From Aureococcus anophagefferens (lineage: Eukaryota > Sar > Pelagophyceae > Pelagomonadales > Pelagomonadaceae), in the NCBI RefSeq assembly GCF_000186865.1, contig NW_008705561.1:2172219-2236218 (forward strand): DNA of 64,000 nt, read 5' to 3'. A program made the translations under genes and the position numbers. The notes beneath the pieces were generated by a model. That model did no database searches and was not told the origin of the DNA. It saw only the letters and a list, made by a program, of their open reading frames with translations. Shown piece by piece: positions 1 to 64,000 of this stretch. How positions within the stretch are numbered: the first letter of the stretch is position 1; every line of letters starts with the position of its first letter.

Positions 1-636
1 CCGCACGTCCGCGGCTTCGGCCCTCGCGGCCGCCGCCTTCTCGGCTTCGAGCCGCGCTTGCGCGTAGGCGCGCGCGCGCGCCGCCGCCTCGGCCTCGATG
101 CGCGCGCGCGCGTCGGCCTCGGCCCTCGCGCGCGCCTCGGCCTCGGCTCGGGCGCGCGCGGCCTCGTCGGCCCTCGCGCGCGCGGCCGCGTCGGCCCTCG
201 CGCGCGCGGCCTCGTCGGCCCTGACGCGCGCGTCCGCTTCCGCCTGGATCTGCGCCGCGCTCGGCGCCGCCGCCGCCGCCCGCGCCTCCTCCTCGGCCCG
301 GCGCGCGCGCGCCCGGGCGTCGGCGACGGCGTCGGCCCGCGCCTGGGCGTCCGCCGCGGCCGCGCGGTCCGCCGGGTCGTCGTGGTCGCACGCCGCCTCG
401 GCGCGCGCGTGCTCGGCGATGACGTCGATGATGCACGCCGTCGTGTCGCAGCCGTCGAGCATGGGCTTGGCGACCTCGACGAACTGGCGGGCGGCGTGCT
501 GGAGGCCCTCCTCCGTGTCCGCGTAGTCGAGTTTGTACACGACCTCCTCGCCGTCGACGTTCGTCGTGAGATGCAGCGAGCACATGATCTTCGGCTCCAC
601 GAGCGGCAGCAGCGCGGCGAGGAGGAGGGCGCGCAT
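1..636 (-). CDS. secreted or membrane coiled-coil protein, 5' part only
   Basis: The gene runs off the left edge; 212 codons are visible. The start chosen is the ATG at 636, because a hydrophobic signal-like N-terminus follows (MRALLLAALLPLVEP). Residues about 20-70 form a small mixed region with three cysteines (MCSLHL, GCDTTAC) that could be a folded head. From about residue 85 onward the sequence is almost purely Ala/Arg/Glu/Asp heptad-like repeat (ARADEAARARADAAARAR style), a long predicted coiled coil or single alpha helix. The DNA of this stretch is a low-complexity CG-rich repeat. It is divergently transcribed from the plastid gene starting at 810, with 173 bp between them. No family was recognised. 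The open frame and signal peptide are seen in the sequence; secretion is inferred. Confidence 0.6.
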   Translation of the reverse strand, partial: MRALLLAALLPLVEPKIMCSLHLTTNVDGEEVVYKLDYADTEEGLQHAARQFVEVAKPMLDGCDTTACIIDVIAEHARAEAACDHDDPADRAAAADAQARADAVADARARARRAEEEARAAAAAPSAAQIQAEADARVRADEAARARADAAARARADEAARARAEAEARARAEADARARIEAEAAARARAYAQARLEAEKAAAARAEAADVR

Positions 637-809
637 CGCAGCGGCGAGCGCGCGGGCAGCCACTTCAATGCGAGTCAAACATCTGTCAAACTTGCCAAAG
701 GAGCCGCGCTCTCGCTCTGCTGCGCCCCACGCGCTGCCGTCGATCTTGTGCACGCTCGAGCTCTCGCAGAGCCACCGCCGCCGCCGTCGATCTTCGTGCG
801 CGGCACACA

Positions 810-1439
810 GTGATGCGCGCCGCGTTGCTCGTCGTCGCGGGCCTCGCCGCGGCCGCGGCCTTCGCGCCGCCGCGCAGCGCGCTCGCGTCGCCCAGCGCGC
901 GCGCGTCGCCGCGCGCGCGCGACGTCTCCGTCGCCGCGGCGCCGGGCACCGCCGTCGTCGACAAGGACTTCCGACTCGCGGGCATCTTCCTCGGCGCGGG
1001 CCTGCTCCTGGACCAGATCCCCTACGTGCAGCTCGTCGGCGTCCCGATCACGCTGCTGGGCGTGCTCTTCCTGGTCCAGACCTTCCGCCTCGACTTCTGC
1101 TTCGACGACGACTCCTTCGAGCTCAAGGGTCTCGACGGCGCGGACACGGGCGAGAACATCGTCGTCGGCGGCGCGAACAAATGGACCTACGACTCCTTCG
1201 TCAACTGGGACACGTTCCCGGCCGGCTGGATCGACCAGCCCCAGGGCCCGATCCTCATCTACTTCAAGGAGACGCAGACGCCGTCGGACCAGTGGAACGT
1301 CGGCCCCGGCGAGAGCGCCAACTCGCCCGAGGCCATCGCCAAGGGCGCCGTGCCGGGCCAGGTCCACTTCTTCCCGGCCATCTGCAACGCGAAGCAGATC
1401 ACCGCGGAATTCGCGAAGCGCGGCTGCAAGAAGCTGTAG
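810..1439 (+). CDS. plastid-targeted DUF3119-family protein
   Basis: A 209-residue protein. The N-terminus is a signal-peptide-like stretch (MMRAALLVVAGLAAAAAFAPP) followed by an Ala/Ser/Arg-rich transit-like region to about residue 45. The AAAFAPP junction matches the heterokont plastid-import motif, where a Phe follows signal cleavage. Residues 50-90 hold two hydrophobic segments (LAGIFLGAGLLLDQIPYV and VGVPITLLGVLFLVQTF). The soluble part has the DUF3119-like pattern: FELKG, then 'KWTYDSFVNWDTFPAGW', then a strand 'PILIYFKET', then 'HFFPAICNAKQITAEF'. DUF3119 proteins occur in cyanobacteria and plastids and have no settled function. Initiation could be at the first or second Met of MM. No intron is needed. 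Confidence 0.75.
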   Translation: MMRAALLVVAGLAAAAAFAPPRSALASPSARASPRARDVSVAAAPGTAVVDKDFRLAGIFLGAGLLLDQIPYVQLVGVPITLLGVLFLVQTFRLDFCFDDDSFELKGLDGADTGENIVVGGANKWTYDSFVNWDTFPAGWIDQPQGPILIYFKETQTPSDQWNVGPGESANSPEAIAKGAVPGQVHFFPAICNAKQITAEFAKRGCKKL

Positions 1440-1588
1440 GTTAGGTGTGCGATAGGCTCTTAGGTGCGTAAGCGCGGCTATGGCCTTGCCACGGGCCTTG
1501 CCTGATGGACTGCAACAATCAAGGCCTTCAGGTATCCTCGAGTTGACGCTTGCCAAGCATAGTTATAGAGCCCGATCGTGCGAGGTGC

Positions 1589-1706
1589 CTCGACGCCCGC
1601 TCGCCCCGACGCGCCGCCCGGGCGCTGCGCAGCCTCTCGTCGGCTGCCAGAGCCAGCTCTTCAAGCGAAATCTCGACGCGCGCTCGCCCCGACACGCCGC
1701 CCGGGC
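1589..1706. repeat. 35-bp direct repeat, two copies, period 83
   Basis: A CTCGACGC-CGCTCGCCCCGAC-type unit occurs at 1589-1623 and again at 1672-1706 with two mismatches. It lies just upstream of the first ATG of the Tudor-like gene at 1715, so it is probably 5' UTR or promoter. Confidence 0.7.
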
Positions 1707-1714
1707 TGCAGAGC

Positions 1715-2785
1715 ATGGTCCGCGGCCTCACCATGGCCGAGGCAGTGGACATGCCCATCGGAGCCCCGACGCGCTTCAAGGTCGGCGACCGCGTCGAATG
1801 CCGCTGCGGCGAAGCCTGGTACCCGGCCACGGTCGTGGAGATTTGGTACACGCCTACGAAGGACGAGTTCCCCTACGACACGAAGATGCCGTACCGGTGC
1901 GAGCTGGACTCGGGCCAACTCGTCTGGGCGCCGCTTGATCACGAAGGCTGCGTCCGCGCGGCGGCGCCGCCCCCGCCGCCGCGCGCGCACATCATCCGCA
2001 AGAAGCCGAGCGTCTCCCTCGATATTCTGGACAAGATGGGCCTGAACCAGACCTGCTGCTCGGAGCCGAATTGCAACTGCGAGGACGGCCCCATGCCCGT
2101 CTACTTCTTCCTCAACGGCCAGGCACAGTTCACGGGCATGGTGCGGTATGGGAAACACGACGTCCTGGATGATTCGTCGGTCGTCGGCACGGGCGGCGGT
2201 ATAAAGATCGTGAGGCTCGACGATGCCGACGGGCCTCTGGACGGTCCGGGCCACGTCATGGACGACGACGAGATCATGTGCGAGTGGGCGCATTACGACG
2301 GCGGCACCTGCGGGCCCGGCGGCTCGCCCCCGAAGGGGTGGTTGAGCCCGCCCTTCAAGAATCTGCGCGACAAGGAAGCGTCTCTTCTCCGCGACGGCGA
2401 ATTGGACCCCCGCTACGGGGTGGACGAGACCTTTCCCTTCGACGTCCTCGACGACGGGTCGCTCCGCGCGAGCGTTCGCGCGGACGGCGAGGTCAAGGTC
2501 ATCTACGAACGCGACCAGCCCCTGCCGCTGCTCCGAAAAATCATGGGGCAGCCGCCCCAGCCCGGCGACGTCGACGACGAGGGGCGCCCAGTGATGGCGC
2601 CAACGAAAGATCGCCAATGGCTCGAGGTGGTCGCCGTCACACGGCAAGGCATCGTCACGGCGCGCCCGAGCCGGCAGCCGGGCGAGGACTTCTGCTTCAA
2701 GTTCTCCCCCGAGCTCACGCCCGACAAGTTCTGCTACTTCCCCTGCGACCGCATCCTCGCGATGAAGAAGTACTCGAACTGGTAG
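1715..2785 (+). CDS. Tudor/Agenet-like domain protein, paralog 1
   Basis: About 356 residues from the first in-frame ATG (1715). A second ATG at 1733, in a stronger context, aligns with the conserved AEA-DMPIG start of the family core. Residues about 12-75 form an SH3/Tudor-like barrel (TRFKVGDRVECRCGEAWYPA, then a WAPLDHEGCVR end), suggesting ligand or peptide binding. Next come a Pro-run linker, a Cys cluster (QTCCSEPNCNCEDGP) and a conserved globular part ending FCYFPCDRILAMKKYSNW. It is nearly collinear with the gene at 4430-5563, so the two are a tandem duplication with an antisense RING gene between them. The paralog has about 24 extra N-terminal residues (MADLTDKLERLEIIKK) that are absent here, so this copy may have lost its first segment. 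Molecular function is unknown. Confidence 0.7.
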   Translation: MVRGLTMAEAVDMPIGAPTRFKVGDRVECRCGEAWYPATVVEIWYTPTKDEFPYDTKMPYRCELDSGQLVWAPLDHEGCVRAAAPPPPPRAHIIRKKPSVSLDILDKMGLNQTCCSEPNCNCEDGPMPVYFFLNGQAQFTGMVRYGKHDVLDDSSVVGTGGGIKIVRLDDADGPLDGPGHVMDDDEIMCEWAHYDGGTCGPGGSPPKGWLSPPFKNLRDKEASLLRDGELDPRYGVDETFPFDVLDDGSLRASVRADGEVKVIYERDQPLPLLRKIMGQPPQPGDVDDEGRPVMAPTKDRQWLEVVAVTRQGIVTARPSRQPGEDFCFKFSPELTPDKFCYFPCDRILAMKKYSNW

Positions 2786-2822
2786 GCTCTCCGCGCGGTA
2801 GGTAGGCGATGCCTCGTAAGTG

Positions 2823-4316
2823 TTACTTCCACGCGGGCATGCAGGCGCACTCGCAGAGAGTCCCGGTGAAGGCGGTGCTCTCCCGGCAGACGGGGCACGC
2901 GGCGACCTCATTTTTGACGGCCTGCTTGATGCATTTCGCGTGGAACGCGTGCGTGCAGAAGGTGACGTAGACACGCTCCGACGGGTCCGGGGTCCCGTCG
3001 GCGGCGAGATTCGACGATCGGACGCTCACGATCCTCTCGGTGCCGTCGATGCGGACCGCGGCGCGGCAGTCCGCCCCACGGGGCACGCGAACGACGACGG
3101 CGCGCGCGCCGTTGAGATCCGCGGCGCGCTTGAGCCCGCGGATTTCGACGCGCGCGCCCTTCTCGAGCCGGACGGGCCAGGCGAGCGGCTGCAGGCAGAT
3201 GGTACAGGCGTCTTCGAGGCGTCGGTGCGAGGACCCGAGCGCCGCCCGCATGGCCTCGAGGTGGACCGCCGCGCGGTGGTCGTCGCGGAGCATGCAGTTC
3301 GCCATGGAAAAAGCTCGAGCCTCGAGGCCCGGGAGGAGCATCTGCGCCTGGCTCGTGGACTCGCGCGACAGGAGCTCGAGCGCGCGCTCCGCCTGTTTCG
3401 CGGCGCCTTCGAGATCGCCGCCCCGGAGCAGGTCGAGCGACAGGCACGAGACGGTCGTCGGCGACGCCTGGTCGTCGGACGCCGACTCCGCCATCGCGAC
3501 GCTCAACTCCATCTGAGACATCGCGCGGCCCAGCACGTCCCCGTCTTCCTGCGCCACCAGGTTTCGGGCCATGCGCAGGTTGTGGGCCAGCGCCCGCGCG
3601 AGCCGCGGCCCCATGTCCGAGCCGTCCCAGGCTCGGGCGTCGCATCGCTCCAGCTCGCGCAGCGCGTCGTGGTAGCGTTCGCCCCGGAGCAGCGCCACCC
3701 CGAGCTTCATGCGCGCGTAGGTCCGCGGCCCGAAAGGCGCGTCGACGCCGACGGCCTCGCGCGCCGACGCGATGGCGCCCGCGACGTCCCGGAGCTCGAT
3801 CTGCACCGTCGCAACGTCTGCGAGCGAGTAGACCATGGTCTCCCCCGACGTCATGCCGGCCGCCTTCAGGATCCGGACCTGGCGCCGCGCCGTCTCGAGG
3901 TACCGATGCTGCTCGCCGCGCGCCGACCAGATCGACTTCTCGCATTCGAGCACGTGGGCGACGACGTCCTTGGCCCACGCGCCCTCGTGCGCCTCCGACA
4001 GCGCCGTCGCCCGGCCCGCGTGCTCGAGGGCGTCGCCGTACGACTTCTCGTCATAGAGCTGCTCCGCGCGCATGGAGTGCGACTCGAACAACATGTGCGC
4101 GAACGAGAACGTGATCTTCGCCACGTCCTTCGTGTTCAGGATCCCGCGCTCCGCGAAGCTCGCGAGCTCGAGACTCACACGCCGCTCGCACCGGAGCGCT
4201 AAGTCGAGCAGGGCCTTGGAATCGAGGGGCAGCGCGCGCTTCGAGGCCTCCCACAGTTTTACCATCTGCTTCACGTCGTTCGAGAGCTCGAGATTGACCG
4301 GTACGATAACCGCCAT
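2823..4316 (-). CDS. TPR-like protein with an interrupted C-terminal RING finger
   Basis: 497 residues, single exon, start ATG at 4316. Residues about 60-350 are helical with TPR-like pairs (DEKSYGDALEHAGRATALSE, GDLEGAAKQAERALELL). The C-terminus has a complete set of RING ligands: C371-x2-C374, C454-x-H456, H459-x2-C462 and C474-x2-C477, which suggests a RING-H2 E3 ubiquitin ligase. The first loop (C374 to C454) is 79 residues, far longer than in usual RINGs. It contains an SH3-like module (KGARVEIRGLKRAADLNGAR ... VSVRSSNL). The same module occurs in the gene at 45656-47053. The gene lies antisense between the two Tudor-like paralogs. Ligase activity is inferred. Confidence 0.75.
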   Translation of the reverse strand: MAVIVPVNLELSNDVKQMVKLWEASKRALPLDSKALLDLALRCERRVSLELASFAERGILNTKDVAKITFSFAHMLFESHSMRAEQLYDEKSYGDALEHAGRATALSEAHEGAWAKDVVAHVLECEKSIWSARGEQHRYLETARRQVRILKAAGMTSGETMVYSLADVATVQIELRDVAGAIASAREAVGVDAPFGPRTYARMKLGVALLRGERYHDALRELERCDARAWDGSDMGPRLARALAHNLRMARNLVAQEDGDVLGRAMSQMELSVAMAESASDDQASPTTVSCLSLDLLRGGDLEGAAKQAERALELLSRESTSQAQMLLPGLEARAFSMANCMLRDDHRAAVHLEAMRAALGSSHRRLEDACTICLQPLAWPVRLEKGARVEIRGLKRAADLNGARAVVVRVPRGADCRAAVRIDGTERIVSVRSSNLAADGTPDPSERVYVTFCTHAFHAKCIKQAVKNEVAACPVCRESTAFTGTLCECACMPAWK

Positions 4317-4429
4317 TTATCCAGGGGGGGCGCGAACCGTGCCGGCGTCGGGCCTCGGAGCGACTGCCTGCTCTGCGTTTTTGCCTTTGGCGATCGAGTC
4401 GGAGACAGGAGAGAGGCCTCGCGAGCAAG

Positions 4430-5563
4430 ATGGCCGACCTCACCGACAAGCTCGAGCGCCTTGAAATCATCAAGAAAATCTCCCCCGGCGACGTAAGCGT
4501 AGCCGAAGCGCTCGACATGCCCATCGGTTCCCCCACGCGCTTCAAAGTCGGCGACCGGGTCGAGTGCCGCTGCGGAGAAACCTGGTACCCAGCGACGGTC
4601 GTGCAGATCTGGTATACGCCTACGAAGGATGAATTTCCCTACGACACGAAGATGCCGTACCAGTGCGAGCTCGACGACTCGGGCGAACTCGTGTGGGCGC
4701 CGCTTGATCACGACGGATGCGTCCGCGCGGCGGCGCCGCCGCCGCCGCCGCGGGCTCACATCATTCGCAAGACGCCGGGCGTCTCCGACGATGTTCTGCG
4801 CCAGCTCGGCCTGAACCAGCCTTGCTGCTCCGAGCCTCAGTGCAACTGCGAGGCCGGCCCGATGGCCGTGTATCGCGAACTCGGCGGCCGGCCCTACTTC
4901 ATGGGCATATCGCGCTACAACAAGCTCGACATCCTCGATGATTCGTCGGTCGTCGGCTCGAGCGGCGGCATCCAGATCGTGAAACTCGACGATCCCGGCG
5001 GCGCGCTCGACGGACCGGGACACGTGATGCACGACGACGAGCTCATGTCGGAGTGTATGCACTACGACGGAGGCCGGTGCGCGCCGCCCGGCGGCGAGCC
5101 CCCGGAAGGCTGGGCGAGCCCCGAGTTCACGTCGATGCGTTCCAAAGACACGTCTGTGCTTCGCGACTCCGACGCCGGACGCTTCGTGGACGACGTATTC
5201 CCCTTCGACGTCCTCGACGACGGGTCGCTCCGGGCACGCGTGCGCGCGGACGACGACGTCAAGGTGCTCTACGAGAAAGAAATACCCCTGCCGCGCATGC
5301 GCGAGCTGACGGGCCAGCCGCCCCAGCCCGGCGACGTCGACGACGACGGCGCTCCCGTAATGGGCACGTGCTCGGAACGCCAATGGCTCAATGTCGTCTC
5401 TGTAACGAGACACGGCATCGTCACGGCGCTCCCCAACCCCGGCAAAGGCCCCGGCGGGCGCGACCAGGACTCCTTCGTGTTCTCCCCGGAGCTCACGCGC
5501 GAGACGTTCTGCTACTTTCCCTGCGACCGCATCATCGCGATGAAAAAGTACTCCAACTGGTAG
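4430..5563 (+). CDS. Tudor/Agenet-like domain protein, paralog 2
   Basis: 377 residues from ATG 4430, tandem paralog of the gene at 1715-2785. It has an N-terminal amphipathic segment (MADLTDKLERLEIIKKISPG) missing from the other copy. Then come the Tudor-like barrel (FKVGDRVECRCGETWYPATV ... WAPLDHDGCVR), the PPPPP linker, the Cys cluster (PCCSEPQCNCEAGP), and the conserved C-terminal domain ending FCYFPCDRIIAMKKYSNW. Differences from paralog 1 are mostly scattered substitutions and short indels, so both copies look functional. The stop lies only 25 bp from the stop of the convergent NLR-like gene. No catalytic motif is visible; a binding or adaptor role is the most that can be inferred. Confidence 0.75.
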   Translation: MADLTDKLERLEIIKKISPGDVSVAEALDMPIGSPTRFKVGDRVECRCGETWYPATVVQIWYTPTKDEFPYDTKMPYQCELDDSGELVWAPLDHDGCVRAAAPPPPPRAHIIRKTPGVSDDVLRQLGLNQPCCSEPQCNCEAGPMAVYRELGGRPYFMGISRYNKLDILDDSSVVGSSGGIQIVKLDDPGGALDGPGHVMHDDELMSECMHYDGGRCAPPGGEPPEGWASPEFTSMRSKDTSVLRDSDAGRFVDDVFPFDVLDDGSLRARVRADDDVKVLYEKEIPLPRMRELTGQPPQPGDVDDDGAPVMGTCSERQWLNVVSVTRHGIVTALPNPGKGPGGRDQDSFVFSPELTRETFCYFPCDRIIAMKKYSNW

Positions 5564-5588
5564 CCGCGAACTAGTGTGCAAAGTAAAG

Positions 5589-8500
5589 TTAAGCCTCGTC
5601 GTCGTCCTCCTCCTCCTCCGACGACGACGACGCCGCGGCGCCGGCGCCGTCGACGAAGTTGCCGAGGTCCTGGTCCTGGTGCTCGACGGCGGCCGCGCGC
5701 TGCCGCAGGACCCAGTAGGACCGCGTCACGGAGCGCTGGTCCGCCTCGTCGAGGCGCGCGAGGACGCCGTTGATCTCGGCCAGGTCGTCCTCGTTGGCGA
5801 TGTCGAAGTCGCCCGACTCCATCTTGTCCACGAGGTCGCGCGCCTCGGGCGACCTGTGTGGAATTCAACCACTGGTTTGGGTGGTCCCCACCAAACTTGA
5901 GAATTCTCTAGCTCGGTCAAATCGAAGTCGATTCGGCTGATTTTTGGACGAATCGATTGCTCTCGTCGAGTTCTCGAAGCACGGCAGAAAGCCTCGCGTC
6001 GAAACGGTCGCATACGCGCACATTGAAGTCGGGTTGAAGATTTGATTTCCACACAGCGGGCGACGCCAGAGGAAAAAGATCGGCGAGCGCGTCGACGGCC
6101 CTCGCGTCCAGCCGCAGCGTCCGCGGGCTCCGCGCGAAGCCGAAGACGAGGCGCAACGAATCCTCGTCGATCTGGGGCCCGGAGGACCCCCGCAGGCCCA
6201 CGAGGAACGCGAGCTTCGACGCGAGCGGCAGCGGCGCCGTCGGCCGCTTCTCGAGCGTCCGCCGGAGCGCGTGCGCGACCTTGGCGGGCACGCGCGCGTC
6301 GCGCGCGTCCAAGCTCACGAGCGCGCCGTTCGCCTCGAAGGCGAGGGCGAGCTGCTCCATGGCCGCCGTCGTCGACCGGGGCAGCGACGCGGCCCGGAGG
6401 CTCAGCTTCTCGAGCCGCGCGTCCGCCCGCAAATACGCGGCCAACGACGCGACGCCCAGCTCGCCCAGGTCGTTGAGCCCCAGGTCCAGGACGCGCGGGC
6501 CGGCGCCGCCCGCGCGGCGCCGCGCCCCGAGACCGTGGAAGACCGCCGCGACGCCCACGGGGCCGAGGCCGCAGTTCCGGAGGTCGAGCGCCTCGAGCGG
6601 CGCGGTCCCCCGCTCGAGCTCGCGCCCCACGACCAGCGCGCCGGCGTCGCCGATGCGCGCGTTCGCGAAGGCGAGCGTCGGCGAATTCTTGACGGCGTGG
6701 ACGTCGACGCCGTTGAACGCGCGGAGCGAGCCGTGGTCGCGCGCCGCGGCCGCGACGTCCGCGGCCGCGTCGCCCAGATCGACGCCCCGCGCGTCGACCG
6801 CCTCGAGCTTCGCCGCGCAGCGGATCGCCGCCGCCACCAATAGGCCGCAGGCGCAGCTCCGGCCCAGGTCCTCGGGCGTCCGCGCGGCCGCGAGCGTCAA
6901 CGCGCGCGCGTCTCCCGTCCGCAGCCCCTCGAGGTCCAGCGCGAGCAGCCCCACCTCGAGCCGGTCCAGCAGGGGGAACGCCCCGATCAGCGCCTTCTGC
7001 GCCGCGGGCAGGCAGAGCGCCGGCATGCCGAAGAGGTCCACGCGGAGCCGCCGCGGGTACGCCGCCGCCGCCGCCTTGCTTGCCGCCGAGAACGCGTCGA
7101 CGAGCAGCACGAGGTTCGCGAGGTCCGCGTGCGGGTTCGTCCAGAACTCGCGGTCCTCGTCGTCCTTCTCGTCGTCGAGGCCCGCGACGTGGAAGAACGC
7201 GCGCGCGTCGACGACGCCGCCGCCGTCGGCCGCCGCGGCGCGGACCGCGGCCAGATCCAACGCCGCGCGCGACGACACGGCCGCCGTCCGCAGGCTCGGG
7301 TTCCGCGCGAGGCCCCGGGCCAGCGCCGGGAAGCCCGCGGCCACGGGCAGCCGCTTGCGGCTGTACGCGCGGTCGTCGTCGTTGCGGTCGTCGTCGCTGC
7401 CCGAGCTCTCGAGCTCGACGACGCGCTGCCAGAGCCGCGCGCGCCGGTGCCAGCGCACCTCGTCGTCGTCGTCGCCGCCGCCGGTCGCCGCCGCCTCGTC
7501 GCCGCCGGCGTCGTCGCCGTCGTCGAGCGCCTCCGCGCACCACCGCGTGAGCCGCGGCGCGGACCACTCGTTGCCGCTGACGTCGACGGTCTCGAGTTTG
7601 GGCAGGTCGTCCCCGAGCACGTCGCCGAGCCGCTCGAAGGGCGCGACGGCGATGGGCCCGTCCATGGTCGTGAAGCAGCAGTTCTTCAGCGCGAGGCGCC
7701 TCAGCGTCGCGCCGCGCGCGCGCAGCGCGTCCGCGAGGTCGTCGACGATGTCGTTACTCCGCCACTGCGCGCCGCACCTGGGCAGCACAAGAGTGATTCA
7801 ACGTCGCTTCAATGTGAGTGTTCCGCGCGCGCGCCCCGGAAAAAGCATCCACGCTTCGAGACCGTTCCGAGAGATGATCGCTCGTCCAAAAATCAGCCAA
7901 AACGAGTGGAAACCGGCCGAGATATGAGCCTTTGAAGTTGGGAATCTCGCTCTCTTGTCCTGCCCCGCGCCGCACGCGTCGTTGTCGCAGACCTGGCAGG
8001 CCAGGTTTAGGTCGACGTTGAGCGCGTGGTGCGTCGCGCAGGCGTTGCAGAGGTGGCCGTTGCCGAAGAGCTCGGGCGTCATCGGGTGCGGGTGCGCGGA
8101 CGGCATCAGATCCGCGTTCGACAGGTTCAGGGCTTCCAAACCCGCGCAGTGCGCCAGCAGGCTCAGCACCATGCGCGCCGACGCGCGATTTAAATGCGCC
8201 GCCGACAGGTCCAAGTCCAACAACGCCGCGGCGCCCGCGCCGAAGAAGAGCCGCAGGTCCAGGCCGTTGACGTGCTGCAGCCGGGGGCGCGCGCGCGCCG
8301 CGGCCATGAGCGCCTCGAGCCCCGTCGACGACACGGCCGTCGTCGACACGGTGACGCGCGTCGCCTCCTCCGCGAGGGCCGCGACGGCCGCGACGCCCGC
8401 GTCCTTCAGCGACCGCCGGAGCCGCGCGTGCGGCGCCGCCCGTAAATCCGCGACGTCGAGCACGCACGCGCCGAGCCCCAGACTCGCCCACGCGCCGTCG

Positions 8501-11500
8501 CGCGCCGCGTCCGCGAGCGCCGCGCCGACGACGACGCCCGCGTCGAGCGTGTCGCGGCAGTCGACGACGCGGAGCTTTTCGCAGCGCCGCAGCGCCGCGA
8601 CGAGCTCCAAGGCGCCCGCGGGGTTCATGCCCGTGTCGTGCGCGCGAGGCAAGGCGACGGCGCCCCGGGGCCGCGCGGACGTCGTCGTCCGCTGCGGCGG
8701 CGGGTTCCAGACGGACATGTCGAAGGCTAGCGACTGGTGCGGCAGGCGCAGCTCCTCGAGGGCCGCGCGCGCGTCGTCGGACGCGACGTGGTCGAGCGCG
8801 CGGGCCAGCACGACGCAGCCGCCGGCCTCGAGGCGCCGCGGCGGCCCGGCCGACGCCTCGCGCACGAAGCGCCGCGGCACGTTCGTCTCGCGGCGGACGA
8901 CGCGGCTCGCGGCGTCGACGTAGGCCAGGTCCACGGCGCCGTCGTCGCGGAGCGCCGCGACCGTCGCCGGGTAGAAGCGGCGGCCGCCCTGGAAGCGCGC
9001 CTCGACGCTCTGGTCGACGGACAAGGGGTGGTCCGCGTCGAGGTCCGGGCCCAGGGCCAACACTTTCAGGAACGGCGGCGCCGTCGCCTTCAATCGGCCC
9101 ACGGGCACGCCGCAGAGCAGCTCGATGGCGGGGCAGTCGTCGAGGAGCGCCGCGAGCGCGCGCCCCGCGGCCTCCGTCAACGCGTTCGACCGCGCGTCCA
9201 ACGTCCGCAGCGACGGCGTCGCCCGCGCGAAGGCCGCCAGCGCCTCGACGCCTCGTATGTCCGGGATCCACGCCGCGTGGACGTAGTCCAGGTAGAGCTT
9301 GGACCGGTGGCTGCCGCCGCGCTTCCGCGAGTGGAACGTCTCGCGCTCGAAGCCCGGCCGCCGCTCGGCGCCGACGCAGCACCGGTTCGCGGACACGTCG
9401 AGCTCCGCGAGCGCCGGCGTTTGGGCAACCCGGAGCGCGTCGCAGAGCGTCGCCACGGCGCCGCCGCAGAGCAGGTTGCCGCTCAGGTCCAGCTTCACCA
9501 ACGTCGGCGCGCTCGTCGTGAGGCGCGGCGCGAGCTGGTCGACGGCCGCGGCCCCCAGACCGCCGTTCGAGATCGCGACGGTGCCCAGGGTGTGCGTCTC
9601 CGCCAGCAGGCTCACGAGCGTCATGGCGTTGCGGTCGCCGACGGCCCCGTCGAGGCGCAGGACCGCCGCGCGGCCGCCCGGGCTCTCCAACCCCAGGAGC
9701 GCGCGCGCAAGCGCGGCGACGTAGGCCCCCCGCCGCCGGCCGTCGTCCGCGGCCGCCAGGTCCCCGAACATCTGGACGACCTGCTGCCACCAGCCCCGCT
9801 CGAAGAGCGCCGACGGCCGGCCGCCGGGCGCCAGCGCCAACCGCGCGAACGTCGCCGCGAACGCGTCCGCGCCCTTCCCGGCGTCCGCCTCCGCGTCGAA
9901 GTACAGCGCGCACTGCTCCGCCGCGAGGAACTCCTGGAACGTCAGATGGGCGAACCGGTACTTGTCCGCGCCGCGCTCGCTGAACCAGGCCAGCAGCGGC
10001 AGGCGCCCGCGCTGCGCCGCGTCCGCGACCGCGCGCCAGTCCGCCTCCGAGACGCCCGGCGTGTCGCGGACCGCGTCGAGCACGAGGTCGTCGCCGAAGT
10101 CGCGCGTGCCCCGGCCGCCGTCGGCGCTGTGGGCGCGCCAGGCGACCTTGCGTAGCAGGGACCGCGCGACGCCCGGCGGCGCGTCGCCGAGCTTGTCGAG
10201 CATCGACGTCAACGCCGTCCGGTAGACCAGCCCCCGGTTCAAATCCCCGGCCAAACCCTCGCCCTGGAAGACCGACAGCGTCACGGACAGGAGGAGCGGG
10301 TTCGCGGCCATGCGCTGGAGCGCCGCGTTCAGGCGCAGCTGCCCGAGAAACGTCTCGAACTGGCCGTCGTCGCCGAGCCGCTTCCGCGCGATCGCTTCGA
10401 TCTGTCCCTGGTCCAGCTGCAGCACGCGCACGCGCCGGAAGCGCGCGTAGGCCGGCCCCTCGAGCGCCTTCATCTCCCGCGACGTCACGACCAGCGGGTG
10501 CCGCGCGTACTCGTCGCGGATCTCCCGCTCGAGCCTGTGCCGAATTCAAATCTTCAACTCGACTTCAATGTGAGCGTACGCGACAGTTTCGACAAAATCT
10601 CTTCGGCCGTGCTTCGAGAACTCGACGAGAGCAATCGATTCGTCCAAAAATCAGCCGAATCGACTTCGATTTGACCGAGCTAGAGAATTCTCAAGTTTGG
10701 TCAGGACCACCCAAACCAGTGGTTGAATTCGGCACAGGCTCGAGCCGCGCGTCCAGCGCGCCCGCCTCGTCGACGCCGTCCAGGATGAGCAGCAGGCGCC
10801 GCTCCTGGCGCGCCTTGTCGAAGAAGCGCCAGCGCGCCTCGGCGCAGGTCTGGCGCAGGTAGGCCCAGGCCAGCGGCGCCGCGGGCCGCGCGGTTTCCGG
10901 CGCGAAGACGCGGACGACGTCGCAGACCCGCACCAAACAGGGGATGAGGTACGCGTGGCGCGGCTCGCGCATGGTCCAGGTCAGCAGCTGCTTCGCGAAG
11001 GTCGTCTTCCCGCCCGCCGGGTCGCCGACCACCAGCAAGGGCTCCGCCTCGAGGTCGCGGCGCCGGACGTCGCGGAGCGTCTTCGACGACGAGCCGTTCG
11101 GCTTCACGTCGAAGGTGCCGTCGCCGTTGACGCGGATGACGCGCGCCTCCGCCGGCGGCGCGTCGGCGACGCGCGCCCAGACGCGCGCGTTGAGCGCGAC
11201 CTCCTCGGCGAAGGCGCTCAGCACGTCGTCGAAGGCCTCGGCGTCCGCCAGTTCGCAGTCGCGCGCCTCGAGCCGCAGCGACACGCACTGCTGCATGATG
11301 TCGAGGTCCTCGCCCGTGATGGGGTTCACGATCGTGCCGTGGTCGAGCTGCGCCGACGCGCGGTAGCGGCTCCGCTCGTCCTCGAGGAACCGCGCGCCGT
11401 CCCAGGGCTTGGCCGTCTCGAGGAGCGCGGCCCGCGGGACCGCGACGCAGCCGCGGAGCTCCAGCGCGCCCGCGGCGCCCGCGGCGAAGATCGCCGCGCA

Positions 11501-12997
11501 GTCGACGGCGAGCTTGCGCTGGCGCCAGCCCGACGTCGCCGGCGGCTTCGCCGCGGCGTCCAGCGACGCGACGCAGAGCTCGCCCAGCAGGTACCACGGC
11601 GGCGGCCGGCAGTCGAGCACGTCCGCGACGCGGTCCGCGGCGCCGAGCAGCACCTCGTTGAGGTGCGCCGCCGCGTGGCGCAGGGACGCCGTCTGCAGGC
11701 CCTTGAGCACCTCCGCCTCGACGACGGGCGTGTCGTAGCGGCTCTCCAAAACCGCGGCGACGAGCGCCGCGGCCAGGCCCGACGCCTCGCGGAGCGCGGC
11801 GTCGGCGGAGCCGCTCTGCGCCGCGGCCACGAGCTTCTGGCCGCCGCGGAGGGACCCCGTCAGCGCCAGCAGCTCCGGCGGCGGCGCCTCGCCGGACCGG
11901 ATGGCCGCCGCGAGCGCCGCGCCGTCGTCGCGCGTTAAGCCGAGCTGCGCCGTCAGATCCGCCGCCTCCAGGCCCGCGGCGTCGCGCGGCGTCATGGGGA
12001 AGACGGCGTCGGCGACGACGAGGTCCCAGGCGAAGCTCAGCGGCTCGCTCAGCGCCGACACGGCGTCGACGCCCGCGCCGAGCGCCGCGGGCCAGTGGCC
12101 CCCGCCGTCGACGTCGACGACGCACCGCGCGAGGTCCAGCGCGGGGAACGCGACGTCGGGCACGAAGGCGCTCTCGACGCGGGCGCCCCGCGCCTCGAGG
12201 GCCGCGCGGAGCGTCGCCGCTGCCGCCGCCAACCCCTCGAAGGACTTGCGGCGGTCGTCGACGGACGGGCCGACGGCGAGGAAGTTGCGGCCGTCGCCGC
12301 GGCTCCGCAGCGCGGCCGCCGCCGCGTCGAAGCCGCCGCCGCCCAGCGCGCCCGGCGCGACGGCCTCGACGCGGTCCTCGAGCGCTCGCAGGAGCCGCGC
12401 GACGCCGTCGCCGTCGACGGAGCCCGCGCGCCGCAAACTCCGCTCGAAGTCGCCGCCGGGCCCGTAGACGTCGCCGACGACGCGCGCGAAGAGCCCCCGC
12501 CGCCGCGCCGCCGCGGCGACGGCGGCCTCGGACGCCGCCTCGTCGCCGCCGGCGACGAGCCCGCCCGTGGCCCCCGCGGCCGCCTCGCGGTTCTCCGTCC
12601 GAAACGCCGACACCGACGACGTCACGGACGCGACCTCCGTCCGCTGCGAGAAGAAGCCCGGCGCGTCCCAGCAGGCGCCGCCGCAGGTCAGGGCCACGCA
12701 CCGCGCCTGGCCCGCGGCGATCTGCCGCGCCTCGGACGCGACGCCGAGCCGCGTCGCGTTGCGATGCGCGGCCTCGTAGGCGCCGCCGTCGCCGCCGACG
12801 CGGAAGAGCAGGCGCGCGCCGACGACCTCGGCGCCGCCGCCGTCGAAGCAGCGGCCGAGGCACACGACCTCGTCGCCGCGGGCCAGGACGAGGGACGCCT
12901 CGGCGCGCGCGCGGCCCGCGTAGGCGACGCGCAGGAGGCCGAAGAGGGCGTCGGGTACGCCGGCCTCGAGCGTCACCGCCGTTTCCACGTCCATCAT
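5589..12997 (-). CDS. giant NACHT-LRR (NLR-like) protein with three introner introns
   Basis: Exons on the minus strand: 12997-10746, 10534-7976, 7777-6065 and 5853-5589. They sum to 6789 nt, an exact frame of 2262 residues. Residues 1-640 are an unassigned N-terminal region with a small Tudor/SH3-like stretch near 600. The NACHT ATPase has Walker A GDPAGGKTT (K664) and Walker B LLLILDGVDE (D740-E744), followed by a winged-helix-like YRFAHLTFQEFLAAEQC near 945-960. Leucine-rich (RNI-type) repeats such as LVKLDLSGNLLCGGAV follow to about residue 2170, interrupted by a Tudor-like insert near 1250-1295 (GGRRFYPATVAALRDDGAVD). The tail is acidic (SSSSEEEEDDDEA). The start at 12997 (MMDVET) is preferred; an in-frame ATG at 13123 is possible. 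NLRs are nucleotide-switched sensors in animals and fungi; a sensing role here is inference. Confidence 0.8.
5854..6056 (+). mobile_element. introner copy 1 (family A, 203 bp), intron 3 of the NLR-like gene
   Basis: The termini are inverted repeats (CTGTGTGGAA ... TTCCACACAG). An 8-bp duplication CGGGCGAC flanks it at 5846-5853 and 6057-6064. On the gene (minus) strand the duplication reads GTCGCCCG, giving a GT donor, and the element end gives CACACAG. The intron is therefore 6064-5854 (211 nt), and splicing restores LFPLASPEARDLVDKM. The element lies antisense to its host gene, judged by the conserved core GGCTGATTTTTGGACGA. Confidence 0.93.
7778..7967 (-). mobile_element. introner copy 2 (family B, ~190 bp), intron 2 of the NLR-like gene
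   Basis: Flanked by CGCCGCAC at 7770-7777 and 7968-7975; on the gene strand this is GTGCGGCG, a GT donor. The ends are CTGGGCAGCACAAGAG and, reverse-complemented, CGGGGCAGGACAAGAG. The intron is 7975-7778. Splicing restores ACQVCDNDACGAQWRSNDI, inside a Cys-rich knuckle. The core TGATTTTTGGACGAGCGAT reads on the minus strand, so it is in sense with the host gene. Confidence 0.92.
10535..10737 (-). mobile_element. introner copy 3 (family A, 203 bp), intron 1 of the NLR-like gene
   Basis: Flanked by the palindromic duplication GCTCGAGC at 10527-10534 and 10738-10745. Both ends carry CTGTGCCGAATTCAA, a variant shared by left and right termini. Exact removal of one duplication plus the element joins DGVDEAGALDARLE to REIRDEYARHPLVVTSRE, a continuous NACHT domain. 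The donor must then be GC (GCTCGAGC). The internal GT at the element edge would add 10 nt and break the frame, unless an acceptor 13 nt downstream is used. Confidence 0.92.
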
Positions 12998-13247
12998 CTC
13001 GCTATGTTGATGTTGGTTGGTTGGTCGCGCCGTCGACGCACGACTGCGCCCGCCACTCGACGCGCGCTCCAGCCGGAGATTATTTCGACGAGGGTCCGAG
13101 GCGAGCCTCGAGCGCTGCGGCAATATGGCTGCATCAAACCTTCAACCGGGCCTTCAACGTGGCGAGACGACACAAAAGGTTCAGACGCCTAACCAGGCCC
13201 AAGCAGCCTCCAAACCACGAGCGAAGCGACTTTAGAACACGACCCCG
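12998..13247. other. 250-bp upstream region of the NLR-like gene
   Basis: It separates the NLR-like gene start from the stop of the co-directional SET gene. It holds an in-frame upward extension of the NLR frame (alternative ATG 13123) but no clear promoter element. Confidence 0.4.
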
Positions 13248-14417
13248 TCATCGCCCGATGACGGCGAAGGCCTGGTCGACCTTCTCGAGCTGGCCGAGGA
13301 TGATGTGCATCTCGCCGAGGCGCGTGAGGACCGCGTGGCGCTCCCAGGGCGCGAGGTCGCCGGCCAAGGCGTCGGCGTCGTCGTCGGGCGCCGCCGGGTA
13401 GGCGCGGAGCTTCGCGAGGAGCGCGTCGCGGAGCACGTCGAGGCACGCGCGCTCGTTGCGGAGGCTCACGGGCGTCGACACCTCGACGGCGCCGCCGAGG
13501 CCCCGCGCGCCCGCGTTGACGGCGTCCTCCGTCGTGAGGAGCGCCGCGCGCAGCGACCGGAGCGCGTTCGCCGCGAGGGGCGACGCGCGCGTCAGCACGT
13601 CGTCGGCGCCGCCGCCGGGCACGGGCGCCGCGGCGTCGTCGACGCGCCGGCGCGCGGCGCAGAGCTCCGACCGCGCGAGGACGACGGCGTCGTGGGGGTT
13701 GTTCTCGAGCGCGAAGCCGTAGACGCGCAGCAGCTTCGCGTTCGACAGCGGGCCGTAGCTGATCGTGACCTCGTCGCCGGGCTCGAGGTCGGCGACGGCC
13801 ACGAGCGCTTTCGCGCCGCCGTCGCCGTCGGCGATCGCCGCCGTGGGCCGGAGGTCGTGGTTCGCGAGGTCCAGGGCCGGCACGAGCGTGAACTCGAAGG
13901 CGTCGTCCTCGAAGCCCGAGAGCGCGCGGGACCGCGCGAGGCACGACAGGCGGAGGTAGTCGCGCTCGGGCGCCGCGAGGCGCAGCGCTTTGTGCGCGGC
14001 GCCGACGAGGCTCGCGAACTGTTCCGCGCCGTTGCGCGCCGGCGACCCGTCGAGCGCCGCGAGCCGCTCCGCGGGCCAGAGCGACGGCACGTCCGGCGGC
14101 TCCGCGGGAAGCGTCGCGACGTACGGCGCCGACTCGGCCTCGCCCGAGAGCAGCGCGAGCGTCGTCAGCGTCGCCGCGGCCACGCGGCTGTCTCCGCCGC
14201 TCAGCGCGTCGACCTCGGCGACGAGCGCGCGCGGCGCGCGCGCGCGGATCGACGCCTGCGTGATCCAGAGCGCCGGCGGCACGGCCAGCAGCTGCGTGCC
14301 GGCGGCGATGCGCTGGGACGCGAAGAGGCCGCGGCCGCGCGCGCCCACTTTGCAGACGACGCCGGCGTGGAGGTTGACGAGCTTTGCGTAGTGCCTGAGG
14401 ACGGATTCGGCCGCCAT
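13248..14417 (-). CDS. SET-domain protein lysine methyltransferase (SETD3/RLSMT-like)
   Basis: 389 residues from ATG 14417. The split SET fold starts at residues about 15-50 (VVCKVGARGRGLFASQRIAAGTQLLAVPP). After a helical insert it resumes with 'VPALDLANHD' and 'LEPGDEVTISYGPLSNAK' followed by LLRVYGFALENNPHD. These are the NH..., ISYG and GF motifs typical of the SETD3/Rubisco-LSMT class. A helical C-terminal substrate-binding-like domain follows (LRNERACLDVLRDALLAKLR). The first 15 residues show no clear plastid targeting, so a cytosolic or nuclear target is as likely as a plastid one. Substrate is unknown. Family membership is from the motifs; the exact subfamily is inferred. Confidence 0.8.
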   Translation of the reverse strand: MAAESVLRHYAKLVNLHAGVVCKVGARGRGLFASQRIAAGTQLLAVPPALWITQASIRARAPRALVAEVDALSGGDSRVAAATLTTLALLSGEAESAPYVATLPAEPPDVPSLWPAERLAALDGSPARNGAEQFASLVGAAHKALRLAAPERDYLRLSCLARSRALSGFEDDAFEFTLVPALDLANHDLRPTAAIADGDGGAKALVAVADLEPGDEVTISYGPLSNAKLLRVYGFALENNPHDAVVLARSELCAARRRVDDAAAPVPGGGADDVLTRASPLAANALRSLRAALLTTEDAVNAGARGLGGAVEVSTPVSLRNERACLDVLRDALLAKLRAYPAAPDDDADALAGDLAPWERHAVLTRLGEMHIILGQLEKVDQAFAVIGR

Positions 14418-14548
14418 TGCAAGCTCAGACTACTCTGTCAGAGGCGCATCGCAGAGCCGAGCAGGGGTAAACATCTCGTCCTTGCAATCTCCTTGAAGTG
14501 TGGCAGAGATGGCTGGAGAGCGGCCGCCCAAGCGCGTCGTCACGCGAC

Positions 14549-14617
14549 AGCCTCACCCATGCGCAAAGCGCCGTAAACACTAAAGCGCGTGCCAGCCTCA
14601 CCCATGCACGCAGCGCC
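14549..14617. repeat. ~26-bp direct repeat in the SET/GH95 intergenic region
   Basis: Two imperfect copies of CAGCCTCACCCATGC followed by AGCGCCGTAAA occur about 42 bp apart, between the divergent SET gene (start 14417) and GH95 gene (start 14628). They may be promoter elements. Confidence 0.5.
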
Positions 14618-14627
14618 GTAAAACACC

Positions 14628-17600
14628 ATGCGCCACAAGCCGAAGCGGCGCGACCACAACGATGAAAACTCCAGCGTTGCGCGGTCGCCGCGATCGCCGC
14701 AGTCACCGCGGCCGCAGAAACCGACGACCAGCCTCACCACCTTGTGGTGCGCGCTGGGCCTCGTCGTCGCGACGTTTTGCTTCCTCGTCTGGCGGCTCGA
14801 GGCGGATCCGCCGGCGCGCGCCAGTCAGCCGCCGCCCAAACCGACGCGGCCGGCGCCGCCGCGCGCGGTCGTCACCGCCGTCGCGGCCGCGGCCACGGTC
14901 GTCACGCCGGCGGCCGCCGCGCGCGCCGCGGCGAACCTCTGCGCGCCGTCGGCCTGGCGCAACGGCACGGACCTCAAGGGCGGCGACCTGCCCAACGGCT
15001 TCGTCGAGGCGGCGACGGCGGCCGAGTGCTGCGGCAAGTGCGCCGCGCGCGGCAACTGCGTCGCCTGGACGCTGGCGGAGGGCTGCTGGCTCAAGGGCGC
15101 GCGGTCCGCGGCCTCGCCCGACGCCAAGCTCGTCTCCGGCTTCATCGCCGGCCGCGTCGGCGTCGACGCCGCCGCGCTGAAGAAGCTGCGCGCGCCGGCG
15201 TGGGTCGGGACGACGCCGCAGGAGAAGCGGCGCGCGCGGACGGCGCCGTTCGCGTGCCGCGGCGACCGGGCGACGGCGCTCGACGGCGAGCGCCACCTCT
15301 ACGCCGCCGCGCCCGCCGCGGACTGGTCCGAGGCCTACCCGCTGGGCAACGGCGCGCTCCGGGGCGGGAAAAAGGGTGCCCAAAGGCTCCTCTCTCGGCC
15401 GTTTCCCGCTCGTTTCGGCTGATTTTTGGACGAGCGATCATCTCTCGGAACGGTCTCGATGTTTTTTTCTGGAACGGCCACGCTGAAGCGAATCACCCAG
15501 GCGCGCTCGGCGCGCTCCTCGGCGGCGAGCCGTGGGTCGGCGGCGTCGCGCTCGCGGAGGAGTCGCTCTACGAGACGCGGACGAAGGTCGAGAAGGCGCA
15601 CGCGGCCGCGCGCGCCGCCGGCGACGCGAAGCGCGCCGAGCGCGCCAAGGCCGGCAAGGCGACGCCCGACGACGCGAGGTGGGCGCGGCGGCCGAAGACG
15701 CCGCGCGACGCCTTCGCGAACGCGCGCGCCGCGCTCTTGGCCGGCGACGTCGCCGAGGCCCACGAGCAGAGCCGCTGGCTCGACGGCGGGCCCGTGGCGT
15801 CGTTCATGGGCCTGGCGACGCTCCGCTTCGTCGTCGGCGGCGACGCCGCGGGCGCGCCGCGGCCGCCGGAGCCGCCGCGGGACCCGAAGAAGCCGCGGCC
15901 GCCGCGGAGCCTCGCCGCCGAGCTCGCCCTCGTCGCGCGGAGCGACGCCGTGCGCGGCTACGCGCGGTCCCTCGACGTCCGCGACGCGGTCTTCGAGGCG
16001 TCGTTCGAAGCGCGGAACGAGACGCGGCGGCTCACCGCGCTCGCGTCGCGGCCCGACGCCGTGCTCGCGCTGCGCTTCGACTGCGCGGGCCCGGAAGGCG
16101 CCTGCGCCGCCGTCGAGTTCGGCCTCGACCGCGCGGGCGCCGGCGACGCCGCGGCGCTCCCCGCGGGCGGCGGCTCGAGCGACGTCGTGCTTCTGGCGAG
16201 CGCGCCCGCGGGCGACGACCTGGCCTGGGCGGCCTGCGCGGTCGCGGTCGACGCGGCGCCGGCGGCCGTCGCGCCGGACCTGGACCCGTCGCTCCTGGCC
16301 CGCGTCTTCGGCGCGGAGACGCCGCCGCGCACGGCGACGCGCCGCGGCGAGGCCGTCGTGCTGCTCGTCGCGGGCGCGACGTCCTACGACGGCGCGGACC
16401 CGCGGGAGACCTGCGTGGCGCGGCTCGCCGGCGCGGCGCGCCGCGGCTGGGACGACCTCCGGGGCCGCCACGTCGCCGACTTCCGCGCGGCGGCCGGAAG
16501 AGCGACGCTGCGGCTCGCGGACGCGGCCGAGCCGCGGGGCCGGCCGACGGCGGAGCGCGTCGAGCGCCTCGGCGCGCCCTGCGGCAACGGCACGGCGCCG
16601 GCGACGGCGCCGAAGCTCCTGAGCCTCGCCTTCGCCTACGGCCGCTACCTCCTCGCGTCGTCGAGCCGGCGAGGCGGCCTGCCCGCGAACCTCCAGGGCG
16701 TCTGGGCCGACGGCGCGGTGCATCGGCGTCCCCGCGCGCTTCTCTGAACTTACCCATGTTTTTTCTCTCCTCCTAGGTCTCGCGGCGCCGTGGAACGGCG
16801 ACTACCACCTCAACATCAACCTGCAGATGACGTACTGGGCGGCCTGGTCCGCGAACGTCGGCGAGGCCGCGGCGCCGCTGGTCGACTTCCTCGAGGGCCT
16901 CGCGGCGGCGGGCGCAAAGACCGCGCGCGAGTGGTACGGCGCGCCGGGCTGGGTCGCGCACGGCTACACGGACCTCTGGCGCGACGCGCGCGCGCTCGGC
17001 GAGAACAAGTGGGCGCTCTGCGCGACGTGCGGCGCCTGGGCCGCGCTCGCGCTCTCGGAGGCGTCCGAGCACGCGCCGGGCGACGCTTCCAAGCTCGCCG
17101 CGGCCGCGCGCGTGCTCGGCGGCGCGCTCGACTTCTTCGAGGGCTACCTGCTGCCCGTCGCGGCCGGCGACGCGGGCAAGCTCGGGCTCCCGAGCGCCCC
17201 CGCGCTGCTCTCCGGGCCGTCGACGTCGCCGGAGAATTCGTACCGGCTCAACGGGTCCGCGGCGAGTCTGAGGGGCGCGTCCAAGGCCCGCGACGACTGG
17301 GGCTTCGTCGCGCTGTCGCCCGCGCTCGACGTCGCCGTGCTCCATCGCCTGGCGACGGCCTACGGGGAGCTCTGCGCGCGCGGCGCGGCGTGCGCGGCGG
17401 CGACGGAGGCCTTCGCGGCGCGGCTCCTCGCAGGGCAGGAAAAGAGAGCGAAATTCCCAACTTCAAAGGCTTCTTTCTCGGCCGTTTTCCACTCGTTTTG
17501 GCTGATTTTTGGACGAGCGATCGTCTCTCGGAACGGTCTCGAAACGTGGATGCTTTTTCCGGAACGCGCGCGCGCGGAACACTCACGTTGAAGCGACATT

Positions 17601-18739
17601 GAATCACCCTTTTGCTGCCCAGGCTCCTCGCGTCGTTGCCCCACGGCGGCCGCCCCGTCGCCGACGCCGAGGGGATGCTCCGCGAGTACCCCGTCGCCGT
17701 CGGCGGCCGCGCGGCGGCCGCGCCGGACGAGGCGCACCGCCACTTCTCGGGTCTGTTTGCCCTCTACCCGGGCCGCCAGCTGTCGCCCCTCGACGACGCC
17801 GACGGCGCGGCGGCCGCGGCCGCGCGCACGCTGGACCGCAAGCTCGCGGCCGGCGGCGGCCACACGGGCCGGTCGCGGCGTCCGACGATTTTCGAGAGAT
17901 TCGGGGTGGGAGAAATCGTCACCGTCGTGCTTCGTAGGCTGGTCGCGCGCGTGGGCCGCGAGCCTGGCGGCGCGGACGCTCGACGGCGCGGCCGTGGAGC
18001 GGTCGCTCGTCGAGCTCGTCGCGGGCTACTTCTGCGGCAACCTCCTCGCGACGCACCCGCCCCTCCGGCCCGAGCCCAAGCTCAAGGCCGCGGGCTGCGA
18101 CACGCGCTTCGCTGCGTGTGGAATGGCCCCGTCCAGCAAGACTTCAGAACTCTCTGGCTCGATTCGGCTGATTTTTGGACGAGTCGTCTGCTCTCGTCGA
18201 GTGCTCCACGAACGAAACCGTCGCATACGATCTTATTGAAGTCGGGTTGAAGATTCGGTGTCCCGCCCAGGTGCTTCGAGCGCGCGCCGCCGCCGGGCCG
18301 CGCGGGGCCGCCGGACCGCGGGATGATCACGTCGTCCGGGGACGTGTTCCAGCTCGACGGCAACCTCGGCTTCCTCGCCGCGGCGACGGAGGCGCTCCTC
18401 CAGTCGCACCGCGGCGCCCTCGCCGGCGGGCCGCCCGTCGAGCTCCACTTATTGCCCGCGCTGCCGCCGTCGTGGCGCGCCGGCGCGGCGACGGGCCTCC
18501 GCGCGCGCGGCGGCCTCGAGGTGGACCTGCGCTGGGCCGTCGGAAGGCTGACCAACGCGACGGTGACCGTCGTCGAGGACGGCGGGGTGGGGGTCGCGCG
18601 CGTCCGCAGCCGCGCGCGGCTCCGCGCCGTCGGCGGCCGCCTCGAGGCCGCGGCGGGGCCCGACGCGCGCGGCGACCACACGGCGACGCTCGCGGGGCTC
18701 GAGGTGGGGGTGGCGGTGTGGCTGTTCGCGGTGGGGTGA
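14628..18739 (+). CDS. membrane-anchored GH95-like glycoside hydrolase (alpha-L-fucosidase family)
   Basis: Six exons: 14628-15351, 15501-16712, 16777-17422, 17623-17867, 17938-18103 and 18271-18739. They sum to 3462 nt, 1153 residues in frame. A basic N-tail and one membrane span ([17 protein letters not shown], about 39-56) suggest a type II protein. A Cys-rich PAN/apple-like region follows ([20 protein letters not shown]). The GH95 landmarks are [19 protein letters not shown], '[20 protein letters not shown]' then LQGVWADG, '[17 protein letters not shown]', [18 protein letters not shown] and [20 protein letters not shown]. The family cleaves alpha-1,2-fucosyl or related alpha-L-galactosyl linkages; substrate here is unknown. 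All introns fall inside conserved blocks, and only the exact splices given restore them. Confidence 0.85.
15360..15500 (+). mobile_element. introner copy 4 (family B, 141 bp), intron 1 of the GH95 gene
   Basis: Flanked by GCGCGCTC at 15352-15359 and 15501-15508. The intron 15352-15500 with a GC donor restores [18 protein letters not shown] donor at 15376 would instead retain 24 nt in frame, adding 8 residues to the motif. The left end is CGGGGCGGGAAAAAGGGTG; the right end is truncated (AATCACCCAG). The core is in sense with the gene. Confidence 0.88.
16713..16776 (+). other. spliceosomal intron 2 of the GH95 gene, GC-AG, 64 bp
   Basis: Only the phase joining GAC-G to GT-CTC gives [15 protein letters not shown], the GH95 motif. 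The donor is then GC (GCGCGGTG). A T-rich tract ending CTCCTCCTAG precedes the acceptor. No flanking 8-bp duplication is visible, so this is an ordinary or fully decayed intron. Confidence 0.75.
17431..17622 (+). mobile_element. introner copy 5 (family B, 192 bp), intron 3 of the GH95 gene
   Basis: Flanked by GCTCCTCG at 17423-17430 and 17623-17630. The ends are CAGGGCAGGAAAAGAG and CTTTTGCTGCCCAG. The intron 17423-17622 uses a GC donor; no GT lies close by in the element. Splicing restores [16 protein letters not shown]. The core is in sense with the gene. Confidence 0.92.
17868..17937 (+). other. 70-bp GC-AG intron 4 of the GH95 gene, possible decayed introner
   Basis: Removal joins GGHTG to WSRAWAAS, the conserved GH95 motif. 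The intron starts GCCGGTCG and the next exon starts GCTGGTCG, an 8-bp repeat with one mismatch, the same geometry as the introners. The interior has none of the introner core. Confidence 0.75.
18112..18270 (+). mobile_element. introner copy 6 (A-like left end, B-like right end, 159 bp), intron 5 of the GH95 gene
   Basis: Flanked by GCGCTTCG (18104-18111) and GTGCTTCG (18271-18278), an 8-bp duplication with one C/T difference. The left end CTGCGTGTGGAAT is family A; the right end CCCGCCCAG resembles family B. The core GGCTGATTTTTGGACGA is present, in sense with the gene. The intron 18104-18270 (GC donor) joins AAGCDT to [12 protein letters not shown] donor at 18116 would retain 12 nt in frame. 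Confidence 0.85.
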
Positions 18740-19085
18740 GTTATTTTGGGGTAGTTTTGGGGGGGCGATTCGGGTCGCGGGAGGGGCTTTGAGGCGGGCA
18801 CGTGGATTCGCGCGCGTTTACCCCCCCTCATCGTCATCCTGGTTGAACTTGGGTTTTCTGGGGTCTGGGAGGTTTCCCGCTCGGTGTGGGAGGTGTGGGG
18901 GGTGGGGCGGGCGTGATTTACGTTAGTCTAAACTAGCCTAGGCTACCTTCAACTGGCACGCGCGCATTGGGATCCCGACGAGCACAAGGCGCGTGCCTTC
19001 GCCGCTGCCCGGCACGCCCCTCGCCTCGCTGTTGCTCCTCTCGTGCTCTCGCGGATTTCCACGCTCTCGATCTTCTCTGTCAACA
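18740..19085. other. 346-bp intergenic region between GH95 and FEA1-like genes
   Basis: Lower GC than the genes, with G-runs on the + strand (18740-18920) and a TA-richer stretch (TTACGTTAGTCTAAACTAG near 18915) before the FEA1-like start. It probably holds the 3' UTR of one gene and the promoter of the next. No convincing TATA box or RNA gene was seen. Confidence 0.4.
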
Positions 19086-20995
19086 ATGGTCCGCGTCCTC
19101 GCCCTCTCTCTCGCCGCCCCGGCCCTCGCCGTGTCGCTTCGCGGCGACGACGAGGCCAAGAACAAGGGCCCCCGCCGCCTCGCCGGCCACGCCGCCACGA
19201 CGTACGCCCCCATCGCCGGCTACTACCCCGCCTCGAACGTCGACGCCCACGCCGCCATCGACTTGGACGTCGCTGACATGGACGCCGCTCTCGACGCCGA
19301 CAACTGGGACGGGCCCGTCCACCAGAGTCCTTTTCCACGCGCCTTCCGCGCCCGACGCCCCCCGAGAGCGTATCCGCGCGCCCTGGGCGCCCTAGAAAGA
19401 GGGAGGGGCGCCCGGAGGCCGGGCGGGACGGGCCTTCACCACCCGCCGCACCCGCTCCCCCTCCCCCCGACCGCCGTCGCCCCCCTCCCGTCGCGCGGGC
19501 CGCGCGCACGAAAACGGGTCCGAGCGCGCCGCCTCGGCCGAGTTCGCGGGGTCCTGCGACGCGGCACGGGGCCCGTGGCCCGTCGCGCGTCCCATGGATC
19601 GCGCGCGCCTCGCCCCCGAGGTCCGCGAGGTCGTCCACACCCCGATCGCGCCCCCCTCGCCGACCGACGTTCGCCCCCGAGGCCCGCGAGATCGTCCGCT
19701 CCCGCGCAGGTTCTGGGCGGCCTACTCCGAGGGCGGCAACTCCGTCAAGGGCGAGGGCTTTCGCACGGTGCGGGGCTTCTCCAAGTCGCTCGCGGGCGAG
19801 GCGACGTACGACGAGTACTTCGCGTACCACGGCAACGAGAAGTACGCCGACGACTACGTGCGCGCGGCGCTCTGGGACCGCCTCGCGGACGACTCGTCGG
19901 CCAAGGCCGACCCGCGGCCGGCGCTCTTCACGGGCACGACGCTCACGGACGCCATGGCCAAGCAGATGGCCATGAAGGGCGCCGTCTACCAGAACACGTG
20001 GATCTACGCGCTCCACGAGCTCTACAGCGCCATCGGCAAGTGCGAGTCGGGCAACATCGCCGACGAGACGGGCGCGCCCCACGCCTGGGACGAGGGCTGG
20101 GCCTTCTACGCCGGGTCGCTCCAGACGCCCGCGGGCTCCTCCGGCGTCCTCTCGTACCGCCTCGCGGACAAGCGCTGCGGCAACTTCCAGACCTGCAACG
20201 CCGACGTAGCCGGCCAAGACGTGGCGCGCGGCCAACGACGAGCAGAACTCGAACGTCAACGCGAAGCTCCTCAACCTCTACCACGCGGGCCTCGCGGCCG
20301 TGCGGTCGTCGACGGCGTCCGAGGCCATGGACGAGTCCGAGTACCGCCGCCTCGACGGCCACGACGCCTCGGGCCCGGACTGTGCGGCCGCCGTGGACCT
20401 CACGGCGGAGATCGTCGCGCAGATGACCGTCCCCCTCATCCAGGGCACGCTCCGCTACGCCTGGCGCTCGGACCCCAACGGCGGCGGCCAGACCTTCTCC
20501 TCCGACGGCGAGGTCCTCGCCGAGTACCACGCCTTCGCGTACGCCGCGCTCCCGCGCGTCGCGCACTGCGACGCCGCCGCCGGCGAGGTCCTCGCGGCGT
20601 CCATGGCCATCCCCACCGAGCTCACGGAGGCGTCCGCCGCGACCGTCGTGCCCGGCGGCTTCGCCGCCGTCAAGGCCGCGCTCGAGTCGACCTACTCGTG
20701 CCTCGGCATCACCTGCGCGGACGTCGGCGGCCCCCTCATCCACGACGGCGCGCCCGTCGCCGGCATGGAGGCCTGCGACGACGGCTCCACGGTCAACACG
20801 CGCGCCGAGTTCTTCGAGAACCCGGGCGCCGCCGACCACGGCGACGAGCACGGCGACGAGCACGGCGACGAGCACGAGGGCGACCACGGCGACGAGGGCG
20901 GCAACGTCATCGCGGACGAGGAGTCCGACGGCGCCGCGTCCGCGGGCGTCGCCGCGCTCGCCGCGGCCCTCGCCGGCGCCGCCATGTTCGCCTGA
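19086..20995 (+). CDS. FEA1/H43-like secreted protein with His-Asp/Glu repeat
   Basis: Model: exons 19086-19312, 19710-20205 and 20246-20995, 490 residues in frame. The signal peptide is MVRVLALSLAAPALAVSLRG, followed by a PRRLAG motif. The core resembles algal Fe-assimilating/high-CO2-inducible (FEA1/H43) proteins: GFSKSLAGEATYDEYFAYHG, then 'HAWDEGWAFYAGSLQTPAGS' and LADKRCGNFQTC. A repeat HGDEHGDEHGDEHEGDHGDE (about residues 432-452) could bind metal, and the last residues are hydrophobic (VAALAAALAGAAMFA), as in GPI-anchor signals. The second 'intron' is only 40 nt. The alternative is a 1-nt frameshift near 20215, after which KTWRAANDEQNSNVNAKLL would be coding. Family assignment is moderately secure; iron binding is inference. 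Confidence 0.6.
19313..19709 (+). other. putative 397-bp intron 1 of the FEA1-like gene
   Basis: Coding continuity is lost after DADNWDG and resumes at FWAAYSEGGNSVKG. The acceptor is CCCGCGCAG at 19709. The only nearby donor giving the correct phase is GC at 19313, so this boundary is uncertain. The interior is C-rich, with two related segments (CGCCCCCGAGGTCCGCGAG and CGCCCCCGAGGCCCGCGAG). Confidence 0.55.
20206..20245 (+). other. 40-nt GT-AG candidate intron or 1-nt frameshift in the FEA1-like gene
   Basis: Exon frame changes between CNAD and NSNVNAKLL. A GTAGCCGG ... GAGCAG intron fits but is very short. The other reading is a one-base indel keeping KTWRAANDEQ as coding sequence. Confidence 0.45.
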
Positions 20996-21196
20996 GCGGA
21001 CCTCGACCGCGGCCCGCGACAAGCGCGCGCCGCGCGCCATCGAGACGCCGGGCTCGAACCAAGAAGAGAGCCTCGGCCACACTCCTAGTTGCGCATCGAC
21101 GTAACACCCTGTCTGCACGAACGACGATTACTGGGGTGGGGAGGGTCAAAAACAAGTTCGATTGCGATGGATCGGCTCTGAACTGTGTGGAGGGCG

Positions 21197-24100
21197 CTAG
21201 TCGGTGGTGTCTCTCTCCGTCTTTTCGCAGAGGAGCCACAGCTCCGAGAGGTGGTCGTTTGGAAGGTTGGGCGGCGGGCGGTGGTGCCGCGACGCCGACG
21301 CCGTCGACGCGTCGTCGGAAAGCGGCTCGGGGGCCGGCAACGGGCGCTGTGCTTCGGGCGTCCGCGGCAACGGGCGGCGGTGCAGCGGGTTCGCGGCGGG
21401 CTTGGGCGGCGGGTGCAGCGGGTTCGCGGCGGGCTTGGGCGGCGCGCGGCGGCCCGGCGGGAGGAGCTTCGGGTTGGGCGGCGGGCGACGCACCGGCGGG
21501 AGGAGCTTCGGGTTGGGCGGCGGGCGACGCACCGGCGGCAGGAGGGCCTTCCGAGGCTGCTGGAGGTGCAGCGGCGGCGCGGGCGGGAACTGTTTTTCTT
21601 TAGGGAGCGGCGATTCCAACGCCCACATTTTGGCCTTGGCCTTTGCGGGCGTCTCTTCGACGCGCGGCGGCTCCGCCGCGGGCAGCACGCGCGGCGACGG
21701 CTTGGTGAGCGTCGGTTCCGGCTTGTCGACGACATGGAGCGCGCTCGTCGTGCCGTCCGCGTCCGCGGCGGGAGCGGGCAGCACGCGCGGCGACGGCTTG
21801 GTGAGCGTCGGTTCCGGCTTGTCGACGACGTGGAGCGCGCTCGTCGTGTCGTCCGCGTCCGCGGCGGGAGCGGGCAGCACGCGCGGCGACGGCTTCGTCG
21901 TCGTCGCTTCGGGTTTCTCCACGACGTGGAGCGCGCTCGTCGTGTCGAGGTCGTCGTCGTCGTCCGGGCTGACGCGCGGGCTGACCTTGTGCTTTCCTCC
22001 CGGCTTCGGCAACGTGATCTGAGGCATGGCGTACTTCGACTTGGCCGACGGGCGGAAGCGGCGGACGACCGCGGCGCCGATCGCGAGGACCGCGACGCCG
22101 ACGACGACGAGCACGATGAGGACCGTGGCGCTGTCGCTTTCGTCGTCGCGCGCGGCGCTCGTTCCCGTCGTGTTCGCCGAAACCAGGCTCGGAACCGGCG
22201 TGGCGGCCGTGACGCTCGGCACCGGCGTCGCGAGCCCGCTCGGCGCCGTCGTCGCGAGCCCGCTCGGCGTCGCGCCCTCGGCGCTCGGGGCGAGCGTCGC
22301 GTTCGCGGTCGCGTCGTCGGCGACGGCGGCGGCGCTCGGCGCGAGCGTGGCGACCGTCAGCGACTCGTAGGAGTCGACGTCCACGGTGACCGCCTCGAAG
22401 CTCTCGAAGCTGCCCAGCGCCTCGAGGAGGGCCCCGCTCGCGACGGCGTCTTCGAGCGCGGCGTTCACGTCGTCGACGGGGCGCGCGGACACGACGTCGA
22501 AGGCCAGCGTCACGGCCGAGTCCTCGGTGAGCGCGCGGCGGCGGGCCTCGCCGTCGCTCACCGCCGTGACGTTCACGCTGACGTCCTCGACGCAGCGCTC
22601 CACGGCGTCGTGGAAGGCCTCGCGCTCCGCCCGGCCGAACGAGGCGCGCGAGATGCCGACGAGCTGGAGCGCGTGGCGCGAGCGGAACGTCGGCGCGGGC
22701 GACGGCGCGGACGTCGGCGCGACGACGATCGCGACGTCGTACGCGACGCCGTCCGCGTCGCCGACGACGACCTCGACGACCTCGGCCCAGCCCTCCGGGA
22801 AGTAGGCGACGGCGAAGGTCCCTGAGGGCTGGGACTCCGTCGAGAACCACGAGATGCCCGACGCGCCCTGGACGAACTCGCCGTGGGAGAGCGCGGACGT
22901 GTAGTTGTCGAGAGTCGCGGAGAATTTGATGGAGAGCGCGGAGAACTCGGCGTCGACGTGTATGGCGACGCCGCCATCGGGCGCGGGTTCGAGCAGGAGT
23001 TGGGCCGAGCGCGCGTCGAGGCGGCGGCGCGAGTCGAGGGGAGGCAGAGAGTACGTCGGCGTCGACGTCGGCAGCGTCGTCGGCACGCTCGACGGCTCGG
23101 ACGTGGGCACGCTGCTCGGGTAGCGTGTCTTCGTCGGGTTGGACGATGGGGACGGGCTCGGCTGCGCTGACGGCGCCGGCGAGGACGGTGTCATGGTGGA
23201 GGACGGTGCCGGGGTGGGGGGACTCGTGGTCGGCAAGGGGGTCGCGTAGGACGGCGCCGCACTCGGCTCGTACGTCGGCTCGGCCGTGGGCATCATCGAC
23301 GGGTCCGAGGTCGTCGGGAGGTACGACGGCAAGAACGACGCAGTCGGCGAGTAGGTCGGGATCCTCGTGGGCGAGTCGGGCCACACCAACTCCACGAGAC
23401 CCACGTAGTGCCGCGCGATGAGGACGGCGTCGAGGATCGACGTCGCGTCGTCCAGATTGACGTCGCCGCAGCCGAAATCGATGCGCTCGTAGCACGTCGT
23501 CGTCGGCAGCGCCAGATCCTGCGTGTACATGGCGATGAGCAGCGCATCCGTCACGTCGACGCCGTCGAGGCCGTCGACGTCGCCCGGGACGGATCCGCAG
23601 AAGGTCTCGAAGACCGTCGGCGCGGTCGTGGGGACGCGCGTCGGCGCCGGCGACAGCGTCGGCGCGAGCGTCGGCGTCTGAGTCGCCGCCTCGGTGCTGA
23701 GGTAGACCAAGGACGACACGTTCGGCAGCGAGACGCCCGCGGCGTTCGTCGCGACCAGCTCGAGGAATCCGAAGCGCTCGATGAAGAACTCGTCGTCGAA
23801 GCGGAGCGTGACGAGCTCGTGCGCGCGTCCGCCCTCGAGGCAGTCGGTCGTGTACATGGCCACGCGCTCGCCCGCGAGGTTCGCGACGACGCTGCCGGAG
23901 AAGCGCTTTTCGTACGACGTCGCGTTGGCGTTCGCCTGCCAGCCGAAGCCGACCGCGCAGAGCGTCGCTGCGGAGATGACGGAGATCTCCAGCTGGTCTT
24001 CGGACCCGGCCAGGAGCCGCGCCACGACGAGGGCCTCGTCGGAGCCTCCCGCTCGTTCGTAGACGACGATCGCGTCGTCGCCCACGCTCCGGCGCCGCGA

Positions 24101-24828
24101 ATCCGAGATGGAGACGGACGACACGTCGAGCGTCGCGAAGTCGAAGCCGTCGCCGAAGACGAGGTCCGCCCAGTGGCCCGACGCGCGCGCCTGCCCGAAC
24201 CAGCCGACGTCGTCCTCGGTCCGGAAGAACATGCCCTCGTCGCCGGCGAGCCGCGCCTCGACGAGCTCCACGTTCGCCGTCGCGGTCACGAGGACGGACG
24301 TGAACTCGCCGACGTCGGACGAAAGCTCGACGTACACTTGGGCGACCTTGCTGTCCGTCGCGTGCGCGGCCAGCACGACCTGGACGTACGAGCTGCGCCC
24401 GAAGCTGGGCTGGGCCGTCGGCGCGCTCGGGACCGCGGTCGGCGCGGAGCTCGGCGAGTCCAGCGTCCGCGTCGGGCCGCTCGTCGGCGCGACGATCGGC
24501 GTCGCCGTCGCGCCGCAGACGTCGCACGTTAAATCGCACATCCCCGCGTGCCCGCAGCCGTCGAGGCAGAAGACGGTCTCGCACGCGTCCGCGGTGATCG
24601 CGACGAAGCCCGCGCACACGGCCGTCGTGAAGATGTCGCGGCAGGACGTCGGCGCGTAGCTGGGAGAGGTCGTCGGGACTTGGCTGGGCTCGTAGGTCGT
24701 GGGGGCGTAGGTGCTGGGCGCGTAGGTGCTGGGCACCGCGGTCGGGGCGGGAGACGGCGCGCAGGTCGCCGAAGCGAAGGTGACGCCGCAATTGACGACG
24801 GAGCAAGAAGCGCCGAATTCGTAGTCGT

Positions 24829-24877
<49 letters not shown>

Positions 24878-27800
24878 TTCTGTCGACGCTAAGACACACC
24901 AACCGAGATCCTGATCAAAAGCTGATGCTCCGCTGAACATCTTGTACATTCTCGTCACGGACGACGTGTCCCAGGGGCCGATGTCCTGGTTGAAGTTGTC
25001 GGCCGAGCGGAACATGCCGCTCATGTCCGTCACGGCTGACGTGTCCCAGCCGCCGACGTCCTGGTTGAAAGCGCCAGCATCGAGGAACATGTAGCTCATG
25101 TCCGTCACGGACGACGTGTCCCAGCCGCCGATGTCCTGGTCGAAGGCGTCAGTCCAGCGGAACATGGAGCTCATGTCCGTGACGGACGACGTGTCCCAGG
25201 CGCCGATGTCCTGGTCGAAGGCGCGAGCAAAGTAGAACATGGCGCCCATGTCCGTCACGGACGACGTGTCCCAGGCGCCGATGTCCTGGTCGAAAGCGTT
25301 AGCGCCGTAGAACACGCCGCTCATGTCCGTGACGGACGTCGTGTTCCAGCCGCCGATGTCCTGGTCGAAGGCGACAGCACTGAAGAACATGTAGCTCATG
25401 TCCGTCACGGACGCCGTGTTCCAGGCGCCGATGTCCTGGTCGAAGGCGTCAGCGCTGTAGAACATGCGGTTCATGTCCGTCACGGACGCCGTGTCCCAGC
25501 CGCCGACGTCCTGGTTGAAAGCGCCAGCATCGAGGAACATGTAGCTCATGTCCGTCACGGACGACGTGTCCCAGCCGCCGATGTCCTGGTCGAAGGCGTC
25601 AGTCCAGCGGAACATGGAGCTCATGTCCGTGACGGACGACGTGTCCCAGGCGCCGATGTCCTGGTCGAAGGCGCGAGCAAAGTAGAACATGGCGCCCATG
25701 TCCGTCACGGACGACGTGTCCCAGGCGCCGATGTCCTGGTCGAAAGCGTTAGCGCCGTAGAACACGCCGCTCATGTCCGTGACGGACGTCGTGTTCCAGC
25801 CGCCGATGTCCTGGTCGAAGGCGACAGCACTGAAGAACATGTAGCTCATGTCCGTCACGGACGCCGTGTTCCAGGCGCCGATGTCCTGGTCGAAGGCGTC
25901 AGCGCTGTAGAACATGCGGTTCATGTCCGTCACGGACGCCGTGTCCCAGCCGCCGACGTCCTGGTTGAAAGCGCCAGCATCGAGGAACATGTAGCTCATG
26001 TCCGTCACGGACGACGTGTCCCAGCCGCCGATGTCCTGGTCGAAGGCGTCAGTCCAGCGGAACATGGAGCTCATGTCCGTGACGGACGACGTGTCCCAGG
26101 CGCCGATGTCCTGGTCGAAGGCGCGAGCAAAGTAGAACATGGCGCCCATGTCCGTCACGGACGACGTGTCCCAGGCGCCGATGTCCTGGTCGAAAGCGTT
26201 AGCGCCGTAGAACACGCCGCTCATGTCCGTGACGGACGTCGTGTTCCAGCCGCCGATGTCCTGGTCGAAGGCGACAGCACTGAAGAACATGTAGCTCATG
26301 TCCGTCACGGACGCCGTGTTCCAGGCGCCGATGTCCTGGTCGAAGGCGTCAGCGCTGTAGAACATGCCGCTCATGTCCGTCACGGCTGACGTGTCCCAGG
26401 CGCCGACGTCCTGGTTGAAGGCGCCAGCATCGAGGAACATGTAGCTCGTGTCCGTCACGGACGACACGTCCCAGCCGCCGATGTCCTGGTTGAAGGCGTA
26501 AGCACTTTGGAACATGGAGCTCATGTCCGTCGCGGACGATGTGTCCCAGGTGCCGATGTCCTGGTTGAAGGCGTAAGCACTTTGAAACATGGAGCTCATG
26601 TCCGTCACGGACGACGTGTCCCAGCCGCCGATGTCCTGGTTGAAGGCGTTAGCGCTGTAGAACATGCGGCTCACGCTCGTCACGGACGACGTGTCCCAGG
26701 CGCCGACGTCCTGGTTGAAGGCGTCAGCACCCGAGAACATCGAGCGCATGCTCGTGACGGACGACGTGTCCCAGGCGCCGACGTCCTGGTCAAAGGCACG
26801 GGCGTAGTAGAACATCCAGCTCATGCTCGTCACGGACGACGTGTCCCAGGCGCCGATGTCCTGGTCGAAGGCGTAAGCACGGTTGAACATGTTGCTCATG
26901 TCCGTCACGGACGACGTGTCCCAGGCGCCGACGTCCTGGTCGAAGGCGGCAGCCTGGTTGAACATGTAGCTCATGTCCGTCACGGACGACGTGTCCCAGG
27001 CGCCGATGTCCTGGTCGAAGCCGTAAGCGTAGTAGAACATGTTGCTCATGTCCGTCACGGAGGACGTGTCCCAGCCGCTGATGTCCTGGTTGAAGGACTG
27101 CGCGTTCGTGTTGGAGTGCGTGCAGGCCCAAGAATAAACGCAAAACAGCTCCGACATGTCCGTCACCTTCGACGTGTCCCACGCGCTGATGTGTCCGTAC
27201 GTCTCTTCGGCCGCGTCCGAGTCCGCGAGCCACGCGTCGACCGCCGCCTGGAGCTCGCTCTTGTCGGCGAGCGCGGTCGGCGTCGACTCGTAGCTGTACG
27301 AGAAGGTGATGTACTCGTAGAGGTAGCTGTAGCCGGACGTCGTCGGCGCGGCCGACGGCGCGGGCCAGAACGCCGCGGGGGCCCACGAGCAGTCCTCCGT
27401 CGCCAAGCTCGCCTTCGAGCCCGTCACGACGACGCCCGGCGTGTCGCAGAACGCGAGCGTGCCGTAGGCGTCGCCGCGCAGGTACCAGTCCTGCTCGTCG
27501 GTCGTGACGGACAGCGCGTAGACCTCGGCGGAGCCGCCCATCCCGACGTTGTCGCCGTAGCCGTTGTACGGCGCCGCGTTGCCCGCGAACGTGCAGGAGT
27601 CCAAGTAGGTGCTGCCGCCGCCGACGAAGACGGCCCCGCCCTGGTAGTCGCCGATGTTGTCCGTGAACGCGCACCGCGTCGCGCTCCAGCCGCCGGCTGC
27701 GAAGACGGCGCCACCGTACCCCCAGTTGAGATCCGGGCCGTCGGCGAGATTCCCGGAAAAGAGGCAGTCCGTGGTGGTAAGGCTGCCTGCGGCGTAGATT

Positions 27801-29200
27801 CCACCGCCGTTCGCTACACCGCTGGGGTCCGAGCGCGACGCGCGGTTCGACACCAGCGTGCAGTTGCGGAGCGCGAGCGAGCCGCCGCTCGCGACGTACG
27901 CGGCGCCGCCGTGGATCGACGGCGACGAGGAGTCGTCCGCGAGCCCGTTCTTCAGCACGAGGCCGTCGAGCATGAGGTGGCCCGTGACGTAGAAGAGGCG
28001 CGTGAAGCCGTCGCCGTCGATCGCGCGGTCCCCGGTGTCCGAGGAGATCCGCGCGGTGTAGTCGACGGCCAGCTGCGAGTAGAGCTCGACGTCGGAGGAG
28101 ATCTGGATCTCGGGCTGCCCGTCGGCGACGGCGGCGACGAGGTCCCGCTGCTCGCCGTAGGAGTAGGAGTACTCGAGCAGGAGCTCGTACTCGTAGCTGT
28201 AGCTCGCGTCGAGGGGCGTCGGGAGAGGCGTCGCAGACGGGCTCGGCGTCGGGAGGGCCGTCGGCGTCGCAGTCGGGCTCGGCGTCGGGGGGAGCTCGCA
28301 GCTGGTGGAGGTAGAGACGTAAGCCACGTCGTTGATGTAGCACAGATCGTTCCCGTCGCCGCCGAATAGCGAAATAGAATCGTCTCCACCGGCGTAGATC
28401 ACGTCGTCGCCGGCGTCTCCTCTAATGACGCTGCCGCTTCCATAGTTTGACTCCATGTAGATGAAGTCATCCCCAGGACCGCCAGAGACACGGTAAGCAT
28501 TGTAACTGTAACCCTCCAACACCACAACGTCATCCCCTTCGAGAGCGTCGATAGTGCCGAAATTGAAACTGCCGGTCGAATGGACGCAGTCGGAGAAGTC
28601 GGTGAGATCCAAATAAGCGCCGATGGTGTAGCCGAAATCCAGACAAACGCAGCCCGATCGCCCGGAGAAATCGTAGCTGTCCATGGAGCGCCAATCGTCG
28701 TCTGGCTGGGCGGCGTCGGTCTCGTCCGTGCACCACCCGCAGCACGACGCGCAGTCTCCGCCGGCCAGGAAGCAGGCGGCGGTCTCCGCGGGCAACGGAC
28801 TCGCGGACGGCGCCGCTGTGCTTGAGGGCCCGGACGTCGTCTGGAGCCGCCTCGGCCTTGCACCCCGCGACGCCGCGTCGCCGGCTGCCACGCGACGACG
28901 ATCGCCTCCGAGCGCCGTCGCGCTCCCTCGCGGAGTGAACGTCGGGTTCGCCGGCGCGTGGACGTCAGAGCCGCCGTTGACCATGCCGAGGTCGAGGTCG
29001 TCGGAGACGCGCCTGCCCAAGGCGCCGTCGACCGCCGCCTGGGAGCCCGAGCCCGCGGCGTCGTCCGCGAAGATCTGGGTGTCTGCGTCTTCGGCGACCT
29101 GCTCCGAGAGCAGGCGGGGCATCGGCCTGGACGGGCCCGACGGCGCGGCGCGTGCGGCGCTTGCGGCGCAGGCCGCGAGCGCGACGGTGAGCAGAAGCAT
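21197..29200 (-). CDS. giant modular surface protein: RTX-like, beta-helix, DUF285 repeats, dockerin-like, TM
   Basis: 2667 residues in a single exon. The start is set at ATG 29200, since a clean signal peptide follows ([19 protein letters not shown]); an in-frame ATG at 29305 adds 35 residues. Order: RRLQ motif; calcium-binding GGxGxD-type repeats near 240-295 ([30 protein letters not shown]); right-handed beta-helix near 400-545; 30 BspA/DUF285 repeats of about 25 residues at 660-1435 ([17 protein letters not shown]); poly-Asp; Cys-rich module; beta-sandwich near 1605-1830; dockerin-like pair near 1865-1935 ([20 protein letters not shown] and [20 protein letters not shown]); Pro/Ser/Thr linkers; SEA-like region near 2170-2270; membrane span [20 protein letters not shown] near 2354-2376; Pro-rich cytoplasmic tail with three 32-residue repeats. 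An adhesive or matrix role is inferred. Confidence 0.8.
21682..21969 (-). repeat. three 96-bp tandem repeats in the cytoplasmic tail
   Basis: Units begin at 21682, 21778 and 21874. Each codes 32 residues of the type [19 protein letters not shown] plus [10 protein letters not shown]. The first two are nearly identical; the third is diverged ([11 protein letters not shown]). Repeated TKPSPR could be docking or phosphorylation sites. Confidence 0.85.
24832..24876 (-). repeat. (GAT/GAC)n microsatellite coding poly-Asp
   Basis: CATCGT-type triplets on the + strand encode a run of about 12 Asp at the end of the DUF285 block of the giant surface protein. In-frame length change would be tolerated. 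Confidence 0.85.
25071..26420 (-). repeat. 450-bp higher-order tandem repeat, three copies, in the DUF285 region
   Basis: The segment starting GCGCCAGCATCGAGGAACAT recurs at 25071, 25521 and 25971 (and, diverged, at 26421), a period of exactly 450 bp or six 75-bp DUF285 units. The three copies are almost identical at the DNA level, whereas the flanking 75-bp units differ from one another. This indicates recent block duplication. Confidence 0.9.
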
Positions 29201-29408
29201 CGCTGTGAGAGATCCGCCCGCGCCCCCGAAGCGCGTCCCGGGGCCGGGCGAGTGCCAGCGACACTGGGCAAGGGAGTACGCCGAAAGCGCGGCGTTCATC
29301 AACAATCTCCGCGACCAATCCTGGATACGACTGGCCGCGCATCACCTGGCTCGCCCGACGCTGAAGTCTGCAGCGTAGAAATGAACGGTCATATATAAAA
29401 GCCACCAC
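29201..29408. promoter_or_regulatory. putative promoter of the giant surface protein gene, TATA-like box
   Basis: The 208 bp between two co-directional minus-strand genes contain TTTTATATATGACC on the minus strand (29389-29400 region). This is the only strong TATA-like sequence noticed in the window. It lies about 190 bp upstream of ATG 29200 and 90 bp upstream of ATG 29305. Confidence 0.35.
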
Positions 29409-31403
29409 CTACCCCGAGGCGAGCGGGCAGAGGTCGAGGGCGAGGGCGAGGGCCGGGTCGACGCGGTGGAGGCGCACGGCGCCGAGGACCTGCTCGGGGA
29501 GGTCCTCGGGCGTGGCGCCCTCGACGACGAGGGCGAGGTCGAGGACGAGCTCCGACGTCGCGCTCTTGACGACGGAGAGGATCCGCCGCGCGGCCGCGGA
29601 GCCGACGATGTCCGCGTCGACCTCGAAGTAGTCGGGCCCCGAGAAGTAGGAGAGCTTGAGGGCCTCGGCGAGCTTGGCGGCGTTGTGGCCGCCGCCGACC
29701 GCGCGGCGGACGAGCCAGTTGCCCTCGACGACGCGCGGGATGAGCTTGAGCCGCGCGTCGCGGTGGCCGTCGTCGCGCGCGCGGACGAAGTCGTCGAGGA
29801 CGCGCGCCGCGGCGCCGCCGTCCGGCGGCGGCCGGGCCCAGTAGATGACGAAGTTGCCCCAGGGCATGCAGAAGTTGAGGCAGAACGCGTCGGCCGCCGC
29901 GCCGCCGTCGGGCGCGCGCGCCGCGCGGCGCTTCGCGACGAAGGCGCCCGGGTGGCGCGCGACGTGGAGCTGGGGCACGTCCGTGAGGAAGAGGTCCACG
30001 CCCTCGAGGGCGCAGAGGCTCGGCGCGCTCGGCACCTTGACGCGGTCCGCGAGGTACGACCCGCCGCGGACGCGGAAGAGCCCCGCCGCGGGCTCGCTCC
30101 AGCAGTGGCCGTCGTTCGTCGACGGCGACGGCCAGGGCGGCAGGCTGCAGAGCGCGTCGCGGTCGTCGTCGGCGAGCGACGCCGCGGACCCGCCCGGCGA
30201 CGCCGCGTCGTCGCGGTCGTCGTCGCGGCGCTCGTCGTCGGACGCGCGCTCCGCGTCGCGCGCCGCGGCGCGCTCCTCGGCGTCGCGCGCGCCGAGGCGC
30301 CCGCCGCAGGCCGCGCCGCAGGCGAAGAGCGCCGCGAGGAGCGCGCCGGGCGCGCCGTAGGCGCGCGCGACGGCCGCGGCGATCAAGACGCCCGCGGCGA
30401 AGCTCAGCCGCGGGTCGTGGTCCCGGAGCGCGCGCTCGACGGCGCCCGCCGGCGGCGGCGCCGCGGCCCGGCGCCGGGGCGCCGCCGCGGCGCCGCGGCG
30501 CCGCCGGGGCCGCGGCTCGACCTTCCGCGGCGCCGCCTCGGCCGGCGCGGCGGGCGGCGCGCGGTCGTCGACGTCGCGCAGGGGCTGGGGGCGGATGAAG
30601 TCGCGGAAGGCCTCGGACGTGCGCAGGGCGTCGTCCCTGACGACGCGGGCGAGGAGGGAGTTCAACAAGGCGACGCGGCGCCGGAGGTGGCGGCTCGAGA
30701 GGAACCGCTTCGGGTTCATCGCGCCGTGGCGCCGGTCGAGGCGCGCGACGTCCTCGAGCGTCGCGAAGTCGTCGGCCATGTCCCGGTGCTGCTGCGTCGC
30801 GTCGAGGCGCGCGAGGAGCGCGCGGAAGTCGCCGTGCGTCCGCCGCACGGACCACGGCTCCGCGGCCGCGCCCGCCGCGGGCCCGTCGACGGTGACGAGC
30901 ACGTGGTAGGTCACGCGCACGCGCCACCCCTCGCGCACGATGCTGTAGTCGTAGACGCTCGCGCCGCCGACGCCCGCGGGCGCGGCCGTCTGCGCGGCGT
31001 CGGCCCAGACGTCGTCGTCGAGCGCGAACGTCTCGTCGCGGGCGGACTTCTCCGGCGCCGCCGCCGCCGCGAGCGCCGCGACCCAGGCGTCGCGCGCCTC
31101 GGCCGAGGGCAGGGCGAGCCACTCCTCGCGGCTCGGCACGCCCGCGGCGCGGAGCGCCGCCTCGACGCGGCCGCCGGCCGCGACGTGCACCGCGACGACC
31201 CAGGGCCGCTCCGACGCGTCGCCCAGCGGCGCCGCGCCGAAGACCTCGAACTCGCCGCGCGCCCGCAGGCCCGCGAGCCGGTCCGCGTCGCTCTCCCAGT
31301 AGCGCAGCGTCGACGAGCCCTCGGCCATGTAGAAGAAGCGCTCGCGCCACGTGCCCTGGTAGCGGCCCCGCTTGAGGGCCGCGCCCGAGATGGGCGGGGC
31401 CAT
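29409..31403 (-). CDS. PH-PX-DUF1336 (EDR2-like) lipid-binding membrane protein
   Basis: 664 residues from ATG 31403. Residues 1-120 look like a PH domain (KRGRYQGTWRERFFYM, ending in a helix ARDAWVAALAAAAA). Residues about 150-275 look like a PX domain (YDYSIVREGWRVRVTYHVLV ... FRALLARL ... RRVALLNSLLARVV ... FRDFI). A short hydrophobic stretch follows near 345-375. The C-terminal 230 residues match DUF1336/EDR2: CWSEPAAGLFRVRGGSYLAD, then 'KLIPRVVEGNWLVRRAVG', LSYFSGPDYFEVDADIVGS, and EDLPEQVLGAVRLHRVDPAL. EDR2-type proteins bind phosphoinositides and act at endomembranes. The combination with PX is uncommon and is inferred from pattern, not alignment. Confidence 0.75.
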   Translation of the reverse strand: MAPPISGAALKRGRYQGTWRERFFYMAEGSSTLRYWESDADRLAGLRARGEFEVFGAAPLGDASERPWVVAVHVAAGGRVEAALRAAGVPSREEWLALPSAEARDAWVAALAAAAAPEKSARDETFALDDDVWADAAQTAAPAGVGGASVYDYSIVREGWRVRVTYHVLVTVDGPAAGAAAEPWSVRRTHGDFRALLARLDATQQHRDMADDFATLEDVARLDRRHGAMNPKRFLSSRHLRRRVALLNSLLARVVRDDALRTSEAFRDFIRPQPLRDVDDRAPPAAPAEAAPRKVEPRPRRRRGAAAAPRRRAAAPPPAGAVERALRDHDPRLSFAAGVLIAAAVARAYGAPGALLAALFACGAACGGRLGARDAEERAAARDAERASDDERRDDDRDDAASPGGSAASLADDDRDALCSLPPWPSPSTNDGHCWSEPAAGLFRVRGGSYLADRVKVPSAPSLCALEGVDLFLTDVPQLHVARHPGAFVAKRRAARAPDGGAAADAFCLNFCMPWGNFVIYWARPPPDGGAAARVLDDFVRARDDGHRDARLKLIPRVVEGNWLVRRAVGGGHNAAKLAEALKLSYFSGPDYFEVDADIVGSAAARRILSVVKSATSELVLDLALVVEGATPEDLPEQVLGAVRLHRVDPALALALDLCPLASG

Positions 31404-31653
31404 TTGTCGGCGCCGACTTTAGCGGGCGGCGGCGCGCGGGGGCGGGCGCATCACCACCAGAACTAGGTGCGCAAGTGCGGCCTAGATGTGCGGCCTCCGA
31501 CACAATAGGCTGTAATTTAGTGTAAATTTGCCACAAGAACTTGTTGGACTAGTTATTGAAGGGGGTGCGCACCCGAAGACCCCGCCCGAGTTGTTGCCAC
31601 AGGCAAGCGCTCGACGCCTTGCCTCTGCGCTCGTCGCCCTGTGTCGCACGGAG

Positions 31654-33342
31654 ATGGCGCAGCCGCAGTCCGTCGCGCGGGGCCTCGGCCAGCACACGGG
31701 CATGGAGCCCGTGCTCAGCCTGCTCGGCATCGGCCCCTCGGGCCGCGCCCTGGGCATGCAGGCGGGTTTGGTCGCCGCGTCGGGCGGCGCCCTTCTCCAG
31801 GCCCTCACGATCACGGCGGCCTGCGCCAAGAGCGAGTGGGGCGTCGGCGAGTCGCGGGGCGCGCGCCTGTCGACGGGCGTCATCGTCGGGCAGATCGTCG
31901 GCGCGGTTTTATGGGCGGCGACCGCGGACGTCGTCGGCCGCAAGGAGGCGTGCTGCCTGAGCTGCGTCGTCGGCGCGGGCGGCGCGGTCGTCTGCGCGTT
32001 CGCGGCGAGCTTCGACGTGCTCGTCGTCGCGTCGGCCGTCGTCGGCGTCGCCGTCGCCGGCACGACGCTCGGGCCCTACGTGCTCGCCGTCGAGCGCGCG
32101 CCCGCGGCGAGCCGCGGCGCGTTCGCGACGACCCTGGCGCTCTTCGCCGCGCTCGGGTCCGCGGGCGCGGCGCTGGCCCACGCGCTCATCGCCGGCGGCG
32201 TCGACGTCGTCTCCGCCGTCGGCGCCTCCGACGGCGCGGCCGTCGGCGCGCAGTGGCGCGGCGTCTGCGCCGTCGTCGCGCTCGCGCCGTTCGGCGCCGC
32301 GGTGTCGTGCTCGAAGCGCCTGCCCGAGTCGCTGCGCTGGCTCGTCCAGCGGCGGCGCTTCGCCGCCGCGCGCCGCGAGCTCGACCGGGCCGCCGCGGCG
32401 AACTTCGCGGGCGCGGCCGGTAGGCGCCGCGACGTCCTCTCTGTCTTCGACGCGGCCGCGCGCGCGCCGCGGCCCGCGGACGCGGCGCCGCGCGCGGCCG
32501 CGTGCCGCGTCGCGCGGTCCGCGGCGTCCGTCGCGTCGCTCTGCGCCTGCGGGCTCGAGTTCCTCCTCGCCTTTGGGTTCTTTTCCGTATTGTCCCTCGT
32601 GCGCCTCGAGTTCGACGCCGACGGCCGCGCGGCCGCGTCCGCGTTCTACGCGACCCCGCGGCGCCTCGACGCCGCGGAGCCCTGCGCGGCCGTCGACTAC
32701 GGCATCGTCGCGTCGGCGCTCCTGTCCGAGGTGCTCGGGGCGTTGGCCGCGCGGCACCTCGTCGACCGCCTCGGCCGGCGGCTCACGCTCGCGGCGTGCT
32801 TCGCGCTCGCGGCGCTCGGCGTGCTCGCGCTCGCGGCGCCGGAGTACGTCGCGAGCCTGGACCCGCTGAGCCGCGACGCGCTCGTCGTCGCCATGATGAC
32901 GTCGCGCGGCGCGCTCTACGGCGCCGACGCCGTCGCGACGGTTTTTGTCGCGGAGATGCACGGCACCGAGTCCCGCTTCGCCGCGCTCGCGGTCGCGTAC
33001 GCGGCCGCGCGCCTCGGCGGCCTCGTGTCCGCGTCCTGGGTCGTGTCGCCGAACCCGCTGTCCACCGTGTCGCTCCTCGTGACCCTCGTCAACGTCTCCG
33101 CGGCCTGGGCCGCGCTCGCGATGCCCTCGGAGACGGCGCTCGCGCCGCTCGACGGCGCGGAGCCGCCGCCGCCCAAGCTGCCGCCGCCCCAGGCGCCGGC
33201 GCCGCCGGCGCCGCCCGTGGCCGCCGCCGTGCCCGCGGCGGCGGCGGCGAACCCCTTCGACGACGACGTCCTCCGCGACGCCGCGCCGTCGCCGCCGCCC
33301 CAGGCGGTCGTCGACGGCGAGAAGACGCCCCTCCTCACCTAA
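31654..33342 (+). CDS. major facilitator superfamily transporter (SV2/sugar-porter-like)
   Basis: 562 residues from ATG 31654; the frame is open further upstream but without an ATG. About 12 hydrophobic segments are visible. The loop 2-3 signature is ADVVGRKEACC (family pattern GxxxDRxGRR), and its repeat in the second half is RHLVDRLGRRLTLAACF. SKRLPESLRWLVQRRRFAAA is the classic PESPRWL end of the N-half in sugar-porter/SV2-type MFS proteins. The C-terminus is a Pro/Ala-rich cytoplasmic tail ending GEKTPLLT; an acidic/dileucine-like LL end is often a sorting signal. The substrate cannot be told. It is convergent with the TAZ/U-box gene, 112 bp away. Confidence 0.8.
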   Translation: MAQPQSVARGLGQHTGMEPVLSLLGIGPSGRALGMQAGLVAASGGALLQALTITAACAKSEWGVGESRGARLSTGVIVGQIVGAVLWAATADVVGRKEACCLSCVVGAGGAVVCAFAASFDVLVVASAVVGVAVAGTTLGPYVLAVERAPAASRGAFATTLALFAALGSAGAALAHALIAGGVDVVSAVGASDGAAVGAQWRGVCAVVALAPFGAAVSCSKRLPESLRWLVQRRRFAAARRELDRAAAANFAGAAGRRRDVLSVFDAAARAPRPADAAPRAAACRVARSAASVASLCACGLEFLLAFGFFSVLSLVRLEFDADGRAAASAFYATPRRLDAAEPCAAVDYGIVASALLSEVLGALAARHLVDRLGRRLTLAACFALAALGVLALAAPEYVASLDPLSRDALVVAMMTSRGALYGADAVATVFVAEMHGTESRFAALAVAYAAARLGGLVSASWVVSPNPLSTVSLLVTLVNVSAAWAALAMPSETALAPLDGAEPPPPKLPPPQAPAPPAPPVAAAVPAAAAANPFDDDVLRDAAPSPPPQAVVDGEKTPLLT

Positions 33343-33454
33343 GCGTGGCGCCAAAAAATTTAGGGATGATACGAAGAGGCGGAGGAGCGCGCCCCGTGCC
33401 GGGCGCGCTGGGTCCAAAAAAAGGGGGGGGGGGAGGCGACGGCGCGCGCGCGCC

Positions 33455-35210
33455 CTACGGCTGCTCCGGGGGGCGGAAGCCGTGGGGCGGCGGCGCCGCG
33501 TGGCGCGGCGCGTGGGCGGCCCAGGGCGGCGGGCCCTGGGCGTGGCCGTCCTGGGCGGCCCACTCGGCGATGGACGTCGGGGAGCGGTACTGGGCGACGT
33601 GGTGCGGCGGGAGCGGCGGCCGCGCGACGTGGTGCGGCGGCGGCGCGACGTGGTGCGGCGGCGGCCGGTGGTAGGGCGACGCGACGTGGGCGTAGGCGTA
33701 GTCGGGCTTGCGGTAGGCGGCGTAGGCGTCGGGACCGGGCGCCGTCGGCGACGGCGCGCCCGGCTCGTAGCGCGGCGGCGCGTGGAGGGGCGCGGGCAGC
33801 GCCGTGGGCAGGCCCGCGCGGCGGTAGTCCGCGGGCGGGTTCTGGGTGAGCTCGCGGCGGCGGCGCGAGATGTAGTAGCCCCGGGCGCGGGACCGGCAGT
33901 CGTCGCAGGTCTTGAGCAGCGAGCCGTCGCCCTTGACGGAGAACGTCGTGTTCGTCTTGTTGCACGTGGAGCAGCGGTGGCGGCCCTCGACGTCCTCGGC
34001 GGGCTCGGCGTCGTAGCCCGGGCCGACCTTGGCGCGCTTCCGCGGCGCGCCCGCGGGGCCGTGCGCGTCGCGCCACGCCTCGATGGCCCGGCGGAACGTG
34101 CGATTCTCCGCGATGAGCGGCGCGTCCTCGAACGCGCCGCCCGTGAGCGGGTCGACGCCCGGCCGCCGCGCGAGGGCGTCCAACAGCGCCGCGCGCTCGT
34201 AGGACTGGCCGCTGTTGACGAGCATGACCGGGTCGACCATGATCTGCGCGGAGATGGCGCACCGGAAGTCCTCGGGGCAGTCGACGCCGGGCACGGCGCC
34301 GTAGCGGCGCCGCCCGCCCGGCGGCGGCATGCGGATGGGCGGCGGGCCCGGCCGCGTGTTCACCGTGATGCCCGCGGCCGCGTGGTAGCGCGCGTAGTCG
34401 TGGAGCGACGCCGACGGCGGCAGCGCGGGCGGCACCGTCGCCGGCGGCGGCGCGGGGCTCGTCCAGGGCGGCCGCGCGAGGGCCGTCGCGAAGGCCGGCG
34501 CGTTCGTCGGCGTCCCCGCCTGGGGCAGGGGCCGCGACGCCTGGGACGCGGGCGGCGGCAGGTGCGTCGGCAGCGGCGACGCCGCCGCCGGCGCCGCGGC
34601 GTCCGGCGCGGCGCCCAGCGTCGCCGGCGGGGCCGGCGGCGGCACCTGGCCGTTCGGCCCGCAGGGGCGGCACTTCTCCAGCGCCGCGCGGGCCTCCTCC
34701 TCGGCCTGGATCTGGTCGCAGACGGGGCCGCAGACGGTGCACCGCTGCTCGGGCCGCGCGTTCCAGCAGCGGAGGTGGTGCACCATGAGGCGGCTCGTCT
34801 CCTTGCAGCCGGGCTTGGCGCACTCGCCGCGCCGGCAGGACGACACGTGGGCGAGGAGCTCCGTGACCTCCGCGCAGCCCTTGACGCGGCACGGCCCGGT
34901 CCGCTCGCGCGTCCGGCACTGGAGGCTGTGGCGCATGAGCCGCACGCGGGCCTGGGTCTCGCGGATCCAGTCGTCCTCGACGGGCTCGGGGCTGCCCTCC
35001 TCCTCGGCGTCGTCCTCCTTCTCGGCGGGCGCCCCCGCGGGCGCCGGCGGCGCGCCGCGCTCGGCGTCGTCGTAGGGCGCCTCGCCTGCGGCCGGGGGGC
35101 GGTGTCGCGGCGCTGGGGGCGGGGCGCGCGGGAAGCGGGGGACGCCGCGCCGCGCCGAGGTCGCCGCTCGTCGCCGCGGGCCCGATTTCCTGCTCCGAGT
35201 ATGCGGCCAT
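33455..35210 (-). CDS. TAZ zinc finger plus U-box protein, likely E3 ubiquitin ligase
   Basis: Exon 1 is 35210-35144, a 58-bp GT-AG intron follows, and exon 2 is 35085-33455: 565 residues in frame. The N-terminus is acidic (EKEDDAEEEGSPEPVEDD). Residues about 60-140 have the TAZ pattern: RLMRHSLQCRTRERTGPCRV, then 'ELLAHVSSCRRGECAKPGC', then LMVHHLRCWN and CTVCGPVC. A Pro/Ala linker leads to a U-box near 285-355 (CPEDFRCAISAQIMVDPVML ... ERAALLDALARRPGVDPLTG). A Cys-x2-Cys pair set follows (HRCSTCNKTN ... LKTCDDCRS), then a Pro/His/Tyr-rich tail. TAZ domains bind transcription factors in CBP/p300; the pairing with a U-box suggests substrate recruitment (inference). Confidence 0.8.
35086..35143 (-). 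other. 58-bp GT-AG intron of the TAZ/U-box gene
   Basis: The donor is GTCCCCCGC at 35143 and the acceptor CGGCCGCAG at 35086. It joins GDLGAARR to EAPYDDAERG and makes the two exons an exact frame. The interior is C-rich. No flanking duplication. Confidence 0.7.
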
Positions 35211-35485
35211 CGTTGTTGCTGTTTTAGCTTCCGATCCCTTTCCTTGACTCAGCTTTCCGCGCAATTAGAGTATCAACGGACCCGAGTCACCTCAGACGGG
35301 TGGCGACCCGCGGCCCGGTTAACAAAAAAAGGTTGTCGACTGCGTAATAACACGGTCTCGGCTCATCCAAATTACATATCTGTGTAAAATGACGAAATCG
35401 TCACCGATTACAATGTTAAACTGAAACTGAGACTATTGAACAGATATTGCATATTTATTGAATGTTCAAGCAAGTGCCGCTAAGC
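35211..35485. other. AT-rich divergent intergenic region
   Basis: Of the intergenic regions read, 35330-35461 is among the most AT-rich (runs such as AAATTACATATCTG and GCATATTTATTG), between the divergent TAZ/U-box and LamG-Sel1 genes. A bidirectional promoter is likely. No RNA gene was seen. Confidence 0.45.
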
Positions 35486-38400
35486 ATGGGGCCGCGTCTC
35501 GCCGCCGCGGCGCTGCTGCTGGCCGCCGCCGCCGACGGCGCGTCGCTGGCCGTCGTCGGCGCGACGAACGGCACGCTCGCCGTCTGCGCCTACGACCGCC
35601 TGCGCTTCGCCTGGACGGTGAGCGGCGCCGAGGCCGCGGCGCACTCCGACGTCTGGGTGGGCCTCTTCGGCGCGCCGACCGCCGTGGGCGCGCCCGGCGC
35701 CGGCGCGCTCGCGCGCGTCGACGCCGACGCGGCCCTGGACCTGCGCGGCGACGGCGACCTGCCGCGGGAGCTCCACGACGAGGCCGGCGGGCCCGCGGTC
35801 GCGGCGCGCGTCGTCGCGATGCGGTGGCTGCCCGAGGACTGGACCATGGCCCTCGAGTTCGACGCGCCGACGAACGCGCCGCCCGTCGCCGACGTCGCCG
35901 CCTTCGAGCGGCTCGTGCGCACGAACGTCGCGCTGCGGGCCGCGAGCTTCCGCTGGGACGACGGCGGCCGGACGTTGGTCGCCCGCGTCAACGCGCCGGG
36001 CGACGCGGAGGCCATCGCGGCGCGCTTCGAGGACCGGTCCTTCGAGGCGGCGGCGGCGCCCTGGCCGCCGCCGCGAAAACCGCCGGCGACCGTCGAGGGC
36101 GAGGCGCGGCTGCGCCTCGCCGTCGCCGGCGAGTACACCGCGGCGCTCGTCGTCGGCGACGCCGTCGCCGCCGTCGCGGCGGCCACTGTCACCGTCGAGG
36201 CCTGCGCCGACGCCGTCGTCGTCGACGTGGACCGCGCCGCCGCCGCGGAGGCGCTCGCGCCGCCCGCGCCGCCCCTCGCGCCCTGGTGGGACGCGCGCGG
36301 CGTCTTCGCGACCGCGGGCGACAACGCGCTGAAGATCCCCGCGGAGGAGCTGCCGCTGCTCGGCCGCGGCGACTTCAGCCTCGCGTTCTGGATCTACGTC
36401 GCCGAGGAGCCGTCGGGCGCGCACCGGGGCGTCTTCTTCAAGGGCGACGTGGGCCGGCTCGGCGGCGCGCGGACGCCCAGCGCGTGGCTCCTGCCGGACT
36501 CGAACCGCCTCGCGCTCCGCGTGTCGACGCACGCGGGCGGCGACGACGTCGGCGCCGACACGGAGCTGCCCCTGCCGACCTACGCCTGGACCCACGTCGT
36601 CTTCTCTTTCGCGAACCGGACGGCGAATCCCGAGCCGCGCGCGGACGGCCGCCTCGCCAGGTTCGTCTTCGGCTTCTACGTCGACGGCAGGCGCGACTCG
36701 ACGCTCGACTTCTACGACGACGTCGCCTGGAACGACGGCGCCCTCCACCTCGGCCGCGACCCGGACCGGCGGGGGTTCCGCGCTGTGTGGAATTCACCCA
36801 CTGGTTTGGGTGGTCCTGACCAAACTTCAGAATTCTCTAGCTCGATCAAATCGAAGTCGATTCGGCTGATCTTTGGACGAATCGATTGCTCTCGTCAAGT
36901 TCTCGAAGCACAGCTGAAGATCTTGCGTCGAAACTGTCGCATATGCGCACATTGAAGTCGGGTTGAAGATTTGAATTCCACACAGGTTCCGCGGCGCGTT
37001 CGCCGACGCGGCCGCGTTCCCCTTCGCGGCGGATCCGGCGGCGGCCGCGGCGCTCCACGCGGCGGCGCTGGCGACCTTCCCGCCGGAGGCGCGCGACGTC
37101 GAGCACCTGGCGCCGACGGCCTTCGCGCCGCCAAAAGCCGCGGAGGATCCGCCGGGACGGGGCCCGGACGCGTTGTCCGTCGACGCGGCGGTCGAAAACG
37201 ACGGCGCGTGGGACGACGCGGTCCGCGCGACGGAGGCCTGCGCGCCGCGCGCGGCGCGCGTCGCGCTCTACGAGGCCGCCGCGGCCGGGCGCCACGCCGC
37301 CGCCGCGAGCCGCACGGCCGCGGAGCTGTTGCTCTACGGCGCGGAGCGACGCGCGACGGGGCCCGCGCGGTGCGCGCGCGAAACCGGCGCCGCGGACGCG
37401 CCCCGCGCGGCGGCGCACCTGCGGCGCGCGGCGGCGCTCCGCGACGCCGCGGCGACGCGCATGCTCGCCGTGCTCCACCTCGCGGGCCTCGCCGACGCCG
37501 CGCCCGCGGCGCGCGCGCTCCCCGCGCCCGGCGCCGTCGCCGCGCCCGCGGAGCCCATCGTCGCCTGCGCCGTCGGCGCCGCCGTCGCGGGGCGGTCCTG
37601 CGACGACCGCGCGACGTCCGCGGGCCTGCGCCTCCTCCTCGCGGCGGCGCTCTTAGGCGACGCGCGCGCGGCGATGGCGCTGTCCAAGCGCTACCGCGAG
37701 GGCCGCGGCGTCGCCAAGTCCGTCGAGGCCGCCGCGTGGTACGCGCGCGCCGCGGCGGTCGCGGGCCGCGACGAGTACCACACCGTCGGCGAGCAGACCC
37801 ACGTCGAGCTCGACCGCCTCAGCGACGAGCGCTTCGACGACGGCTCCTTCGACGACGGCCAGCGCGGCGACGACGACGCGGCGATCCAGGCGCAGATGCT
37901 CCGCGCCGAGGCCGGCGACGTCGACGCCCTCGTGGCGTCGGGCGACCTGCTCTACTGGGGCGCGCGCGGCGTCGCGCGGGACCAGGCCCGCGCGCGCCGC
38001 TTCTTCGGCCGCGCCGCGGACTCGGGCCACGCGCACGCGAGGTGCCTCTACGCGGCCATGCTCCTGCGGGGCGAGGGCGGGCCGCCGGACCACGCGGCGG
38101 CCGTCGCCCACTACGAGGCCGCGGCGGCCGCGGGGAGCGCGAAGGCCCTGAACGGCCTCGGCTACGAGTACTTTTACGGCCACACGCTGGACCAGAACGC
38201 GACCAAGGCCTTTGGCTACTTTTCCGAGGCGGCGCGCCTCGACGCCGACGGCGACTCGAACTTCAACGCCGCGCACTGCCTCGCCACGGGCACGGGCGTC
38301 GCGCGCGACGGCCGCGAGGCCGCGGTCTTGTACGAGCGCGCGGCGACGCGCCACGGCCACTTCGACGCGGCCTTCGAGCTCGCCCTCGTCAAGTACGAGG

Positions 38401-39194
38401 GCCGCGGCGGCGTAGCGCGGGACCCGGCGCGGGCCCTCGACTTCTTCGACGCGTGCGCGCGCGCGGGCTGGGCCGCGCGCGACGTCCGCGCGGGCTTCGA
38501 CGCGTTCCTGGCGGGCGACGGCGCCGCGGCGCTGCTCTGGTACGCCGAGGCCGCCGAGGTGGGCTTTGAGGTCGCCGCGGCGAACGCGGCCTGGCTCCTG
38601 GACCGCGACGGTGCCGCGCGCGCGGTTCTCGGCGCCGCGGGCCCCGCGGGCCACGCGGCGCACGCGGCGCTCCGCTACCACCGCCTGAGCGCGTCCGAGC
38701 ACGGCGGCGGCGACAGCGCCGCGGCGCTCGGCGACGCCGTGCGCGACGGCGCGCTCGTCGTCGCCGCGGGCGGCGCGGGCGTCGCGGGTTCGGATGTCGC
38801 GGACCTGCTCGCGACGCGCCACGCGCGCGCGCTCACGTGGTACTCGCGCGCGGCGACCGCGGGGTCGCCGCGGGGCGCCTTCGCCATGGCGGAGATGCAC
38901 GCGCGCGGCGCGCCGGGCGTGCCGCGGAACCGCGACCGCGCGCGGCGCCTCTTCGAGACCGCGCGCGCCCGCGACGAGGACCGCATGCGCGCGCCCGTCT
39001 TCCTCGCGCTCGCGCTGCTGCGGCTCGACGAGTGGCGCGAGCGGCTCGAGGACATCGTCGGCTTCGACGTCATCGCTGCGCTCCCGGGCGCGCGCGGCTG
39101 CGCCGGGGCCGCGGTCGCGGCCGCGGCCGCGGCGGTCGCGGCCGCGGCGGTGTTCCTCCTGAGGCCCGCGGCGCCGCCCGAGCCCCAGGAGTAG
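35486..39194 (+). CDS. LamG-like plus Sel1-repeat protein (SEL1L/HRD3-like) with C-terminal TM
   Basis: Exons 35486-36774 and 36986-39194, 1165 residues in frame. The start at 35486 (second in-frame ATG; the first is 35462) directly begins a signal peptide (MGPRLAAAALLLAAAADG). Residues about 280-457 form a concanavalin/LamG-like fold (FSLAFWIYVAEEPSGAHRGV ... YAWTHVVFSFANRT ... GALHLGRDPDRRGFRGAF), and the introner sits near its end. Residues about 560-1095 carry many Sel1 repeats (GDARAAMALSKRYREGRGVA, GSAKALNGLGYEYFYGHTLD, GSPRGAFAMAEMHARGAPGV). A span VAAAAAAVAAAAVFLLRP ends the protein. Sel1-rich ER membrane proteins such as HRD3/SEL1L present substrates to the ERAD ligase; that role is inferred from architecture. 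Confidence 0.78.
36783..36985 (+). mobile_element. introner copy 7 (family A, 203 bp), intron of the LamG-Sel1 gene
   Basis: Flanked by GTTCCGCG at 36775-36782 and 36986-36993. Both ends carry CTGTGTGGAATTCA, a perfect 14-bp inverted repeat. The intron is 36775-36985, with the GT donor from the duplication and CACACAG from the element. It restores DPDRRGFRGAFADAA. The core (here GGCTGATCTTTGGACGA) is in sense with the gene. Confidence 0.94.
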
Positions 39195-39247
39195 CGGCGA
39201 CCTCGTAATGCCGGGAGGAGCGTGCTTTATGAAGACGGCGAATCGAT

Positions 39248-39297
39248 CTCTTAAAACCAGCGTCGTGTCAGCCTCTTAAAACCAGCGTCGTGTCAGC
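39248..39297. repeat. 25-bp perfect tandem repeat, two copies
   Basis: CTCTTAAAACCAGCGTCGTG plus TCAGC occurs at 39248-39272 and 39273-39297. The stop codon of the minus-strand receptor-like gene (39293-39295) lies in the second copy, so the duplication created a spare copy of the gene end. Confidence 0.9.
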
Positions 39298-41206
39298 CCT
39301 CTGGCGGCTCCCAAGACGTCTCGCCCGTGGCCGTGTTGTGGTAATATTCGTGGCCCTCGTCCGTGTAGGCTTTCGTCCAGGCGCTGCTCTTCGTCACATC
39401 GCCCTTGGCGCGAACGGAGAGGGGGTTGTGGTGGAGCTCGATCTCGCTGCTCTTCCTCGGCTCGTCCCGGCGCGCCCCGGGCCAGGGCACGAAGGCGAAG
39501 AAGTCCGCGCCCTCGCGGCTCGCCGAGTCCCCGCTCGTCTCCGTCGCCGACCGCAGCGCATCGCGGCGCCGGTACGCGGCCATGGCGAGCTCGACGATCG
39601 TCGCGACCATGGTCAGGATCGTCAGCACGTCGCCCTCGCCGACGACCTCGGCGGCGACGGCGACCTGCACCGCGGCGCGGCCCGCGGCGAGGCCGAGCGA
39701 GAGGAGCGACGCGCGCGCGGACGGGAAGCCGTCGCAGCGCTGGCCCTCGAGCGCCCAGGGGAAGAGCGGCAGGAGCTCGAGGTCGAGGACCGTCGCGGCC
39801 TGGAGGACCCGGAGCAGCGCGGCGCGGCGGCGGACGCGGACGGCGAGGACCGGCGTCGTCGCCGCGACGCGCGCGAGCGCGACGAAGGCGACGGCGACGG
39901 CGACGCACTCCGCGCCGAGCTGGAGCGCGAAGAAGAGCGTCCGGGCCTCGTAGTAGAGCTCGACGAGGAACGCGGCGGTCAAAAAGTGGTGGATCGTCGA
40001 CACGAAGATCATGGTCCGCTTCTGCGTCCGGCCCAGGAGCGGCGCGGCGGCGATGAGGATGAGCTCGAGGGCCGCGACGAAGCCGAGCGCGACGACGAGC
40101 GCGAACTGGAGCAGGTGGTTGTAGGCCTTCGAGCGCTTCTTCGACGCGCCGAGCCGCACGCCGCCGTACTCGCCGGCGAAGATCGGGGGGTCTTCCTCGA
40201 CGCTCGGCCGGGGCGTCGGCGGGTGGATGTGGAGCAGGAGGGGCGCGCGCGTCGGCGCGCGCGTCGGCGCGACGCTCGGCGCGGGCGTCGCGTCCTCGGC
40301 GCACGAGGAGCACGTCGACACCAGGGTCGCGGGCGCGCACGACGCGGCCAGGCGGCAGTCGTAGCCGGCGTCGGGATAGTAGCTCACGTCCACGCTCCCG
40401 ACGACGCGCGTGGTCGCAAAGGGCGACAACTGCTCCAGCGTCGTGATCATCATGTTCTGGGTGATCGCGAGGGAGACGCCGACGTATTCGAGCGACGCGA
40501 GGGCGGAGAGGTCGCTCAGGTAGAAGCTTTCGAAGCCGCTCGCCCACGCGTTCTGCTGGACGACGACGCTGCCGCCCACGCGTCGGAGATTGTCCAGCCC
40601 CTCGAGGCTGCCGAGCTGGATGAGCGAGATCTCAAGGTTGCCGCAGATCTCCGTGAGCGGCGCCATGGGCGCGAGGCTCGTGATGGCGTCGCGATCCCCG
40701 GAAATGATCAGGCTGCCGCCGATGACCCAGCACTCGCTTTCCAACCAGGCGTCGATGTCGGCGTCGGAGTAAATGATTACGTTGGAGCAGTATGCGTTGC
40801 CCGAGCAGACGTCGGATGATGTTTCGCCCTTGCAGCCGACGCAAGCGCTACTAATCGGCGCGGGCGTCGGCGCGGGCGTCGGCGCGGGCGTCGGCGCGGG
40901 CGTCGGCGCGGGCGTCGGCGCGGGCGTCGGCGCGGGCGTCGGCGCGGGCGTCGGCGCGGGCGTCGGCGCGGGCGCCTCTCCCTCGTCCTCGGTCTCGTCC
41001 TCGTCCTCGTCCTCCGCGCACCAGGATCCGCCGCATTGTGACGAGCACAAGGATTGATCGTCGCAATAGTTGCCGTCCGCGGCCTCGGTGGTGCAATCGC
41101 AGGCGTCGTTGACTTCCGAGTAGTAGCAGCAGGTGGCCCGAGCGGTGGGCAGCGCGAAAGCGAGGACGACGAGCTGCTGGAGGCGAGGCATATTCAGCCG
41201 ATGCAA
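39293..41206 (-). CDS. receptor-like protein: L-domain ectodomain, multi-TM, C-terminal WW domain
   Basis: 637 residues from ATG 41206 (second ATG at 41191). The signal sequence is [18 protein letters not shown], then a Cys-rich segment ([17 protein letters not shown] ... [10 protein letters not shown]). An acidic run follows, then a (TPAP)n linker at about 78-117. Residues about 139-268 resemble a receptor L-domain/LRR-like solenoid ([39 protein letters not shown]). Five or six membrane helices span about 364-548 ([20 protein letters not shown] and others). The end is a WW domain with both Trp ([20 protein letters not shown] then TSWEPP), which binds Pro-rich peptides in the cytoplasm. This layout suggests a surface sensor. 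No ligand or effector is visible. Confidence 0.75.
40857..40973 (-). repeat. 12-bp minisatellite coding (Thr-Pro-Ala-Pro)n
   Basis: GGCGCGGGCGTC on the + strand repeats about nine to ten times without interruption, coding a TPAP linker in the receptor-like gene. Perfect units suggest frequent length change. Confidence 0.92.
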
Positions 41207-41335
41207 TCGTCGCCGGCCGCAGTCGCACGATCACGCCGCACGCGAGCTGCCCGCATACTTCCGAATGTGCACATTGAATTGAAACATCGAAGAAACCGAC
41301 TTACCGAGGTTCGAGGACGGCGCGGCGCGCCATCC

Positions 41336-42190
41336 TCAGGGCGCTCGCCGGCCCGTGTAGCCGACGATGGTGCCCGGGGCGCGGTAGTTGCCGGCGTCGA
41401 AGAGCTCCTTCTTGTGGGCCCACTCGTAGGTGCCGTTGTTGGGCAGGGTGTCCGGGATGGCGACCTTGTGGGCGATGCCGCTCGCCGCCGTGCTGAGCAT
41501 GCTCGGCGCGCCGGCGTTGAACTGGCGCGAGCGGTAGCCCGCGAGGGAGCCGGACCGGTGGGGCTGCGTCGCGGCGACGGCGGCGCCGCCGGGCCGCGGC
41601 GCGCCGCGGGGCGCCGGCACGGCGGCGCCGCCGAGGATGGGCGACGGCTGGTGGTAGACGCCCGCCGTCTCGTAGGCCGGGCGCACCTGCTTCTTGCCGC
41701 GGCGCTTCGTCGAGGAGCCGAAGAACTCGCGGTCCGTCGACGCGCCGCGCGCCGCGAGCTGGCTCGACGTGACGAAGGCGGCGCCGTCGCCGCCCGGCGC
41801 GCCGAAGCCGCCGGCGCCCCGGCCGGCGAACGTGCGCTGGGACTCGGTCTGGAAGCGGCCGTCGGCCTCCCAGTGCTTCTTGCCCCCGGGGAGCCGCTCG
41901 TGGAACTCCTCCGCGGCGACGATGCCGCCCTCCTCCGTGCGCTCGATGTGCATGCGCGCGCCCTGGGCCCCGGGCACGGCCTTCCTCGTCCCCTGGCTCG
42001 GCACCATGCCGCTCCAGTCCGCGCGGGGGTCGTCGGGGGCGTAGAAGGCCTCCTTGTGGGAGATGACGACGTTCTGGGCCCGGGCGGCGTCGAGGTCGCT
42101 CGCGTAGGCGCCCCGCTCGAGCTTGAGGCGGTGCGCGTCGTCGTCGAAGCGCGACAGCTCCGCCTCGGCCTGCCACAGCGACTTCTCCAT
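41336..42190 (-). CDS. hypothetical protein, conserved-looking, Gly/Ala-rich
   Basis: About 284 residues if translation starts at ATG 42190 (MEKSLWQAEAELSRFDDDAH); an in-frame ATG at 42250 adds 20 basic residues. There is no signal peptide or membrane span. Compact motifs separated by loops are visible: VVISHKEAFYAPDDPRADWS, ERLPGGKKHWEADGRF, 'PAYETAGVYHQPSPILGG', and a C-terminal 'NNGTYEWAHKKELFDAGNYR' then APGTIVGYTG. Repeated short aromatic/charged motifs in a disordered backbone recall microtubule- or cilium-associated proteins, but I could not assign a family. It is divergent from the CAP-LIM gene, with about 160 bp between starts. Confidence 0.6.
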   Translation of the reverse strand: MEKSLWQAEAELSRFDDDAHRLKLERGAYASDLDAARAQNVVISHKEAFYAPDDPRADWSGMVPSQGTRKAVPGAQGARMHIERTEEGGIVAAEEFHERLPGGKKHWEADGRFQTESQRTFAGRGAGGFGAPGGDGAAFVTSSQLAARGASTDREFFGSSTKRRGKKQVRPAYETAGVYHQPSPILGGAAVPAPRGAPRPGGAAVAATQPHRSGSLAGYRSRQFNAGAPSMLSTAASGIAHKVAIPDTLPNNGTYEWAHKKELFDAGNYRAPGTIVGYTGRRAP

Positions 42191-42349
42191 GCTGCCGGGC
42201 GTGCGGCGTCGAGCGGCCAACGATCGATCACGACGGGCTGCCCCGTTCAAGGTTTCAGGAGCATCCCATGCTGCAGGAGCTGCTCACGATTATGGAACAC
42301 TCCTCTGCGCTGTCTGGCATGCTCTGAGGCGGTCCGAACTCGCTTCCCG

Positions 42350-43444
42350 ATGGAGCACGCCGCGCTGGAGCTCGACGTGCTGGCGGCGCTGGCCGCCGCG
42401 CGGACGAGGCCGCAGGACGTCGCCGCGCGGCTCAAGGCGCGGCTCAAGTGCTACAGGGGCGCGCAGTACGCGGCGCCCGGCCGCACCCCGAAGCAGACCA
42501 AGGAGGGCGCCGCGGCCTGCAAGGACGCGCTCACCTTCCTCGCCACGCTCGAGGGCCCGCTCGAGCCCGTGGCCGCGGCGCCGGAGGGCCTCCGCCTCGC
42601 CGGGGTGGACCACGTGCTCGACGTCGGCGTCGAGGGCGTCGCGAGCCACCGGGGCACGGACGACTCGAGCTCCACGGACCGCAACGGCCGCTACGGCGCC
42701 TGGGGCGGCGCGACGGGCGAGTGCATCTGGTACGGCAACCTCGCCAACGGCGCGACGGGCGCGTCCATCGTCGACGACCTCGTCGTCGACGACGGCGTCC
42801 GGTCGCGGGGCCACCGCCTCTGCGTCTACGACGCGCGCTGGACCGTCGCGGCCGTCGCCGCCGGGGCGCACGCGACGTACGCGAACATGGTCGCCGTCGA
42901 GTTCGCGGCGACCTTCGAGAACGACGACGCCGGGGTCGAGGCGCGGCTCCGGAACCCGCCGCCGCCGCGCGTCCGCGGCGCGGCGGCGGCGCGCGGCGGC
43001 ACGTGCTGGGACCTGGGATTGTGCCGCGGCTGCGCCCTGCCCGTCAAGGGCGGCACCGTCGTCGAATTGCCCGACGGGCGCAAGTGGCACGAGGCGTGCT
43101 TCGTCTGCTCGCGCTGCGGGGATTCGGTCGCGGGCAAGGACAAGCGGAAGAAGGACGAGGGCGGCTACATCTTCTGCGCGCCGTGCCACGTCGAGCTCTA
43201 CGCGCCGGCCTGCGTCGTCTGCGGCGCGAAGATCGACGGCGACCGCATCAACATGGGCGACGGCGCGTACCGCCACCCGGGGTGCAAGAAGCCGCCGGCG
43301 AAGAAGAAGAAGGCGAAGCGGCGCGTCGGGCCCAAGGCGCTCGCGAACCTCTACGCGGGGCTCGACGAGCAGCCGGCCGCGGGCGATGACCCGCCGGCGC
43401 AGCTCCCGAGGGGGTCCGAGCGCGTCCTTCCTACTACAAGTTGA
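42350..43444 (+). CDS. CAP/SCP-domain protein fused to LIM zinc fingers
   Basis: 364 residues from ATG 42350, single exon. Residues about 5-190 match the CAP/SCP fold of bacterial YkwD-like type: helix 'LDVLAALAAARTRPQDVAAR', then GVASHRGTDDSSSTDRNGRY, then 'GECIWYGNLANGATGASIVD', and DDGVRSRGHRLCVYD. There is no signal peptide, unlike most CAP proteins. After a Pro-rich linker come LIM-type ligands: CRGCALPV ... WHEACFVCSRCGDSV ... FCAPCHVELYAPACVVCGAK ... HPGCK, roughly one and a half to two zinc modules. The C-terminal tail is Lys-rich (KKPPAKKKKAKRR). LIM domains bind cytoskeletal or nuclear partners. Function of the fusion is unknown. Confidence 0.8.
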   Translation: MEHAALELDVLAALAAARTRPQDVAARLKARLKCYRGAQYAAPGRTPKQTKEGAAACKDALTFLATLEGPLEPVAAAPEGLRLAGVDHVLDVGVEGVASHRGTDDSSSTDRNGRYGAWGGATGECIWYGNLANGATGASIVDDLVVDDGVRSRGHRLCVYDARWTVAAVAAGAHATYANMVAVEFAATFENDDAGVEARLRNPPPPRVRGAAAARGGTCWDLGLCRGCALPVKGGTVVELPDGRKWHEACFVCSRCGDSVAGKDKRKKDEGGYIFCAPCHVELYAPACVVCGAKIDGDRINMGDGAYRHPGCKKPPAKKKKAKRRVGPKALANLYAGLDEQPAAGDDPPAQLPRGSERVLPTTS

Positions 43445-43500
43445 AGGTGATGTCGAAGTCGTTGAAGGCGCGAGGCCGATGGTCTTGCTGATTGAGTTTC

Positions 43501-43624
43501 GCGCCCGCAGCAGCGACGATGCTCAGCTGCTGATTGCTAGCTTGGCGCCTCCAGAACTAGACGCGAAGGCTCGTAGCTCGGCGCCCGCAGCCACAACGGT
43601 GCGCATCTGCTGATTGCTAGCTTG
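43501..43624. repeat. 44-bp direct repeat, two copies, period 80
   Basis: The copy at 43501-43544 and the copy at 43581-43624 both start GCGCCCGCAGC and end CTGCTGATTGCTAGCTTG, with a few differences in the middle. They lie between the CAP-LIM stop and the methyltransferase start, next to a (CAG)n run. Confidence 0.85.
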
Positions 43625-43650
43625 TCTCCTTAGCAGCAGCAGCAGCAACG

Positions 43651-44466
43651 ATGCGCATCGTAGCGCTCGCCGCCGCGACGTGCGCCTTCGAGACCGTGCG
43701 CGTGTCGCGGCTCGTGCCGCGCTGGGACCGCGACCGCTGCCTCGGCACGGTGCGCGAGCGCGTCGGCCCCCGCGGCATCGAGGTCGAGGTGGTCGGCGAC
43801 GCGGACGACGAGCCCTGGCGGTTCCTGCTGCCCGGCACGGCGACGTCGTCGCTCGGCGGCACGGTCTGGCCGTCGTCGGCCGCGGCCGCGGTCCTCGTGC
43901 GGACGCTCCGGCCCGCCGTCGCGGGCAAGCGCGTCCTCGAGCTCGGCAGCGGCCTCGGCCTCGCGGGCCTCGCCTGCGCCGCCGCGGGCGCCGACCGCGC
44001 GCTGCTCACGGACAGCGCGCCGGAGCTCGTCGAGGCGCGCGACCTGCCGCCGCGCGTCGAGGCCTCGGTGCTCGACTGGGCCGACGAGCGCACCTACGCG
44101 ACGGCCTTTTGCGCGGACGTGCTCATCGGCGCGGACGTCGCCTACTACGCGCCCGTCGTCGCGCCGCTCGAAGCGGCGCTCCGCGCGCACTGCGGCCCCG
44201 GCGCCGTCGCGATCGTCGTCGGCGAGCGGAAGCGCGAGGCTATGCACCTGCTCCGGGCCGCGCTCCCGGACGCGGCGACGCTCGACTTCGACCTCGAGGT
44301 CGCCGTCGACGTCGTCGCGGACCCGTCGGACCCCGCGCCGCCTCCGCCGGCCGCGCCGCCGACGACCGTGGGCATCGGCGTGCTCGTGCACGCGTCGGAG
44401 CCCGCCGCGCGGGACGCGCTCCTCGACCTCGCGCGCCGCGAGGGCGCGGCGCCACCAGTGCCATAA
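43651..44466 (+). CDS. METTL21-like (methyltransferase 16 family) protein methyltransferase
   Basis: 271 residues from ATG 43651. The class I methyltransferase SAM-binding motif is VLELGSGLGLAGLACAAAGA (about 98-117), followed by a TDS acidic strand end. The family signature strand is ADVLIGADVAYYAPVVAPLE (the DxxY-like motif). The LGGTVWPSSAAAAVLVRTL segment before motif I matches the WP(A/S) helix of METTL21-type lysine methyltransferases. The N-terminus MRIVALAAATCAFETVRVSR is mildly hydrophobic but not a convincing signal peptide. Substrate is unknown; this family commonly methylates chaperones and translation factors. Confidence 0.8.
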   Translation: MRIVALAAATCAFETVRVSRLVPRWDRDRCLGTVRERVGPRGIEVEVVGDADDEPWRFLLPGTATSSLGGTVWPSSAAAAVLVRTLRPAVAGKRVLELGSGLGLAGLACAAAGADRALLTDSAPELVEARDLPPRVEASVLDWADERTYATAFCADVLIGADVAYYAPVVAPLEAALRAHCGPGAVAIVVGERKREAMHLLRAALPDAATLDFDLEVAVDVVADPSDPAPPPPAAPPTTVGIGVLVHASEPAARDALLDLARREGAAPPVP

Positions 44467-44520
44467 ACGACCGTGGATTTTCATACCGCGAACAACAGGA
44501 GGTGTTACCATAAACACAAG

Positions 44521-45447
44521 TTACACGACGGCTCGTCGCGTGTCCGCGGGCGCCGCCGCGTAGCCCGCGGGCGGCTTCGGCGCCGGCGCGCCGTCGCGGC
44601 CCGCGTCGGCGACGACCTCGAGCGCGTTCCACCGCGCGATGACGCGCTTCGAGTTCCAGTGGGCGAGGCCGAAGACGGCCGCGAGGCCCGCGGCCCCGAG
44701 ACACATGAAGAGGACCTTCTCCGGCGACATGCCGTCGGCGCCGACGTCCGACGCGGAGCTCAGCTGGCTGCCGAGCTTGGCCCAGAGGAGCGCGTAGAGC
44801 GACGACCCGACGAGCGTCGCCGCCGCGAACGCCACAAAGGGCGCGTCGAAGACCGCGGGCACGTAGTTCTGCACGGCCTCCGGCACGTAGGCGAGCCGCA
44901 GCGCGAGGCACGTCCCGAAGGGCTCGCGCTGGAGCGCCAGCTCCAGGCCCCGGAGGTAGCCGCTCTCCTGGGCCGCGTCGCCGCCGATGACGTGCGCGCG
45001 CACGGCGTCGCGGCAGCCGTAGGCGCCGATGCCGAACGACGTCACGGACCCGAGGAACTTGCCGAGCGTCGAGCAGAGCGCCGCGCGCCAGAAGCCCAGG
45101 ATGAAGCCCGCGGCGACCTCGAGCACCGACGTCGGCAGCAGGCACAGGAGCCAAACCGCCAAAAGCGCGACGTAGGCCGCGTCGGCCTCGAGCGGCGGCA
45201 GCGACCCGATGCGCTCCGCGACCCGGAGCGCGCGGCTCCGGCACGCGACGGCGGCGTAGCTCGCGCCGCCGCAAAGGACGACGAAGGCGACGGCGAGGAA
45301 CGCGCGCGCGCGCCGCGGCCGCCGCCGCCGCGGGCGCCGCCGCAGCGGGTCGTCGTCGTTCGGCTCCTCCTCGCGCGCGTCCTCCACGGTCATGATGCTG
45401 TCGTTGGACACCGATGCGCGCAGGCGGACCGTGCGCTCGCCCTCCAT
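44521..45447 (-). CDS. VTT/DedA (TVP38/TMEM64-like) membrane protein
   Basis: 308 residues from ATG 45447 (MEGERTVRLRASVSND); an upstream in-frame ATG at 45624 adds an Arg-rich stretch unlikely to be coding. After an acidic/basic N-tail ([19 protein letters not shown]), a first span (AFLAVAFVVLCGGASYAAVA) is followed by the VTT core: YVALLAVWLLCLLPTSVLEV, then 'GFILGFWRAALCSTLGKFLG', then the conserved 'FGTCLALRLAYVPEAVQNYV' and PAVFDAPFVAFAAATLVGSS. A last span and a short tail end the protein. Eukaryotic VTT proteins are ER/Golgi lipid scramblase-like factors; the exact role is inferred. Confidence 0.8.
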   Translation of the reverse strand: MEGERTVRLRASVSNDSIMTVEDAREEEPNDDDPLRRRPRRRRPRRARAFLAVAFVVLCGGASYAAVACRSRALRVAERIGSLPPLEADAAYVALLAVWLLCLLPTSVLEVAAGFILGFWRAALCSTLGKFLGSVTSFGIGAYGCRDAVRAHVIGGDAAQESGYLRGLELALQREPFGTCLALRLAYVPEAVQNYVPAVFDAPFVAFAAATLVGSSLYALLWAKLGSQLSSASDVGADGMSPEKVLFMCLGAAGLAAVFGLAHWNSKRVIARWNALEVVADAGRDGAPAPKPPAGYAAAPADTRRAVV

Positions 45448-45655
45448 CCACGGACCGCCGTGACAGCGGTCGCGAACGAGATGTCGATGGACTTGTCGAT
45501 GGGGCCGGAGTCGTGGCAAGCGCCTGGCGCCTCGATCGATCGCCTCGCGATTGCATCGCGAGCTCGTCGCGGCGCACGGCCCGCAGCCCCTGCCGCAGCC
45601 CGGAGTACGCGTCGGTGGCGGCACGCGTTAGCCCGCCCTCCCGCGCCCGGGCGAC

Positions 45656-47053
45656 TCAGGCGAACTCGTCGTCCTCGCCGCCGTTGACGGCGGCCGTGAC
45701 GGACTCGACGGCCTCGACAGCCGCGTCCTTGAGGCCCGCGAGGTCCACCGGCGGCGCGTCGGCGGCGGGCGCGCCGTAGGCGAGGAGCCCCGTCCACTTG
45801 GACACGTAGAAGGCGACGACGGCGACGAGCGACGCGCCGAGGATCTGCGCGAGCTTGCCGCCGACGGCCCGGTTGACCTTGGCGTAGAGGGCGATGAGCG
45901 GGCCGAAGACCTTCTGCGCCTTTTGCGCGTAGCCGACGAACTTCTTCACGGTCTCCGGGTCGAGCTTGTCGAGCATCTCGAGCTGCTTGTCGATGGCGGC
46001 CTCGTCCATGCCCGCGGTCATGGGGTTCGACTTCATCATGGACTTGATCATGTCCGGGTTCTTCTTGACCATGTCGATCATCGAGCCCATCTGCTCCTCG
46101 GAGATGTTCGCCATCATCTTCGACGCCGTCTCCGCGTCGGGCATGCCGCCGCCCGGCGGCATGCCGCCGCCGCCCATCATGCCGCCCATGGCCTCCTGCA
46201 TCTGCTGCTTCTCCTCGTTTGACATGTTCTGCATCATCTTCATCTGCTGCTCGAGGACCTCGGGCGGCATGTTCTCCATCTGCTCCATCGCCATCTTCAT
46301 CATCTCCGGGTTGCCCGCGATGGCGTCCATCTGGTCCGCCGCGGCCTTGATCTGCGCGTCGGACATGTGGGCCATCTGCGGGTTCATGGACCGGATCGTC
46401 GCCGGGTCCATGTTGCGCATCGCCGCCGCCTGCGCCTTCATCTGCTCCGGGTCCGCGTTCTTCATCGCCTCCGACGCCTGCTTGAGCTGGTCCGCGTCGA
46501 TGTTCGGCAGCGCGTCCAGGTCCAGCCCGCCGGCGGGCACGTCCGCGGCGCCGTCGTCGCCCGCGAGCTTGTCCAGGTTCGCGGGCTTGAGCGCCAGCGT
46601 CTTCGAGTCCGAGCCGTCGAGGAGCACCTTGAGCCGGTCGTTCTGCCCGCCCGTGACCGTGCCGTGCTTGCCGTTGTGCTCCGCGGCGCCCTTGAGGCCC
46701 TTGAGCTCGACGCGGTCGCCGACCTTGTACCCCGCGGCGAGGGCGGCGCCGCCCTTCTTCTTGCCGCGCGCGCCCTGCACGGCCTTCATCTGCGCCCGCG
46801 CCTGGCCGTGGCTCATGCCGCCCATCTGCGCCGCGGCCATCTTGAGCATGGCCGGGTTACTCGCCATCATCTCCATCTGCGACGCCGCCATGTCGATCTC
46901 CGAGTCGCTCATGTTCGCGAACTGGGGGTTCATGCGCCGCAGGTTGTCCTTGTCCATGTTCTTCATCATGCGCGCCTGGGCCTTCATCTGCTCCGGGTCG
47001 CAGTTCTGCATCTGCTGCTGGGCCATCTCCCACTGGTTCGCGTCAAAGTCCAT
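45656..47053 (-). CDS. Met-rich STI1-like protein with SH3-like module and C-terminal anchor
   Basis: 465 residues from ATG 47053 (MDFDANQWEMAQQQMQNCDP); the frame is open upstream but Arg/Pro-rich. Two internally duplicated STI1-like helical blocks occur at about 19-70 and 200-260 (both contain DPEQMKAQA, then MNPQ, then a MSD helix and ASNP/AGNP). Between them, residues 109-160, lies an SH3-like module (YKVGDRVELKGLKGAAEHNG ... TLALKPANL). It is clearly the same fold motif as the one inside the RING of the gene at 2823-4316. More Asp-Met-rich helices follow, then a C-terminal hydrophobic anchor near 405-430 (LAQILGASLVAVVAFYVSKW). The design recalls tail-anchored cochaperone receptors of organelle surfaces; this is inference. 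Confidence 0.75.
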   Translation of the reverse strand: MDFDANQWEMAQQQMQNCDPEQMKAQARMMKNMDKDNLRRMNPQFANMSDSEIDMAASQMEMMASNPAMLKMAAAQMGGMSHGQARAQMKAVQGARGKKKGGAALAAGYKVGDRVELKGLKGAAEHNGKHGTVTGGQNDRLKVLLDGSDSKTLALKPANLDKLAGDDGAADVPAGGLDLDALPNIDADQLKQASEAMKNADPEQMKAQAAAMRNMDPATIRSMNPQMAHMSDAQIKAAADQMDAIAGNPEMMKMAMEQMENMPPEVLEQQMKMMQNMSNEEKQQMQEAMGGMMGGGGMPPGGGMPDAETASKMMANISEEQMGSMIDMVKKNPDMIKSMMKSNPMTAGMDEAAIDKQLEMLDKLDPETVKKFVGYAQKAQKVFGPLIALYAKVNRAVGGKLAQILGASLVAVVAFYVSKWTGLLAYGAPAADAPPVDLAGLKDAAVEAVESVTAAVNGGEDDEFA

Positions 47054-47274
47054 GGTGTGTCGACGGCGGCGTCGGCGCGGGGCGCAGGGGCCACGCGGCG
47101 TCACAGCTCGCGGCGAAGCGAGACAGCAATGACTGCTCTGTGGCGGATACCAGGTATGTTGAAGTGGGCTGCCGCGGCCGCATCCACTTAAACGCCCGCC
47201 CCTGAAGCCCTGGATTCTTTCCGTCAAGGGTTGGTTTGGCAGCGCCGCGGCGTCGGCGCCGCCGGGCGCCTACC

Positions 47275-50200
47275 ATGGTGGCCGAGGGCGGCTACGCGGA
47301 CGTGTCGTCCATGGACGCCGTGATCCGGGATCTGGAGAGCCGCTACGACCGGCTCCAGGGCCTGCGGCAGCACTTGGGGACGGACGTGGCCAAGGAGAAG
47401 CTGCTGGCGCAGATCGGCATGGTCGACCCCGTCGACGCGTCCGCGAGCCGCGACGAGCGGCGGCGGCTCAAGAAGCGGCTCCTGCGGGAGCTCGACGGCG
47501 AGAAGGACCACCTGCGGAAGACGCTCGACGTCGTCGAGGCCGCGCGGCGCGCGGCGCCGCGGCCCGCGGGCGCCGCGGGCCCGCGCGCGTGGCGGCCCGC
47601 GTCCGCGTCCGCGAGCCTCGGCCGGTCGGCGCCGCCCGCGGCGACGCCGAAGCCCCGGGGCTCCGCCGTGACCGCCGCCCGGGCGAAGCGCGCGCTGCCC
47701 AAGGGGGAGGACGAGGACGCGGCGATGCTCGCGCTGCACCGCGGCGACGGCTCCGTGGGCAGCGGCGCGCACTTTCTCTCGACGCCCGCGAAGCTGCCGC
47801 CGCCCCAGGGCCCGGCGCCGCCGCACCCCCTGGAACTGGGCCGCGCGTCCCTCGAGGGCACGGTCGTCCTCACGCAGGACTCCGTCGGGCCCGGAGCGTT
47901 CGCCGCGAACGCGACGAGTTCCCTCGCGACGCCGAACATGCGACCGGCGACGGCGGAGGCCACGGTGCACACGCGCGAGCCGCGGAGCCCCGAGGCCGTC
48001 GACGACCTCCTCGCGCGCGCGCGCGCGGCCGTCGCGGACCGGAACCGGCCGCGGTCCGCCGCGCGGCGGCCGCGGTCGCTGCGGCCGCGCGAGCCGAGCC
48101 TCGCGGGCTACGGCAACGGCGGCTACTTTTTGACGGACGTGCTCCGCGAGTGCTACGCTCTACGCGAAAAGATCCGGTCCGACCCCGTGCTCGTCGCCGC
48201 GGGGCGCCGCGACGCCGGCGGCGCGCGGCGCCGGAGCCCCGCGAGGAAGCCGTCGGCGGACGCGGCCGCGCCCGCGGCCGCGCCCGCGGTCGGCGCCACG
48301 ACGACGCTGCTCCTCGAGGCGGGCGACGACGGCCGGCCGGAGGAACCTCCATCGCCGCCCAAATCGCGGGAAAACTCGCCCGTCGGCCGCCTCGACGCGC
48401 TCCGGGGCCGGCGCCGCCGCCGCCACCGCCGCCGGCCCAAATCCGCGCCGAGCTCCGTGAGCGACCACCTGCTGAAGACGACGGCGTCGTCGTCCGTGAA
48501 GAACGTGGGCCGCCGCGAGAGCCGCCACCGCCACGCGGTCAACAACTGGTTCTCCGCGTCGCACGCGTACAAGGCCGACGCGCCGAAATTGGACAAGCGG
48601 ACGCGGTCCGAGACGATCCGCGACGGCGACGGCCGGGGCTTCTTACAGACGACGACGGAGTCCGCGGGCCGCGACGTCCACAGTCGCGAGCGCATGGAGT
48701 CGATGATCACGCGCGAGAACGCGAACTGGTTCAGCCCGTCGTCGAAGACCAAGGCCGTCGCGGCCCACGGCGACGCGCCGCCGTCGCCGGACCGGTCGCC
48801 CGAGAGCCGGTCGCGGCCCCGGTCCGCGCCCGCGGGCGCGCGGTCCCCCGCCGACGACGACCAGGGCTCCGGCGCCTCGCCGGGCCGGCCGCGGTCGCCC
48901 GGCCGCCGCGCGTCGTCCGCGGGCGCGGCCCGCGGCGGCCGCCGGCGGTCGAGCGCCGGCCCGCGGCGCCGCTCCGTGTCGCGCCGCGAGAGCCGGCGGC
49001 CCCACAGCGCGCCCGCGACGCGGAGCCGGTCGCCGAGCCGCCGCAGCTCCGCCGCGCGGCCGCGGTCCGCGTCGCCGCCGCGGCGGCGCCGCGACGACGA
49101 CGACGACGCGCCGCGCGCGCGGCCCCAGACCCAGAAGTTCGGCCGGTCGTCGCCCTTCGCGCGCGCGCCGCGGCCGAGCCGCCTCGACCCGAGCTACGAC
49201 GGCCCCTGGCGCCTCGGGGAGATCGGCTGGTTCCGCATCCCGGAGGACAAGAAGGCGCCCAAGGACGCGGAGCCGCGCTTCCTGCGCGTGCGCGTGTCGT
49301 CCGTGCACCTCCGGGACCGCGACTCCGGCGGGGGCATCGGGAGCCTGACGCTGGCGGCGCTGCGGGGCGGCAAGGTCGACATCCCGCGCGAGTACCTGCG
49401 TGGAAATCAATCGGTGAGCCGGGTTCTCCCGACGAAACTTCGACTCTCGAGCTCGGTCGCATCGACGTCGATTCGGCTGATTTTTGGACGAATCGATTGC
49501 TCTCGTCGAGTTCTCGAAGCGAGGCCGAAGAGCTCGCGTCGAAACGTTCGCATACGCGCACATTGAAGTCGGGTTGAAGATTTGACGTCCGCGCAGGCGA
49601 GTACCAGGTGCCCTTCGACGCGTCGCCCGACGCGGTGAGCCGGCGCCCGCCCGGCGCGCCGCCGCCGCTGCAAAAGGCCAGGAGCGCGCCCCACCTCTCG
49701 CCGGGAAACGGCGAGGCGGCGGCGCCCCTCGCGAACGTCGGCCAGGGCTACGTGAAGATCGCGAAGCCGCTCAACGAGGACGCGCGGAAGAGGGGCCGGA
49801 AGTCGCGGCGGACGACGAACCCGCAGGCCATCGCGTCGGAGATCCTGCGGCGGGGCGGGCGCATCTCGGAGGTGCTGCGGGTCACGGCGGAGGCCTACGA
49901 GCGGCGCGAGCAGCGCGCGAACGCCGCGAAGACGATGCAGCGGAATCTGCGGATCCTGTGCGGCGTGCCGAAGAAGGGCGACCGCATGACCTTGGGCGAC
50001 GCCATCCTGCGCTACCGCCTCCACGTGCGCCACGACGTGAGCCACACCATCGAGGAGGAGGACGAGGAGGAGGAGGCGTCCGCGGCGACGCGCATGCAGG
50101 CGATCATGCGCGCGCGGCGCGACCGCGAGGCCGTCAAGGGCCGCCACGCGGCGGCGGCGAAGCTCCAGCGGCTCCAGCGCAAGCGGAGCTTTCGGCGGAA

Positions 50201-52453
50201 GCGCCGCGGCAGCGAGTTCCGGCGCGACGCCGAGCTCCGCGGGCGCGGCGCGGACTTCGTGAGCCACGACCGCGACGACGCGCTCTACCTCGACAGCCCC
50301 TTCCCGAACCAGGAGACGGCGGCGCGCGCGCTCCAGGCGCGGCTCCGCGGCGACCGCGCGCGCAAAGACCGCCGGCGGGAGCACGCGGGCGCGTCGCGGC
50401 TCCAGGCGCGCGTCCGGGGCCGCCGGTCGCGCGCGGCGGCGTCGCGGACGCGGATCCTCCGCGACTTCGCGCCGGGCCCGGCGAGCCGCTTCGCCGACGC
50501 CGACGCGGCGGCGCGCGTGCTCCAGCGGTCCGCGTCGGCGGGCCGCCTCCGCGCGTCGCCGCCGCCGAGCCCGCCGCCGCCGCGGCCGCGGGCCGTCGAC
50601 GTCGACGAGCACCGGCGCGAGCTCGCGGCCCTCGACGCCGCGGACGAGGACGCGCGCGCGCGCGGCGCGGAGCGCGAGCGCGAGTTCCAGGACGCGCGCG
50701 TGCGGTCGCTGCAGGCGCGCGTCCGCGGCGGCTGCGCGCGGCGGCGCGCGCACAAGCACGCGCGGCGCTCCGTCGTCGAGCAGCGCCAGGCGCTCGCCGA
50801 GGCGCTCATGGACGTCGAGGGGTCGCGGCGCCAGGCCGAGGAGGCCCTCGCGGCGGAGCGCGCGGCGGCCGCGGCCGCGCGCGACGAGCAGAACCGCGAC
50901 CACGCGGCCAAGGTCCTCTTCTACGAGGAGGAGCTCAAGGCCGCGGCCTGGCGCGCCGCGCAGCAGCGCGAGCTCGAGGCGACGGTGCGCGACCGCGACG
51001 CGGCGCTCCAGGCGACGCGCGGCGAGCTCGCGGCGACGGTCCGAGGCGCCCAAACCGAGGCCGCGCGGCTCGCGGCGTCGCTCCAGTCCGCCGAGGTCGA
51101 CCGGCTGCGGAGCCGCGAGGCGCTCGAGGCGGCGGCCGAGGCCGCGGAGGCGAGCGACCTCATGGCCAGGAGCTTACGGGCGAAGCTCGCGGACGCGGAC
51201 GCGGCCGCGCGGGCGCGCGACGCCGAGGCCGCGGCCGCGGCCAAGGACCTCGAGCTCGAGAAGGCCCACCGGTCCAACGCGGTCAAGGACCTGCAGCTCC
51301 TCGAGCACGACGCGGCGCGGCGGCTCCGCGAGCGCGACGCGGCCGTCGCCGAGCTCGAGGCGGCGGCCGCGGCGGCGGCGCGGGACCACGCGGACCGCGC
51401 GGAGCTCGCGCGCCAGACCGTGGAGCACCTGCGCCGGACGGCCGCGGACCGCGAGGACGACGCGCGCGCGGCGTCCGCGGCGCTCGCGGAGGTCCGCGCC
51501 GAGGCCGCGTCCAAGGACGCGGCCGTCGCCGCGGCCGCGGGNNNNNNNNNNNNNNNNNNNNNNNNNNNNNNNNNNNNNNNNNNNNNNNNNNCGCGCGGGC
51601 CGCGGCGCTCGAGGACGCGGCCAAGGCCGCGGTGGCGCGCGCGGACGCCGAGGCCCGCGCGGCGGCGCTCGAGGAGGCCCGCGAGGCCGCGGTCGCGCGC
51701 GAGCGCGGCGCGGCCGCGGCGCTCGAGGCCGCGCGCGCGCGCTTCGCGGCGGAGGCCGACGAGGCCCGCGCCGAGGCCGGCGCGGAGCGCGCGAAGCGCG
51801 AGGCCCTCGAGGCGGAGAAGGACGCCCTCGAGGCCGCGCGGCGCGACGCCGTCGCGGCCGCGGCGCGCGCCGGGGCCGAGAAGGACGCGCTCGCGGCCGA
51901 GGCCGCGGCCGCGCGCGAGGCGCTCGAGGCCCGGCGCGAGGCGCCGGCGCCCCTCAAGGCCGCCGCCGCGTCGCCGGACCCGCGGCGCGAGCGGCCGCCC
52001 GCCGAGGCGCCCGTGCCCGCCGTCGCCGCGGCGACGCCGCTCCCGCGGGACCGCGGTGCGTTCGAGACGCCCTACGCCGAGCCGCCGTCGGCAAATTCGG
52101 CCGCCTACACGCCGGCCTTCGAGCCCGAGGGCACGCCCGCCGCGGGGCCCGCGCCCGCACCCGACGACTGGGAGGAGCTCTTCGACGACGCCGAGGGCCG
52201 CGCGTACTACTGGTCCAAGGCCCGCGACGAGTCGCGCTGGGACAAGCCCGCCTGCCTCGTGACGCTCTACTCGGACTGGGAGAAGCACTTCGACGCGGCG
52301 TCGCAGCACTACTACTACTACTCCGAGAGCCGCGGCGAGTCGACGTGGGACGCGCCCGAGCCCACGCGGCGGCCCGGCGGCGCGACGCCGACGCCGCGCA
52401 AGTGGACGCCCGCGAAGAGCGCCCGGCCGACGCCGTCGCGCAGGCTCCCCTGA
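47275..52453 (+). CDS. very large IQ-motif, coiled-coil, double-WW protein, broken by an assembly gap
   Basis: The start is ATG 47275 in a good context (ACCATGG). The first exon ends at 49387, then an introner, and the second exon runs to the stop at 52453. The frame before the 50-N gap (51542-51591) differs by one from the frame after it, so the true gap length is not 50. Features in order: an N-terminal helix (DAVIRDLESRYDRLQGLRQH), a basic Arg/Ser-rich region (48780-49150), Leu-Gln-x-x-x-Arg IQ motifs (50080-50200, 50310-50440, 50690-50770) for calmodulin, a long Ala/Arg/Glu coiled coil (50800-51960), then two WW domains (52164-52250 and 52275-52370). It suggests a cytoskeletal or centrosomal scaffold; no family name is certain. 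Confidence 0.75.
49396..49596 (+). mobile_element. introner copy 8 (family A variant, 201 bp), intron of the IQ/WW gene
   Basis: Flanked by GCGAGTAC at 49388-49395 and 49597-49604. The intron 49388-49596 with a GC donor restores VDIPREYQVPFDASP. The left end is CTGCGTGGAAATC, so a GT at 49400 could also be used, keeping 12 nt in frame (adds LREY). The core GGCTGATTTTTGGACGA is in sense with the gene. Confidence 0.9.
51542..51591. other. assembly gap, 50 N
   Basis: It lies inside the coiled-coil coding region. The flanks are repetitive Ala/Asp/Arg codons (CGCGG-rich), which likely caused the break. The coding frame shifts across it. Confidence 0.99.
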
Positions 52454-52583
52454 GTAAAGGGGACGTCGACTGTCTTGGTCGTTGCCGTCGTCGATGAAGG
52501 CAACAAAAAGCTGTTTACTCTCAACCGCCTCGACACGATGGTGGCCCGACGATCCAGCCCCGCCGCCGGGCGATAGGGTCCCC

Positions 52584-54080
52584 ATGGCCGCCGGCGAGGG
52601 CGCCGACGTGGAGGGCCTCTGGGCGAAGGCGCTGCAGCTCTCGGAGGGCGGCGAGGTCCACGAGGCGATCCTGCACTTCGAGTGCGCCTCCGCGGAGCTC
52701 GAGCGCCAGCTCGCGGCCGCGGCGTCCGTGCCGAACGCGGACCGCGTGCGGTCCCTGCTCGGAGAGCTGCTCGCGAAGCTCGGGTCCGAGGTCGAGCTCC
52801 ACCTCAACTACCTCCGGGGCAACCACTGGGTGGCCCTCGCCCTCGAGCCGCCGGCGGGCGACGACGCCGTGAAGAAGGCGTACCGGCGGCTCGCGCTGCG
52901 CTACCACCCGGACAAGAGCCGCGTGTCGCCGAAGATCTTCACCATCGTCGGCAAGGCCCACGAGGTCCTGCGGCACCCGGAGCGGCGGAAGCGCTACAAG
53001 CCGGACAAGTCCGCGACGGCCTGGAAGGTCTACCGGCGGGAGCACGCGGCCGAGTTCCGCGCGCCGACGCGGACGAAGCAGCCCTGGAAGCCGACGCCCG
53101 ACGGCGCCGCCCGGGAGTACCGCGCGAGCCGCGGCTCCGCGAGCTCGCCGCAGAAGAAGCCCAAGGCGCCCGCCGCGCCCGCGCCGCCGCTGAGCGTCGA
53201 CCGCGTCCGGGCCATGAAGGTCGGCGAGCTCAAGGAGCGGCTCAAGTTCTTCGGCGTCCCCGCGACGGGCGAGCGGCGCGACCTCGAGGCGGACCTCATC
53301 CGCGCGGCGGCGCTCAAGCCGCGGACGCCGCCGTCGGCCGCGGCCGTCGGCGCGGAACTCCGCGCGTCGTCGCCCGCGACGTGCGCGCGGCGCGTCGCGG
53401 GCCTCAACGCGGCGACGCTGCGGGAGCTCCTCGAGCGCGCGGGCCGCGCCGAGCCGCCCCGGGCCCGCGGCGCGCTCGAGACGGCCGTCGTCGCCGCGTA
53501 CGCGGTGTCGCGCGCGCGCGGCGAGCCCGTCTTCCCCCGGTCGCCGGACGCCAAGCGGGCGCCGGACTTTGCCGCGCCCGCCAAGGCCGACCGGCCGTCC
53601 TTCGACGAGCGGCCCGCGGCGTCGCCGGAGCCGGCCGCGCCCGCGCCCGCGGAGCCCAAGGCCGACGCGCGCGCGCCCGAGCCGGCCGCGGCGTCCGAGC
53701 CCGAGCCCGAGCCCGCGGCGCCACCGCGCGAGCCCCCCTGGGCCGCGGCGCCCGCGGCGCCCTACGACGACGGCGACGCGTCCGACGACTCGGGCCTGCT
53801 GCCGGCGGCCGGCGGCTTCGTCGGCAGCCTCCGCGCGCGCGCGCGGAGCGCGTCGTCGGGCCGCCGCGAGCCCGCCGTCGGGCCCGTCCACGTCGCCGCG
53901 GCGCGCGAGGGGGGCGGCGACGTCCAGTCCGAGGTCGACTTCTGGGTCCAGGGCGCGCGGACCCACGCGACGCCCCGCCTCGGCGCGCCGTCGCCGCGGC
54001 GGACGCCGCGCGAGGCGCCGCCGCCCGAGGCGCCGGACCCGGGCCTCGTGGACCCGGGCGGCGGCTGGTTCTGGGGCTAA
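52584..54080 (+). CDS. J-domain (DnaJ-like) protein with SAP-like motif
   Basis: 498 residues from ATG 52584 (MAAGEGADVEGLWAKALQLS); the open frame extends upstream to 52482 but lacks support. Residues 5-75 are helical (TPR-like). The J domain spans about 82-145 with the essential HPD at 108-110 (LALRYHPDKSRV). It therefore should stimulate an Hsp70. There is no G/F region, so it is a class C J protein. A SAP-like motif follows near 210-245 (VRAMKVGELKERLKFFGVPA ... RDLEADLIRAA) and perhaps a second near 272-310 (VAGLNAATLRELLERAG). The rest is an acidic, Pro/Ala-rich tail ending DPGGGWFWG. SAP motifs bind DNA/RNA in nuclear proteins, so a nuclear cochaperone is possible. Confidence 0.75.
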   Translation: MAAGEGADVEGLWAKALQLSEGGEVHEAILHFECASAELERQLAAAASVPNADRVRSLLGELLAKLGSEVELHLNYLRGNHWVALALEPPAGDDAVKKAYRRLALRYHPDKSRVSPKIFTIVGKAHEVLRHPERRKRYKPDKSATAWKVYRREHAAEFRAPTRTKQPWKPTPDGAAREYRASRGSASSPQKKPKAPAAPAPPLSVDRVRAMKVGELKERLKFFGVPATGERRDLEADLIRAAALKPRTPPSAAAVGAELRASSPATCARRVAGLNAATLRELLERAGRAEPPRARGALETAVVAAYAVSRARGEPVFPRSPDAKRAPDFAAPAKADRPSFDERPAASPEPAAPAPAEPKADARAPEPAAASEPEPEPAAPPREPPWAAAPAAPYDDGDASDDSGLLPAAGGFVGSLRARARSASSGRREPAVGPVHVAAAREGGGDVQSEVDFWVQGARTHATPRLGAPSPRRTPREAPPPEAPDPGLVDPGGGWFWG

Positions 54081-54096
54081 ACTGCGTCGCTCCTTG

Positions 54097-55178
54097 TTAC
54101 ACGGCGACGGCGGGCAGGAGCGTCGCCGCGAGGGGCGCGTCGACGAGCGCGCCGAGGCCCGGGCACGTCGCGTGGACGTCGAGGCGCGCGAGCGTCCGCG
54201 GCCGGCCCCGGAGGCGCGCGAGGTCGGCGAGCGCGTGGCACTTGACGGCGACCTGGACCGCGACGCAGGCCGCCGCGAAGGCGCCGCGGTCGAGCGCCGC
54301 GAAGGCGCCGTAGAGGCCCGCGGCGAGCGCGGCGACGGAGCGCCGCGGGCCGTCGTGGGGCAGCGCGAGGTGGGCCATGACCGCGAAGGCCGTCGCCGTC
54401 GCCGCGGAGAGCGCGCGGACGTCGCCCGCGCCCGCGAGGAAGAGCGCGATCCCCGCGGCGCCGCCCGCGGCGAGATGACGAGCGTGCGGAAGAGGTCCGG
54501 CGCGAGGCGGTACATGCGGTACCAGACCGCGGCCGACAGCGCGAGCATGAGCGCCGTGCCCCCGTAGAGGAGCGCGCCCGCGAAGCGGCTCCGCACCGCG
54601 TCCGCGCCGAAGTCGCCGAGCAGCGGCGCCGCCGCGGGTACGGACGCCGCGGCCGCGTCGACCTCGAGCCGCTCGGCGAAGTCGTAGAGCAGGGGCATGA
54701 ACCAGTACGTCGCGACGATGAGCGTGAGGAACAGGCCGTGCTGGAACCGCACAAAGGCCATCTCCACGAGGTCCGCCGTCGCCTCGCGCCAGCAAAACGC
54801 CTCGCACAGCCAGAGCGCGGCGGCCGCCGCGCGCCAGGCGGCGCGCCGCGCCGCGGCGCCGAGCGACGCGAAGCCGACGAGCGCCGCCGTCGCGACGGCG
54901 ACCTGGACGAACGCCGCGGGCTGGCGCCGCTGGCGCCGCGAGGCGCACGTCGCCGACGCGTAGACGAGGCCGCACGCGAGGCACGGCGCCCGCAGCGGCT
55001 CGCCGACGGCGGCCCAGGTCGACGCGAGCAGCGCGGCGCTCACCTGCACGGCGACGGTCGTCCGCGCGCCGTCGCTCCACTGCAGCTCGTCGAGGTCGTC
55101 CTCCACGAGGCGCAGCCGCTCCGGCGCGTCGGGCGCGCGCACGCCGGCCTCCGGGTCCGGCGCGGCGCGCGGGTTCAT
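54097..55178 (-). CDS. multi-span membrane protein of unknown family, with a 1-nt frameshift
   Basis: The start is ATG 55178 (MNPRAAPDPEAGV); the frame is open to about 54474. There the hydrophobic coding sequence passes from the frame ending LFRTLVI to a second frame starting LAAGGAAGIALFLAGAGDV-like, which runs to the stop at 54097. No donor/acceptor pair explains the change. A single missing base near 54473 does, giving about 361 residues. Around eight hydrophobic segments are seen (VAVQVSAALLASTWAAVG, FLTLIVATYWFMPLLYDFAE, GALLYGGTALMLALSAAVWY, ALAAGLYGAFAAL). A CLACGLVYASATC motif near residue 75 is notable. Either an assembly error or a recent mutation is possible. No family was recognised. 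Confidence 0.6.
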
Positions 55179-55180
55179 TC

Positions 55181-55265
55181 GGTGCGATGCTTTCACGCGT
55201 GCGGTTGTCAATGCACGCAATTAGGTGCGATGCTTTCACGCGTGCGGTTGTCAAATCACGCAATA
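55181..55265. repeat. ~41-bp direct repeat, two copies, period 43
   Basis: GGTGCGATGCTTTCACGCGT followed by GCGGTTGTCAA begins at 55181 and again at 55224. It sits immediately upstream of the minus-strand membrane-protein start, so it is in the 5' UTR/promoter. Each copy carries an ATG and a nearly repeated CACGCAAT. Confidence 0.88.
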
Positions 55266-55476
55266 CCGCAGCTCATGCCCTAAGGAGCCCAGCTAAAGTT
55301 TCGGCAACGTTGGCGACCATGTTGATGCTGAATCGTGTAGCGGACCCGAGTGCGATGGAGCTTTGATGATGGAACGCCGCACCAGTTGATAGTTTGCGGC
55401 GTCGTAGCGCGCGACTGGTTTTCGCGTTGGCGCGTCCGCCGCGAAACACGCTGCGGCGCCGTCCGCGCCGGCGGCC

Positions 55477-57894
55477 ATGGCAATAACCACCGCCGTCACC
55501 AACCGCATAGCCGTCGCGGCCCGCGCCGAGGAGTCGGCGCAGCAGCGGCGCGGGGTGCGCTTCGAGGGCGAGGGGAGCGAGCGGAGCCTGCGGTCGGGGA
55601 GCCCGGGCCGGCCGACGTTCAGCCCGGGCCGGCTGTCGATGCTGAGCCCGGGCAGCGCGCGGCGTTTGAGCCTCGCGCGGCAGTTCACGCGGACGACGTT
55701 GGTCATGCCGAGCCCGTTCCAGATCGCCGCGGCGACGATGCTCACGCGCGTGCGGCGCACGCGGAGCGCGGGCGGGAGCTCCTTCGCCATCATCGACCCC
55801 ATGTCGCCGCGGCTCCAGGCGTTCGAGGCCTTCTGCCTCGTCATGACGATGATCACGGCGTTCACGACGCCGTTCGAGATGGCCTTCGTGCCCGCGCTGC
55901 GGCCGCCCCTCAAGTCCAACGGCTTCTTCCTCACGAACCGGTGCCTCGACGCCGTCTTCTTCGTCGACTTCTGGCTCCGCTTCCTCTGCGTGCCCTACCG
56001 GAGCGGGACGCGCGCGAACCACTTCGTCAAGGAGCGGCGGCTCATCGCGCGGCACTACGCGCGGACCTGGATGCTGCCGGACCTGATCGCCCTCGTGCCC
56101 TTCGACCTGCTGACCTACGAGCCCTTCAACATCCACCTGTCGTCCGTCGTCGTGACCGCGCTGCGGCTGCTGCGGCTCGTGCGCATGCTTAAATTGGGCC
56201 GCGTCGTCACGCTCGTGGAGCGCTGGTCCGAGGCGTCGAGCGTGCCCTACGCCTACATCGAGATCTGCAAGCTCATGAGCTTCATCTTCATGACCGTGCA
56301 CTGGGTCGCGTGCGCGTGGGGCCTGCTGGGCGAGCTCGAGGCGGGCGACCACTTCTCGTGGGTCGACGCGCTCCGGAGCGGCATGGCGTCGACCTGCGAG
56401 TCGCAGGACGCCCACGACGCCATCCTCGTCTATCTGCAGAGCCACCAGGGCACGCCCCAGGCCACCTACCTCGCGGACAAGATCAGCGTCACGAAGGAGA
56501 GCTACAGGGACTCCTTCCACCGGCCGTCGTGCGAGAAATTCGACACGCGGCGGTCCAAGTACGTCGTCTCGCTCTACTTCGCCGTCTACACGCTCACGGG
56601 CATCGGCTACGGCGACGTCAACGCCGTGACGCGCGCGGAGTACTGCCTCGCGACGGCGTGCGTCATGTCGACGGCGATCCTGTGGGCGTTCCTCATCGGC
56701 AACTTCTGCGCCATCGTCGCGTCCATGGACAAGCACCCGGCGCGCTTCCGGGGCGCCATGGACGACCTCAACTCCATGCTCAGCGAGAGCGATTTGGACC
56801 CGGAGCTCTGCGTCCGCGTCCGCGACTACTTCTCGCACTCGCGGAATCTGATGCGGACGCGCGACTACCACGAGCTCGACGCGCTCATGAGCGCGGGGTT
56901 GCGGGGCGAGGTCGCCGGCGTCGTGTCGGAGACGTGGCTCGAGAAGGTCTGGTACTTCCGGAACTCGTCGAAGGCGTTCATGCGCGAGCTGTCCATGCTC
57001 ATGGGCCCGCTCATGTTCGCGCCCTTCGAGACCGTGGACGCGGGCGCGTCGCTCCTCATCATCCAGCGGGGTTTGGTCATGCTCGGCGGCCGCATGCTCA
57101 CGCGGGGCGACCACGTGGGCCACGAGTTCATCGTCGTCCGCGACGAGGAGCGCGTCGCGTTAGACGCGGAGCGCGGCGTCGTCGACAGCCGCGTGTCGCC
57201 GAGCGCGTTCACCTACGTCGAGGTGCTCGAGCTGCGCCAGGAGGACCTGCTCGCGCTCTTCCCGCTCTTCCCGGAGGAGGCCGCGCGCGTCACGACCGCG
57301 TCCCGCTGGCTCGTGATGAAGATCGCGCTCCTGAAGTGGGCCAAGGCGAAGCTCGCGCGCGAGCGCGCCGACGCGCAGCGCGCGCCCGGGACCGCGCCCG
57401 CCGGCGGCGCCGCGGCGCCCGCGGCGGTCGCGGCGGTCGCGCGCGAGGGGCGGTCGCCGGGCCGGCCGCGGCCGGCGGGGGGCGGCGACGCGCCACCGAA
57501 CGCCTTCGTGGACCAGCACCTCCAGAACCGGTCCAAGGTCGGCCGGGCCCTCGTCGCGTCCAACTCCATGTCGCGGGGCACGCTCCTCAACGGCCTCGTC
57601 GTCTCGCCGACGAACCGCCTCACGTTCCGCCAGACGGCGGTGCTCTCCGACGGCGTCTTCGGCGGCTCCCGGCCCTCGCCGGGCGCGTCGACCGCGGCGT
57701 CGTCCGCGGGGCGCGGACCGCGGGCCGGCGACGGCGGCGCCGCGCGGCTCCGGTCCCGCGTCGCGCGGCTCCGCGAGGCCGCGCTCGACGCGAACCGCGA
57801 GATCGAGCAGCTCGCGCGGCTCCTCGCCGACGACGACGAGCCCCGGCCCCGGGGCGACTCCGACCCCGTCGAGACGGTCCTGCTGGCGAGGTAA
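55477..57894 (+). CDS. voltage-gated potassium channel, EAG/CNG-like
   Basis: 805 residues from ATG 55477. The cytosolic N-tail is Ser/Arg-rich. S1 is near 115 (FEAFCLVMTMITAFTTPFEM) and S2/S3 contain CLDAVFFVDFWLRFL and MLPDLIALVPFDLL. S4 is near 225-245 with spaced Arg (VVVTALRLLRLVRMLKLGRV). After S5 (SFIFMTVHWVACAWGLLGEL) a turret precedes the pore helix and the K+ selectivity filter TGIGYGD near 373-379. S6 and a C-linker follow (ARFRGAMDDLNSMLSESDLD, helical HSRNLMRTRDYHELDALM). The region to about residue 610 resembles a CNBD roll, but no clear phosphate-binding cassette is seen, as in EAG-type channels. The tail holds a coiled coil (LRSRVARLREAALDANREIE). Confidence 0.85.
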   Translation: MAITTAVTNRIAVAARAEESAQQRRGVRFEGEGSERSLRSGSPGRPTFSPGRLSMLSPGSARRLSLARQFTRTTLVMPSPFQIAAATMLTRVRRTRSAGGSSFAIIDPMSPRLQAFEAFCLVMTMITAFTTPFEMAFVPALRPPLKSNGFFLTNRCLDAVFFVDFWLRFLCVPYRSGTRANHFVKERRLIARHYARTWMLPDLIALVPFDLLTYEPFNIHLSSVVVTALRLLRLVRMLKLGRVVTLVERWSEASSVPYAYIEICKLMSFIFMTVHWVACAWGLLGELEAGDHFSWVDALRSGMASTCESQDAHDAILVYLQSHQGTPQATYLADKISVTKESYRDSFHRPSCEKFDTRRSKYVVSLYFAVYTLTGIGYGDVNAVTRAEYCLATACVMSTAILWAFLIGNFCAIVASMDKHPARFRGAMDDLNSMLSESDLDPELCVRVRDYFSHSRNLMRTRDYHELDALMSAGLRGEVAGVVSETWLEKVWYFRNSSKAFMRELSMLMGPLMFAPFETVDAGASLLIIQRGLVMLGGRMLTRGDHVGHEFIVVRDEERVALDAERGVVDSRVSPSAFTYVEVLELRQEDLLALFPLFPEEAARVTTASRWLVMKIALLKWAKAKLARERADAQRAPGTAPAGGAAAPAAVAAVAREGRSPGRPRPAGGGDAPPNAFVDQHLQNRSKVGRALVASNSMSRGTLLNGLVVSPTNRLTFRQTAVLSDGVFGGSRPSPGASTAASSAGRGPRAGDGGAARLRSRVARLREAALDANREIEQLARLLADDDEPRPRGDSDPVETVLLAR

Positions 57895-58089
57895 CGACCC
57901 GGGGCGGCGGAGGAGCAATGGGCCGCGCGGAGGGGGAAGGGGCCGCGCGCGCGGGTTGTCCGAACGCGGCAACGCCGCAGCACATTGCATGCAAGATTCC
58001 GGCCGCGTGGGCAATGGGGGCCGTGAGATTTGCAAGGTGCGCCCGCTTGGCAATGGCAAGGCCGTGAGCCTTGCTAGGTGCACACTGGC

Positions 58090-60110
58090 ATGCGACCGCT
58101 CCTGCGGCTCGCGCTCTGGTCGCGCGTCGCGCGCGGCATCTGGCCGACGCCGCGGGCCTGGAGCACGCCGGCGGACGCGGGCGTCCGGCGGCTCCCGGAG
58201 GCCGGCCTGCCGGCGCTGACGATCGACGGCTGCGAGGAACCGTGGTGCGGCCGCATCGCCGCCGCCTACGACCGCCTCGCGCCGCCGCGGCTCGCGCCAG
58301 GCACGCCGCCGCACGCGCGGCCGCCCGCGGCGGTCGCCGCCGAGGCCGCCGCGTTCGGCGCGCCGCGCGAGCGCGCGGCCGCGGCGCTCGGCGTCGGGCC
58401 GTCGTGGTACGAGGACGACGTCGCGCTCGCCGGCCGCCGGGACGCGGGCGCGATCGCGCGCGTCGTGGTCTCCGTCGGCGGCGGCGCCGGCGACGAGTCC
58501 TACGCGCTGCGGCTCGCCGAGGGCGACGACGTCGTGCGCGCGTCCGCGGCCGTGTGCGAATCAAATCTTCAATACGACTTCAATGTGAGCGTATGCGACG
58601 GCTTTGACGCGAGTTCTTCGGCTGTGCTTCGAGAACTCGACGAGCGTTGGTCGGGACGTCCCAAACCAGTGGTTGATTCGCACACAGGTCCGCGGCGGCG
58701 CCCGAGGGCGCGCTCCGCGCGCTCGCGTCCCTGGGCCAGCTCTGGCGCTGGGACGGCGCGCGCCACGCGCTCCCGTCGGCGTTCGACGTCGAGGACGCGC
58801 CGCGCCACGCGTGGCGGGGCCTGCTCCTCGACACGTCGCGCCACTTCTGGCCCCTCGCGCGCGTCCACCGCGCGCTCGACGCCATGGAGGCGCTGAAGCT
58901 CAACGTGCTCCACTGGCACGTCGTCGACTCGCAGTCGTGGCCCTGGGCGGCGAACGCGACGGCGCCGCGCCCCTACTGCGGCGCCTGCGTCTACACGAGC
59001 GCCGACGTCGCGGCCGTCGCCGCGGCCGCGCGGGACCGGGGCATCGCGGTCGTGCCGGAGCTCGACGCGCCGGGCCACGGCGGCGCGGCGCCGGCCGCGG
59101 CGACCTGCCCGGAGCTCGCGGCGACGGACCGCGGCGCGGTCGCGCGCGGCCGGGGCCCGGGCGGCCGCGACGGCGGCGCCGGGAGCACGGAGCACGGCCT
59201 CGACGCCGTCGCCTGGGGCGCCGCCGGCGCCGCCGGGGTGGACGACGCCGCGCGCGCGCTCTCCGCGCTCGTCGGGGAGCTCGCGGCCGCGGCGGGCGCG
59301 GCGCACGTCCACGTCGGCGGCGACGAGGTCGACGCCGGCTGCTGGGCCGAGGACGCGGCGCGCCGCGGCGCGGCGCCGGACGCGGGCTTCGAGGCGGCGG
59401 CGGACTGGGCCCGCGCGCGCGAGGCCGCGCTGCTCCGCGCGTCCGCGGACGCCGCGCGCGCCGCGGGCGCGACGCCCGTGTTCTGGGACGACGCGCTCGA
59501 CGCCGGCGACCCCGCGACGCTCGCGGGCGGCCTCGTGCAGATCTGGCGCGGCTGGCTCGGCGTGCCCGGCCTCCTCGCCTACGCGAGCACCCTCGGGCTC
59601 GCGGGCGCCATCGTCTCCGACGGCATGTACCTCGACTACGACCACGAGGGCTGGGACCAGGTCCTGCGGCGCGGCCGGCTCCCGGACCACGCGCTCGTCG
59701 TCGGCGGCGAGGCGTGCTCCTGGGGCGAGCACAACGAGCGCCTCGACGCGCGGCTCGTGAAGCTCGCCGCGGCGGCCGAGCGGCTCTGGGGCGGCGCCGC
59801 GGCGGACGCGGCCCGCGCGGGCGACCTCGTCGGCCCGCGGCTCCGCCTCTCGGCGCTGCGCTGCCACCTCCTGCGGCGCGGCCACGACGCTACGCCGCCC
59901 GTGCTCCCGGACCTCTGCCTCGCGGGGCCGCCGCGCGGGCCCGCCGACGCCCCGCCGCCGGCGTCGAGGGCGCCCGCGGTCGTCACGATCGCCGCGCCCT
60001 GGTACCGCTCCCGCGCCGCCGCGAGACTCGAGGACGCGGCGCTGGCCGCCGCCGTCGCCTTCATCGTCGCGTCCCGCGTGCGGAGGCGGAGGCCGAATAA
60101 GGAGGATTGA
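58090..60110 (+). CDS. GH20 beta-N-acetylhexosaminidase, membrane anchored
   Basis: Exons 58090-58541 and 58688-60110, 624 residues in frame. The start ATG 58090 begins a signal-like MRPLLRLALWSRVARGIW. The N-terminal GH20b-like region runs to about residue 165, and the introner lies inside it. The TIM barrel starts RGLLLDTSRHFWPLARVHRA and shows the GH20 marks 'NVLHWHVVDSQSWPW', 'VVPELDAPGHGGA', the catalytic Asp-Glu pair D363-E364 in VHVGGDEVDAGCW, and GGEACSWGEHN near the end. These act by substrate-assisted hydrolysis of terminal GlcNAc/GalNAc. A C-terminal hydrophobic segment (LAAAVAFIVASRVRRRR) may anchor it in Golgi, lysosome or plasma membrane. Strong family call; location is inferred. 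Confidence 0.88.
58550..58687 (-). mobile_element. introner copy 9 (internally deleted family A, 138 bp), intron of the GH20 gene
   Basis: Flanked by GTCCGCGG at 58542-58549 and 58688-58695. The ends are CCGTGTGCGAATCAA and TTGATTCGCACACAG, again matching each other better than other copies. The conserved GGCTGATTTTTGGACGA core is missing, so this is a deletion derivative. The intron is 58542-58687 (GT donor). Splicing restores VRASAAAPEGALRALASLGQ. The element is antisense to its host. Confidence 0.92.
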
Positions 60111-60603
60111 GAGCTAAGTCTCGCGTCCTCATTGAAGTCACTGTTGCAGGAAGCCTGGCTCACCGTCACCTTGACCTTTTTCTAGCGTGTTAGCATGGAA
60201 CACACCCACATGTAAACGGTGCCCTGACCGGCTGGGCCTGCGGTTCCCAGCCCTCTGGCTGGGCGCGCTGCGCCTGGCTGTGAGATTTCAACAATGCTCG
60301 ACGCCGTCTGTCCACTGCTCAGCTCCGACAGAGCGGGCCCGCTTCTTCCGCACGCCGCACACCGTCTCTTCTAGCATTAGGCGACCCACCCCGCCTACAC
60401 GCCTACCCTGGGCGGGCACTGGGGGGGGGATTAAAGCCGCACCGGGCCCCGGACCGTCTTCGAGCGCTCCTCCGCTCCTCTGAGTCCTCTCCTCTCGCGC
60501 TCCGCCGCCCGATCCGCTCGTTCGCTCCTCGACCCGTCTCCGCACCCCAAAAAATACTAGCGAGCGACCTCGTCGCACACCAGCAACAAGCAACCTCACA
60601 AGC
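60111..60603. other. 493-bp intergenic region upstream of the subtilase gene
   Basis: The first part is unremarkable. 60460-60600 is C/T-rich on the + strand (CTCCTCCGCTCCTCTGAGTC style) and ends CAAGCAACCTCACAAGC before the ATG, like a pyrimidine-rich promoter/5' UTR. CCAAAAAATACTAGC near 60545 could serve as a weak TATA-like site. No RNA gene was seen. Confidence 0.4.
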
Positions 60604-63600
60604 ATGAGCATCATCCTCGCGCTCGCGCTCTTCGCTCCCGCCGACGCGGCGTCGCTCCGAGGGAGACGCCGCCTCGCGGACAACCTCGACCTGCCCAAGC
60701 TACACGAAGCGGGCAAGCAGGGCCACATCGGCTCGAAGATCAACTTCAAGCTCGACAAGGCCCACGAGACCGAGTGCTCCTGCCCGTACCAGTACGACGG
60801 CATGTGCGACGTCGCCGCGGGCTACTGCGGCTGCGACCCGCACGACTGCTCGTCGCTCGGGTCGATCTTCGGCTGCGAGGCGTGCGTCGATGCGGGCGGC
60901 GTCTTCTGCGCCAAGGACGCGCTCTGCGCGGAGCCGGGCGAGGCGCCGAGCCTCGAGGAGCTTCAGACGTTCGTGACGACGGCGACGTGCGACGCGGCCG
61001 ACTACTCCACCGACTGCCCCGCGCGCCCGCTCCCGGACCCGGCGTACGACGCCATCGCCTGGTACATGAAGGCCATCAACGTCGAGGAGGCCTGGGCCTC
61101 GAACGTCACGGGCGCCGGCGTCACGGTCATGATCGCCGACGACGGCGTCGACGCGTCGCACCCGGACCTCGCCAAGCTGAGCGTCGCGGACTCGTGCGAC
61201 CACTACCTCCCGGCGAGCGAGTTCGACACGCACGGCACGCAGTGCGCGGCGCTCGCCGTCGGATCGTCGAACGACCACTGCGGCGTCGGCGTCGCCCACG
61301 GCGCGTCGCTCGCGTCGTGCAAGATCTACGGCTGGGGCGACACTGAGGACGAACTCTACGCGGGCTTTGCCAAGGGCGACGTGATCTCGAACTCCTGGAA
61401 CTATCCCGACTCGTGCATTGTCGAATCGGACTACGGCTACTACTACTACTACTACGACTACGACTACGACTACTACTACCACGACTACGAAAACGACGAC
61501 GACTACTACTACGACGCCCGCCGCCTCGATGACGCCTGCCCCTTCATCTCCGACGTCTACGACACGCCGTGCGCGGACGCCGCGTGCGCGGACGCCGACT
61601 TCTCGCACGCGGGGACGCTGGACGAGGCCTGCAAGTCGGTCGTCGCCGCCTACTGCTCGAACTCGCTCAAGTTCGAGACCGACCGCGACGCGTGCCTCGA
61701 CCTCGACCGCTACTACGTGGTCTGCGGCCACAACCAGATCCCCAAAGGGGGCTTCGACGCGATGAAGGCGGGCATCACCGACGGCCGCGGCGGCAAGGGC
61801 ATCGTCTACGTCTTCGCCGCCGGGAACGAGTACACCGGCGGCGGGAACACGAACTTCGAGGGCTACCTACACAGCCGCTACACGATCACTGTCGGCGCCG
61901 TCGGCATGGATGTGCTCCACGCGTCCTACTCGTCCACGGGCGCGTCCGTCTTCGTCTCCGCGCCCGGCGGCGACTCCGGCGACGTCCTCGGCATGGTCAC
62001 GGCGTTCCCCGTCGCCACGGGCACGAGCTGCCGCAACGCGGGGTCCGGCACGTCCTTCGCGACGCCCATCGTCAGCGGCGTCGCCGCGCTCATGCTCGAG
62101 GCGAACCCAAACCTGGGCTGGCGCGACGTCCAGGGCATCATCGCTACTACCTCCAAACTCCCGGACGACGACGGCGACCTGCCGCGGTCCGTCAACGCCG
62201 CGGGCATCGGCCACAGCTACCAGTACGGCTTCGGCATCATCGACGCGGGCGCCGCCGTCGCCGCGGCGCGGACCTGGCAGAACTACTACACCGAGACCGT
62301 ACTCACGGCGATGGCGTCGCCCGGCGCGGCCATCGCCGACGACGGCGCCGCCGTCAGTTCGACGATCTCGGCCGCGGCCGACGCCGACTTCGAGGTCGAG
62401 ACCGTCGTCGTCGTGCTCACGATCGACCACCCGCATCGCGGCGACCTGAGGATCATCCTCGAGCGCGACGGCGTCGAGTCGCTCCTCGCGCCGGAGTCCG
62501 ACGAGGACGGCGACGGCTACGCCGACTGGAAGTACACGACCGTCCGCCACTGGGGCGAATCCGCGAACGGCGGCGGCGGCTGGACGCTCAAGGTCGCCGA
62601 CGTGCGCGCGAGGAAGGGGCCTGGCACCGGGACCTTCGTCTCCTGGACCCTCCAGGTCCACGGCCACGCCTTTATCGAACCCACCCCCCGGAGCACGGCC
62701 GCGCCGACGACGGTCTACGCGCCTGACGGCGACGAGCTCTATGAGCCAGCGACGACCGCGCCTACGGCCGCGCCGACGCCGCTGCCCGGCCCGACGCTCG
62801 CGCCCGTGACGCCGCCGCCGTCGGCCGATCCCACGGGGACGGCCGTGCCGACGGCCGCTCCGAAGGCCGCGCCGACGACGACGACCACGGTCGCCACGAC
62901 CACGGTCGCCACGACCACGGCCGCGACGCCGACCACCACGGCCACCACAACCACGGCCACCACGACCACGGTCGCCACGACCACGCCCGACCCGCCGACC
63001 GCCGCGCCCATGGCCGAGCCCTCGGCCAAGCCCTCGCCCGCGCCCACGGCCAAGCCGACGGCCGGCCCCACGGCCAAGCCCTCGCCCGCGCCCACGGCCA
63101 AGCCGACGGCCGGCCCCACGGCCAAGCCCTCGCCCGCGCCCACGGCCAAGCCGACGGCCGGCCCCACGGCCGAGCCCTCGCCGGCGCCCGTCGGCGACAC
63201 CGGCGAGTTCGGCCAAGGTGGCGGTGATTTCACGGAAGGCAGCGCCGGCACGTGCGCCGACAACACGAAGAAGAACTCGTGCAAGGCCGCGGGCTGCACG
63301 TGGGATGGAAAGTCCTTCCCTAAATGCCAGCCCGGCGGGTCCGGCGGCGCGGGCGAGGATGAGGCCGAGGGCGAGGATGAGGCCGAGGCCGTCAAAGCCC
63401 CGAAGTGCAAGAAACTCAGGAGGGATGAATGCAAGTCGAAGGCGAACAAGAAGATGTGCAAGTGGAAGAACGGCAAGTGCAGGGACAAGCCGTCCAAATC
63501 GGAGTCCGCCGGCGGGACGTGCTCTGAACACACGAAACGCAGCAAATGCAAGAATGCGGGCTGCACGTGGGCCAAGGACTCTTCTCCTAAGTGCCAGCGC

Positions 63601-63810
63601 GATTCGACGGCCGAGGCCGTCAAAGCCCCGAAGTGCAAGCAACTCAAGACTGAGGATGAGTGCAAGGCGAACAAGAAGACGTGCAAGTGGAAGAACGACA
63701 AGTGCAAGGACAAGTGCAAGACACTCAAGACTGAGGATGAGTGCAAGGCGAACAAGAAGACGTGCAAGTGGACGCACGACAAGTGCAAGGACAAGCCGTC
63801 CCAGAAGTAG
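60604..63810 (+). CDS. kexin/proprotein-convertase-like subtilase with Cys/Lys repeat tail
   Basis: 1068 residues, single exon. The signal peptide is MSIILALALFAPADAASLRG, then RRRLAD. A Cys-rich pro-region (60780-60960) precedes the S8 catalytic domain: D179 (MIADDGVD), H210 (EFDTHGTQCAA), oxyanion N408 (FAAGNEY) and S484 (GSGTSFATPIVSGVAALML). Between Asp/His and Asn the domain carries an unusual insert, residues about 278-306, almost only Tyr and Asp. A P/Homo-B domain follows (DHPHRGDLRIILERDGV ... GGGWTLKVADVRARKG ... SWTLQVHG), marking the kexin/furin branch. The C-terminus is a Thr/Pro linker, then Cys/Lys-rich modules (CKQLKTEDECKANKKTCKWK). Such proteases cleave after dibasic sites, in the secretory path or outside the cell. 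No C-terminal membrane span, so it is probably secreted. Confidence 0.87.
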   Translation: MSIILALALFAPADAASLRGRRRLADNLDLPKLHEAGKQGHIGSKINFKLDKAHETECSCPYQYDGMCDVAAGYCGCDPHDCSSLGSIFGCEACVDAGGVFCAKDALCAEPGEAPSLEELQTFVTTATCDAADYSTDCPARPLPDPAYDAIAWYMKAINVEEAWASNVTGAGVTVMIADDGVDASHPDLAKLSVADSCDHYLPASEFDTHGTQCAALAVGSSNDHCGVGVAHGASLASCKIYGWGDTEDELYAGFAKGDVISNSWNYPDSCIVESDYGYYYYYYDYDYDYYYHDYENDDDYYYDARRLDDACPFISDVYDTPCADAACADADFSHAGTLDEACKSVVAAYCSNSLKFETDRDACLDLDRYYVVCGHNQIPKGGFDAMKAGITDGRGGKGIVYVFAAGNEYTGGGNTNFEGYLHSRYTITVGAVGMDVLHASYSSTGASVFVSAPGGDSGDVLGMVTAFPVATGTSCRNAGSGTSFATPIVSGVAALMLEANPNLGWRDVQGIIATTSKLPDDDGDLPRSVNAAGIGHSYQYGFGIIDAGAAVAAARTWQNYYTETVLTAMASPGAAIADDGAAVSSTISAAADADFEVETVVVVLTIDHPHRGDLRIILERDGVESLLAPESDEDGDGYADWKYTTVRHWGESANGGGGWTLKVADVRARKGPGTGTFVSWTLQVHGHAFIEPTPRSTAAPTTVYAPDGDELYEPATTAPTAAPTPLPGPTLAPVTPPPSADPTGTAVPTAAPKAAPTTTTTVATTTVATTTAATPTTTATTTTATTTTVATTTPDPPTAAPMAEPSAKPSPAPTAKPTAGPTAKPSPAPTAKPTAGPTAKPSPAPTAKPTAGPTAEPSPAPVGDTGEFGQGGGDFTEGSAGTCADNTKKNSCKAAGCTWDGKSFPKCQPGGSGGAGEDEAEGEDEAEAVKAPKCKKLRRDECKSKANKKMCKWKNGKCRDKPSKSESAGGTCSEHTKRSKCKNAGCTWAKDSSPKCQRDSTAEAVKAPKCKQLKTEDECKANKKTCKWKNDKCKDKCKTLKTEDECKANKKTCKWTHDKCKDKPSQK
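63045..63180 (+). repeat. 48-bp tandem repeats in the subtilase linker
   Basis: About three units of CCCACGGCCAAGCCGACGGC type code TAKPTAGPTAKPSPAP. A TTTVA-type repeat (62880-62990) precedes them. These are likely O-glycosylated spacers. Confidence 0.88.
63400..63806 (+). repeat. Cys/Lys module repeats at the subtilase C-terminus
   Basis: Four modules of the form C-K-x-L-x-x-x-x-C-K-x(3-5)-C-K-W-x(4)-C, two of them (63633-63708 and 63714-63789) nearly identical at DNA level. They alternate with two copies of a related TCSEHTKRSKCKNAGCTW motif. They could be small disulfide-bonded binding units. Confidence 0.85.
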
Positions 63811-64000
63811 ACCCCCGCCGCGGACGCGCGCGCGCGCTCCGTCGACGGCGCGAGGCTACCGACCACGGCGATGACAAGCATCGCCGGCACGACCCCCGCG
63901 CTACGAGCGCCGCCTACCTAGCCGCGTGCAAGCAATTTTAGAGGGTCATAAAGTCACTTATGCGATATCTCCTAGCCCTGCGAAGACTCTTCTAGGAGTA

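Follow-up and report, generated by a model that had tools for sequence, protein, structure and literature searches.

Nine transposon-like elements predicted to act as introns in five genes of Aureococcus anophagefferens

The window analysed in this work, a 64,000-nucleotide stretch of the genome of Aureococcus anophagefferens, carries nine short elements within five genes, which we regard, with a probability of about 95%, as introners, i.e. short non-autonomous MITE-like DNA transposons that become spliceosomal introns once they are inside genes. The first-pass annotation had read them as transposon-like introners acting as introns, and the DNA sequence supports that reading by the transposon-like structure of the elements, the apparent co-option of a splice donor from the flanking duplication, the repair of the reading frame and the large copy number. 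It had added that this logic was described in Micromonas and Aureococcus and that boundaries and protein repair could be seen here; the observation was right, it is not new, and it adds detail to a published phenomenon: the DNA-transposon introners of A. anophagefferens were described in 2016 and their mechanism is known. Introners are, to our knowledge, the best-supported mechanism by which introns are made in bulk. The value of the present cases is that they confirm the phenomenon in an assembly built of multi-megabase contigs, where the window offers clean and readable examples. The measured set comprises core matches in the thousands, a majority of GC among the inferred donors, which share little else by way of consensus, and one bidirectional and one directional family; it allows tests of the minimal needs of a 5' splice site and of the turning of a transposon end into a 3' splice site.

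Introners 1 to 3 lie on the reverse strand in gene A (5589..13141), which has a single open frame of 2,310 residues once they are removed, and whose scanned pieces are without a Pfam family. Introner 1 (family I, 203 bp) occupies 5854-6056, or 5846..6064 with its duplication CGGGCGAC at 5846-5853 and 6057-6064, and the predicted intron runs 6064..5854 and reads GT...CAG. Introner 2 (family II, 190 bp; element 7778-7967, whole 7770..7975, duplication CGCCGCAC) would be removed as intron 7975..7778, GT...CAG, and introner 3 (family I, 203 bp; element 10535-10737, whole 10527..10745, duplication GCTCGAGC) as intron 10745..10535, GC...CAG. The remaining elements are in forward-strand genes. Gene B (14622..18930) encodes a PAN domain and a glycosyl hydrolase of family 95; judged by eye, it further requires an ordinary intron at about 16700-16780 and, it seems, one more before 18104. 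It hosts introner 4 (family II-like, 141 bp; element 15360-15500, whole 15352..15508, duplication GCGCGCTC, predicted intron 15352-15500), introner 5 (family II, 192 bp; element 17431-17622, whole 17423..17630, duplication GCTCCTCG, predicted intron 17423-17622) and introner 6 (159 bp, with two ends unlike each other; element 18112-18270, whole 18104..18278, predicted intron 18104-18270), all three GC...CAG.

Gene C (35462..39194), with a laminin-G-like domain, has 1,173 residues once introner 7 is removed (family I, 203 bp; element 36783-36985, whole 36775..36993, duplication GTTCCGCG, predicted intron 36775-36985, GT...CAG); Sel1 repeats (PF08238) are on record for its relatives. Gene D (47206..52262), the IQ/WW gene of the first-pass annotation, contains an assembly gap at 51542-51591 and a first exon without a Pfam family, and harbours introner 8 (family I, 201 bp; element 49396-49596, whole 49388..49604, duplication GCGAGTAC, predicted intron 49388-49596, GC...CAG). 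Gene E (58078..60110) encodes a glycosyl hydrolase of family 20 (hexosaminidase), with 628 residues once introner 9 is taken out. This introner is a 138-bp element with family I-like ends in which the core sequence was not found (element 58550-58687, whole 58542..58695, duplication GTCCGCGG, predicted intron 58542-58687, GT...CAG). A similarity search with the nine elements as queries (E up to 1e-4) recovered these nine places and no tenth copy in the window.

As had been claimed, all nine elements are flanked by 8-bp duplications, perfect in eight cases and with a single mismatch at 18112 (GCGCTTCG/GTGCTTCG). Among random draws from the window, pairs of 8-mers at these spacings were identical in 0.023% and differed by at most one mismatch in 0.24%. 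The terminal inverted repeats are clear in seven of the nine elements, where 11-14 of the first 14 bases pair, and are weaker at 15360 (5 of 14) and 18112 (7 of 14). The description of the ends as CTG...CAG holds strictly for the elements at 5854, 10535, 18112, 36783 and 49396; in the other four the gene-upstream end is CGG, CAG or CCG. What is constant in all nine is the CAG at the gene-downstream end and the GT or GC which opens the duplication. An intron consisting of one copy of the duplication plus the element would thus start, on the coding strand, with GT or GC and end with CAG in each case.

Excision of the element with one duplication copy leaves at least one open frame at every one of the nine sites when 150 nt are kept on each side, which bears out the claim that removal repairs the reading; with the element left in place some frame is open at two sites. 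Across each of genes A, C and E removal leaves one open frame. The lengths of the predicted introns modulo 3 are, for introners 1 to 9, 1, 0, 1, 2, 2, 2, 1, 2 and 2, so that eight of the nine would break the frame if retained. At two sites database proteins are continuous across the junction and lack the element: P0024, P0025, P0026 and the Pelagophyceae sp. CCMP2097 protein P0027 at introner 7, and P0001 at introner 9. In the gene model that underlies P0002 the coding sequence continues into introner 9 unspliced, which we take to be a misannotation. P0002 and P0003, like P0025 and P0026, are recorded under the name A. anophagefferens and match in near-identical stretches.

The genome-wide search with the core, called for by the first-pass annotation, yielded 3,819 matches at up to two mismatches, or about 78 per Mb of genome, and the reversed pattern, used as control, gave one. 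We sampled 106 core matches, mostly from one contig, and kept 88 in which the duplication had at most one mismatch; left out were 15 without assignable boundaries and three others, namely introners 4 and 6 of the window, whose boundaries were obtained in the window analysis, and L021, whose duplication has two mismatches. Since selection went by the core, coreless copies such as introner 9 are under-represented. In 87 of the 88 elements GT or GC stands at the position required for splicing, and none is without an AG-capable end. Where a single end is AG-capable, GY (GT or GC) is found on the matching strand in 63 of 64 cases, against about 20.5% expected from the flanks; where both ends are, at least one strand has GY in 24 of 24. 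The only sampled element without GY is L051, around which the reading frame is also inconsistent.

Removal restored the frame in 77 of 86 testable sampled elements, and in 77 of 77 the splice strand was the coding strand; with the element retained, the frame was intact in none of 78 elements with a length not divisible by three. Frames disagreed in nine of the 86, five of them with confident frame calls on both flanks. The intron phases (30/20/24) do not differ from those expected from the phases at which GY occurs in these stretches (28.8/18.6/26.7; p=0.80). Huff, Zilberman and Roy, in Nature in 2016 (538:533), are said to have found that the phase of Aureococcus introners follows the distribution of usable sites.

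These observations are consistent with the following scheme. Insertion of the element, presumably by cut-and-paste movement, would duplicate 8 bp of gene sequence. The CAG at the downstream end of the element would then act as 3' splice site, and this end probably supplies the branch point too, a candidate being the motif, TTGAT or TTGAA-like, that lies slightly inward of it; the 5' splice site would come from the duplicated gene sequence and need little beyond a G followed by T or C. By excising the element together with one copy of the duplication, the spliceosome would bring back the original coding sequence. We infer that the GY rule is a filter on which insertions survive and not a preference of the transposase. 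That the rule stems from a transposase favouring palindromic targets is less likely, because among the 24 elements in which both ends are AG-capable GY stands on a single strand in 18 and on both in six.

The copies fall into two main families, of which family I is usable both ways and family II is directional; this division, like the share of GC donors, was measured in this analysis. Family I would work in either orientation because both of its ends typically read CTG...CAG, and in the sample its orientations relative to the gene were 15 vs 13. Family II is seen in genes in one orientation only because it has AG at only one end. The AG lies at one interior end in 41 copies and at the opposite one in 12. 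A tree requires five changes of the AG end, vs 11 in shuffles, and its well-supported branches force at least two. Repeated flipping of the ends was considered and set aside, as a tree in which the 12 copies are held together was not rejected (p-AU 0.171); two sub-lineages may be enough. The inferred donors are GC in 48 of 80 (60%), with little consensus past the G-Y. Tentatively, and with more doubt than belief, we suggest that the donor is nearly information-free, any GY being sufficient, mostly as GC, with positions +3 to +6 hardly or not set apart from the surrounding gene sequence. The whole signal would then reside in the inverted end of the transposon, which would serve the transposase as its site and the spliceosome as branch point and 3' splice site, and family II would derive from a CAGGG...CCCTG element through one substitution at the penultimate base that created an AG, at least twice, once per end.

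Other explanations have to be weighed against the introner interpretation. The elements behave like introns in frame and phase, as would be expected of ordinary old introns that resemble each other through gene duplication or intron sliding, with no transposon involved; the chance of this is close to nil, given the similar sequence in unrelated genes, the perfect 8-bp duplications that differ at each site, the insertion in both orientations and the thousands of copies. It is also very improbable that they are unspliced MITEs within the coding sequence of genes that are broken or wrongly predicted. The model behind P0002 does read into one element; against this stand the GY on the sole AG-bearing strand (63/64, about 20.5% expected), the agreement of the coding strand with the AG/GY strand (77/77) and the uninterrupted proteins of relatives at two sites.

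For fungal introner-like elements RNA-based copying has been proposed, in which an intron is reverse-spliced into new transcripts and then reverse transcribed, and the occurrence of the present elements in genes at splice-competent places would fit such a route. The 8-bp target duplications and the inverted ends are, however, marks of DNA transposons, and reverse splicing should, by our reasoning, yield sense copies only, whereas family I has both orientations; we therefore hold it to be highly unlikely as well.

We looked for a mobilising transposase with Pfam profile searches of the genome read exon by exon, so that the counts are lower bounds. The hAT dimerisation domain (PF05699) gave at least four weak matches and the P-element RNase H domain (PF21787) at least one, and these searches returned no match for KDZ (PF18758), MULE (PF10551), DUF659 (PF04937), the P-element GBD (PF21788) and Merlin-type IS1595 (PF12762); for KDZ, DUF659 and GBD the controls were equally silent. 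When opened to 10 kb, three of the hAT loci had no convincing duplication with introner-like inverted ends around the transposase; the fourth, on contig C13, closely copies the C1 locus over 2.7 kb. One hAT locus (L014) contains, at 19-221, an ordinary introner that has a duplication of its own. For one hAT protein the genome held four partial matches and no second full-length copy.

The P-type match (locus L103 on contig C25) carries stop codons, no second copy of it was found in the genome, and its 139-residue transposase piece returned no homologues. An exact 17-base introner core lies about 450 bp past the matched domain, which may be chance, because there are about 78 cores per Mb; the element adjoining the match is a diverged introner without clear ends. 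Matching introner ends were not found at this locus, part of which reads N (3 kb on the other side of the diverged element). Thus the opened hAT and P-type loci and the Pfam searches of the genome revealed no autonomous partner with matching ends, and a search of the literature for introners together with hAT and an autonomous element returned nothing. Horizontal spread was considered and rejected: prokaryotic genome contigs contain the core in 28 stretches and viral contigs in three, yet the best introner alignment in each spans only 17-34 bp around the core. In 257 billion bases chance alone would, by our estimate, yield about 30 exact core matches.

It is of interest to compare these elements with known introners. 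Those of Micromonas pusilla are reportedly, according to Huff, Zilberman and Roy in 2016, short DNA transposons of independent origin, with one splice site of their own and the other from the duplicated target, and by that description they resemble the window elements. Second-hand descriptions of A. anophagefferens introners (PMC7789003, PMC10228655, PMC9481584) mention direct repeats, terminal inverted repeats, introns of about 210 bp, co-opted splice sites and both orientations. The window elements, from the same species, share the repeats, inverted ends, co-opted splice sites and both orientations, and nothing in these second-hand accounts contradicts our data. Gozashti et al. 2022 (PMC9860276) describe introner families, flanked by duplications and bounded by inverted ends, in which the element brings its own 3' splice site and the 5' site is taken from the duplication (Fig. 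2B type), as the window elements appear to do. The Aureococcus sp. family of their Fig. 2F has both splice sites in the element and adds 12 bp to the message, whereas the window elements would add nothing; GC donors range from 0 to 50.0% across their families, compared with the 48/80 inferred here. Amoebophrya introner elements (PMC7789003) have inverted and direct repeats at the intron edges and are thought to spread in a transposon-like manner; they are among the non-canonical introns and their direct repeats are of 3-5 nt, whereas here GY...AG with 8-bp repeats was found in 9/9 window elements and 87/88 of those sampled.

The nine elements described in the first-pass annotation were placed by scoring 8-bp direct repeats together with inverted ends near the positions named there, and all nine (138-203 bp) were recovered, starting at window positions 5854, 7778, 10535, 15360, 17431, 18112, 36783, 49396 and 58550 (elements 1 to 9). 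Their flanking 8-bp duplications were, as claimed, identical in eight cases and carried one mismatch in the ninth (18112); among random 8-mer pairs drawn from the window at equal spacings 0.023% were identical. The G+C content of the elements was 47-57% vs. 71-81% in the flanks. A similarity search with the nine elements returned only those nine places, thus no tenth element was found in the window. The CTG...CAG ends must be qualified: they were strict at both ends in only five elements, but CAG was present at the gene-downstream end of all nine. An intron consisting of one duplication copy plus the element would start, on the coding strand, with GT (elements 1, 2, 7 and 9) or GC (elements 3, 4, 5, 6 and 8) and end with CAG in every case. 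With 150 nt retained per side, at least one frame was open at all nine sites after excision and at two of the nine with the element retained, consistent with the claimed repair of the frame. Gene A (5589..13141, minus strand) became a single 2,310-residue open frame after excision of its three elements (1-3), and gene C (35462..39194, plus strand) a single 1,173-residue open frame without element 7. With the frame picked by eye, the intron phase was 2 in seven of the nine and 1 in two. The nine-element observation is confirmed. The GH95 gene (14622..18930, plus strand) also contains, adjoining its introners, what looks by eye like an ordinary intron, with a polypyrimidine tract and TAG (16700-16780).

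Database proteins could be followed across two of the junctions. For gene E (58078..60110, plus strand; glycosyl hydrolase family 20, element 9), P0001 matched 99% of the joined translation at 96% identity and was continuous across the junction. In P0002, an NCBI protein of Aureococcus anophagefferens, translation carries on past the junction with element residues (VCESNLQYDFN), a sign that its source has the element too and that the annotation overlooked it. The public A. anophagefferens models of gene E, P0002 and P0003, are disrupted, and since P0002 translates the introner start, some annotations apparently model introners wrongly. The junction of gene C is crossed without insertion by P0024 (97%), by P0025 and P0026 of A. 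anophagefferens, and by P0027 of Pelagophyceae sp. CCMP2097 (identity 49% as listed by the search and 54% once aligned). The uninterrupted P0001 and P0024 could come from spliced alleles or from empty ones.

The proposed genome-wide count of the 17-base core, performed on the 49.05-Mb assembly (86 contigs) with up to two mismatches, gave 1,879 + 1,940 matches, and 0 + 1 with a reversed-pattern control. The sample was drawn from 85 sources. Besides the window itself these were twenty 10-kb stretches, of which three were picked for hAT matches and the others for the listed cores they contain; four short stretches; and, on contig 1, sixty 451-base stretches surrounding exact cores among the matches listed. 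Allowing up to three substitutions, 106 core matches were present; boundary calling succeeded for 91 of them and failed for 15. We discarded three of those with boundaries as implausible, namely window elements 4 and 6, which were resolved separately, and L021, whose duplication has two mismatches. All of the remaining 88 had an AG-capable end. In 64 only one end was AG-capable, and in 63 of these the duplication started with GT or GC (G-Y) on that very strand, G-Y making up 20.5% of flank dinucleotides; the sole exception, L051, failed the reading-frame test as well. The other 24 had two AG-capable ends, and all had G-Y on at least one strand.

For the frame test the coding frame was called on each side from the codon statistics of three window genes (n=86, the flanks of two elements being too short); six of the elements tested come from the window, four of them inside the training genes. 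After excision of the element plus one duplication copy, strand and frame agreed across the sides in 77 of 86 cases, vs. seven with the element retained; where the length was not a multiple of three (n=78) the corresponding numbers were 70 and 0. The coding strand of each of the 77 agreeing cases was one that fits GY and AG, five of them fitting either strand. This agreement is the strongest evidence that the elements are working introns. Nine of the 86 disagreed, five with confident calls on both sides; these five may be intergenic, lie near other introns, or be broken. Together with the duplications, the GY...CAG pattern and the copy number, frame repair argues for the introner interpretation of the first-pass annotation.

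We infer from the sequences that the elements are spliced, where the branch point lies and how they move. A non-autonomous DNA transposon would insert and duplicate 8 bp, the downstream end of the element would supply the 3' splice site and the duplication the GY donor, and splicing would take out one duplication copy with the element, leaving the protein unchanged. The GY rule could reflect a preference of the transposase, but if the transposase acted symmetrically, GY...RC on both strands should be favoured, a pattern seen in only six of the 24 two-way elements; the rule thus looks like a survival filter. Among the 80 elements of unambiguous strand the predicted donor was GC in 48 and GT in 32, whereas GC makes up 78% of flank G-Y (p = 0.0002), so GT is favoured, yet GC dominates. 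In the same 80, donor positions +3, +4, +6, +7 and +8 did not detectably depart from the flanks, +5 differed weakly (p = 0.017, G less frequent), and C was enriched at position -1 (60%). Phases 0/1/2 were 30/20/24 in the 74 confident cases vs. 28.8/18.6/26.7 expected from G-Y placement in the same stretches (p = 0.80), thus a usable dinucleotide suffices to explain intron phase. The common 3' end is TTGATTTCCACACAG in family I, in both directions, and the related TTGAAT...CTGCCCAG in most of family II; TTGAT/TTGAA may be the branch point.

Introners of DNA-transposon type were reportedly described in A. anophagefferens by Huff and coworkers in 2016. Our finding is correct and already known, with nothing new in kind, and its value is mainly that of a clean, well-measured example of introners; the 2016 paper may already contain the donor statistics and the directional family. 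Other papers mention introner insertion in both orientations with co-opted splice sites (PMC10228655) and a characteristic introner length of about 210 bp in A. anophagefferens (PMC9481584); introners of this species are also treated in PMC7789003. Gozashti et al. 2022 (PMC9860276) state that an Aureococcus sp. introner family lengthens the message by 12 bp and that GC donors range from 0 to 50.0% across introner families.

The copies fall in two families. In family I (about 203 bp) both ends are of the CTGTGTGG type, and copies occur either way round relative to the gene, 15 vs. 13 in the agreeing frame-test set, counted with labels that assigned four family-I-like copies to family II. The 53 copies of family II left after removal of those four (about 192 bp) have the CTGGG-type sequence at one end only, which gives the downstream CAG; the upstream end is CAG in 40, CGG in 10, CCG in 2 and ACG in 1. 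By position of the AG the copies split into 41 with it at one interior end and 12 with it at the other. On the family II tree five AG-end changes were required (shuffled data: 11), and a minimum of two is forced by well-supported branches. Yet a tree constrained to keep the 12 together was not rejected (p-AU 0.171), thus repeated flipping of the ends is not demonstrated and two directional sub-lineages may suffice. Median identity to the consensus was 95.7% in family II (40 exact-length copies, ends excluded) and 90.6% in family I (24 full-length copies), marking the copies as recent but not all young. In the same 40 copies of family II, position 2 of the first three bases at the upstream end was off-consensus in 23%, the mean interior divergence was about 4%, and at the AG end the final three bases were invariant. 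Element 18112-18270 combines a family-I-like end with a family-II-like one and may therefore be a hybrid or an older copy; in its duplication, the mismatched base is the second of the donor. The 17-base core GGCTGATTTTTGGACGA (e.g. window 5935, 15417, 17500) is common to both families despite their different ends, lies by eye within the inverted repeat TCGATTCG...CGAATCGA in family I, and the elements appear to work with it in either orientation.

Seven transposase families (hAT, KDZ, MULE, DUF659, P-element RNase H, P-element GBD and Merlin-type IS1595) were sought across the genome. The KDZ, DUF659 and P-element GBD searches were likewise silent in control genomes, so these results are uninformative on absence. 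Matches to hAT were few and weak, and no introner-like ends surrounded the transposase at the three loci opened. A P-element-like transposase fragment on contig 25 (L103:3160-4330) is interrupted by TAG codons in frame, and the genome yielded no further copy of its domain; as a mobiliser it is a lead only. The DNA preceding this fragment reads N, and following it is a diverged stretch that resembles an introner and contains the 17-base core exactly.
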